Shown here: positions 1 through 35,857 of the stretch, one piece after another | Layout of the letters: every line of letters starts with the position of its first letter | How positions within the stretch are numbered: position 1 is the first letter of the stretch | Virus record (IMG/VR): IMGVR_UViG_3300024518_002029 | Span: 1 to 35,857 of that record | Source of the DNA: a virus | DNA: 35,857 bases | Direction: 5' to 3' (one strand) | The notes under the pieces: generated by a model | The model's database searches: none | Seen by the model: only the letters and a program-made list of their open reading frames with translations | What the model was told of the DNA's origin: nothing | Translations under genes and position numbers: made by a program

Positions 1-2
1 TT

Positions 3-194
3 CTTTCAAGAGACATTGCAGAAATGTTAATCAGGCTAGGATGTTACAGCTTGGAAGAACGGGAAAGCATTATAAGCGACGCAAGCAGTTTTTTAGGAGG
101 TAGGTATATGGAAGCAAGAGAAGAGGGATCAGGCAAAAGAAAAAAGAAAATAAACGAGGCTCTTGTAATTGTGGATAAGTTAGCTAATGACTAA
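3..194 (+). CDS. 5'-truncated hypothetical protein
   Basis: An open frame enters from the left edge and ends at TAA 192-194, giving about 63 visible residues. It is charged, with a basic run (GKRKKKINEA) and the end VIVDKLAND. An ATG at 24 or 111 could start it, but the frame is open to the edge, so the true start is probably outside. I do not recognise the family. It is on the same strand as the methyltransferase downstream and is similarly A/T-rich, unlike the minus-strand phage genes. Coding potential is judged only from the open frame and amino-acid texture, so this is moderate to low confidence. Confidence 0.45.
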   Translation, partial: LSRDIAEMLIRLGCYSLEERESIISDASSFLGGRYMEAREEGSGKRKKKINEALVIVDKLAND

Positions 195-386
195 TTGCCA
201 CCAATGCCGTCAAAAACGACGGCACGACCGAATGGGAGTGATGGACGATTTTGAACCTTATTGGCTGACGTTTTTCTTTTTTATTCGTCAGTCAGTATCA
301 AAAAAAAAAAAGAGCATTCACGGCACTTGTCGCAACCGCAAAATGCTCAATTATTTTATTTCGAGTGACAATATAATTAATTTATT
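195..386. other. Intergenic region with three inverted repeats and an A12 tract
   Basis: No convincing gene is seen here. It holds (1) a perfect 7-bp stem at 205-224 (TGCCGTC / GACGGCA, 6-nt A-rich loop), just after the truncated gene and possibly its transcript end, although no T-run follows; (2) CTGACG 265-270 paired with CGTCAG 286-291 around a T-rich loop; (3) GAGCATT 312-318 paired with AATGCTC 342-348, preceded by twelve A (300-311), which read on the minus strand looks like a hairpin plus U-tract. A 67-codon frame at 187-390 crosses all three structures and has low-complexity content, so I do not call it a gene. Confidence 0.5.
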
Positions 387-587
387 ATGAAAAATCCGAC
401 TAAAAAAGGTCAAAAGTTTACAGCATACGGTGAGAATTACACTGTCAAAGGTTTTGCAGGTTCTACTGGTATAGAATATCCAACATTGAATGAAGCCAAA
501 AAGAATAATCCAAATGACAATTGGATAGGAATTATTAATACAGAATATGGAGGTATGTCAAAAAATACGGAAAGTTTTCTTGTTTAA
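387..587 (+). CDS. Small hypothetical protein (66 aa)
   Basis: A 66-residue protein with no recognised domain, signal peptide or membrane segment. It is soluble-looking and lysine/asparagine-rich (NPTKKGQKFTAYGENYTVKG near the N-terminus, then NPNDNWIGIINTEYGG). The ATG is preceded by a very A/T-rich leader, as is usual in Bacteroidota, which lack strong Shine-Dalgarno sites. It lies between a hairpin-rich spacer and the repeat-flanked methyltransferase, on the same strand. Base composition matches the methyltransferase region and differs from the phage late genes. The function is unknown. I believe it is a gene because its amino-acid use is ordinary and there is no competing frame. Confidence 0.55.
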   Translation: MKNPTKKGQKFTAYGENYTVKGFAGSTGIEYPTLNEAKKNNPNDNWIGIINTEYGGMSKNTESFLV

Positions 588-612
588 TTTATTTTCGCTG
601 TTCATTCATCTT

Positions 613-632
613 TTTTTCAAATGGCAGCCAAT
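613..632 (+). repeat. 20-bp direct repeat, copy 1 (left of methyltransferase)
   Basis: The sequence TTTTTCAAATGGCAGCCAAT occurs here and again, identically, at 1364-1383. The two copies bracket the methyltransferase gene. Copy 1 lies in the non-coding leader; copy 2 lies inside the 3' end of the gene. Five bases after this copy a strong hairpin begins (638-674), and copy 2 has the same arrangement. This suggests the boundaries of an inserted or recombined cassette. Confidence 0.85.
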
Positions 633-637
633 GTTTA

Positions 638-674
638 GCTATGCGCGGCCCGCCTTAGCGGGTTGGCGTATAGC
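638..674 (+). repeat. Long imperfect hairpin after repeat copy 1
   Basis: GCTATGCGC (638-646) pairs with GCGTATAGC (666-674) through nine pairs, one of them G-T. After a small internal loop, CCCGC (649-653) pairs with GCGGG (658-662) around a 4-nt CTTA loop. No U-run follows, so it is a poor terminator. Its spacing to the 20-bp repeat (5 nt) mirrors that of the hairpin after copy 2 (4 nt), although the hairpin sequences differ. It could act as a folded recombination or transposition end, or be a REP-like element. It ends 40 nt before the methyltransferase ATG, so it could also affect expression. Confidence 0.75.
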
Positions 675-714
675 GCAAATTAGATGCCGTTTTTATTTAA
701 CCTCAAATACAACC

Positions 715-1452
715 ATGAACGATTACATAAACATCACCTGCGAAGACAACATGGAGCTAATGGCTCGTTATCCTGATAATCATTTTGATCTGGCTATTGT
801 TGACCCGCCTTATGGCATATCTATTGACAAGCACGCAAATCACGGAGGCGGGAAAAGGCCGATAAAAGTTTATAATAAAGTGGGGAAAGAATGGGACAAT
901 CAGCCCCCCACAAAAAAATACTTTTGTGAATTAAAAAGAGTATCTAAGAATCAGATAATATGGGGAGGCAATTACTTTTTAGATAACCTTGGCAATACAA
1001 GATGTTTTTTGATATGGGATAAAATACAGGAGTTTAGCGGGGCTGACTTCGAAATGGCTTGGACTTCATTCGATAAAGCAAGTAAGTCTTTCAGAAAAAG
1101 TAGAGTTGAGTTTCATAACGAAAGCAGGAAAATACACCCAACACAAAAAGCAATATCTCTATACCAATGGATACTCACCAATTACGCAAAAGAAGGTTAC
1201 AAAATACTAGATACTCATATCGGCTCAGGCTCAATAGCAATAGCGATTGACTCAGTAAACAAAATTGAGAAGATGAACTTAACCCTAACGGGTTGTGAAC
1301 TTGACCCGGAATACTACGACAAAGCAATGGCGCGTATCAAGCAAAAAACCGATTGGCAAAGCCTTTTTCAAATGGCAGCCAATAACAGCAACAACGCACC
1401 CATACCGGCAAAGGTGCGTTGTTGCACAGTACCTGAGCAAGCCAAACCTTGA
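715..1452 (+). CDS. DNA adenine/cytosine-N4 methyltransferase, beta class (N6_N4_Mtase family)
   Basis: A 245-residue S-adenosylmethionine-dependent DNA methyltransferase. The catalytic motif IV is DPPY at residues 30-33 (LAIVDPPYGI). An IHPTQK segment (140-145), typical before the cofactor site, is followed by motif I DTHIGSG (166-172) in place of the usual DPFxGSG. Motif IV before motif I gives the beta order. GCELDPEYY follows at about 193-201. I chose ATG 715 rather than the upstream in-frame ATG at 547, because the extra 56 residues run through the 20-bp repeat and hairpin and look non-coding. Family members usually end near a QSLF motif (here 215-218); the 27 residues after it are encoded by repeat copy 2 and a perfect hairpin, so the C-terminus looks acquired. 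No restriction endonuclease is visible. It may be an orphan enzyme protecting phage DNA. Confidence 0.93.
   Translation: MNDYINITCEDNMELMARYPDNHFDLAIVDPPYGISIDKHANHGGGKRPIKVYNKVGKEWDNQPPTKKYFCELKRVSKNQIIWGGNYFLDNLGNTRCFLIWDKIQEFSGADFEMAWTSFDKASKSFRKSRVEFHNESRKIHPTQKAISLYQWILTNYAKEGYKILDTHIGSGSIAIAIDSVNKIEKMNLTLTGCELDPEYYDKAMARIKQKTDWQSLFQMAANNSNNAPIPAKVRCCTVPEQAKP
1364..1383 (+). repeat. 20-bp direct repeat, copy 2 (inside methyltransferase 3' end)
   Basis: Identical to 613-632. Here it is read as codons for the residues just after the expected QSLF end of the methyltransferase (LFQMAAN). A perfect 13-bp hairpin begins 4 nt later. The two copies start 751 bp apart and enclose one gene. Confidence 0.85.
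1388..1425 (+). repeat. Perfect 13-bp hairpin after repeat copy 2
   Basis: GCAACAACGCACC (1388-1400) and GGTGCGTTGTTGC (1413-1425) are exact reverse complements with a 12-nt loop. The hairpin is inside the reading frame, encoding the NNAPIPAKVRCC part of the C-terminal tail, and lacks a following U-run. A true terminator sits about 45 nt further on, so this hairpin needs another explanation, such as the folded end of a mobile cassette. Confidence 0.8.
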
Positions 1453-1469
1453 CAACTTACCCCAAAAGT

Positions 1470-1509
1470 AAAGGGATAGATTGACGCCGCGTCAGTCTGT
1501 CCCTTTTTT
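1470..1509. terminator. Strong bidirectional terminator between convergent units
   Basis: A 17-bp stem (1470-1486 with 1490-1506, all positions paired if two G-T pairs are allowed) with a 3-nt CCG loop and a T-run to 1509 on the plus strand; A-rich flanks supply the U-tract on the minus strand. It sits between the plus-strand methyltransferase and the end of the minus-strand late operon, so it can stop transcription from both sides. The T-run overlaps the last stop codon of the phosphoesterase gene. Confidence 0.9.
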
Positions 1510-2698
1510 ATATCGAGTAGTACCACTCTGCAATCTTACCGTGTTTGAGGTCGTAAAGAAACGCCTTGCACCGCCTTTGATTGCCGGTGTACATGTTGTC
1601 GAAGTGCCAGTTATCGGTAGGGGACAATGATGGGCAAACCTCTGATTCGGTGCCAAGATATTCGTCCTTGATTGTTCTTCGGAACGTTTCTACCAGCTTG
1701 TTCTTGTGAAGGTGTCCGGTCCGAACAAATCGGTATTTGGCACTAGCATTTAGTTGCGGAACGTCAACGCTAAAGGAATCGTGTAGTTTTTCAATCTTGA
1801 CCTTCTCCCCGTGGCACCACATGATAAGGTTCTTACCCCAAGCTAGATATTTCCTATCGTGGCCGGAATTGTTCACATTGACCCGGCTGTTCCCCTCAAA
1901 AAGTCCCTCTAAGTAATCCCCTACGCGGTAGCAAGCGTCTTCGTCATGATTGCCCGGAACTATAACGACCTCTATTTTAAACCGCTTAGAAAGGCTTAAA
2001 ACGCTTCCCGCGACACATTCGCGAACGAAAGAATATAGGTGGTGATAGTTGGCGCTGTACTCCATAGGCGTACCGCGCTTTGTGCTGCCCGTGTTCGAGT
2101 TGATGTGCAGTAGGTCGTTGCCGATTGGCAGTATTAACGTACTGACCTCTTTAGGTGCTTTTGATATATGGAATTCAACGGCCTTGAGGTATTCCCTTTT
2201 TGAATTTTCCAACGACCAGTCCTCGGCCTTGTAGCTAAAAGGCATTTTGCCAAAATGATGGTCGGTTAACATGATTTCCAGCGCTAGGGGGCCGGTAGGT
2301 TGGGGGTCGTTGTACTCAATCGCTAAAGGTTCGACCAGCTTGGTAAGTTCCGCCTTTAATATTGGCCCGGTGTCTAGCACCGACTTGTATTTCCTCCATT
2401 GTCCGCCGTGCTTGTCCGTCGTGACCCGGTCTAGTGCTAGGTGGTCGGGGATTGTTTCGTCTTGCAGGCTCCGCCGCGTGTGGGTCGTGCTTGTCACCTC
2501 GCCCCTTGCGTTTCTTTTTTCCTTTGTCAAAAGTAGGGCCTCGGCAGAATTGCCGCCGTCCAAGAGTTTTCGGATTACGCCGAGAGACTTCACCGACGAA
2601 TCGATACTGTCGTGAAAACCGCAGTCCTTCATTATTTGCGCTATCTCCCTATTGGATTTTCCCGCGATGAAATGCTCGCTTAGTTTGCTAATGTTCAT
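1508..2698 (-). CDS. Calcineurin-like metallophosphoesterase with N-terminal helical domain
   Basis: A 396-residue protein. Residues 1-60 look like a helix-turn-helix or helical segment (SNREIAQIMKDCGF). From about 138 it has the metallophosphoesterase signature: LTDHHFG (D146, H148), GND (193-195), PGNHDE (248-253), CHGE with H296 and GHLH (328-331). These are the residues that bind the two metal ions in the calcineurin/Mre11-SbcD superfamily. Such proteins occur in many Bacteroidota phages, where the substrate is unproven; DNA ends, RNA ends or nucleotides are all possible. It is the last gene of the leftward late transcript and stops at the bidirectional terminator. A 7-bp G/C hairpin (2720-2750) lies just upstream of its start. 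The family is confident; the role is inferred. Confidence 0.85.
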   Translation of the reverse strand: MNISKLSEHFIAGKSNREIAQIMKDCGFHDSIDSSVKSLGVIRKLLDGGNSAEALLLTKEKRNARGEVTSTTHTRRSLQDETIPDHLALDRVTTDKHGGQWRKYKSVLDTGPILKAELTKLVEPLAIEYNDPQPTGPLALEIMLTDHHFGKMPFSYKAEDWSLENSKREYLKAVEFHISKAPKEVSTLILPIGNDLLHINSNTGSTKRGTPMEYSANYHHLYSFVRECVAGSVLSLSKRFKIEVVIVPGNHDEDACYRVGDYLEGLFEGNSRVNVNNSGHDRKYLAWGKNLIMWCHGEKVKIEKLHDSFSVDVPQLNASAKYRFVRTGHLHKNKLVETFRRTIKDEYLGTESEVCPSLSPTDNWHFDNMYTGNQRRCKAFLYDLKHGKIAEWYYSI

Positions 2699-2719
2699 GG
2701 TTGGCGTTTTGCCCCCTTA

Positions 2720-2750
2720 GCCCCGGCCGATCATTACGACCAACCGGGGC
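2720..2750. repeat. G/C-rich inverted repeat between membrane protein and phosphoesterase
   Basis: GCCCCGG (2720-2726) and CCGGGGC (2744-2750) form a perfect 7-bp stem around 17 nt. No U-run follows on either strand, so it is more likely a stability or processing element, or a weak attenuator before the phosphoesterase gene, than a full terminator. Confidence 0.5.
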
Positions 2751-2781
2751 GGGGAAAGAAAAACACCAAAAACCCATGTTC

Positions 2782-3258
2782 TTAAGTAGTCTCGATAGGG
2801 TCGCTTCCTTTGTCGCTGTCAGTATCAATCACAACGCGTGTTTGCCAAGGCTTGTCACGGAAAATACGCAAGACGATAGTACCAACGGAGAACAGTACGG
2901 GGAAGATCAGGTTAATGTCTCCCGCTGTAAGTACTTCGATCAGTTGAGCAATGACGCCTTCTAGCTCGCTAGAGTAAGCGCCGAACCAGCCGACAAGACC
3001 ACCGATGGCGGCAAAGACGTAGGTAAGTACGTTGCTGGTGTATTCGCCCTTAATGCCCTTGGCGATCCATGCACGGATAAAGCCGATAAAGCCGACACCA
3101 GACAAAAGGATTGCTTCAATGAATAATCTGATTTCTTCGGCAACTTCAATAGGGAAGCCGAAAAACTCAAGGACGGCGAAAAGCAAAAGCATGATCGCTT
3201 GGATGTTGAAGTTGGCGGACTTCATTACACCCTTAGTTGTTTTAGTAATTGCACTCAT
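2782..3258 (-). CDS. Multi-pass membrane protein of the lysis region (possible second holin or antiholin)
   Basis: A 158-residue protein with four hydrophobic stretches: roughly residues 18-36 (IQAIMLLLFAVLEFFGF), 44-66, 79-97 and 114-133, with a charged acidic C-terminal tail (VVIDTDSDKGSDPIE). No named family is recognised. It follows a recognisable holin by about 40 nt on the same transcript. Small multi-pass proteins next to a holin are commonly holins, antiholins or superinfection-exclusion proteins; which one applies is inference. The ATG at 3258 has an A-rich leader. An alternative start at the internal Met 12 would shorten it slightly. Confidence 0.65.
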   Translation of the reverse strand: MSAITKTTKGVMKSANFNIQAIMLLLFAVLEFFGFPIEVAEEIRLFIEAILLSGVGFIGFIRAWIAKGIKGEYTSNVLTYVFAAIGGLVGWFGAYSSELEGVIAQLIEVLTAGDINLIFPVLFSVGTIVLRIFRDKPWQTRVVIDTDSDKGSDPIETT

Positions 3259-3299
3259 AATTTAAAAGGTTTTGGATTTCGGGAGGCTGCCCGATCAGG

Positions 3300-3731
3300 T
3301 TATTCTTCCTCGGCCAATAGGCCGGGAATTACTTTCTTTACGCGTCGCACAATGTTCACGCCGGTCACAGTTTCCACATTCTCCGCGAAGCTAAAAAACT
3401 CCGTTATGCAAATGCCAAAAGACACGACTTCGGTAACGGGGACAGACGGGAAGAAAGTTACAGACATGTGCTCAGATACCGCAATGGCTATAAAGTATAG
3501 AGCGAACTTTTCGATGCTACGATAAAGCCCACGACTTCTGATTTTTTCGCCGCGCTTCTTTGCGGCACGAATGCCGGTTATGAAGTCAACGACCACAAGA
3601 ACAAACGCCATGAATACGAAGGCCCAAACGGGGGCCATGAATGACATGAACGCTCCAACTGCGGCGGATAAGAACCCTAGCCAAAATTGTGAACTTGCGT
3701 ATTTGCCAAGTACTTGCATTAGGTAGGTCAT
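3300..3731 (-). CDS. Phage holin (phage_holin_4 / Bacteroidota type)
   Basis: A 143-residue membrane protein. Hydrophobic segments lie at about 16-34 and 35-52, followed by the family hallmark VDFITGIRAAKKRGEKIRS (about 48-66), a short basic loop, then a third segment around 75-90 (FALYFIAIAVSEHM) and a further one at about 97-113. The D-x-x-T-G-I motif followed by a basic stretch and R-x-x-EK is typical of holins in this family, which form membrane lesions that let the lytic enzyme reach the cell wall. It lies directly downstream of the secreted protease and upstream of a second membrane protein. Family assignment is by memory of the motif. Confidence 0.8.
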   Translation of the reverse strand: MTYLMQVLGKYASSQFWLGFLSAAVGAFMSFMAPVWAFVFMAFVLVVVDFITGIRAAKKRGEKIRSRGLYRSIEKFALYFIAIAVSEHMSVTFFPSVPVTEVVSFGICITEFFSFAENVETVTGVNIVRRVKKVIPGLLAEEE

Positions 3732-3762
3732 TCTTTGGTATTTTTTTCAGTTTCCATGAGTT

Positions 3763-5661
3763 TTAATATTTAATGATTGTTTGTGATCCTTGGCTAGAGA
3801 CCAGAGAGTAAGCGCCTTGAGGAAGGCCAGCCATATTAATCTTATCCCCTTCGCCGCTTCTTACGACTTGTCCTAATGTGTTTAGCATTTGGTACTTTGA
3901 CCGCGTGATCGTCAGAATATTAGACACGGGGTTAGGGAAGGGTTTGCGGTAGTTGTTCTTAATCCGTCGCTTGATCCATTCTTGCATCTGGGATTCGGTC
4001 ATGTCCCAATCTTCGTCTGAATCCTTGCCTTGTGCTTGCGGAAGTGCCGCCTTGTTTATTGATAGCGTTTCGGGATCGCTTTCGCAAATGCGCATATTTT
4101 GCCACGACGTATGGACCAATCCGCGAACGTCGTCATCATTGATAAGAACGATGTGCGTAACGTCCCCGGTAAAGTACTGCCCGATAGGAATGGTAATAGT
4201 TTTCGTTTCGCCTTCTGCTACTTGCTCAACAGGTATTCCCCAATTCTGTGTCCCCGCAAAACGGAAGGAGCGATTAGGGCAGATGCCAAAAACGTTACTA
4301 AGTAGTGATACCCCCTGTATCTCTCCCGTATTCAAGTTGGTAGCGTCAAAGATCAGCTCGGAGAAAGGCGTTAACGTGTAGGTCCGAGATAACGCCCGCC
4401 AGTTATTCCCGTCAACCGTCACCCCCTGCCCTTCAATGTCCGTAACGGTCACGAATGGGTATCTTGATTGGTTGGCGTAATCGGTCAGGCTGTCGGCTCG
4501 CAGGGCTATGTTTTCGCAATCGCCGTTAGGAGGGGCAACACTAAAGCAAAAGCCCGTAGTCTCTGATACTTCAAAAGACTGCCCGCTAGCTATTTCGCCT
4601 GCTTCGCCATTGACAACATACATACCCTCTGAACAACCGTACCCTGCCAAGCCATCTACGTCGTACATCGTGAACGTGTAGCAGCCGTCAGGAAGGCAAA
4701 AGGTATTCGCATGGTAGGTGTTCATTTGGTTCTTCGGGTAGGGTTCAGAAGCCCCTACTATCTCCCCTTCGCCAGTTGTCAATTCCCATCGTGTTTCATG
4801 TGGGTAGTTATCTAGTTGCAGTTCAACGATTATTTGATTCCCTGAGCAGGTGTCGGGTTCGTCGGGTCCGTCTTCACATTCTACACAATTAGCCGCTGCA
4901 ATTCTGTTCTTGATAACTGCTAATGGTTGAGGGCCAAATCCATTAAGGAAATTAATACCAACCTCGGGTACTAGGTGGCCGTAACTCATAACAGTAGCAC
5001 CGTTCGTAGGTCTTGGCAGCGCATCACAACCGCCCTCCGTCCCGAATGGGCTAAGGTCATCAATGGCCGTGTTGTTCCCGTTCCAAATACAAGCATGTGT
5101 GTGGCCGCTGCCTAAATTATGCCCTAATTCGTGGGCTATTACCTCGACCGACCATGAGTAAGCAGGGTATCTCTCGTAAGTGTTCCTAATGCTAGAAAAG
5201 GAATAGCCAAATATTTCCCCGCAAATCACATCTACGTAGGCAATGCCTCCGCTTGCCTTATACGAAAGCAGCATAGCGACATCACCGCCATGAGCCGCGT
5301 TCAACGTCCTGTACTGCCTGAACTGATTTAGCAAACCACCCGAAGTAGTTTCTGTGTAGGGGCTTTCTGTCTCCCAATAGTAGGTGATGAAGTTTAGAGA
5401 AATTCCGTCGGCTTCATATAGTGCCGCGACTTCGGACAAAAGCCCGTCAATGAACGCGCTTGCCGGTCCAACGCCCCCGCGCTCAACTACAATGTCGTGG
5501 TCTACTTCGATATAAGCAGTAACGCAGTAATCGCCGTTCAACGGGTCAGCGTCCAACGAAGCGATAACGGGCGCAACCATTGCCGGAGTAAAGCAAGTCC
5601 GCTCCTGTGCATGGGCGTTCGACAGCAAAAGAACAAAAAGAAGTGATAGTAGATTTTTCAT
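3763..5661 (-). CDS. Secreted reprolysin-like zinc metalloprotease with T9SS C-terminal sorting domain
   Basis: A 632-residue protein. Residues 1-18 are a signal peptide (basic MKN, hydrophobic core, AHA cleavage site). The zinc site HELGHNLGSGH is at 177-187 (ligands H177, H181, H187; catalytic E178) and the Met-turn (ATVMSYGH, M225) follows, which is the metzincin/M12B-like layout. A cysteine-containing region and two beta-rich, probably adhesive, domains come next. The last 63 residues start with KPFPNPVSN and end with IIKY, matching the pattern of the type IX secretion sorting domain of Bacteroidota. The predicted product is therefore exported and probably cell-surface anchored or released. 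It lies in the lysis region between a small membrane protein and the holin. That is unusual for a phage and suggests either a host-derived gene or a role in cell-surface breakdown at lysis. Confidence 0.9.
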   Translation of the reverse strand: MKNLLSLLFVLLLSNAHAQERTCFTPAMVAPVIASLDADPLNGDYCVTAYIEVDHDIVVERGGVGPASAFIDGLLSEVAALYEADGISLNFITYYWETESPYTETTSGGLLNQFRQYRTLNAAHGGDVAMLLSYKASGGIAYVDVICGEIFGYSFSSIRNTYERYPAYSWSVEVIAHELGHNLGSGHTHACIWNGNNTAIDDLSPFGTEGGCDALPRPTNGATVMSYGHLVPEVGINFLNGFGPQPLAVIKNRIAAANCVECEDGPDEPDTCSGNQIIVELQLDNYPHETRWELTTGEGEIVGASEPYPKNQMNTYHANTFCLPDGCYTFTMYDVDGLAGYGCSEGMYVVNGEAGEIASGQSFEVSETTGFCFSVAPPNGDCENIALRADSLTDYANQSRYPFVTVTDIEGQGVTVDGNNWRALSRTYTLTPFSELIFDATNLNTGEIQGVSLLSNVFGICPNRSFRFAGTQNWGIPVEQVAEGETKTITIPIGQYFTGDVTHIVLINDDDVRGLVHTSWQNMRICESDPETLSINKAALPQAQGKDSDEDWDMTESQMQEWIKRRIKNNYRKPFPNPVSNILTITRSKYQMLNTLGQVVRSGEGDKINMAGLPQGAYSLVSSQGSQTIIKY

Positions 5662-5670
5662 AACCGGGTG

Positions 5671-5946
5671 TTAGGGTTTTGGGTACGAATTATCGTAATC
5701 CTTCATTAAGTCGGTGTACTCGATGGTGGTTATTAAGTCTTCGGCCAGGTCTTTGCGTAACTCCTTAGAGTATTTTTGTCGCTTGCTTCGCCACTTGTCA
5801 ATAGCCTTTTCTTTACGGACTAAAGCCCGTCTTGCCCTGCCTTCCGGCGTAGACCTAAAAAGGCCAAATGCGAAGGACAGCAACATTGCTAAGTCTTTAG
5901 CGCCGTCAACGATTTGCTGGAAAGTGGTTTTGTCTTCGGCTAGCAT
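5671..5946 (-). CDS. Small basic protein with one hydrophobic segment
   Basis: A 91-residue protein with one hydrophobic stretch near residues 17-30 (AKDLAMLLSFAFGLFRST), followed by a strongly basic, probably helical region (RKEKAIDKWRSKRQKYSKEL) and a short polar tail. Its start overlaps the end of the DUF5675-like gene by 7 nt, and it stops 9 nt before the protease start, so it is translated with the lysis genes. Its size, single membrane segment and position would fit a spanin-like or accessory lysis protein, but no lipobox or family match is seen. The function is unknown. Confidence 0.65.
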   Translation of the reverse strand: MLAEDKTTFQQIVDGAKDLAMLLSFAFGLFRSTPEGRARRALVRKEKAIDKWRSKRQKYSKELRKDLAEDLITTIEYTDLMKDYDNSYPKP

Positions 5947-6575
5947 ATTGAAGCAATTGCGGTTCCTAATATCCCTGCGATTATTGCCATAAAAACAATA
6001 CTTCCACAGTCCATTCCTTTCGGTTTTGGGTGGTATTCTTCTTTCACTTCACCGGTGTTTTCGGGCTTAACAGGATCGGACGGCTGTTCTTGATTGTCCT
6101 CAACACGTTCGCCCACAACGTCAGGCTTTGCGCCACGGTCAATATTAATAAAGACCTTACCGTCGTTGAATAGCTCTTTGAATACTTCGTGAAGCATCTT
6201 GTAAGCATCGGTAGAACCAGCGCCACGGTAATTTCCGTCATCGCCTAGGTAGTACTCCGTGTTGCAGAGAAGGCAACTACGAGTGTTTTCGATTCCGTTG
6301 CCAATGTGTATCAGCACCAAGTCAAATTCTACCGCGTCCACAAATCCAATCACGAACTCATGCCCAAAACGTCGCTTGTACTTATTGAAGAAGCCCCCAT
6401 CCTTTCGCGGGAATACTTCGTATGTCCTTGCATAGAGACGGGTCCAGCCGGGAACCTTTACCTCATTATATCCGTCTTCGATTACGTAGCACAAGTGGAC
6501 CCCGTTAAGCATCAGCGCGGAAACTGTGCTATTTGGGGTTTCGTCAATGTGTTTTAGGTGTAGGGTTGTCATCAC
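5940..6575 (-). CDS. DUF5675-like protein with C-terminal membrane anchor (candidate lysis enzyme)
   Basis: A 211-residue protein. Residues 1-150 fit the DUF5675 pattern: a VIEDGYNEVKVPG segment near 31-43, then an invariant-looking LVLIHIGNGIENTRSCLLC (86-104) with H90 and C101. That H-then-GN-then-C order is characteristic of this phage-associated family and recalls L,D-transpeptidase-type active sites, but its activity is not established. A proline/glutamate linker (about 150-187) leads to a hydrophobic anchor (192-209, IVFMAIIAGILGTAI). It is the only plausible cell-wall-acting protein in the lysis region; no lysozyme, amidase or NlpC/P60 gene is seen. The family is likely; the endolysin role is inference. 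Confidence 0.7.
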   Translation of the reverse strand: MMTTLHLKHIDETPNSTVSALMLNGVHLCYVIEDGYNEVKVPGWTRLYARTYEVFPRKDGGFFNKYKRRFGHEFVIGFVDAVEFDLVLIHIGNGIENTRSCLLCNTEYYLGDDGNYRGAGSTDAYKMLHEVFKELFNDGKVFINIDRGAKPDVVGERVEDNQEQPSDPVKPENTGEVKEEYHPKPKGMDCGSIVFMAIIAGILGTAIASIC

Positions 6576-6578
6576 TGT

Positions 6579-8138
6579 CTATTCTAGCTTATCTGTTCTG
6601 ATTGCAAAAAACTCGCCACCAGCTGTAGAATCTTCCCATATGTACGTTTGTATCTTGTATTCGGGGTGCCAATCACCAAAACCCCTTCCTGCGGACGATG
6701 CCGTGCCTAGCGTCAGGTCGTCGGGCCGTCGCACAAAAGACTTTCCGTAGTCGTTGGTTCTGTATCTCACTAACTGCCCCGAGTCTTCCTTGATTAGGAG
6801 GTCGTAAACGCCTCTGCTGGCATCAATGACCACAATCAGAGATAAACCTAGATTATACGTTCCGCTAGATGGGTTAATGGTGTTCGAGTAGACATCGTTC
6901 TCTGCAATGACAGCGCCCGTCCTGTCAAAAACTTTCATTGTTTGCTGCCAGTTCTGTACGCTGCTTTTGTGCGAATACGTAATTGCTAATATTTCATCGG
7001 CGACTTTTACGTCGCGCATTCCGTATTGCAGTGTGGTAGAGTTGCTATTGATCGCTCCCGCAACTAGGAAGTTGTCATTTAATTCGGTCTGGTCAATTGG
7101 GCCACTTGCTGCACAATCCTTCGAAAAGCCACCCGTACCGCCATTAACGTACCATACCCAATTGCCCCATGTTACGCCGTCAAAGGTGAAGAGTAAAAAA
7201 TCTTGTGGATAAACAGACGGGCTGTTCAGTCTACGATCCAATGACAGGGCGAACCCGTTGTCAAGTTGGAACCCTTGGCCATAAGCCCATGAGTTGTCTT
7301 GATATGACACTATGAAAGAAGTTGTTTGAACGCCTTCTGCTCCAAGTGCTGTGCCATCAAAATTCGTCCACGTAATACCGTTATCGTCAGAAATCCAATT
7401 GACTACGCTCGGTCGGTAATGACGATTAAGGAGCATAAGCCTGCCATTTGCCAGACGCGTAAACTTTCCGTAAGAAAGATTGGTAGAGAAGGGGCTTCCC
7501 GCGACCGCCGCCCAAGAACTTATATCTTCCGGGTTAGTCGATCTACGAATATGCACGGGCGAATTGTGGCTGCTTACGCTAAGCAGTTTTTCTTGCGAAA
7601 CGATAATGTACCCATCTGCTGATACGCAAATAGCCGGTTGAGCGTGAGTATCGGTCGCCCCCGCTTGAGGTTGCCCCCAATTGACTGGCGTACCAAACAA
7701 GCCGGTTTCCCAGTCAAAGTAATTGACCATCGCGTCCAGCCCCGGAGAGGTGTCAAAATAAGTAAAATATGTTCTAAAGTGAACTCCTCTATACGTCCAG
7801 CTCATCGTACCGTTGCCCGTGAAATTTGACACGGCAGGAAAGCTGCCGTGGCCGTAAGTCACCTCTTTAGGGTCAAAATTCACAAGAGACCAACTAGTCC
7901 CGTCATAAAAATATCTGCCCGTTCCATTTGAGAATTCGACGACAGACGTACTGTTGCTTCCTTGCGTGGTAGATTGCGTCCACCCGTCTAAGGGGCTTCC
8001 AGCGTCATAAGATTGAGTCGCCACATATTGATAATGTATCGGCAGTAATATGTCGTCAACGTTTCCCGACGCATCAGTGCCTTTTACCGTATTAGGGTCA
8101 CCGGGTCTAAATGCCCTTTCGTTAATTGGAGCCTTCAT
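6579..8138 (-). CDS. Sialidase-like (BNR/Asp-box) beta-propeller tail protein
   Basis: A 519-residue protein. The N-terminus (about 1-90) resembles tail-attachment modules (GTDASGNVDDI, then YFYDGTSWSLV). The remainder reads as a six-bladed propeller of the sialidase/BNR type, with a clear Asp-box SDDNGITW (250-257) and a second, weaker TNDYGKSF near 470. Such domains bind or cleave surface glycans; in phages they sit on tail fibres or spikes and select the host. The catalytic arginine triad of true sialidases cannot be confirmed by eye. It is the last of the tail-appendage genes before the lysis region and is separated from its neighbour by a 103-nt spacer. Confidence 0.65.
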   Translation of the reverse strand: MKAPINERAFRPGDPNTVKGTDASGNVDDILLPIHYQYVATQSYDAGSPLDGWTQSTTQGSNSTSVVEFSNGTGRYFYDGTSWSLVNFDPKEVTYGHGSFPAVSNFTGNGTMSWTYRGVHFRTYFTYFDTSPGLDAMVNYFDWETGLFGTPVNWGQPQAGATDTHAQPAICVSADGYIIVSQEKLLSVSSHNSPVHIRRSTNPEDISSWAAVAGSPFSTNLSYGKFTRLANGRLMLLNRHYRPSVVNWISDDNGITWTNFDGTALGAEGVQTTSFIVSYQDNSWAYGQGFQLDNGFALSLDRRLNSPSVYPQDFLLFTFDGVTWGNWVWYVNGGTGGFSKDCAASGPIDQTELNDNFLVAGAINSNSTTLQYGMRDVKVADEILAITYSHKSSVQNWQQTMKVFDRTGAVIAENDVYSNTINPSSGTYNLGLSLIVVIDASRGVYDLLIKEDSGQLVRYRTNDYGKSFVRRPDDLTLGTASSAGRGFGDWHPEYKIQTYIWEDSTAGGEFFAIRTDKLE

Positions 8139-8241
8139 AAAAAAGGTATTTTTCGCCGCAAAAGCGACAGGTTATTTTTAATTGTTCGGAACAGTTATTG
8201 TTCCTCAGAAAACGGCCTCAATAAAAGGCATAGCTCTCTTG
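8139..8241. other. Spacer with inverted repeat between two tail-appendage genes
   Basis: GGAACA (8188-8193) and TGTTCC (8199-8204) form a 6-bp stem with a 5-nt loop just past the stop codon at 8242. On the minus strand A-rich rather than U-rich sequence follows, so it is at best a weak terminator. A leader A/T tract lies just before the ATG of the sialidase-like gene. No gene is seen here. Confidence 0.4.
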
Positions 8242-8958
8242 TTATACTCGTTCAAATACCATACAGCCGGAGTTGACACGAACATAATTATTAGTCGTGT
8301 CTGCTGTTGGTGCTCCTACGCCGACAAACACAATGTCCCCGGCTGGTATTACTGTATCTACAAAATCGGCCTCGCCTAAAAAGGTGCTTTGATTAATGTT
8401 GTTAGCATAGTCACGAAGGCCAAAAAAGCCATCGCCACGGTTAAAGGATTCGTCACGTAAAAACGTGGTTGAAACCGTATTAGCCCCGGCCGTTCTGCTT
8501 AGGGAATAGAACACCCACCCCCACGAATTGTTCCCCACCGCGCTGTTGGTGTGGTGAGCGGTGAAGCCAACCAGTTTTACGGCAAAAGGAAACACGTAGC
8601 CGGCCGTTGTCCTTGTAAGGTTAGTTGCCCCAACATTGCCTAGATCACCGTTTAACCGCTCATCGTTCGTGCCTTGAATTGTTCCCGAATTAATCTCGTT
8701 AGGGTCTAAGAGAAATTCCCCTGAAACCTGCTCGATAATTAAAGGGTCAATAGTAGGCTCGGTGAGGGCTGCAATGTTTACAACATCCGCCGCTGACAAC
8801 CCGTAGAGGGAGATAAGCGGCAAAAGGTCATCGGTAAAAACGGAAATATCAGCACCTAAAGAATAGGCTAATAGCTGGCCGGTAAAATCAACGGTGATTA
8901 AATCCCAATCGCCACCAGCGTTAACGATAATTTCCCTAACCTTTTGAAGCATTCCCAT
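8242..8958 (-). CDS. Hypothetical tail-appendage protein
   Basis: A 238-residue protein not assigned to a family. The first 75 residues are predicted helical and include a Leu/Ile-rich segment (LLPLISLYGLSAADVVNIAA). The rest is beta-rich with many Gly, Asn and Thr (TAGYVFPFAVKLVGFTAHH), like phage fibre or adhesin domains. It overlaps the upstream gene by one base (shared at 8958), so translation is coupled. Position among fibre genes suggests a virion surface component. A weak inverted repeat lies after its stop. Confidence 0.6.
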   Translation of the reverse strand: MGMLQKVREIIVNAGGDWDLITVDFTGQLLAYSLGADISVFTDDLLPLISLYGLSAADVVNIAALTEPTIDPLIIEQVSGEFLLDPNEINSGTIQGTNDERLNGDLGNVGATNLTRTTAGYVFPFAVKLVGFTAHHTNSAVGNNSWGWVFYSLSRTAGANTVSTTFLRDESFNRGDGFFGLRDYANNINQSTFLGEADFVDTVIPAGDIVFVGVGAPTADTTNNYVRVNSGCMVFERV

Positions 8959-9524
8959 TACCGTACACGTTTTGCGGTGAACCTTGCGGCAATAATTTGG
9001 CAGTTAGACCCTACGTGCAACTCCTGAATCTTTAGCGTCTCGCCCGAAGTCGTTACTTCGTACAAAAAGCCATTGAATTGAGAACTACCTTGGTCTTGCG
9101 TTCCGTTACGGGCCGAATATTGACTATCTAAAGCCCCCGCAACGTCTCCTGCGCTGTCTACTAGCTTTACAGTAGTTTCTATACGGTTGTTAGCTAGAAG
9201 GTCGTACAGCGCGTGTACGGCCACTTCAAAAACCCCAACGGAATTAATAGTTAGCACACCCGTAGTATCGTCGAAGGCAAAAATGCTTTCTGTGATAGTA
9301 GGGGTGTCCCATCCGGTTACGTCTGTAAAGGCCGTTCCGCTTGTTTGCGCGGTAGTCTTTAGGGCTTGAAAGCATAAGTTTCCACCAACGAGCAAAGGGT
9401 TTGCCGAAGCATCGGTAACATATTGGCGAACGGCGTCTCCTTCCTTCAAGTAATATGTTGAATGAATGGTAGCGGAACCGGGTAACGCCCCCGCAACTTT
9501 ATATGATTTCTGATTTTGCGCCAT
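8958..9524 (-). CDS. Hypothetical beta-rich virion protein (C1q/TNF-like in texture)
   Basis: A 188-residue protein. The texture (FQALKTTAQTSGTAFTDVTG, then DDTTGVLTINSVGVFEVAVHALYD) resembles C1q/TNF-like jelly-roll domains often placed at the ends of phage fibres: expected-value phrases, an S-V-G-V-F turn, and a C-terminal strand rich in Ile and Ala (LHVGSNCQIIAARFTAKRV). This is a resemblance by eye, not a verified match. It lies 3 nt downstream of the coiled fibre gene and overlaps the next gene by one base. Confidence 0.6.
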   Translation of the reverse strand: MAQNQKSYKVAGALPGSATIHSTYYLKEGDAVRQYVTDASANPLLVGGNLCFQALKTTAQTSGTAFTDVTGWDTPTITESIFAFDDTTGVLTINSVGVFEVAVHALYDLLANNRIETTVKLVDSAGDVAGALDSQYSARNGTQDQGSSQFNGFLYEVTTSGETLKIQELHVGSNCQIIAARFTAKRVR

Positions 9525-9527
9525 GTC

Positions 9528-9917
9528 TTACCAACCCGTAGTGGTCCATGTGTTTACCGTGTTACCGTCATACAGAATACAGCCGTTACCGTCCTCTGTG
9601 ATCTTGTCCAATTGGGCCTTGTTCGCGTGGGTATGCGAATCGGTTTGCAGGGCTGTGATAGCCGTTGCATTAGTGCCGATGTTCGTCCCGTTCGTGACGA
9701 TAGAAGCGGCGTTGGTGGTGATGCCTGTCTGGTTGGTGGTGATCTGCGTCCGTTCAGCAGCCGTAATGATCGCGCCACTACCTACGTTGGTAATGGTGTC
9801 AAGTTTCACCTTGTTGGCTGCACTCTCCGCAACGCTTGCGTCGATGTTCGCCACCGTCTCAATCAAGAAATGATCGAGGTTCTGGTCTAAGTGGTCTATC
9901 ATTGGTACTGTTGGCAT
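9528..9917 (-). CDS. Trimeric coiled fibre protein with TN-rich heptads
   Basis: A 129-residue protein. A central region with repeats such as TTNQTGITTNAASIVTN and GTNIGTNATAITALQT looks like the left- and right-handed coiled coils of trimeric phage fibres and autotransporter stalks. A short C-terminal module (DGNGCILYDGNTVNTWTTT) follows; the same kind of ending is seen in the other fibre genes here. It should form the elongated shaft of a fibre. It sits in a run of small appendage genes with very short spacing. Confidence 0.65.
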   Translation of the reverse strand: MPTVPMIDHLDQNLDHFLIETVANIDASVAESAANKVKLDTITNVGSGAIITAAERTQITTNQTGITTNAASIVTNGTNIGTNATAITALQTDSHTHANKAQLDKITEDGNGCILYDGNTVNTWTTTGW

Positions 9918-9927
9918 CGTTTATTAT

Positions 9928-10290
9928 TTAGGGCAGGAACTCGATAAAGAATGATTCGTCTGCCGCTGCTTCTACTAGGTCGATTTGACCGCCGCCAGGT
10001 GGTACGCTGTACTCGGTAGAAAACTGCCGTAGCCTGTCACGGTAGACCGCTAGATAAGTAGGGTCTTCGGGAAGCGAGGCAAACGTTATGCTTGCGCCCG
10101 TTACGTTTAGTTGTGCTGCTGACGAATACTTGCCGAGCCCTACCATGTTGCCGCCCAAATTGATGCGGTACATAGCGTCGAAATCCGAAGCGAAGACGAA
10201 CTGACCGTAGTAGTCTGCTCCATACGGTTCCGCTGCCTTTAGGTTTGCGTAAGTGTCTGTCGAAACTATATTTACGGTTTGTGCCGCCAT
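9928..10290 (-). CDS. Fibre/appendage protein sharing an N-terminal module with 10586-11734
   Basis: A 120-residue protein. Residues 10-50 (DTYANLKAAEPYGADYYGQF, then DAMYRINLGG) align by eye with the N-terminus of the 382-residue protein two genes upstream (TLVNLNAGAPYAAIYRGHYA, then SAMYWIDDTG), so both carry one small attachment module. The C-terminal part is a short beta domain ending in FFIEFLP. Function: probably a virion appendage. It overlaps the upstream stop by one base. Confidence 0.6.
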   Translation of the reverse strand: MAAQTVNIVSTDTYANLKAAEPYGADYYGQFVFASDFDAMYRINLGGNMVGLGKYSSAAQLNVTGASITFASLPEDPTYLAVYRDRLRQFSTEYSVPPGGGQIDLVEAAADESFFIEFLP

Positions 10291-10586
10291 TACTTAATTA
10301 TTAAGGTCTTTCCGTCGGGGGAAAGGATGGTAGTTTGAGGGTTCATACCGGAAGAAAGGCAATAAGCCTCAATCATTCCTCTGTGGTAAGCTAAAATCCT
10401 GTCCCGTTGCCCTTGCATTTGTAGTAGTTCAGATTGCTTTCTAAGCATTTCGTCGCTAGTTCTAAGGATCGGCAGTTCAAGGGCTTTAGCTTGCTGTAAA
10501 AGCGGGGCCAACGTTTCGGCCATCGCATCGGGCAATTGGGGCGGGGAAGGCTGTTGATCCTTCCCCGTCTTTTTCCTTGCTGGCAT
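10290..10586 (-). CDS. Small coiled-coil protein, possibly fibre-associated
   Basis: A 98-residue protein with a Lys-rich start, a proline-rich patch (KDQQPSPPQLPD) and a helical middle (MAETLAPLLQQAKALELPIL, then MLRKQSELLQMQGQRDRIL). Its ending TILSPDGKTLIIK resembles the SPDG motif in the C-terminal modules of the neighbouring fibre genes. It overlaps the genes on both sides by one base. No family is recognised. It may be a chaperone or a linker for fibre assembly. Confidence 0.55.
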   Translation of the reverse strand: MPARKKTGKDQQPSPPQLPDAMAETLAPLLQQAKALELPILRTSDEMLRKQSELLQMQGQRDRILAYHRGMIEAYCLSSGMNPQTTILSPDGKTLIIK

Positions 10587-11734
10587 TAAATGCTAGTCCA
10601 AGTAGTTACGCCAATGTTGTTAATCGTCTGACGGAAGCGGCTACCGTCAGGGCTTTTCAAGATAAGACCGCTAGTAGTGGTCGCTACCTCAATATCCCCG
10701 GCAGAAGCAACAAGGCTACCACCGGACATAGTAACATCGCCTCCGGTCATGCTGAACGTCAAGGCGTTTGCAGCCTGTGTTACGGAACGCGCACCTGTCA
10801 AGGTTTGGTCGGTATCAGAAAGGCTAGTATCAAGGGTGCTAGACAGCACGTAGCTGTAAGTGTCACCGGCTTGGTCGTATTGGATGGAGTAAGTACCAGC
10901 CGCGCCCGGTTGTGCAACGCCTGCAAGTTCCAGAATAGAACCTTCAAGGCTTACGGTTACGGTGTCGCCTGCGATAACAGAGGCAATACCTGTGCCGCCT
11001 GCAATGGTGTAGGTTTCGCCGTCTACGATAGTTCCAGCCGTGCCGGAATCGGCAGCGATGCCGAAAGACTGAATAGCCCCGGAAGGGTTGCCTACTTGGG
11101 TGAAATCCGCAACCGTGCCAGCAGAACCGCCGTTGTGAATGAACATGGTGCTACCGCCTGTGGCAGCGGTCAGGATAACGACGTCGCCTTCTTGGTACTC
11201 TGTACCGACTGTGTAGTCCGTACCCACAAAAGCGGCAATAGTAGCAGCAGTTGCGTCGGTATGCACATCGGAAACGAGAAGGTTATTGACCTCTAGCTGG
11301 TTGCTTGCGTTGATGGTTGCGTAACCAGAAGAAGCCGGAGCAATGGTAAGAGGGGCCGCAAAAGCAACGCCGCCAGAACCGTCGGAAACGGGAACCTGAC
11401 CGGCAGTAGCACCGGCAGCACCGGCAAAGCCTACAGTCAAAGTAGTGCCAGAAGATACAACGTCTACACCTGCACCATCGGCAAATGTCACAACACCGCC
11501 GGAAGCAATGTTAGAACTTGCGGTAGTGCCATCGGTGAAGGTAAACCCGGTATATCCGGCTACGTTGAAGTTGACAAGCTGCAAAGCACCTGTGTCGTCA
11601 ATCCAGTACATAGCTGAATTGTCAGAAACGGCGGCATAGTGTCCACGGTAAATTGCTGCGTAAGGAGCACCAGCATTTAGGTTTACCAGCGTATCATTCA
11701 AGACGACCGATAGGGCAGTAGTTGGAGTTTGCAT
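10586..11734 (-). CDS. Tail fibre protein with shared N- and C-terminal modules
   Basis: A 382-residue, low-cysteine, Gly/Ala/Thr/Ser-rich beta protein. The N-terminus (LVNLNAGAPYAAIYRGHYA) matches the module of the 120-residue neighbour. Middle segments (GVVTFADGAGVDVVSSGTTL, then GGTGIASVIAGDTVTVSLEG) are typical of phage fibre beta-helix or triple-spiral shafts. The C-terminus (LKSPDGSRFRQTINNIGVTT) matches the ending of the next gene (APNGDRFLESTNNLGVKT). That SPDG-RF-x-x-T-x-N-x-GV module is a common C-terminal piece of phage structural proteins. Probably a fibre or baseplate appendage. Confidence 0.65.
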   Translation of the reverse strand: MQTPTTALSVVLNDTLVNLNAGAPYAAIYRGHYAAVSDNSAMYWIDDTGALQLVNFNVAGYTGFTFTDGTTASSNIASGGVVTFADGAGVDVVSSGTTLTVGFAGAAGATAGQVPVSDGSGGVAFAAPLTIAPASSGYATINASNQLEVNNLLVSDVHTDATAATIAAFVGTDYTVGTEYQEGDVVILTAATGGSTMFIHNGGSAGTVADFTQVGNPSGAIQSFGIAADSGTAGTIVDGETYTIAGGTGIASVIAGDTVTVSLEGSILELAGVAQPGAAGTYSIQYDQAGDTYSYVLSSTLDTSLSDTDQTLTGARSVTQAANALTFSMTGGDVTMSGGSLVASAGDIEVATTTSGLILKSPDGSRFRQTINNIGVTTWTSI

Positions 11735-12369
11735 TAAGGAAGTTTTGTTGAGGTTTTAACCCCAAGATTATTAGTTGATTCTAGGAAACGATCACCATTT
11801 GGTGCAGTACGGATAATTCCGTTTCCGCTTCCCGTTATTTCTATGTTGTCAGTTGTTGTAACTGTACCCGCCGCAATAGCGACGCTTTGTACCCCATCTT
11901 GGAAGTCTAGCGCATTGCCGTTCTGATCTACCGCTCTTGGTCCGGTTAATTGTCCGTCAGCATTATAAAAATTGCTGCCACCGCCAAGGGTCTCGAATAT
12001 CGCTTGGTTGTACTGTGTAATCGCTTGGTTTAGGGCTTCTGCTACCCCGCCTACTTCTGGGAATATGCCAGATGGGGAAGCCTGAACGAGAGCCATAACG
12101 CCAAAGCCGGGGTTGCCCTGCGTGTCAGCGTCCGTTACTTGGAAAGTAGCGGAACCAGTAAAGCCAGAAACAACAGAAGACACCGTATAAATGTCCATGT
12201 CGTTACCGCTTCCACGGAACACAAGTAGGTTCTGCCCGATAGCTACGTCTGTGCCATCGTAGAGGGCACTATCGTCAACAATCGTTGCCGTTACCTCATA
12301 AGTGTCAGCCGCCACCAATGTGGGTACTGCTGTTACTTGCGCCCGTAATGCTACATATTGTTGGGTCAT
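11734..12369 (-). CDS. Virion appendage protein with SPDG-type C-terminal module
   Basis: A 211-residue protein. Residues 1-95 form a beta domain (VALRAQVTAVPTLVAADTYE, then LLVFRGSGNDMDIYTVSSV). A short helical linker (GGVAEALNQAITQYNQAIFE) follows, and the last 70 residues carry the module shared with the downstream gene, ending RTAPNGDRFLESTNNLGVKT. The shared ending suggests module duplication between adjacent genes. Position and composition fit a baseplate or fibre component. It overlaps the downstream gene by one base. Confidence 0.6.
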   Translation of the reverse strand: MTQQYVALRAQVTAVPTLVAADTYEVTATIVDDSALYDGTDVAIGQNLLVFRGSGNDMDIYTVSSVVSGFTGSATFQVTDADTQGNPGFGVMALVQASPSGIFPEVGGVAEALNQAITQYNQAIFETLGGGSNFYNADGQLTGPRAVDQNGNALDFQDGVQSVAIAAGTVTTTDNIEITGSGNGIIRTAPNGDRFLESTNNLGVKTSTKLP

Positions 12370-12370
12370 C

Positions 12371-13141
12371 TTAGCCGAATTGAAGTAAGAGGATGGGGTT
12401 GGGCTGAAGCGTCGCCGCGTCAGTCATTCGGAATACCAAAGAACCCGCGCCTACGCTTTGAATAATGTCTACGGCACCAGTGTCTACAATGCCGTTTCCG
12501 CTTGTTTGGTCATTGATGACCCGCGCCTCTGGGATTAGGCACTCCATTTGTTCACGGGTCGCACCCGCAAGCGTAATGGTAATGTCTAGCTCGCCGCCGC
12601 CGTCAGTTTGCGCGCCGTTCGCGTAGGGAATCCGGAGGCTGTGAGGCCAAGAACCAGCACCAAGGTCAATGGTGATACCGGGGCTGTTGAGCGTGACCGT
12701 AGGGGCTGCGCCCGTCACAATGCCCGTAAACGTTGCGGAGGAAACAAAGGCGCGGCCGCTTGAAGCTGACGCGGGGCCAACAACCCAAACTCCGCCCGTG
12801 TCATCCCACGAAATAACGTCACCGTCGGCGGCTCCGTTTTGGGCTACCTTGGCAAGTGTTACGGCGTCGTCCGCTAGGTCATCGGTTACAATTGTACCGT
12901 CCGCAATTTTGGCCGAGGTCACGGCGTTGGCTGCGATCTTAGTAGACGTTACGGCAGAGGTTGCAATCTTGGCAGAGGTCACGGCGGAGGCTGCAATCTT
13001 TGCCTCCGTCACCGCTAGAGCCGCAAGTTTAACCGTTGAGATACCGCCATCGGCAACATCTAAGGGGGTGCCGGCTTCACCCGTTCCATCTAATACCGAA
13101 GTCGTTGAAATCGCAACAACCGCATCTATATCAATTGGCAT
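12371..13141 (-). CDS. Tail fibre protein with decapeptide repeats
   Basis: A 256-residue protein. Residues about 31-100 are six ten-residue units of the form (A/N)AVTSAKIA(T/A), for example AASAVTSAKIATSAVTSTKI. Repeats of this type build the stalk of many phage tail fibres and are prone to expansion or contraction. The C-terminal half (about 130-256) is a beta domain of unknown family (VTLNSPGITIDLGAGSWPHS). The DNA repeat is listed separately. The leader before the ATG is A/T-rich. Confidence 0.7.
   Translation of the reverse strand: MPIDIDAVVAISTTSVLDGTGEAGTPLDVADGGISTVKLAALAVTEAKIAASAVTSAKIATSAVTSTKIAANAVTSAKIADGTIVTDDLADDAVTLAKVAQNGAADGDVISWDDTGGVWVVGPASASSGRAFVSSATFTGIVTGAAPTVTLNSPGITIDLGAGSWPHSLRIPYANGAQTDGGGELDITITLAGATREQMECLIPEARVINDQTSGNGIVDTGAVDIIQSVGAGSLVFRMTDAATLQPNPILLLQFG
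12842..13051 (-). repeat. 30-bp tandem repeats inside fibre gene
   Basis: About seven degenerate 30-bp units encode the decapeptide repeats of the fibre protein. The GAGGTCACGGC and GCAATCTTGGC blocks recur with a few changes. Such repeats can vary in number by slippage or recombination and so alter fibre length. Confidence 0.7.
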
Positions 13142-13156
13142 AATTTGTATTATTTA

Positions 13157-13834
13157 TTAAGGTAATGGCACGGGGCCAAGAGCGGTAGTACCAGTACCAA
13201 AAGCGGTAGAAGCGAAGCCAAAGACAGTAGCGAGGGTTGAGCCTCCTACGTCTGTTTGCGTGACGCCGGTCCAAATGGTGCTGCCTGATCGGGCCGTGTC
13301 GCCGTCAGCTTCCCAGCCGACTAGAAGCGTCCCTTGCTCGTAACTATCCCGGCCCTCATTAAGGGGTAGGTCAGCGTCTACGATGGAAGGGGAGATACCC
13401 GTTGGTCCTCCATAAAGGAAGCCGCCAACGGTTTCAAACCAAACCCGAATAGAAGTATCTCCACACTGAGCCGCCCGAAGGAACTCATAGTTTTGATCTG
13501 ACATATTCAGGATGTTCAGGTTGAGCGCGTATTTCCGGGTAATAGTCCGGTCAATATTCTTAGGCAATTCTACCGTCGTCTTGTCTGCAACAGGAACGCC
13601 ACCACGACCAACTAGGTACTTGCCATCTGCGGCAGTCGTTCCCGGGTTGTTAATGACAAGTTCCCAAGCGGCAACACTGGTCCAATCTGTAGGGTAATTG
13701 CCGTCTTGGACAATCAGCACCCCGCATACTTCGGACTCGGTAATTTCAAAAGCGGTACAATCCTGGTCTACGTCAATAGCCGGGAAATTTAGCGTTCCGC
13801 AATCGGTCGGGCAGGTCAGGAAAGTATTGCCCAT
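13157..13834 (-). CDS. Structural protein, paralog of 13834-14424 (cysteine-containing)
   Basis: A 225-residue protein. Its first 150 residues align along their whole length with the upstream gene: CPTDCGTLNFPAIDVDQDCT, then YLVGRGGVPVADKTTVELPK, AQCGDTS and the LNEGRD motif. The last 50 residues are an extra beta segment (TDVGGSTLATVFGFASTAFG) that the paralog lacks. The two genes are therefore a tandem duplication. They lie between the capsid gene block and the fibres, which suggests tail-tube, decoration or head-surface proteins; which one is not clear. The four matched cysteines are unusual for a cytoplasmic protein and may stabilise the particle. Confidence 0.7.
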   Translation of the reverse strand: MGNTFLTCPTDCGTLNFPAIDVDQDCTAFEITESEVCGVLIVQDGNYPTDWTSVAAWELVINNPGTTAADGKYLVGRGGVPVADKTTVELPKNIDRTITRKYALNLNILNMSDQNYEFLRAAQCGDTSIRVWFETVGGFLYGGPTGISPSIVDADLPLNEGRDSYEQGTLLVGWEADGDTARSGSTIWTGVTQTDVGGSTLATVFGFASTAFGTGTTALGPVPLP

Positions 13835-14424
13835 TAGAATGTTGGCTTAACGCGGCGTTCGGGGTCAACCTTAGCCTCAAAGGTCAAAGTCATAACCATG
13901 CGTGTACGTCCGTCCCGACCTTCGTCGAGTGGGAAGTCACAGTCAAAAGACTTGGGTTCGATGCCGGTAGCGGAACCGAATACGTGAGTTAGGTTAGCAT
14001 ACCAAAAGGTAAAGCTGGTGTCACCGCACTGGGCAGAACGACCGAACTCATACATTGCGTCAGAGACATTAGGAATGTTGAACGTTACGGTATAGGTCCG
14101 CAAAGAAATGCGGTCCTTGCGCTTAGGCAGTTCCTCGGTTGTCTTGTCTGGAACTGCAACACCACCTGCACCAACAAGCCACTTAGAGGCGGCGTTGGCT
14201 ATGTCGGTGTTGTCAATGTTTGCAGGTTCAGGGGTGACGGTGTAAACACCCGTTACCCATGCGGAGAAAGGCGCAGTTGCACCTGTTGGCTGAATCCAAA
14301 GATCGGTTAATTCGGAATAATCAATAGTGTACGATGTACAATCTTGGTCCGCCTCAATCGCCGGGTAATTCAGCGTCCCGTTACAGTCCGTCGGACATAG
14401 TGAAGGGAAATTATTTAAAGCCAT
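13834..14424 (-). CDS. Structural protein, paralog of 13157-13834
   Basis: A 196-residue protein. CPTDCNGTLNYPAIEADQDC near the N-terminus, WLVGAGGVAVPDKTTEELPK in the middle, AQCGDTS and LDEGRD all have counterparts in the downstream gene. It lacks the downstream paralog's C-terminal beta extension and ends in a basic tail (KVDPERRVKPTF). It shares one base with the paralog (13834), so translation is probably coupled. The likely role is a repeated virion component. A major tail-tube subunit is possible, as no other good candidate is seen in the window. Confidence 0.7.
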   Translation of the reverse strand: MALNNFPSLCPTDCNGTLNYPAIEADQDCTSYTIDYSELTDLWIQPTGATAPFSAWVTGVYTVTPEPANIDNTDIANAASKWLVGAGGVAVPDKTTEELPKRKDRISLRTYTVTFNIPNVSDAMYEFGRSAQCGDTSFTFWYANLTHVFGSATGIEPKSFDCDFPLDEGRDGRTRMVMTLTFEAKVDPERRVKPTF

Positions 14425-14430
14425 TACTGG

Positions 14431-15486
14431 TTATATTGTCGTCTTTGACAGACGGATTGGAGATGTACACTTTACACAGTCGCTTGCCCCTTTAGGGATA
14501 TGTTGACTTAGCCAAGTGATGTTTTCGGCATACCTTTTTGCAGAGTGGTTCCGCTTGCCATAAAGTGCCTCCCTGCTAAGGGTGGTGAACTTTGAAATGG
14601 TAGAGGAATCGAGTACGTATTGAGCTAGAGTTTCAACCGCCTTAAACTGAATCGTATGCGCCAGAACGGAAGCCGTGTCGTAAGCCCCAATAGAGGCGTA
14701 ACGGCAAACCCATTCTGTTTTATCGCATACTGAAACGGTAGAAAGCGAAAGGCCGTAGGAATTGGTACGAAAAGGAACAAGAGTAGAACGGTCTGGAACA
14801 GTACCGGAGAAACCGGCAGCTTGCACTAAACCGAAATTTCCACGGCCCGAACAACAATTCAGGCGGCTATCTCTCGGTTGGTGGCCGGTCGCATCGTAGC
14901 TAATGGTATAGCGTGGCGCGTCCGTCCGTCCCTCAATCCAAAGAGGAAGTTTTATATCAACGGCGGTACTTACCCATTGATCAGCTACCGGAGTAACCGT
15001 AAATGTTTGGGCTGTAATACCGTCACCATCAATTGTTACATCGACGGCGGTAGTTGAATGGAAGCCTACGTTTAGGCTCTTTACCTCCAGGTACCCACCT
15101 TTCACCGGAACGGGGCTTTGAATAGCTATGCCATTCAGACCACTTGTATAAGTGGTGTTCCCGTTCCGGTACTCAGTGAGTCCTATAATTTCCTCGCTCG
15201 TTTTTCTAACGGCGGCTGTTGTTACTAGTTCTGCACCTAAATCTCTGCGAAAGGATGCAATTGCCTCGGCACGTGCTGCCTGTAATACGTCGAAGATGTT
15301 TTCTCCGAGTCCACAGTCTATGGCGTGATATATTGCGGGCATTAGGCCAAAGCCGTCCTTACCCTCTGTGATGTAAACGCCCGTTGTCGAGTCGTTAACA
15401 GTCGCAAAGTCGGCAGGCTTGTCACCATCCCAACAGTCGCACGCAGTTTGCGTAAGACCTACAATATTATCGAGACAATCAGCCAT
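14431..15486 (-). CDS. Cysteine-rich structural protein of unknown family
   Basis: A 351-residue protein beginning MADCLDNIVGLTQTACDCW and containing LNCCSGRGNFG and a CVKCTSP ending, so at least nine cysteines. The middle is beta-rich (VKGGYLEVKSLNVGFHSTTA). It starts 2 nt after the capsid gene ends and stops 6 nt before the paralog pair, so it is expressed with the virion proteins. It could be a head-tail connector, a decoration protein or a tail protein. I do not recognise it. Confidence 0.6.
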   Translation of the reverse strand: MADCLDNIVGLTQTACDCWDGDKPADFATVNDSTTGVYITEGKDGFGLMPAIYHAIDCGLGENIFDVLQAARAEAIASFRRDLGAELVTTAAVRKTSEEIIGLTEYRNGNTTYTSGLNGIAIQSPVPVKGGYLEVKSLNVGFHSTTAVDVTIDGDGITAQTFTVTPVADQWVSTAVDIKLPLWIEGRTDAPRYTISYDATGHQPRDSRLNCCSGRGNFGLVQAAGFSGTVPDRSTLVPFRTNSYGLSLSTVSVCDKTEWVCRYASIGAYDTASVLAHTIQFKAVETLAQYVLDSSTISKFTTLSREALYGKRNHSAKRYAENITWLSQHIPKGASDCVKCTSPIRLSKTTI

Positions 15487-15488
15487 TT

Positions 15489-16595
15489 TTAGACGGCCTC
15501 AATTTCCATGATACCGGTCAGAACGGCAGCGGCGGCGGCGCCAGTCTCAAGCGGCTTGGTGAAGCCAGCGGGGGCGAGGTCAAACATACCGCGAAGGCTA
15601 GTCATGCCAGACCAACCGTACTGAACCTTACCGGAACCGTCACGCTCTACACATTCGCGTTTGTACTCAACCTCGTGGTACAATGGAACGATTTGACCGT
15701 TTTCACGGACAGAAAGAACGGGGTCAGGAACACGGAACAACCAGCGATCATCTGAGGTAGAAACCTGCGTTGGGGCGTTCTGTTCGGTGTTGGTGAAGCT
15801 GCGGAAGATTGGAACGCCAGCGTCAACGACCATCGTAGAGTTTCGACCGAGAACGGAAGGAAGGTCTTTGTAGTCGTGGTAAAGGTTGCTGGTATTGTAC
15901 ACCGCCCGGTCGGCGCGTTCATTGTCGTTCAGTGCTTTGAACATGGCAATGTCAGCGTCTACGTAGAAGTTCGTACCATCTAGGATGATCGGCTGGTCGA
16001 TCTGGTTGCTCTTAGCAAGCAATTCGATAAGACGAAGACCCTCTTTGTTGAACGCTGAACCTGCAAGCGTAACGCGGTTGGCAACACCAACGCCGAGAGC
16101 GGCGGGAGTAGCTGCCCACTGGTTAGGCTGAATGTTAGCGGCAAGCGTGTTGATGATGAGCTGGTTCAGCTTCATACGGTTCACGTTCATTGACCAAGCA
16201 AGTTGGTAAGAAAGTTCCTCCGCGCCCATTACGGCGTTACCACAACGCTCCTCACGAATAACCCAAGGGGTAGAGTAGAAGATGTTGTTGTCGTAGGTGG
16301 TGGCTACGGTTTGCGCTTCGGCACCTGCGAGGATGTCACAACCGAGGGCCGTGTTCGCGGTAGTTCCGTAGTAACCGGTAGCGCCAACATCTACGCCGCT
16401 GGCGAGGTGGTGGGCTGTTACGCCGATACAGTTTCCGTTCCGAAAGATTTGTTCGGTGCGGACGGTTTGATTTTCAAGGATAGCGCGGCTAGCCTCTACG
16501 GGGTGGCTCAATTCTGAGCGGGTCATGTCGTCACCACCCGTAATGCTTGCTAGATTATCTAGCGCACGGGGGTACACGGATGCGAGAAAAGACAT
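15489..16595 (-). CDS. Probable major capsid protein
   Basis: A 368-residue protein from the ATG at 16595 (MSFLASVYPRALDNLASITG). It has a basic/helical N-terminal arm, a long central helix-rich segment (LSYQLAWSMNVNRMKLNQLI) and beta strands towards the C-terminus, with size and layout of HK97-fold capsids. It directly follows a coiled-coil protein that looks like a scaffold, the usual arrangement. An in-frame ATG at 16628 would add 11 residues (MAIAVSKTFFY), but a perfect 15-nt palindrome abuts that codon and the later ATG has the A/T-rich leader typical of Bacteroidota, so I prefer 16595. No family signature can be named with certainty. Confidence 0.65.
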   Translation of the reverse strand: MSFLASVYPRALDNLASITGGDDMTRSELSHPVEASRAILENQTVRTEQIFRNGNCIGVTAHHLASGVDVGATGYYGTTANTALGCDILAGAEAQTVATTYDNNIFYSTPWVIREERCGNAVMGAEELSYQLAWSMNVNRMKLNQLIINTLAANIQPNQWAATPAALGVGVANRVTLAGSAFNKEGLRLIELLAKSNQIDQPIILDGTNFYVDADIAMFKALNDNERADRAVYNTSNLYHDYKDLPSVLGRNSTMVVDAGVPIFRSFTNTEQNAPTQVSTSDDRWLFRVPDPVLSVRENGQIVPLYHEVEYKRECVERDGSGKVQYGWSGMTSLRGMFDLAPAGFTKPLETGAAAAAVLTGIMEIEAV

Positions 16596-16628
16596 ATAAA
16601 AAAAAGTTTTGGACACGGCAATAGCCAT

Positions 16629-16643
16629 CTTGCATTATGCAAG
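16629..16643. promoter_or_regulatory. 15-nt perfect palindrome before the capsid gene
   Basis: CTTGCATTATGCAAG reads the same on both strands apart from the central base. It lies between the scaffold stop (16678) and the capsid start, directly adjacent to the upstream candidate ATG 16628. As RNA it forms a 7-bp hairpin with a tiny loop; as DNA it could be an operator. An mRNA-processing or stabilising role for the capsid message is an inference. Confidence 0.5.
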
Positions 16644-16677
16644 ACAGCTAAAGAGTCCGGTAAATCAAAAGATTAGT

Positions 16678-17646
16678 TTAGAGTTTGGTCGGCGGGTGCT
16701 GGGCTTCCATCGCTTCCAACATGGCGTTTCTGACGGCTTTCGTCTCCTTCGTCTTGGGGATAGCGTTGTACTGCTTTGCAAAGTCGTTCTGGTCTTTGAA
16801 AACGTAAGCACCGCCTCTATTAGCCGAGGGGTTGCTGTTCGTTCTCATAGCCGGTGAGGACTTCTGCTGATCTAGCTTAACGGTGCCGTAGATGTTGTTA
16901 CGAGAGATTACGTCGTCAATAGACAAGTAATTACCCATCGCATCTTCTGCGCGGTGGCCGGTGGTGTCAACTGGCACGATTTCGTCGCCTTCGATCTTCC
17001 AATTGCTGACCCGAAAGTCCTGCAATTCTAACATCTTTTGCAAACGAAGTCCAGTCGGTACGCCTTCAACGTCAAGCGCAACGCCCATCTCCTTAGCGCG
17101 TTTCGCAACGGCGGTAGTTAGTTTGGACCTTACGGTTGCGGCTTGGGCCTCCTTTCGTTCCCGCTCAAGCGCCTCCTTTGCGTCCTTCAATTCCTTGCGG
17201 TCTGCCTCCATTTTGCGATTGTACTGCTTATTAAAGTAGTCCGTCGCAATGGGGCTTGACGCAAGCAATTCCGGCGTAATTTCGGCGGGTGCTGCGGGGC
17301 TGGAATCAGTAGCTTTCTTTTCGGACAAAACGGAAGCGCGTTCGCTCAATTGGTCCAAAAAGTCGGTGAAGTTGTCTGCGTCAATTCCTTTTGCAAGCTT
17401 CGGGAGTTTGGACGCCAACGCCTTGCGGTGTTCGTTGTCCTTTTCGCGGTGGCCCCGTTTAAGTTGGTCGCCGCGTCCTTTTACTGCTTTGGATTTGATT
17501 ACGTCAGGTAAAAGCGTGTGTGCTTCCTCTAACGTTAATTCATCTTCGCCTTCGCCTTTTAAAGTCTTGGTTAGACTAGCTGCGTCTTTGATTCCAGCGA
17601 GGGACGCATACCCCGCAATTTGTGCAAATTCCTGTTCGGTCATCAC
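16678..17646 (-). CDS. Probable capsid scaffolding protein
   Basis: A 322-residue, highly charged protein. The N-terminal 100 residues are acidic/basic and helical (KRGHREKDNEHRKALASKL). A coiled coil lies around 140-180 (MEADRKELKDAKEALERERK). Then come a globular segment (DVEGVPTGLRLQKMLELQDF) and a helical C-terminus ending MLEAMEAQHPPTKL. Long charged coiled coils directly before the capsid gene are the usual form of phage scaffolds (Gp20-like). It overlaps the upstream gene by 4 nt. No protease domain is seen. Confidence 0.65.
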   Translation of the reverse strand: MMTEQEFAQIAGYASLAGIKDAASLTKTLKGEGEDELTLEEAHTLLPDVIKSKAVKGRGDQLKRGHREKDNEHRKALASKLPKLAKGIDADNFTDFLDQLSERASVLSEKKATDSSPAAPAEITPELLASSPIATDYFNKQYNRKMEADRKELKDAKEALERERKEAQAATVRSKLTTAVAKRAKEMGVALDVEGVPTGLRLQKMLELQDFRVSNWKIEGDEIVPVDTTGHRAEDAMGNYLSIDDVISRNNIYGTVKLDQQKSSPAMRTNSNPSANRGGAYVFKDQNDFAKQYNAIPKTKETKAVRNAMLEAMEAQHPPTKL

Positions 17647-17840
17647 TTGGTTTTAGTCCTGCGACTTGCAGGCTTGGGTTTTTCTTTTACCTTTTTAGCC
17701 TCGATGGGTTCCGGGGCTGGCGTTACGTCAACGTAGTCAAACTGGTTGCGGGTCATCGCGTGACCTTCCCACACCTTTTGCATATCCGTAGATATAGGCG
17801 CGTGAATTTGGCCGGTCTTTTTGTTGACGGGTGACACCAT
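17643..17840 (-). CDS. Small protein with basic tail shared with its neighbour
   Basis: A 65-residue protein. The start VSPVNKKTGQIHAPISTDMQ is followed by WEGHAMTRNQFDYVDV and a low-complexity basic tail PEPIEAKKVKEKPKPASRRT. The upstream gene ends in a very similar tail (PEPVEAKTPKTRRTKT). The two overlap by one base at 17840 and the next gene overlaps by 4 nt. The family is not recognised; it may be a head-completion or minor virion protein. Confidence 0.55.
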   Translation of the reverse strand: MVSPVNKKTGQIHAPISTDMQKVWEGHAMTRNQFDYVDVTPAPEPIEAKKVKEKPKPASRRTKTK

Positions 17841-18097
17841 TACTCTGAAACGGTTTTAGTTCGGCGGGTTTTAGGTGTTTTGGCCTCCACCGGTTCCGGG
17901 GCGATGCTCTCCCAGCCGTAGTTAGCCCGCAATACCTGACGCTGTGACACGCCGGAACGGTCAATGTCGGTGTACTGTACTGCGTCGTAAATGTCAGAGC
18001 CTTGGTGTCCGGCTCCGCGTTTTACCTCTAAAGTTGCACCCATAGCAATCGCATTAGCGAAATGTTTACGGGCCTGTTCAACGGTACTTACTTTCAT
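17840..18097 (-). CDS. Small protein with PEPVEAK...RRTKT tail
   Basis: An 85-residue protein. The first 60 residues are a small globular segment (KVSTVEQARKHFANAIAMGA, then YGWESIAPEP), then the basic tail shared with the next gene. It is the first gene of its transcription block: the shared promoter motif at 18131-18145 ends exactly 33 nt before its ATG. Function unknown. Confidence 0.6.
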   Translation of the reverse strand: MKVSTVEQARKHFANAIAMGATLEVKRGAGHQGSDIYDAVQYTDIDRSGVSQRQVLRANYGWESIAPEPVEAKTPKTRRTKTVSE

Positions 18098-18130
18098 ATC
18101 ACAATGATACGGGGCGGGAATAGTGGATAC

Positions 18131-18145
18131 GTTGAAAATTTACAC
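18131..18145 (-). promoter_or_regulatory. Late promoter motif, copy A
   Basis: The minus strand reads GTGTAAATTTTCAAC, matching the motif at 34853, 24496 and 21051 apart from one inserted A and one missing C. It is 33 nt from the start codon at 18097. A GGGC/GCCC hairpin with an A/T loop (18146-18162) precedes it but lacks a proper U-run. Confidence 0.6.
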
Positions 18146-18161
18146 GGGCAATAAAAAAGCC

Positions 18162-21017
18162 CTAACTCATATTAATCTTCTCCATTCTCCTAACAGGCCC
18201 CGTTTCGTCAATGCGCAGGATTTGCTTTTCATTCAGCTTTAAGAAGTGAACGGAAGCCTTTTGCGCCTTGCTTGCGGGCGCCTTTACTTCGTTGTCAATC
18301 TTGATGACCGGGGTGCCTAGAGCGCTGTTGTAGAGCGGTTCATTCCCTACAATGCCCAATATGTCAGCCATGCCGCCTAATTCGCCGCCTTGGATAGCAT
18401 CAAACAGCGGGGCAAACTTAGCGTTATGCTTGCGGCTGAATACCCGCTCCCCGCCTTCCATCTCTACGGCGTACCTGTTGCCGTTCTTATTGTAGTACCC
18501 GGGTATTCCTCCGCCCTCATGTGAAGGCCCAACTAACATACCTTCAACACTTGCTGTACCTTCCCGAAGCACGGGGGCGGACGCGAAAGACGCGGCGTTG
18601 GCCTTAGCGCGTGATATGGTGGAGAATAACAGGCTCAAGGCACCAATACCGATGACAAGGCCTACTAAGCCCTTAGAGGCTTCTGATGCAATCAGTTTTG
18701 CCGCCGCCGTTGTAAGGCTCGCCGCCTGCTGTACGCTTTCAATAGCTAGCTGTTCGTTGGCCGCTTTCTTCTGGATGGCAAGACGCTTGTTAATGTTGTC
18801 CTGCTCAATCCGTTCCTGTTCAGCTAATGCGGCTTCGTAGGTGGCGACGTTGTTTGCATAACCGGCCGCTTGATCGGCTTGTTCCTGCTCTAACAGGCTT
18901 TGTAGTTCCTCCTGCCGTTCTTGCGCCGCCTCAATCTGCTCATCTATCCGGCTAAGTTCGGCCTCCCGTAAGGAATCAACGCCCGCTGTGATGTTCTCGA
19001 TGGCAGAACCTAACACACCAACGATTTCTGCTAGGTCTTCGTCATCTAATTTGAAAGCGTCCTTGATCTTGCCTATCAGTCTTTCAATAGGGTCAAGGCG
19101 AACGTTCTCTAAGTCGTCGATCTGTTGCTGGATAAGCTCACCCTGCAAGCCTAATAGGGTTAGTTCGGCAGCACTCGCACCGGCTTCTTCTAAGATGACC
19201 AAACGCTGCGCAATGCCGTCTTTAGCAATGTTCAGCTTTGCCAATTCTTTGGCTTGGTCAAGGTTCAATTCCTTATTGCCCGATTCCCGTAACAAATCAA
19301 CACGGGCGTTATCAATCGCCTCCTGGTCTGTCAGCGTTTTGAGCCTTTCCGTTTTTATGCGTTCGTTATTAGCAGATAGTACTGCAACGTCTTCCGCTTC
19401 TAATTTGGCAATCTCTACGTCTATTACTAAGGTATCGCCGCCATCAGCCGCAACCACTTCCCGTAGCTCCAACAAAGACCGCTTTTCTGCCTCCACCCGT
19501 TCCCGCGCTTGGAACTCTTCAAGATTCAGCCGTGCGTCACCGCTTACGCTTAACAGGTCAATAAAGGCCAGTTCCTCTGCGAGTGATGCGTCGATTACTT
19601 TCTTTTGTTCAGCAAGACGGAAGGCAGCTATCTCTTTGTCTGCCGCTTCATTAGCCCGGATGCGTAACAATGCAAAGTCTTCCTCCGCGTCAAACTCAAC
19701 CTTTGCGGCTTTGGCTTTCTCACGGGTGACTTCTTCTAACTTGTCTATCTGCTCATTAGCAATCTGCCGGTTAAGGTTAATTTGTTCCTCGCCGCTTAAT
19801 TCCTCACTAGCCCGTAGCGCGTCACGTAGTTGTAATTGGGTGGCCGCAAACTCCTGTTCAGCCTTTAGTCTTTCGGCTGCGTACTTTAGGTAAGCTTGTC
19901 GCGCCTGTTCGTCAATCGTGTTTATCCGGTTGTTCAACGTCGTTTGCGTCTCCAATGATGCGGCTTGCGACTCTTGCAAATCTTTGTATAGGTCTACCAG
20001 TTCCTCAACGTCCGCGTCTACACTTAGGGCGTCACCTGCAACGTTCCGCAAATCCTCAAAGGAAAGGGTAGCATTGTCTAGCCCTTTTATAATATCATCA
20101 ACGTCTACATCAATTGCTAACTTGTTAGACAGTTGCGCTCTAAGGTTAGCTGCTGACTTTTCAATAAACTTGTTTTCAACTTCAAACGCTTTTCGGGCTG
20201 CTGCCTGACGTTCGGCGTTCGACTTGGTAACGTCCTCGCTAATCAAGCCCTGTTCCTTAATGATTTGGTTAGCCCTTGCCCGCTCCGCTGTCAGTAGCGT
20301 TTGTTCCCGGCGCAGTTCCCTTGTCGCTTGTGCTACCTCGTAAGCCCTTGCTGCTTCCTCTTTTAACTCCCCCACCAGCCCGCGCGTTGCGTCGGCATAA
20401 CTGTTAACCGCCCCGATAACATCCCCCGTAAACAACTGGTAGATGGCGGTACCAACCAACGCCGCCCGGTCTGCAAACACATCAAAAACAGCGGTAGCAA
20501 CTGCAAGCGCGTCCGATACCCCGTCAATAACCTTTTGTGAACGGCTCATTGCGGCTATTAGTACGGCGATAATGCCTAAAATAAGCCCGATACTAAGTTG
20601 AAACGCAATGGCGGCAGTACGGGCCGTGAAAAAGCCTTTAGACGCTGCTTTACCTGCCTTGCCAGCACCGGACCCGAAGGAAGTAAAACTTTTGACCCCC
20701 CCGCTCAACAGGTCGCCTATCTCAGTTAGGGATTTACCCGCAATGCTGATTTCATCGCCAAATTTACGGGCTACTTTCCCGCTCTGACTTGTAGCGCGTT
20801 GCCATGCTGACGTTTTACTCCTGTTGTTGTCCAGTTCCTTCCCTGCTTTCTTTACTGCGCCCTCGTAGGACTTTAGGCCCGATGTCGCGTCGTCTAACGC
20901 ATTATCGGCGCTAGATTGGAGGTCTTTGTTTGCTTTCGCTAAGTTCCCCACAAGGTCGGCCGTATCGCTAACCTCCTTGTTATCCACCTCGTAGCGAATA
21001 CGCTGTACTATATCCAT
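18162..21017 (-). CDS. Tail tape measure protein
   Basis: The longest gene here, 951 residues. Residues 1-125 include helical segments (DTADLVGNLAKANKDLQSSA). A hydrophobic segment is at about 136-157 (FQLSIGLILGIIAVLIAAMS). Then comes a very long coiled coil (about 200-760) rich in Ala, Glu, Lys and Leu, a second hydrophobic segment near 785-805 (LVGLVIGIGALSLLFSTISR), and a C-terminal globular region with a GGIPGYYNKNGNRYAVEMEG motif. This is the layout of tape measures, which set tail length. It follows the chaperone and its frameshift extension, the standard position. It is the only gene of its block: a terminator and the promoter motif sit just upstream, and a second promoter motif follows. 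It implies a long non-contractile tail (siphovirus), as no sheath gene is seen. Confidence 0.92.
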   Translation of the reverse strand: MDIVQRIRYEVDNKEVSDTADLVGNLAKANKDLQSSADNALDDATSGLKSYEGAVKKAGKELDNNRSKTSAWQRATSQSGKVARKFGDEISIAGKSLTEIGDLLSGGVKSFTSFGSGAGKAGKAASKGFFTARTAAIAFQLSIGLILGIIAVLIAAMSRSQKVIDGVSDALAVATAVFDVFADRAALVGTAIYQLFTGDVIGAVNSYADATRGLVGELKEEAARAYEVAQATRELRREQTLLTAERARANQIIKEQGLISEDVTKSNAERQAAARKAFEVENKFIEKSAANLRAQLSNKLAIDVDVDDIIKGLDNATLSFEDLRNVAGDALSVDADVEELVDLYKDLQESQAASLETQTTLNNRINTIDEQARQAYLKYAAERLKAEQEFAATQLQLRDALRASEELSGEEQINLNRQIANEQIDKLEEVTREKAKAAKVEFDAEEDFALLRIRANEAADKEIAAFRLAEQKKVIDASLAEELAFIDLLSVSGDARLNLEEFQARERVEAEKRSLLELREVVAADGGDTLVIDVEIAKLEAEDVAVLSANNERIKTERLKTLTDQEAIDNARVDLLRESGNKELNLDQAKELAKLNIAKDGIAQRLVILEEAGASAAELTLLGLQGELIQQQIDDLENVRLDPIERLIGKIKDAFKLDDEDLAEIVGVLGSAIENITAGVDSLREAELSRIDEQIEAAQERQEELQSLLEQEQADQAAGYANNVATYEAALAEQERIEQDNINKRLAIQKKAANEQLAIESVQQAASLTTAAAKLIASEASKGLVGLVIGIGALSLLFSTISRAKANAASFASAPVLREGTASVEGMLVGPSHEGGGIPGYYNKNGNRYAVEMEGGERVFSRKHNAKFAPLFDAIQGGELGGMADILGIVGNEPLYNSALGTPVIKIDNEVKAPASKAQKASVHFLKLNEKQILRIDETGPVRRMEKINMS

Positions 21018-21049
21018 CCTTCAAAGGACGGTCGGCGGGTGGGGTTATT

Positions 21050-21067
21050 TGTTGGAATAATAAACAC
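21050..21067 (-). promoter_or_regulatory. Late promoter motif, copy B (before tape measure)
   Basis: The minus strand reads GTGTTTATTATTCCAACA, the most divergent copy of the motif. CCAAC ends 33 nt before the tape measure ATG, and it follows the terminator at 21069-21097 directly. Confidence 0.6.
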
Positions 21068-21068
21068 G

Positions 21069-21097
21069 AAAAAAGCCCCACCGAATTAGGGCGGGGC
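21069..21097 (-). terminator. Intrinsic terminator after tail chaperone
   Basis: On the minus strand a GCCCC...GGGGC stem (21075-21097, extended inside by CC/GG with bulges) is followed by six U. It separates the chaperone block from the tape measure block, which restarts from its own promoter motif. Confidence 0.8.
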
Positions 21098-21135
21098 GAA
21101 AAATCACACATAACTATGAATAACACTATGAAACA

Positions 21136-21438
21136 CTATTTCTTTGCCTTCTGCTTTTCGTACCTCCGCTCTGCTTCCTCTTGTGTATCAAAGAAATCCC
21201 AAACGGGAAGGGCGCGGGCTGTTTGCTCTGTTAGGTTGGTGTAAGACGTTATCATTTCAACGGCCCTCAATACGTCTGTATTCATGTCCGCGAACTGGTC
21301 TACTTCTTCCCACCCGTTAGGACCGTAAGTAACCCGGTAGCGGCTTGTGACTGGCTTCTTTGTTCTTCCTTCGTGAGCTTTTCGTACTCTGCGCTGTAGA
21401 CGGATGAATAGTCCTTCAACCGCCCCAGCGCCAACGCG
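21136..21438 (-). CDS. Putative -1 frameshift extension of tail assembly chaperone (GT-like)
   Basis: In the -1 frame relative to the chaperone, the reading frame is open from the T_TTT_TTC heptamer at 21438-21444 to the stop at 21136. It encodes a 100-residue stretch that includes VTYGPNGWEEVDQFADMNTD and ends YEKQKAKK. A TGA closes that frame immediately upstream of the heptamer. Siphoviruses commonly make a short and a frameshifted chaperone upstream of the tape measure (lambda gpG/gpGT), and this is the expected place. The shift site could also be further down (for example GAA_AAG at 21378-21384). Without a shift, an ATG at 21285 would give a separate 49-residue protein. If shifted, the fusion is 275 residues. 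Confidence 0.65.
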   Translation of the reverse strand, partial: RVGAGAVEGLFIRLQRRVRKAHEGRTKKPVTSRYRVTYGPNGWEEVDQFADMNTDVLRAVEMITSYTNLTEQTARALPVWDFFDTQEEAERRYEKQKAKK

Positions 21439-21962
21439 AAAAAATCAAACACGTTGAAGTTCTCAGTAGCCCAATCTTCCATCTTCCGTTGCGCGTCTGA
21501 ATGGGAATAGGCTGCTGTGTTTTCCCCCTCGGCAACAATAAAGATGGTGCATATCTGTACCGACTGAATAAAGCGGTCATTGTCCATCTTGGAAACGTTA
21601 CGCTTGAAGTTGTTCACCATGTCGGCGTAACCCAGCTTAACCGCGCCCTCTCCGGTCATCGTCATTAGCTTGGCTCCCTCGTTATGCCAGTAGTTGTACA
21701 TATCAAGGAATGAGTTAAAGCCGTGTTGGGCCGGGATAATCATTTTCTGAAGTTCGGTGTAACGGACTATCCCGATACCGTCCTCCGGGTTCAGTACGGT
21801 GTACCTATTGCCGTTAGCAACGAAGGTAGGCGCAATGCTACCGTTTGACATTCGGGGCAAGTCCTTGACACCTTCCGCCCTGGTGCTTACCTCCACGACT
21901 TCCGCCTTGGGAAACTTCTTTAGTATTTGTTCGGCCGTCGGGCCGTTTACGAATAGGCTCAT
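21300..21962 (-). CDS. Tail assembly chaperone (short form, gpG-like)
   Basis: A 220-residue, helical, soluble protein lying two positions upstream of the tape measure; the only thing between them is its own out-of-frame extension and a terminator. There is a KFPKAEVVEVSTRAEGVKDL segment near the N-terminus and a helical C-terminal half (FDFFALALGRLKDYSSVYSA) ending in LLTVLTGGKK. No sequence signature is diagnostic, so the call rests on position, size and the frameshift arrangement. Its start overlaps the previous stop by 4 nt. Confidence 0.7.
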   Translation of the reverse strand: MSLFVNGPTAEQILKKFPKAEVVEVSTRAEGVKDLPRMSNGSIAPTFVANGNRYTVLNPEDGIGIVRYTELQKMIIPAQHGFNSFLDMYNYWHNEGAKLMTMTGEGAVKLGYADMVNNFKRNVSKMDNDRFIQSVQICTIFIVAEGENTAAYSHSDAQRKMEDWATENFNVFDFFALALGRLKDYSSVYSAEYEKLTKEEQRSQSQAATGLLTVLTGGKK

Positions 21963-22255
21963 TTGGCGATGTTTAGTTTATAGGTGTAGCCCTTGTTAAA
22001 GTGTGCTTGGTGGGCCTCGTTGAATTGATCGTAAGACATTTCAATTACCCGCGTTCGGCCGTTGCTTAGACAGATACACGTTACCGATTCGCCCGTTGTC
22101 AGGTCTTCGGAAAAATCGACCACAGCTTCAAGGTCCACCTTATACCGTCCGGTCAGTTTGGTTGGGGTAATGTCGTTGCCGGTCAACCGAGCAACGTCTA
22201 CGTCATCCTGTGTGACCTGCTGAACTATTCGTGTCGTTTCAATAAATCTAGTCAT
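21959..22255 (-). CDS. Small hypothetical tail-region protein
   Basis: A 98-residue, soluble, mixed alpha/beta protein (TRFIETTRIVQQVTQDDVDV, then VDLEAVVDFSEDLTTGESVT). It lies in a tight run of genes with 4-nt overlaps or short gaps between the tail completion gene and the chaperone, so it is probably needed for tail formation. No family is recognised. Confidence 0.6.
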   Translation of the reverse strand: MTRFIETTRIVQQVTQDDVDVARLTGNDITPTKLTGRYKVDLEAVVDFSEDLTTGESVTCICLSNGRTRVIEMSYDQFNEAHQAHFNKGYTYKLNIAK

Positions 22256-22268
22256 GGGTTGTTTTTGG

Positions 22269-22556
22269 TTAATAGGCAGGGATGAACGGTTCTTTTTTAT
22301 CGGGCCATTCTAAATAGGTTTCGCTTGATTCCACATTGCGGGTTTTCTTTTCCGGTTTGTCCCTACGTAGAAATGTCATTTTGCCATCAACGGTAGCGTA
22401 AACGTCGCGCCAATGGCTTTCACGAATCCGCTCCTTTGGAGGGTTGGACATTAGCATTGTAGTGGTTTCCTTTACGTGGTAAACGTGAAGCTCTGCCCCT
22501 GCTTTTTGGACGCGGGTAATCGTTCCGTCTCTTAGTCCTTGCTTCTTTCTTCTCAT
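22269..22556 (-). CDS. Small basic hypothetical protein
   Basis: A 95-residue protein, rich in Lys and Arg (MRRKKQGLRDGTITRVQKAG, then FLRRDKPEKKTRNV). It overlaps the next upstream gene by 4 nt. It may be nucleic-acid binding because of its charge, but this is a guess. No family is recognised. Confidence 0.55.
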   Translation of the reverse strand: MRRKKQGLRDGTITRVQKAGAELHVYHVKETTTMLMSNPPKERIRESHWRDVYATVDGKMTFLRRDKPEKKTRNVESSETYLEWPDKKEPFIPAY

Positions 22557-22894
22557 TCTTCCTCACTTACGCCTACTAAAAAAGACATCATTGCCCGCCC
22601 TTCCTTGTCGGCGCTGTTGTCGAACTGCTCCATTACGGCCCGGAATTTTTCGTGAGGAACCAGCAATAGGGTTGATGTATAGTTAATCATGTGGACCCAT
22701 GTCGCCGGATGCCCGTTGTAAGCCCCCTTGTTCGTCACTACTGCCTCGTGGTACTCTATCACATGGCTAAGGTCAACCGACGCCTTGAAGTCTCTGAACT
22801 CGCCCTCGTAGTAGGTTCCCATTTTTTCGGCCTCGGCCGCTTCTTTGGCGTTCGTTAGTTCACGTATAGTTCGGCCGTGGTACCATTTATTCAT
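22553..22894 (-). CDS. Small hypothetical protein
   Basis: A 113-residue protein with a helical N-terminus (NKWYHGRTIRELTNAKEAAE) and an acidic C-terminus. No signal or membrane segment. It shares a 4-nt overlap with the next gene, and starts 2 nt after the membrane protein gene ends, so it is co-translated with the tail genes. Function unknown. Confidence 0.55.
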   Translation of the reverse strand: MNKWYHGRTIRELTNAKEAAEAEKMGTYYEGEFRDFKASVDLSHVIEYHEAVVTNKGAYNGHPATWVHMINYTSTLLLVPHEKFRAVMEQFDNSADKEGRAMMSFLVGVSEEE

Positions 22895-22896
22895 AG

Positions 22897-23199
22897 CTAA
22901 AAAACGTATCTTCTGACAACCCCCGCCGTAAGCATAGCGTAAACGGGGATGGGCAGAACGGTAAAAACGGGTTGGCCCAAATAGGCCAGTATAAAAGCGG
23001 ACAAGCAGCCCAGCATACCGCTAAGGCAAATCTCGCATGTGGTGTACTTGTAGACGAACCAAGTAAATAGGTTTTCGTCTTTCATTTCCCTTGTGAACTC
23101 TCCCCATTTTGACAGTATATGGTCATTGTGAATTAGTTCGCGGGTAATGATGGTGGCAAGCGTACCGATAAAGGCCGCTAATTCGTAGGCGTAGGCCAT
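22897..23199 (-). CDS. Membrane protein with CEIC motif
   Basis: A 100-residue protein from ATG 23199 (MAYAYELAAFIGTLATIITR), chosen over an upstream in-frame ATG at 23277 that would run through the neighbouring membrane gene. Hydrophobic stretches lie near 6-20 and 62-90 (LGCLSAFILAYLGQPVFTVL). A TTCEICLSG motif at about 51-59 resembles a small-protein family seen in Bacteroidota phages and plasmids with a conserved CxxC before a membrane segment. No function is known to me. It overlaps the upstream gene by 22 nt. Confidence 0.6.
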   Translation of the reverse strand: MAYAYELAAFIGTLATIITRELIHNDHILSKWGEFTREMKDENLFTWFVYKYTTCEICLSGMLGCLSAFILAYLGQPVFTVLPIPVYAMLTAGVVRRYVF

Positions 23200-23369
23200 T
23201 TGGGGTAGGTTAGTGCTGCGATTAGAAAGGGCAAACCGGCTATTGCCATCTTCCAGCCCCAAGGGTAGACTATCCATGCCAGCATTCCAACGGGGAATAA
23301 CAGCACTAGGGCAGCGCCAAAGGAAACGGCTAAGATTAAGAGTCCACGTAGTAAAATCTTTCTTACCAT
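23178..23369 (-). CDS. Small two-segment membrane protein
   Basis: A 63-residue protein from the ATG at 23369, which overlaps the upstream stop as ATGGTAA; an ATG at 23381 would add four residues. Two hydrophobic segments, LLILAVSFGAALVLLFPVGM and a WKMAIAGLPFLIAALTYP segment, make a helical hairpin. It is next to another membrane protein in the tail gene run, which is an odd place for lysis proteins. Function unknown. Confidence 0.55.
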   Translation of the reverse strand: MVRKILLRGLLILAVSFGAALVLLFPVGMLAWIVYPWGWKMAIAGLPFLIAALTYPKWPTPTN

Positions 23370-24031
23370 TCCGTTACGCATTCAAGTTCAGCCCCCAACG
23401 CCAGCGCATTAGCACTAACGCATCGACGGGGCACAATCATAGTTACTTCAAAGTCAATCGCCCCGAAGTCGTAGGGGTAAAGGACGTATTTTCCGACCGT
23501 CTCAGCGTCGTAACTGTACTTGCTGAAAATTGAAACGTCGCGCGGGTTTTGCCTTGCGCTGTCGAACCTGACTTGTGTACCCGTAAACGCTCCGGAGGCA
23601 ACGTTGAAGCCGTCCCTTAGCGCCTCTATCATTGCCCAAGCAAACTGATCGCCAATCGTCCTGTAAGCGTCGTTACTGGCCCCCATTTTGGGCAGGTTCA
23701 GCCAGTAGACCATACGTGCGGAACCCCGCAAATAAACATAGCTGCGGGAAAGTTTAAGGGAAGACGGCGGGGTAGCTTCCGCCATGCCCGCAAGTTCTTC
23801 CCAATAGACTAGATTTTTATAATGATCGGCAGGTACTAAGTCCTCGTACTTCCCCTTATTGTAGCAGGTGTCAGCGTTTACGCCTTCACGAACCGGGAAA
23901 ACCTTTCGGGTTAATCTCCCTTGGTCAACCTCTTGGGTAAACGTAACGGGAATACAAAGACCGCCGTAACGGTCTACAACGCCCAAGCCGGTCAGGGCTG
24001 TTGAGGCGGCGCTTATGGCTGTTGCAATCAA
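23363..24031 (-). CDS. Hypothetical tail/neck protein
   Basis: A 222-residue protein. It overlaps the tail completion gene by 4 nt at its start. There is an N-terminal helix (ATAISAASTALTGLGVVDRY), then a mixed alpha/beta body (VYLRGSARMVYWLNLPKMGA, YVLYPYDFGAIDFEVTMIVP). Position after the gp10-like gene suggests a tail terminator or neck component. No signature is recognised. Confidence 0.6.
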   Translation of the reverse strand: MIATAISAASTALTGLGVVDRYGGLCIPVTFTQEVDQGRLTRKVFPVREGVNADTCYNKGKYEDLVPADHYKNLVYWEELAGMAEATPPSSLKLSRSYVYLRGSARMVYWLNLPKMGASNDAYRTIGDQFAWAMIEALRDGFNVASGAFTGTQVRFDSARQNPRDVSIFSKYSYDAETVGKYVLYPYDFGAIDFEVTMIVPRRCVSANALALGAELECVTEW

Positions 24032-24462
24032 AATGGTAATCCTTTGTTGAGTCGTTCAATAAATACCGCCGTGACTAACTGTAATTCGTCGGTCGTGTTC
24101 GTTAGGATGTTGCCGTCTTTCTTAAACGCTCCGTTTAGTTTGGCTTGGTTGTCCTTATCCCTTGCTTTGATTTCTACCGTGACCACGGCGGGCGACCTGT
24201 CCACAACTTCCGGCTGGATGCTCCGGAATAATTCACCGGTCCGCGTGTAGTCCTTGTGTTGTGTCTGGTAGCCGTTTTTAGACCGGTCGCGGGCGTAGGA
24301 ATCGGTATAGTCCGTGAAGTCTCCGCCGACGCCTTCGCCGCGTTCCTGAATCGTTAGCTGGCGAAGGGCGATGGCCTCATGCGAAGCAACTAACGCGGCG
24401 GCTTCCAGATCGGGAGCGGCGACGAAGTCCCTAAGGTCTTGTATATGTGATTTTAACGACAC
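24028..24462 (-). CDS. Tail completion / neck protein (HK97 gp10-like by position)
   Basis: A 144-residue protein starting with GTG at 24462 (MSLKSHIQDL). The pattern of a helix, a short loop (TDYTDSYARDRSKNGYQTQH), a DYTRTGELFRSI segment and beta strands (VTVEIKARDKDNQAKLNGAF) resembles gp10-type neck proteins that carry an R-T-G-x-L motif. The GTG start is supported by the promoter motif ending exactly 33 nt upstream, as in two other blocks. It is first in its block. Confidence 0.65.
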   Translation of the reverse strand: MSLKSHIQDLRDFVAAPDLEAAALVASHEAIALRQLTIQERGEGVGGDFTDYTDSYARDRSKNGYQTQHKDYTRTGELFRSIQPEVVDRSPAVVTVEIKARDKDNQAKLNGAFKKDGNILTNTTDELQLVTAVFIERLNKGLPF

Positions 24463-24495
24463 GCCACAAAGATGGGTAGTCGGGTTGTTCGTTCT

Positions 24496-24511
24496 GTTGG
24501 AAAATTACACA
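24496..24511 (-). promoter_or_regulatory. Late promoter motif, copy C
   Basis: The minus strand reads TGTGTAATTTTCCAAC; with its flank (CAGAACG) it is identical over 22 nt to the copy at 34847-34868. It lies directly after a terminator and ends 33 nt before the GTG at 24462. The TAATTTTC core is close to the Bacteroidota -7 box TAnnTTTG, but no clear -33 TTTG is placed upstream. Confidence 0.7.
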
Positions 24512-24545
24512 AAGGAAAAGCCCCGCACCGGTTAGGGCGCGGGGC
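24511..24545 (-). terminator. Intrinsic terminator after 24597-24803
   Basis: On the minus strand GCCCCGC (24539-24545) pairs with GCGGGGC (24520-24526), with a further short inner pairing, followed by a U-rich run (TTTTCCTTT). It ends the one-gene unit 24597-24803 directly before the next promoter motif. Confidence 0.8.
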
Positions 24546-24596
24546 TGAGGTTCTTTGGCGGTGGACAAGGCCGCAGGTTAGGTCCGGGGTGGTGGG

Positions 24597-24803
24597 TTAG
24601 TCGTTCAGGTATTCGTTTATATTTTTTACATAGTCGTCAATCCATTGCTTTCTTACTTCGTTTACACCGTAAAGGTTAACTACAACGCTTTCCGTTCCTG
24701 ACCCAATAGTGTGGCCCTGCAAGCTGTATCGGCTCCAATTGATTGCAAATTTTGTTGCCATGTCTCTGGTTGGGAATGTTATCGTTGCGGTTAAAGTATC
24801 CAT
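24597..24803 (-). CDS. Small single-gene unit protein (68 aa)
   Basis: A 68-residue protein beginning MDTLTATITFPTRDMATKFA, then NWSRYSLQGHTIGSG and ending WIDDYVKNINEYLND. The form is a small alpha/beta domain, similar to small proteins I recall from Bacteroidota phages and plasmids, of unknown function. It has its own host-type promoter with a palindrome in the spacer, a strong terminator upstream for the previous block, and its own terminator. It is therefore transcribed separately from the late virion genes and probably controlled by a repressor. An anti-repressor or moron (lysogenic-state) gene are possible roles. Confidence 0.65.
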   Translation of the reverse strand: MDTLTATITFPTRDMATKFAINWSRYSLQGHTIGSGTESVVVNLYGVNEVRKQWIDDYVKNINEYLND

Positions 24804-24855
24804 TTTGTTAGCTGTTTATTGTGTGAAGTAAAAAGCGTTATTGCTTTTCGTTACA

Positions 24856-24902
24856 CAAATATAGGTAACATTATGTTACTATGCAAGTATATCACAAATA
24901 TA
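24856..24902 (-). promoter_or_regulatory. Bacteroidota-type promoter with operator palindrome
   Basis: The minus strand shows TTG (24884-24886), a 20-nt spacer and TATATTTG (24856-24863), fitting the TTG / TAnnTTTG promoter form of Bacteroidota. A 15-nt palindrome GTAACATTATGTTAC (24865-24879) fills most of the spacer, the classical place for a repressor. A second TATATTTGTG lies at 24893-24902, so a tandem promoter is possible. It drives the gene at 24597-24803. Confidence 0.7.
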
Positions 24903-24926
24903 GACTAAAATACTTCAAGCGGACGC

Positions 24927-24962
24927 AAAAAAAAACCCGCTACCAATTAAGGTGGCGGGTTT
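24927..24962 (-). terminator. Strong terminator ending the terminase-portal block
   Basis: On the minus strand a 12-bp stem (24951-24962 with 24933-24944, one T-G pair) and a 6-nt TTAATT loop are followed by about nine U. It ends transcription from the baseplate-type gene 25012-26076 and insulates the next small gene. Confidence 0.88.
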
Positions 24963-25011
24963 TCCGTGATGGCCTTGTTTCGTGTGTCACTAACCCGTTG
25001 CCCGGCTTCGC

Positions 25012-26076
25012 CTAACTAAACGAACGGCGATCATTAAAAGCGTCGGCATGGTAGTAATTTCTTACCCATGTAAGCGTGGCCGAACTAAACACGCTATCGG
25101 CCTGCTTAGAATACTGAATTTGCAGGTCATTAACCGGGTATTCAATTCCCGTTAGTAACCGCGTGGCCGTGATGGTTGCCGCCTTTGACGCTGCCTTAAA
25201 CGGTCCTAAAAGGTCATCGGGCATATCTATTGCAAGGGCTGTTACTTGGTCCTGTGTATTGGCATAGTTAAGGAACCGCTCACCTACCCCGTTCGTCCAA
25301 TAGTCGTCATCCGTCGGTGCGGTAGGCTCCGAAAAGGTCAGGTTCAGGTAAAGTGATGCCGTGAACGGGTTTTGATAGGGGATGCCATCAAATGAGCCTT
25401 CATCGGTGAAGTCGAACCGCCATAGGTCTGCTAATTCATCGTTGGGCCTGCTTGATTGGTCAATTAGGGTCAGGGTGCCGCCTCCTGCCGTACTTGCCGC
25501 ATAAGTGGAAACGAACGTACCACAACGCCCCTTAACCGTTCTAACGACAACCACCTCTGTTCCTGAAGCCGTCGCTGCTGTTCCTGTGAATGGTACTCTG
25601 TCCGTGCCGTCTATCAACACGTTCCCAGCGTTCTCTAATCCTGCAACGTTGTCCGCGAAGGTGAACGCGTAATCTACCCCGCCAACTACGATAGCCGTTG
25701 CTACCGAGGCAATGCCCGCCCGCTGGTCATCACACGCCGAATGCAGGTACATCCAGGCAGAGTAATAATTGTTACTGATTCCCGTCAAGATAACAGAATG
25801 GAGTCCGCAATACTCCGCGCCTATGTCGCCACCGTTGTAAACGTAGAAAGTATTGCCGTCTGCGTCATCGAGGGCCGTTAGCAATGATACGTCAAGGGTA
25901 TAAACCTGCCCGTCATCAGAGGCAAGTTGAAACCGGGTAACGCGATCATCCTGAATGGAGAACGGCATAAGAAAGCGACCGTGCGCAGATAGGCCAAAGC
26001 CGTCATGATCTGCCCGTACACGTTCGCGCGGGTCTTTGTATAGCGGTAGTAGGCTATTGGTGGCGGAACTTCTCAT
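25012..26076 (-). CDS. Large tail/baseplate-type protein
   Basis: A 354-residue, beta-rich protein with a short basic start (SLLPLYKDPRERVRADHDGF) and many Thr, Ser, Asp and Gly. Segments such as FTASLYLNLTFSEPTAPTDD and LLTGIEYPVNDLQIQYSKQA resemble baseplate or fibre-attachment proteins. It overlaps the preceding gene by 4 nt. The texture fits a tail-tip structural protein, but no family can be named. It is the last gene of the terminase-portal block. Confidence 0.6.
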   Translation of the reverse strand: MRSSATNSLLPLYKDPRERVRADHDGFGLSAHGRFLMPFSIQDDRVTRFQLASDDGQVYTLDVSLLTALDDADGNTFYVYNGGDIGAEYCGLHSVILTGISNNYYSAWMYLHSACDDQRAGIASVATAIVVGGVDYAFTFADNVAGLENAGNVLIDGTDRVPFTGTAATASGTEVVVVRTVKGRCGTFVSTYAASTAGGGTLTLIDQSSRPNDELADLWRFDFTDEGSFDGIPYQNPFTASLYLNLTFSEPTAPTDDDYWTNGVGERFLNYANTQDQVTALAIDMPDDLLGPFKAASKAATITATRLLTGIEYPVNDLQIQYSKQADSVFSSATLTWVRNYYHADAFNDRRSFS

Positions 26077-27731
26077 TGTGTTACAGTTTCTACGGTTAAT
26101 GTTTGGGCGCGTCCTGAATAGGTGGCTTTGTCTACTTCGGCATCACCAATAGGGGTGCCTACCAATTGATCGGCATTGTACGTGAAGAAGTCCTCAATAG
26201 GCATATTTAGTTCTTCGGACTTCCTGAGCGGTCTAACGGTGTCGAATGTGACGGGATTAGAATTGATATTGCCAAACGGTGCCGGGGAATCGTGCAAAAA
26301 GAAGCGTTCAGCGATTACCGGCCAGCTTAACGGGCTGTTCAGGTAGTTAACGCCTCCTAAGCCTTGACCTACGATGTAGGTCGCTGTGGTGGCTGTTAAG
26401 GGGTTGGTAGCAACGATGGCTAAACCGTCTTTGTTGATCTTGTCCGGCTGGGAAAGCATGAACGTCACGTTAGTTGTAAACCGGCCCGCTGGCAAGTCTT
26501 CCGTTTTCGTGCCCCCACAAGTGTACTCAATAGGGGTGCCATCAAAAGCGTCATCTGTTACATCGTGCCACGCGTAAGCGAGGAACTTAATATCTGCCGC
26601 ATCGTCATAACTGAATCCGTCAAGGCCGAAATTGCGGCGTATGTCAAAATCTATGCCTACTGATTGCGTAAAGAATGCCGGGTGCTCAATGCGTAGTACG
26701 GTCCCGTCCATGAACCATTGCAAGTTCCAGGACTCAAGTAACTGAAGCACCTCCTTAAGCGTTGTTTCAGCCCTCGTTGCGTTCTGAACAGCATCTACTT
26801 TAGTAATGTCTGTCTTTTGAAATACAATCAGGTTGGCATAGTCTGGCAGGTGGTCGTATGGCCCGCCCGTAACGACTGTACCAAGTGCATTGATACTGAG
26901 AACTTCCGAGCGAACGGTTAACCCTATGTCGGTCGTCATCTGGTCGAGTATGTCAGAAAGCCGGATGCCGTTGTCTGCCGTGGCGATGTTCCCCGCCGTG
27001 AATCCTAATGCTAGGTACTCAATGGTGAAGGTGGATGTAGAGGTGGCAGCACCCAAGTCTACGTCAACGTCACCGTATTCTCTTGTGCCAATGATCGTCA
27101 GCGGCCTAACGTATAGCGTACCGCCTGCGCTTAGCCAATCCGGGCCGGGTGCTGCAACACCGTTAAACTCTTCGCGTTGGTAGGTACTCCGGTGGGATTC
27201 AGTAACAATGTTGGTGTTCAGGTCTTCGTCCCTCGTCTGTACCCATTCGGTAAGCGTCCATCCCAGCGCATCAGGCAAGCAAGCGTCATCGGGGCCAAGT
27301 CCACCACCCGTACAAGTTACCTCGCTAGATAACACGCCGACAGGAGCCGTAGCTTCTACCGTTACCATATTGGGTAAGGATAGGATGTTGAACTTCGTCT
27401 CCCAATTACTTTTAACGGTGGCGAACGGGTCAATAGAGATAGGGGATAGGGTTACGCTGTGGGTAGTGTACTCTCCGCTGGCTGGCAGCATCAGTACTGT
27501 GTCAACCGCAACACCGTAGCGTTGTATTTCTACCGTTATCGTTGCACAAGGGTCTAACGCCCGCAAAGTCGTGATAAACCCGTAGTCAAGCCCCCTAAAG
27601 GTCATATCGGATATAAAACTGGTTCCTCTCCTGTATCGCCCGTCCCTGACAACCTCCCAAACCCAGTCCTCAACAACGGGGGCGATGTTGCGAATAACGG
27701 GTAGTACTATACGTGCGCTGTAACCGTTCAT
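26073..27731 (-). CDS. Baseplate/tail-tip protein (hub-like)
   Basis: A 552-residue protein. The N-terminus (MNGYSARIVLPVIRNIAPVV) is followed by beta domains. A segment near 330-360 (LQLLESWNLQWFMDGTVLRI, then EHPAFF) matches in form the hub domain of tail proteins that mount the spike or fibres. The C-terminus carries a domain around PIEDFFTYNADQLVGTP. Its position among terminase-portal genes rather than after the tape measure is unusual. Family by resemblance only. Confidence 0.6.
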   Translation of the reverse strand: MNGYSARIVLPVIRNIAPVVEDWVWEVVRDGRYRRGTSFISDMTFRGLDYGFITTLRALDPCATITVEIQRYGVAVDTVLMLPASGEYTTHSVTLSPISIDPFATVKSNWETKFNILSLPNMVTVEATAPVGVLSSEVTCTGGGLGPDDACLPDALGWTLTEWVQTRDEDLNTNIVTESHRSTYQREEFNGVAAPGPDWLSAGGTLYVRPLTIIGTREYGDVDVDLGAATSTSTFTIEYLALGFTAGNIATADNGIRLSDILDQMTTDIGLTVRSEVLSINALGTVVTGGPYDHLPDYANLIVFQKTDITKVDAVQNATRAETTLKEVLQLLESWNLQWFMDGTVLRIEHPAFFTQSVGIDFDIRRNFGLDGFSYDDAADIKFLAYAWHDVTDDAFDGTPIEYTCGGTKTEDLPAGRFTTNVTFMLSQPDKINKDGLAIVATNPLTATTATYIVGQGLGGVNYLNSPLSWPVIAERFFLHDSPAPFGNINSNPVTFDTVRPLRKSEELNMPIEDFFTYNADQLVGTPIGDAEVDKATYSGRAQTLTVETVTQ

Positions 27732-27732
27732 T

Positions 27733-28056
27733 TTATACTGGTTTAATTAGTCCGTGCTTAATTAATTTTTTTAGCGCGTTGCGGTAGTTCAACGCTGAAA
27801 CATACTTAGCATCCGGGTTTACCTTGACCTTGCGGTGACGGCTGCTAACCCTCATCCCTCCGGCCATACCTTTGGCGACGGCTAACGTATCGTCGTCCTC
27901 ATAGTCTTCCGGTTGAAGTTCCAGTAATTGACCGCTTAGGAACTCGAACACCTTATGCCCCCGCTTGGGCCGCATCATGCCCACCCATTTTTCTTCTTTC
28001 TTTACGGCAATTTCGACGGTCTGACCTTCCCGGCGTTGTTCTTTCGCTTCCAGCAT
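27733..28056 (-). CDS. Small basic hypothetical protein
   Basis: A 107-residue basic protein (LEAKEQRREGQTVEIAVKKE, then RVSSRHRKVKVNPDAKYVSA). The ATG shares its first base with the stop of the preceding small gene (TAATG). It is co-translated with the MuF and tail-tip genes and may be a virion assembly factor. No family is recognised. Confidence 0.6.
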   Translation of the reverse strand: MLEAKEQRREGQTVEIAVKKEEKWVGMMRPKRGHKVFEFLSGQLLELQPEDYEDDDTLAVAKGMAGGMRVSSRHRKVKVNPDAKYVSALNYRNALKKLIKHGLIKPV

Positions 28057-28259
28057 TATTTGTAAGTATTTATGTCTTGGCCCCTCCGTCCGGCTAAAGT
28101 TTCCGCAAGCGTTTCAGTTGATGGATTAAGCCGGCCCCATGTTCTGCCAATAATGGCGTCGCCTAATGTCTTTCGTTCCACCTTCCCAATCTTAGAAAGA
28201 ATTTCCTTCCTTGTGTAACCGCTAACAGGTCGTGGCCTTCTGCCGTTATTAACGTAAAT
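28056..28259 (-). CDS. Small basic protein without a standard start codon
   Basis: A frame between the MuF-like gene and the next small gene reads IYVNNGRRPRPVSGYTRKEI, then KVERKTLGDAIIGRTWGRLN and ends GQDINTYK. It stops as TAATG on the next gene's ATG, the kind of tight junction seen throughout this operon, and the amino-acid texture is clearly coding. No ATG, GTG or TTG precedes it in frame: a TAA closes the frame 18 nt upstream of the ATT at 28259. The start is therefore ATT (as in infC) or lies later (GTG near residue 27), or a frameshift from the MuF gene is used. Function unknown; a basic, possibly nucleic-acid-binding protein. Confidence 0.5.
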   Translation of the reverse strand: MYVNNGRRPRPVSGYTRKEILSKIGKVERKTLGDAIIGRTWGRLNPSTETLAETLAGRRGQDINTYK

Positions 28260-28284
28260 ATACTGATAATTAGTAGTTTAGCTA

Positions 28285-29178
28285 TCATTTTTGGCAAGGG
28301 ATTAAAGCGTTAATTTCAATTCCTCGCTGCTTTGCTAGTGTCTCAGCCAACTCCTTGGTAATCCACCTGAACACCCCCCGGCATTGCCAACCGCCCATAG
28401 CTACGGTGGTGGGTGTAGAAGTGCGTTTCCCAGCCCATGTAAGCCCATCCCAGCGTTCTATTTCCTCTTTGGTGTAAATGCCGTTGATTCGCTGACAGCA
28501 AAACTTACGGGTGGTAGGTATCGGCCTGCCGTGTGAATAAATGGCATGGGTTAGGTCTAATTCCTCTGCATACACTAGCCCGGTAGTACGGCTAACGTCT
28601 GCAAACAAATTGCCGCTTAGGTTGGCAAACTCCTTTTCCACCAACCCCAAACCCTTACGCCCGATAAAGTCCTGCCGGAACGTCTTGCGGAAGCCCGCAA
28701 TAGTAGATCGGCCCGCAATAGCAGAACTAACCCGACTTAATACCTGACGTTTCAGGTTGTCGCCCGTCAAATTATCCAAGTACGTACCCGATACTATTTG
28801 CCGCGTCTGATTATCGTAACCTAACGAAAGTAATACCTGCCGTATCGCCGTGTCCCTTATGGACGGTCCTACTTCATTGCGGGTTTGGTAGTAGTCGCCA
28901 TTGAGCGATACCAACCGGCGAACATTGCGAACCAACCAAGGAAGCAGTTGAGCCAACAGCCCGTTTTGCGATACCGTCACGGCGCTGGCTACATCGCCCT
29001 GTAAGGCTGTATTCGCCGCGTTACGTGCGATGCGACCGCCCTCCGTTTCTAATCCATCCAGTATGCCCGCTATGCGCTCAAACAAGGAAGTTTGGGCGCG
29101 TTTCACCCACCCCCTAAGCGTTTCGCCTAATTGAGCAATGAGTTTGTTTATCGCTGATTGTATTTCTCGTCTGTTCAT
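28285..29178 (-). CDS. MuF-like minor head protein (SPP1 gp7/Mu gpF family)
   Basis: A 297-residue protein. The C-terminal third carries the family signature: TTRKFC (222-227), then GGWQCRGVFRWI (262-273), corresponding to the TRxxC...GGxxCRxxxxW pattern of the MuF head domain. The N-terminal half is helical (LGETLRGWVKRAQTSLFERI). It follows the portal gene by one shared base, the standard location, where it takes part in head assembly or as an ejected component. The family is confident. Confidence 0.85.
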   Translation of the reverse strand: MNRREIQSAINKLIAQLGETLRGWVKRAQTSLFERIAGILDGLETEGGRIARNAANTALQGDVASAVTVSQNGLLAQLLPWLVRNVRRLVSLNGDYYQTRNEVGPSIRDTAIRQVLLSLGYDNQTRQIVSGTYLDNLTGDNLKRQVLSRVSSAIAGRSTIAGFRKTFRQDFIGRKGLGLVEKEFANLSGNLFADVSRTTGLVYAEELDLTHAIYSHGRPIPTTRKFCCQRINGIYTKEEIERWDGLTWAGKRTSTPTTVAMGGWQCRGVFRWITKELAETLAKQRGIEINALIPCQK

Positions 29179-31244
29179 TAGGCGTTAGCAGTTGGCCCGT
29201 TCTCGTCCTCTAACACAAAAGTAGTTCCTGCCCCGGCTAATATGTCTTGCGCCTTTTTCCGGTCATAGCCATATGCCGATTCCATTATCTCAATGGCAGA
29301 GGCAGCCGGCAATTCCTTAGCGGCGACACTACTTACAAGCCCGATGAGGGACGTAACTTGAGCGCCGTTAAGCGCGACAAATACGCCGCCGACTACGGGC
29401 GCTTCCGGTGTTGATTCAACGCCTTGGGGTGCTTGTTCTCCTTCCTCAAAATCTGGTTCGTTAATCGGGTCCGGTTCTTCAAGATTTACCATTGCGGCAA
29501 AGTCGTCTTTCATTGGCTTGACCTTCTCTGCTATGCTCATGGCTATTTTATCAATCTCCTGTTCCTGGCGCTCGAACGTCATTAGCCCGAAATTGGGGAA
29601 ACGAACGTCAACGAGGGTAGCGATACGGGGCCAGTTCTCAAACTTTACCCGGTCAAGGTCCGACGGGTCACGTTGTTGCATTATCTGGAAAACCCGATCA
29701 TAAGCGCGGCCTCGTTCGGGGTTGTGCATTTGTAGCGCACGGTGGCGCTCAACTACCGCCGGGTCATCGCTGTATTGCTTGCCTAAGATTTCGCAAAAGA
29801 TAGCCTCGGCTAATGCCATTAGCCCCTTGTCTATTGCTTCGTTGTATTGCGTTGTCAGAACGTCCAACGGGGTCAGCCCTAAGTTCTTCGGGTAGCTGTG
29901 ATTGTAGCTAACTGACTGCTCCATATACCCCGCAATAGACCTAACACCGATTTCCGCAAGATGGGACGTTTGCAGCGCGAAGGTGTAAACCTCGTTGTTG
30001 ACGTTTTCCCAATTTAGCAGTTCAGCCGTCGCCGTGGTCGGTGCGACTGGCTTTTGTTCGATGTTGGTATTGAACATCGTTAGCGCCACCTGAATTTGGT
30101 CAGCCATCAAGTCATCGCTAATCCATTGCGTCGACGCTAGTGGCGCTTCGGCGTAAGAGTAGAAAGCATCGGCGGGAATTATTTCGTCCTTCATCGCCCC
30201 CGCTGATACCTTATACCGGACATTATCAAGTTCGGAGGCGTGAAGCATGGACCCGGTGCCGGAGCAAGACGGGCATTGGTGCGAACGGTTATCACCTAGG
30301 TACCCGTTGCCGTTGCAGTCGCCTAGGTCGTCGTCCTCATACGCGCAATCAAAGTCAAGACCGAACAACTTGGGGTAAACGTGCTTCCATTTACAAACGT
30401 CCTTTAGTGAACCGCCCCGAACAATCCGCTTTAATACGTGCCGGGCGGAGTAATACGGCGGGGCCTTAACGGTTGAATCTGACAGCACCCCGCAACGGTA
30501 AGCGCCGAACTTTGAACCGGGGAAGAAGTCGATGCCGTTTTGGTGGTTCTTGACTGTAAAGAACCGTTCCTTGCGATCCGTTCCGACAAACGTGTACCCG
30601 TCAGGTTGCGGGCTTAGTTCCTCCCGATAGACCACCGACCCACCGACGATGTAGGCCGTGTACGTTTCAAGTCGTACCATATGCCCCTTCGCGTTTTCTT
30701 CCACCCGCGAACGCAGGGAAATGGCGAACTCCGGCACCCCGTACTTATACCCGTAATTAATCGCCTCGTGTGAAGTGATTTCGAGCGGATATGGCTTAAC
30801 GTCAGTCAATAAACCCTCCTCGCTAACGATGGACTCAAATTCGGTTACAAACCATGCGTTCGGGTCGTGAAACTCGTAAAACAATTGCTGGCCCTGCAAA
30901 TAAGCATATAGGGAGCGATTGCCGAAGAAGTTGTAAACCTTGTCCTTAACTGCCTGAACTACTTCTTTGTCGGGGCTTTCGTACTTTTCCTTGATTCCAT
31001 CCACGCGGAAGGTCTTGCGGTAGATTGTTTCGGCGGGGCTTAGCACCTCCGGCGTTCGGGGAACGGTCACGGCGACCCGCTGGTCTATGTTCTCCCGACT
31101 TTCGCCCTTGCGAATCTCCTTCAACATTTCCTCCTGACCTTCGCCCGTCATCATGGCTCGTGACCAATCGGCCATCTCGCACATAAAATCGTAGTACTTG
31201 TGTCGTTCTCCGGCAATAGCCGCAATTATCTTTTCGTCTATCAT
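29178..31244 (-). CDS. Phage portal protein with cysteine-rich (zinc-binding) insertion
   Basis: A 688-residue protein from the ATG at 31244, which shares a base with the terminase stop (TAATG); an in-frame upstream ATG at 31295 is less likely. It is the dodecameric channel through which DNA is packaged. The body is helical and rich in charged residues, as expected. A cysteine cluster at C300, C310, C324 and C327 (CPSCSGTG) looks like a zinc knuckle inserted in the portal body, a known variant in Bacteroidota phages as I recall. A C-terminal acidic segment (about 580-600) precedes a short helical domain. Confidence 0.85.
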   Translation of the reverse strand: MIDEKIIAAIAGERHKYYDFMCEMADWSRAMMTGEGQEEMLKEIRKGESRENIDQRVAVTVPRTPEVLSPAETIYRKTFRVDGIKEKYESPDKEVVQAVKDKVYNFFGNRSLYAYLQGQQLFYEFHDPNAWFVTEFESIVSEEGLLTDVKPYPLEITSHEAINYGYKYGVPEFAISLRSRVEENAKGHMVRLETYTAYIVGGSVVYREELSPQPDGYTFVGTDRKERFFTVKNHQNGIDFFPGSKFGAYRCGVLSDSTVKAPPYYSARHVLKRIVRGGSLKDVCKWKHVYPKLFGLDFDCAYEDDDLGDCNGNGYLGDNRSHQCPSCSGTGSMLHASELDNVRYKVSAGAMKDEIIPADAFYSYAEAPLASTQWISDDLMADQIQVALTMFNTNIEQKPVAPTTATAELLNWENVNNEVYTFALQTSHLAEIGVRSIAGYMEQSVSYNHSYPKNLGLTPLDVLTTQYNEAIDKGLMALAEAIFCEILGKQYSDDPAVVERHRALQMHNPERGRAYDRVFQIMQQRDPSDLDRVKFENWPRIATLVDVRFPNFGLMTFERQEQEIDKIAMSIAEKVKPMKDDFAAMVNLEEPDPINEPDFEEGEQAPQGVESTPEAPVVGGVFVALNGAQVTSLIGLVSSVAAKELPAASAIEIMESAYGYDRKKAQDILAGAGTTFVLEDENGPTANA

Positions 31245-32506
31245 TACTTGAATGGTTTTAAGCGGGCAAAGCGGGTCTGGCGATACCGGCAGCAATCAAA
31301 AAAGTGATTGTTAGCGTCTATCGGGTCATTCAGCCAATTACCGTTAGCGTGTTGCTTGAACTTGTAGGTCTGTTGTTCTCTTATCGCTCCGTGGCTCCGC
31401 TTGGTTACGAATATCCGGTAGCCTCTTAGCTGGTTAATCCCTGACCGAACCGACCCGGGGCGCTTGACGGCCTTGCGGACGTTGTACCCTGCACGACGCA
31501 AGGCGTTGATCGTTGACGGGTGTGAACTATCCGCGATTATCTCGAACCTTTTACTTATATCTAAATCTTGGAAGCGTTTTATCATGTCCGCCTCGTTAAG
31601 CCCCGTCTCGTATATCAATTGGTCGCAATACAACTCATGTACCACCACCTGCTTGCCGTCTATTTCTTCCTTAATCTGGCGTTCCGCAAACTGGTACAGG
31701 CTGGTCGGGTCGTTGGTGAAGCCGAAGTCAAGGCCACCGCTTAACCCCTTGAGGTTCTCCGGCCATTCCTCGACTATCGTAATCGATGGGATAACAAGCC
31801 CCTCCGTAACGCCATATTCGCCCTCACCATACACCCGCCACAATGCTGGGTTAGTATGTTGTAGATTCTCAATTTCGGCTATCTGTGTAGCCTTTAAGGT
31901 GTGGTTATCCCTGTAGGTAGTCACCACTATATCAACGTCGCCTTTATCGTGCTGTCTCTTGTCCTCTAGTTCGGTCTTAATCCATACGTAAGCATCTGAC
32001 GGGTTAAAGTCCATTAGGACCGGCCCTGTGCAGCGCATAAGCAATTGAAAGAACTCTTTTGCGTAGTTGAGTTCGTTAGCCTCGTTGCAGTATAGGATAT
32101 TTGATTTGCGCCCCCTTAACTTCTGTTCATCGTCGGCACCGATAAACTCAACCATTCGCCCGTTAAAGCTAAAGGCCCGGTTCGTCTTATTGTAGGCGGG
32201 AACGCGTCCGGTAGCGGAGGCAAAAGCAAATACGATTTGCTCAAAGTCCTTTAGAACCGTTCCCTTTAGTGTTGCGGCGTGCTTCCTGACCACTAATGCC
32301 GTCCCCTTGTTTATTACTTCGTCTTCGCCTCCCTGTCGCCTTAGAATGCCCATAAACAGCCAACGGCAAAGGAGAATAAGGATAGCGAACGTTTTACCCG
32401 ACCGCGTCCCCCCCCGCATTACAACGATACGATTAGTCGTTGCATCCAATAGCCGCAACGTGTCCGTCTTTGGCATTTTAGTGATGGGGGCTGTTTTAAC
32501 CGTCAT
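31244..32506 (-). CDS. terL: Terminase large subunit (ATPase/nuclease)
   Basis: A 420-residue DNA-packaging motor. Walker A is GGTRSGKT (32-39) and Walker B is ILYCNEANEL (137-146, catalytic E142). The RNase H-like nuclease domain has LDFGFTNDPTSL (259-270, D260), IADSSHPSTI (324-333, D326) and a late acidic residue in DANNHFFDCCRY near 400-410. It is of the Terminase_3 type. It overlaps the portal start and the small subunit end by a few bases, so the three are translated together. Confidence 0.95.
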   Translation of the reverse strand: MTVKTAPITKMPKTDTLRLLDATTNRIVVMRGGTRSGKTFAILILLCRWLFMGILRRQGGEDEVINKGTALVVRKHAATLKGTVLKDFEQIVFAFASATGRVPAYNKTNRAFSFNGRMVEFIGADDEQKLRGRKSNILYCNEANELNYAKEFFQLLMRCTGPVLMDFNPSDAYVWIKTELEDKRQHDKGDVDIVVTTYRDNHTLKATQIAEIENLQHTNPALWRVYGEGEYGVTEGLVIPSITIVEEWPENLKGLSGGLDFGFTNDPTSLYQFAERQIKEEIDGKQVVVHELYCDQLIYETGLNEADMIKRFQDLDISKRFEIIADSSHPSTINALRRAGYNVRKAVKRPGSVRSGINQLRGYRIFVTKRSHGAIREQQTYKFKQHANGNWLNDPIDANNHFFDCCRYRQTRFARLKPFK

Positions 32507-32919
32507 TCGTCAAGGCCAAATAATTGGCGTAAGGCTTCGGGGTCTTGTACCGTTACTGTTTGTTCCGTTCTACTACCGTTTAATCGGTGGGCTTCCTCGT
32601 CAGTGCCAATCAACTTATAGAGGGCTAACTGTTTGGTTGCGTTGTCACTTTCGTACCACTTTTTGCGCATACCCGCCTTAAGGTCAACCTTGTTTTTGTT
32701 CAGGGCCGCTTTTATAGTGTCCGTTTTGTTCAAACCTAGATCATGGAACGTTGTACGGCAGCAAGGTAAATAGCTTACCACTTCATCAATAAACACTAGC
32801 TTTCGCTTAGTGATTTCTTCCAACGCTTGCAATTCCAATTCTTTAGCGTCGTACTTTACCGGACCCTTGGTACTTGCTCGTTTTGCTGGCTTCTTAGCCG
32901 GTGCTTTCTTTGCTGCCAT
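32503..32919 (-). CDS. Terminase small subunit
   Basis: A 138-residue protein. The N-terminus is a Lys/Ala/Pro-rich, unstructured tail (AAKKAPAKKPAKRASTKGPV). A helix-turn-helix-like part (YLPCCRTTFHDLGLNKTDTI) follows, and the WYESDNATKQLALYKLIGTD segment is recurrent in small subunits of Bacteroidota phages. It recognises packaging sites in the phage DNA. Position directly before the large subunit, with a 4-nt overlap, supports the call. Confidence 0.75.
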   Translation of the reverse strand: MAAKKAPAKKPAKRASTKGPVKYDAKELELQALEEITKRKLVFIDEVVSYLPCCRTTFHDLGLNKTDTIKAALNKNKVDLKAGMRKKWYESDNATKQLALYKLIGTDEEAHRLNGSRTEQTVTVQDPEALRQLFGLDE

Positions 32920-32923
32920 AGGG

Positions 32924-33757
32924 TTAGGGTTTTAAATTGAGCGCATGGGTCGGACCTGCCCCGCCTTCCTTCCCGCTGGATGCGGGCTGCTTCGTGCTTA
33001 CTTTAGCCTCATGCGCCTGTTGCCTTTCGGCAATGGTTATCTTTTCGCCTTTGTACATTCCCGCCCCGGCTTCGTCTATTGCGGAGTAGGGAAGTTCTGG
33101 ACAACTTAGCGTTAGCCCTTTTTCTAGTATTTTGATGTAGCGTAGCTGGAAGCCAGACATAAGGACGCCCCCGTAGTCTTTGGCTAGTTTCGTCATTGGA
33201 ATATTCCTAGTCCCGTACTTTTTCAGTACCATCTTTCCTAGAATGCTTCCCGGTGCTGCGTGAATCACTATCCTGTGAACCACTCCCCCGCCAAGCGCTT
33301 CAGGCAAAAGCCAAAGGTCTGAAAGACTCTCGCGCACAGCGGTAAGGGAGAAGCCCGAAGCCCGGTAAATAGTCCCGTCTCCGCATTGCGTCCCATCGCT
33401 AAACGAAAGAATCCATTTAATGTGCTTTGCGTTCTTTTTTAACAGCCGAAAGGCAATCGCCATACATCGACTTTCGGAGTTGCGGGGTAACAGTTCGCTA
33501 AACGCCATCCGGTTTAGTTCCATCATTTCGTTCCATAAGCAGGGGTTGCCGCAGCTGTCTACCACTAATGGCAATACCTTGCGCTTATCCATCGGCGGGC
33601 CAAAAGACATAACGCCTCCTAGCGTACCGTCTAAGAAGCACCCAAAGTGCAATTGGCTGTTCCCGCCAACTTTCCCGCTATAATGAAACTTCTTAACAAA
33701 GGCATTTGCAGCCTTTGAAGGGATAACCTTTACCTGTATGTCCTTTGCGCGGCCCAC
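32924..33757 (-). CDS. Mom-like DNA modification protein (GNAT-type fold)
   Basis: A 277-residue protein. The core (about 7-160) matches the phage Mom family by eye: FHYSG at 24-28, HFGCFLDGTLGGVMSFG, ELNRMAF and FSDGTQCGDGTIYRASGF (about 118-135). Mu Mom converts adenines in phage DNA to a carbamoylmethyl form and so protects it from restriction. A C-terminal basic tail (from about 245) is extra. It lies between a ParB-like gene and the small terminase, so it is expressed with packaging genes; this fits modification of DNA just before encapsidation. Related GNAT acyltransferases of other function cannot be excluded. Confidence 0.7.
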   Translation of the reverse strand: MGRAKDIQVKVIPSKAANAFVKKFHYSGKVGGNSQLHFGCFLDGTLGGVMSFGPPMDKRKVLPLVVDSCGNPCLWNEMMELNRMAFSELLPRNSESRCMAIAFRLLKKNAKHIKWILSFSDGTQCGDGTIYRASGFSLTAVRESLSDLWLLPEALGGGVVHRIVIHAAPGSILGKMVLKKYGTRNIPMTKLAKDYGGVLMSGFQLRYIKILEKGLTLSCPELPYSAIDEAGAGMYKGEKITIAERQQAHEAKVSTKQPASSGKEGGAGPTHALNLKP

Positions 33758-34356
33758 TATCTTTGCCCGTTTGAAGTCACCACCAAAAGGTACAGGGCGT
33801 TTCCATTCCCATTTTCATTGCCGAACGTTTCCGCATATTTGAACTCATCCGTTTTCTTCATTTCTGCCATCGCCTCTTTTATCTTTTCGGCCTGTTCATC
33901 GGCAAGGCTGAAGGTCATCTGCTGGAACGGTTCGCGGTCGCCATCCGGTAGATTAAATTCATCCGTTAATTCATCTTCATCGAGTCCCGACCATTCCGGT
34001 ATTTCTACGTCCCAATCTTCCAAATCTCCTTCCCCCCAATCTTCCGTTAAAAATGGTGCATCCCATTCCGAAGTATCACTAGTAGCATTATCCGCCAACG
34101 CCAATTCTTTCCGCTTAGGGTCATCAAGTTTTAAATCGGTGCGCTTGACCACAACCAGTTCCGTTCCGTCCGTTTCAACGATTCGGGTAGGGATGCCTAA
34201 CGCCTCAGCTTGTTCCATTACGCCGTTCCCGGCAATAAGGTAGTCTTCGCTGTCAATTAAGACGCTACGGCCTGCCCCTAGCTTTTGGAGCGACTTGTTT
34301 ATCAGTTCCTTGTTTCGGTCTGAATGTTTACGGTAATTCTTTGGGTCTTGTTTCAT
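33757..34356 (-). CDS. ParB/Srx-like domain protein beside the Mom-like gene
   Basis: A 199-residue protein from ATG 34356, chosen because it overlaps the previous stop as ATGA; an ATG at 34383 would add nine residues. Residues 5-65 resemble the N-terminal ParB/Srx fold (NYRKHSDRNKELINKSLQKL, then DYLIAGNGVMEQAEALGIPT, an AGNG-type loop in the usual AGHxR place). The rest is acidic and unstructured (SGLDEDELTDEFNLPDGDRE). Phage ParB-like genes frequently accompany DNA-modification enzymes; here it overlaps the Mom-like gene by one base, which points to a joint role. Its biochemical activity is unknown. Confidence 0.7.
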   Translation of the reverse strand: MKQDPKNYRKHSDRNKELINKSLQKLGAGRSVLIDSEDYLIAGNGVMEQAEALGIPTRIVETDGTELVVVKRTDLKLDDPKRKELALADNATSDTSEWDAPFLTEDWGEGDLEDWDVEIPEWSGLDEDELTDEFNLPDGDREPFQQMTFSLADEQAEKIKEAMAEMKKTDEFKYAETFGNENGNGNALYLLVVTSNGQR

Positions 34357-34790
34357 GCCGCCATTTGTTCCCGCCCCATACACAAGTCAAGATACACCCG
34401 CCATTCGTCGCTGACTGACTTGGTTTGCATCTGCTCGACAATAGGGTTGAATGATTTCTTAAGAATGTAGTAGTACCTGTCCCTGGTGGTTAGTTTGCCG
34501 TAGTAGGCAACGTCCGCAAAGTTCAGGTTGTACGTTTCGTGTATCTGCCGTAGGGACTTAATCTTACCCGCCCGCAGGGAGCCGATGTAAAAGAAGAATA
34601 GCCCGATCTCCCCTAAGGAGTGGGCGTTAAGTTTCTTAAGGTAGTCAGATAGTCCGCCGTCAGGGAAGTCCTCACGTAAGCACTTGGCTACTTCGGCCCG
34701 ACTCTTAACCCCGGAAAGGCGCAATGCCTCCCGGTAATGGGCTAGGGCGAACTCCCGCAGGGGTAGCTCAATAATTCGTATCCAATTCAT
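34353..34790 (-). CDS. Hypothetical protein at the head of the modification/packaging block
   Basis: A 145-residue protein from ATG 34790 (MNWIRIIELPLREFALAHYR); a GTG at 34811 would add seven residues. Helical, soluble, basic (LRAGKIKSLRQIHETYNLNF). Its stop overlaps the next start (ATGA). It is the first gene after the promoter motif at 34853-34868. Similar arrangements of a small unknown gene before a ParB-like gene are familiar, but I do not know its function. Confidence 0.6.
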   Translation of the reverse strand: MNWIRIIELPLREFALAHYREALRLSGVKSRAEVAKCLREDFPDGGLSDYLKKLNAHSLGEIGLFFFYIGSLRAGKIKSLRQIHETYNLNFADVAYYGKLTTRDRYYYILKKSFNPIVEQMQTKSVSDEWRVYLDLCMGREQMAA

Positions 34791-34852
34791 CCGGTTTGTT
34801 CTAATGCACACTGTAACGCCCCGCTAAGATATAGCCGGTCGTTTCCCGTTCT

Positions 34853-34868
34853 GTTGGAAAATTACACA
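34853..34868 (-). promoter_or_regulatory. Late promoter motif, copy D
   Basis: The minus strand reads TGTGTAATTTTCCAAC; a 22-nt stretch here (34847-34868) is identical to 24490-24511. It ends 41 nt before the GTG 34811 or 62 nt before the ATG 34790. A GGGG/CCCC hairpin overlapping the end of the previous gene (34868-34886) lies just upstream. It should start the ParB-Mom-terminase-portal block. Confidence 0.7.
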
Positions 34869-34873
34869 CGGGG

Positions 34874-35092
34874 TTAATTACCCCCTACCTGAACCTCTTT
34901 TACCCATTTTACGAAATGTTCACCAATGCTTTTATAGCTGGCGTCCGGTTCTTCTCCCTCAGTTTTTTTAAAGTGACCCTCGTTTACAAGGTCCTTAGTC
35001 GCCGCCGCTAGCCCCGCCAATGCGTTCAGCTCGTACGGTCCTATGCAATCCCTGAACCGCTCAATTGCGGCCTCTGCTAAAATATCCCTCAT
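34874..35092 (-). CDS. Small hypothetical protein
   Basis: A 72-residue helical protein (RDILAEAAIERFRDCIGPYE, then AGLAAATKDLVNEG) with no known domain. It follows a 16-bp palindrome and a terminator, so it is separately controlled, perhaps by the small regulator upstream. Its stop lies in the hairpin before promoter copy D. Confidence 0.55.
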   Translation of the reverse strand: MRDILAEAAIERFRDCIGPYELNALAGLAAATKDLVNEGHFKKTEGEEPDASYKSIGEHFVKWVKEVQVGGN

Positions 35093-35133
35093 GTCGTTTG
35101 TTTACTAATGCGACCGAAAGGTAATACTTTAAA

Positions 35134-35149
35134 GTTAGACATGTCTAAC
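35134..35149. promoter_or_regulatory. 16-bp perfect palindrome (candidate operator)
   Basis: GTTAGACATGTCTAAC is a perfect even palindrome 41 nt upstream of the ATG at 35092 and just after the terminator of the small regulator gene. Repressors of the helix-turn-helix type bind such sites. A TTTG (35149-35152) overlaps its upstream edge, so it may cover a -33 box, but a convincing -7 box at the right distance is not seen. Confidence 0.6.
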
Positions 35150-35164
35150 AAATATTTTAGGCAC

Positions 35165-35195
35165 AAAAAAAGCCGCGCCAATTAAGGCAGGGCTT
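35165..35195 (-). terminator. Intrinsic terminator after the small regulator gene
   Basis: On the minus strand AAGCC...GGCTT (35186-35195 with 35070-like partner at 35170-35179; two central mismatches, inner GCC/GGC pairs) with a TTAATT loop is followed by seven U. It stops transcription from the helix-turn-helix gene. Confidence 0.75.
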
Positions 35196-35222
35196 GATTA
35201 GTGAATGTTGTATCGGCGTTCG

Positions 35223-35420
35223 TTATTCGCCCAGGGTAAAGTCATCCGTTAGCTTGTCTCCTATCATTTCGTAAAGGCTAACAATGCCCTCAACTATCTT
35301 GATACGTCCGCTGCTATTAGAAAACGATGGAAGGGATGCGTACCCGAACATCTTTGCAACGTCCTTGTCTGTTATGCCTAAACGCTTTTTTAGGCGCTTG
35401 TACTTTTGCTCTGTGGTCAT
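35223..35420 (-). CDS. Small helix-turn-helix DNA-binding protein
   Basis: A 65-residue protein. After a basic start (TTEQKYKRLKKRLGITDKD), residues about 16-45 form a helix-turn-helix (ITDKDVAKMFGYASLPSFSN); Bacteroidota phages often carry this type of short regulator. A C-terminal helix (IVEGIVSLYEMIGDKL) may dimerise it. It is separated by a terminator from a gene that starts behind a 16-bp palindrome, which is its likely operator (inference). Confidence 0.7.
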   Translation of the reverse strand: MTTEQKYKRLKKRLGITDKDVAKMFGYASLPSFSNSSGRIKIVEGIVSLYEMIGDKLTDDFTLGE

Positions 35421-35434
35421 GGTTGTTATTTAAA

Positions 35435-35836
35435 TTAGTCGCGATTCTTAATAAAATCTTCTGTCCATTGCTTCGCTTCTTCCTCTGTCTTATTTGTCTG
35501 TCCACATATCTCGGATAGGTATGGGTAGCAAATTCCATCTGAACCAATTATGGTTCCAAATTTTGCACTCCCGTAGTAATCGCTTACTTCACGAAAAATA
35601 TTGCAGTCGGCTTTGGCATTAACGGAGCCTTGTATAAGTTTTTTTCTTGCCTGCTGAATAATAGTATTCATTGATTTTGATTTCATCTTTTTTACATTGT
35701 TTTCCATGTAGTATTGTTTAATTACTGACATGTGGTTAGCGAAGTTGATTAAAGAACCCGCTATTCTCCTTTTCAAGTTCGGACGCGGTGAGGGAAGAAG
35801 GAATCCATCGTTTCTTAGGTAGTGGCGTTCCTTCAT
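35435..35836 (-). CDS. A/T-rich hypothetical protein at the window edge
   Basis: A 133-residue protein from ATG 35836; starts further in (MSVIKQYYMENNVKK or MNTIIQQARKK) are possible. A basic N-terminal segment is followed by a small domain with two cysteines (NAKADCNIFREVSDYYGSAK, then IIGSDGICYPYLSEICGQTN). No family is recognised. Like the left end, it is more A/T-rich than the virion genes. The leader and any promoter are cut by the window edge. Confidence 0.55.
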   Translation of the reverse strand: MKERHYLRNDGFLLPSPRPNLKRRIAGSLINFANHMSVIKQYYMENNVKKMKSKSMNTIIQQARKKLIQGSVNAKADCNIFREVSDYYGSAKFGTIIGSDGICYPYLSEICGQTNKTEEEAKQWTEDFIKNRD

Positions 35837-35857
35837 GGTTGTAGTACGTGTGTCTTT

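Follow-up and report, generated by a model that had tools for sequence, protein, structure and literature searches.

The minus strand of IMG/VR virus record IMGVR_UViG_3300024518_002029 carries, ahead of four blocks of virion genes, a 15-nt element followed at a constant distance by a box that resembles the -7 element of Bacteroidota promoters. We think it probable, on balance, that a single late-promoter module is repeated here four times and that in it an activator made by the phage would replace the contact that host polymerase ordinarily makes at -33. A larger proposition, which we put forward more tentatively, is that a Bacteroidota phage may re-aim the unusual primary sigma factor of the phylum with its own -33-replacing activator and that three of its four late units may be leaderless, a single module setting both the promoter and the choice of start codon.

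The entire record, linear and 35,857 bases long, was analysed and is referred to here as the window. Almost every gene is on the minus strand, and the functions encoded are those of packaging, head, tail and lysis, with terminase, portal, tape measure, tail fibre and holin recognised among the gene products. The host is very probably a member of the Bacteroidota: the top database matches of the terminase are to Bacteroidota phages, with 34-35% identity to those of Phocaeicola, a 552-aa protein has matches in Bacteroides, Parabacteroides and Croceibacter phages, and the majority of related terminases found in genomes are in Bacteroidota. Within the genome collection the nearest terminase (40%) belongs to a 6.4-kb contig binned as Candidatus Gracilibacteria (JALWQU010000082.1), which is perhaps a wrongly binned phage contig. 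No replication, integration or polymerase gene is recognised in the window and open frames run off both ends of the contig, so the early region is probably absent from it.

The initial annotation had reported four minus-strand copies of the upstream motif, at 34853, 24496, 21051 and 18131, and all are present, two exact and two variant (Table 1). Allowing up to three mismatches, the window holds six matches against 1.36 expected by chance, and no shuffle attained six; the two surplus matches, at 1781 and 2199 on the plus strand, are antisense to a gene and lie outside any promoter context. The 22 identical bases said to be shared by two copies were likewise seen, at 24490-24511. Measured from the end of the motif to the start codon, the distances are 41 (34853), 33 (24496), 33 (21051) and 33 nt (18131), as had been claimed, and three equal distances among four would arise about once in a thousand cases if distances were uniform over 0-60 nt. 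CCAAC had been described as the sequence preceding the start by 33 nt; the spacing stands, but the copy at 18131 ends in TCAAC instead.

The -7 box itself had been placed within the motif, at TAATTTTC, and we discarded that assignment because a better candidate stands at a constant offset downstream of all four copies. Exactly 21 nt past the terminal CAAC each has a Bacteroidota -7-like box (TATCTTAG, CATCTTTG, GTCCTTTG and TATCATTG; consensus TAnnTTTG). These boxes are approximate, with 5/6, 5/6, 4/6 and 5/6 consensus letters at 34853, 24496, 21051 and 18131 respectively and none perfect, that at 21051 being the weakest and lacking the TA. At offset 21 the four sites together match 19 of 24 consensus letters, the runner-up offset matching 11, and a total of 19 was not attained at any of 45 offsets when four positions were drawn at random 20,000 times; this test corrects for the 45 offsets but not for the choice among consensus sequences, the one used being published and fixed beforehand, and was run after the box had been spotted by eye. 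When a weight matrix spanning the motif, the 21-nt spacer and the box was built with each site left out in turn, every omitted site outranked all non-sites on both strands, the weakest again being 21051 (15.3 against 13.1 for the best non-site), and a weight-matrix scan of both strands returns these four module sites only. Since the true -7-like box lies 21 nt downstream in all four cases, the 15-mer occupies the -33 position, and its CAAC falls where the host TTTG would stand with a 21-nt spacer. The earlier statement that a -33 box is missing is borne out by this, the usual TTTG positions holding the CAAC of the common motif at four of four sites.

Table 1. Predicted late promoters A-D, the genes that follow them and the hairpins that precede them
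Feature	Coordinates	Strand	Remarks
Late promoter A (predicted), upstream element GTGTAATTTTCCAAC, about -48 to -34	34853..34867	-	exact copy
Late promoter A (predicted), -7-like box TATCTTAG	34824..34831	-	predicted +1 = 34819, box position from PMC9723704; predicted 5' leader 8 nt (GTG 34811) or 29 nt (ATG 34790)
Late promoter B (predicted), upstream element GTGTAATTTTCCAAC	24496..24510	-	exact copy
Late promoter B (predicted), -7-like box CATCTTTG	24467..24474	-	predicted +1 = 24462, GTG first base
Late promoter C (predicted), upstream element GTTTATTATTCCAAC	21051..21065	-	3 mismatches
Late promoter C (predicted), -7-like box GTCCTTTG	21022..21029	-	predicted +1 = 21017, tape-measure ATG
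Late promoter D (predicted), upstream element GTGTAAATTTTCAAC	18131..18145	-	2 mismatches
Late promoter D (predicted), -7-like box TATCATTG	18102..18109	-	predicted +1 = 18097, ATG of 85-aa gene
First gene after promoter A	34353..34811	-	152 aa, no family
First gene after promoter B	24028..24462	-	GTG start; 37-38% identical to syntenic relatives
Tape-measure gene after promoter C	18162..21017	-
First gene after promoter D	17840..18097	-	85 aa; then tail and lysis genes
Weak hairpin upstream of promoter A	34870..34884	-	z -0.7, no better than shuffles
Intrinsic terminator directly upstream of promoter B	24519..24546	-	fold z -4.9
Intrinsic terminator directly upstream of promoter C	21075..21097	-	fold z -3.4
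Weak hairpin upstream of promoter D	18146..18162	-	z -1.1, no better than shuffles

The position of the box also offers an account of the 33-nt spacing. In Flavobacterium psychrophilum the sigma-A box TAnnTTTG spans -12 to -5 (PMC9723704), and in three of our genes the -7-like box stops 4 nt short of the start codon; transposing the one onto the other makes the first base of the start codon the predicted +1 at 24462, 21017 and 18097 (33 = 21 + 8 + 4). The spacing is probably explained by transcription beginning on the start codon, and the late mRNAs of these three genes are predicted to be leaderless. The gene behind the 34853 copy is not strictly so, its predicted +1 lying 8 or 29 nt before the start. 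Among the genes of the window only those at 18097 and 24462 score 5/6 at -12 to -5; 21017 scores 4/6, equal to two motif-free genes, and none of the 87 genes of two control phages scores 5. The GTG start that had been proposed at 24462 holds up well, since no start codon precedes it in its frame and it fits the N-termini of aligned homologues. In F. psychrophilum 5.5% of the mRNAs whose starts have been mapped are leaderless (PMC9723704), and in B. thetaiotaomicron leaders shorter than 10 nt make up just 3.7% of 5' leaders (PMC7366714). A leaderless-promoter pattern showed no enrichment in 21 host genomes (8 vs 6, our own count), which is expected if leaderless genes are rare.

The mechanism that we favour has two contacts. 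Host RNA polymerase with its primary sigma factor would probably bind the sigma-A-type box at -12 to -5, and the phage-specific element would stand in for the host -33 box, a DNA-binding activator made by the phage and seated on that element giving the contact that normally comes from sigma region 4. The packaging, tail and lysis blocks would thereby be turned on together, with two of the four promoters restarting transcription directly after strong terminators and the three start-codon promoters yielding leaderless mRNAs. The suggestion in the initial annotation that such late promoters need a phage activator or sigma factor is still the best reading, although no such protein was found in the window: the scanned gene products include no sigma factor and no clear activator, and the contig is probably incomplete. 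The only candidate DNA-binding regulator is a 65-aa protein (35223-35420) with weak XRE-type (HTH) matches. Beside it, at 35135-35148, is a perfect palindrome, TTAGACATGTCTAA, unique in the window and set within a likely promoter (box TACCTTTC) of a 72-aa gene (34874-35092); it is a possible operator for the adjoining HTH-like protein.

An activator that substitutes for a sigma contact has a functional analogue in the middle promoters of T4, where a MotA box is combined with the sigma70 -10 element and MotA and AsiA appropriate sigma; in both systems the upstream host box gives way to a phage-specific element, which keeps a fixed distance to a host -10-type box that is itself intact (PMC2988021, PMC7403470). 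In T4 the MotA box measures about 9 bp, with its centre at -30, and is 12 +/- 1 bp away from the -10 (PMC2988021, PMC7403470), whereas the element described here measures 15 bp, has its centre near -41, lies 21 nt from a -7 box of Bacteroidota type and serves virion genes. The likeness is one of function only, and the window yielded no homologue of MotA or AsiA. With the primary-sigma promoters of Bacteroidota (TTTG at -33, TAnnTTTG at -7) the module has in common a -7-like box and an upstream element that ends where the -33 box would, but the 15-mer takes the place of the -33 TTTG and the start codon is predicted to fall at +1, as against median host leaders of 24-32 nt (PMC9723704, PMC7366714). 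Leaderless phage mRNAs of the kind predicted here are found among the middle and late transcripts of the Thermus phage phiYS40 (PMC3594737), which differs in that its host belongs to another phylum and commonly has leaderless genes, whereas Bacteroidota seldom use them. In our literature search no late-promoter class turned up that has been described for a Bacteroidota phage using host polymerase, and for the middle and late genes of crAss001 dependence on host polymerase has only been suggested (PMC8375218).

These could instead be ordinary host-sigma promoters, the AT-rich 15-mer serving as an UP-like or degenerate -33 element for an unmodified host polymerase that needs no phage factor. The boxes do look like the host -7 box, and no -33 element could be recognised in Flavobacterium johnsoniae (PMC7366714), which implies that the -33 box may be dispensable. 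However, an exact 15-mer at two sites, inside 22 common bases, exceeds the specificity that an UP element needs, and 296 Bacteroidota genomes show no enrichment of the module: in them TTCCAAC-N21-TAnnTTTG has about 85 matches against about 80 for the reversed pattern (our own count). The latter is moderate evidence of limited power, since the canonical TTTG pattern used as a positive control was itself enriched only modestly in 21 genomes (about 511 vs 423, our own count), although fourfold in one of them. This moderately supports the view that the 15-mer is not a general part of Bacteroidota promoters in the sampled genomes, and we regard the host-sigma explanation as unlikely, if still the most serious of the alternatives.

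Less probable again is a phage-encoded or host alternative sigma factor that reads both halves and for which the 15-mer would be the upstream box. Such a factor would suit the fixed 21-nt spacing and the presence of both halves together at four of four sites, and a second flavobacterial motif, SM5 (TAnnTTGY), which is close to TAnnTTTG, is thought to belong to an alternative sigma (PMC9723704). Against this, none of the four boxes contains the CGT-type -10 element of ECF promoters, the sigma-54 pattern at -24/-12 is lacking, and no sigma-factor match was obtained among the scanned gene products, although this last point is weak evidence given that the early region seems to be missing. That the motif is simply the U-tract tail of a terminator, or a repeat, with no promoter role is very improbable, because although it is T-rich and two copies lie directly behind strong terminators, two other terminators (near 35150-35200 and 24920-24960) have motif-free T-tracts, and neither CCAAC nor an aligned downstream -7 box is a terminator feature.

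Comparison with other viruses appears to give the module no backing from evolutionary conservation. Scans of viral contigs with the terminase, tape-measure and portal proteins alone recovered no close relatives, nor did a terminase scan of genomes; syntenic relatives were reached by alignment (L277/L039, L279, L281 and others). The module is not present in these, and at the places equivalent to promoters B and C their genes are packed unbroken. Across all viral contigs, two scans with strict patterns returned 33 and 11 matches and did not find the module elsewhere: most of the 33 recur as common conserved sequence of coding appearance, and all of the 11 run antisense to a long open frame, and in none does a gene, however short, stand at the predicted start. 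One candidate that had looked promising (L011) was rejected; it is a lone site in its contig, among genes that we read as archaeal-virus-like.

Returning to the phage itself, the activator-dependent module that we prefer would divide the virion genes into units. Promoter A would head the packaging and head block, in which the 152-aa gene (fold prediction of its product, at pLDDT 47, is too poor for use) is followed by ParB-like, Mom-like, terminase and portal genes down to 25012, and promoter D would head the tail-fibre and lysis block. Promoter B appears to restart transcription after a small self-contained unit and promoter C to do so at the tape measure after a terminator. A hairpin or terminator had been described before every copy of the motif; those before 24496 and 21051 are strong, but those before 34853 and 18131 are indistinguishable from shuffled sequence. 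Four start sites are predicted to the nucleotide, the 15-mer is a defined target for mutation, and the involvement of a phage activator acting on the unusual Bacteroidota sigma can be clearly tested. Leaderless translation becomes directly testable in a phylum that lacks Shine-Dalgarno sequences, and the module is a possible inducible promoter for gut or environmental Bacteroidota.

Several features of the surrounding genes deserve mention in their own right. The minus-strand segment 24519-24903 is a moron-like unit, comprising a 68-aa gene (24597-24803), its own terminator and tandem host-type boxes TATATTTG at 24902 and 24863, and it separates two late genes that adjoin in the syntenic relative L277. 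An ordinary host-type promoter, TTG-N20-TATATTTG at 24863, is therefore not lacking in this phage. The gene before the tape measure (21300-21962, minus strand) seems to extend in the -1 frame to about 21137, and 21137-21962 seems to be the usual frameshifted arrangement of tail-assembly chaperones. Finally, ParB-like and Mom-like DNA-modification genes adjoin the terminase at 32924-34383 (minus strand), and the pair is also found near terminases in L070 and L192, which suggests a travelling modification cassette.
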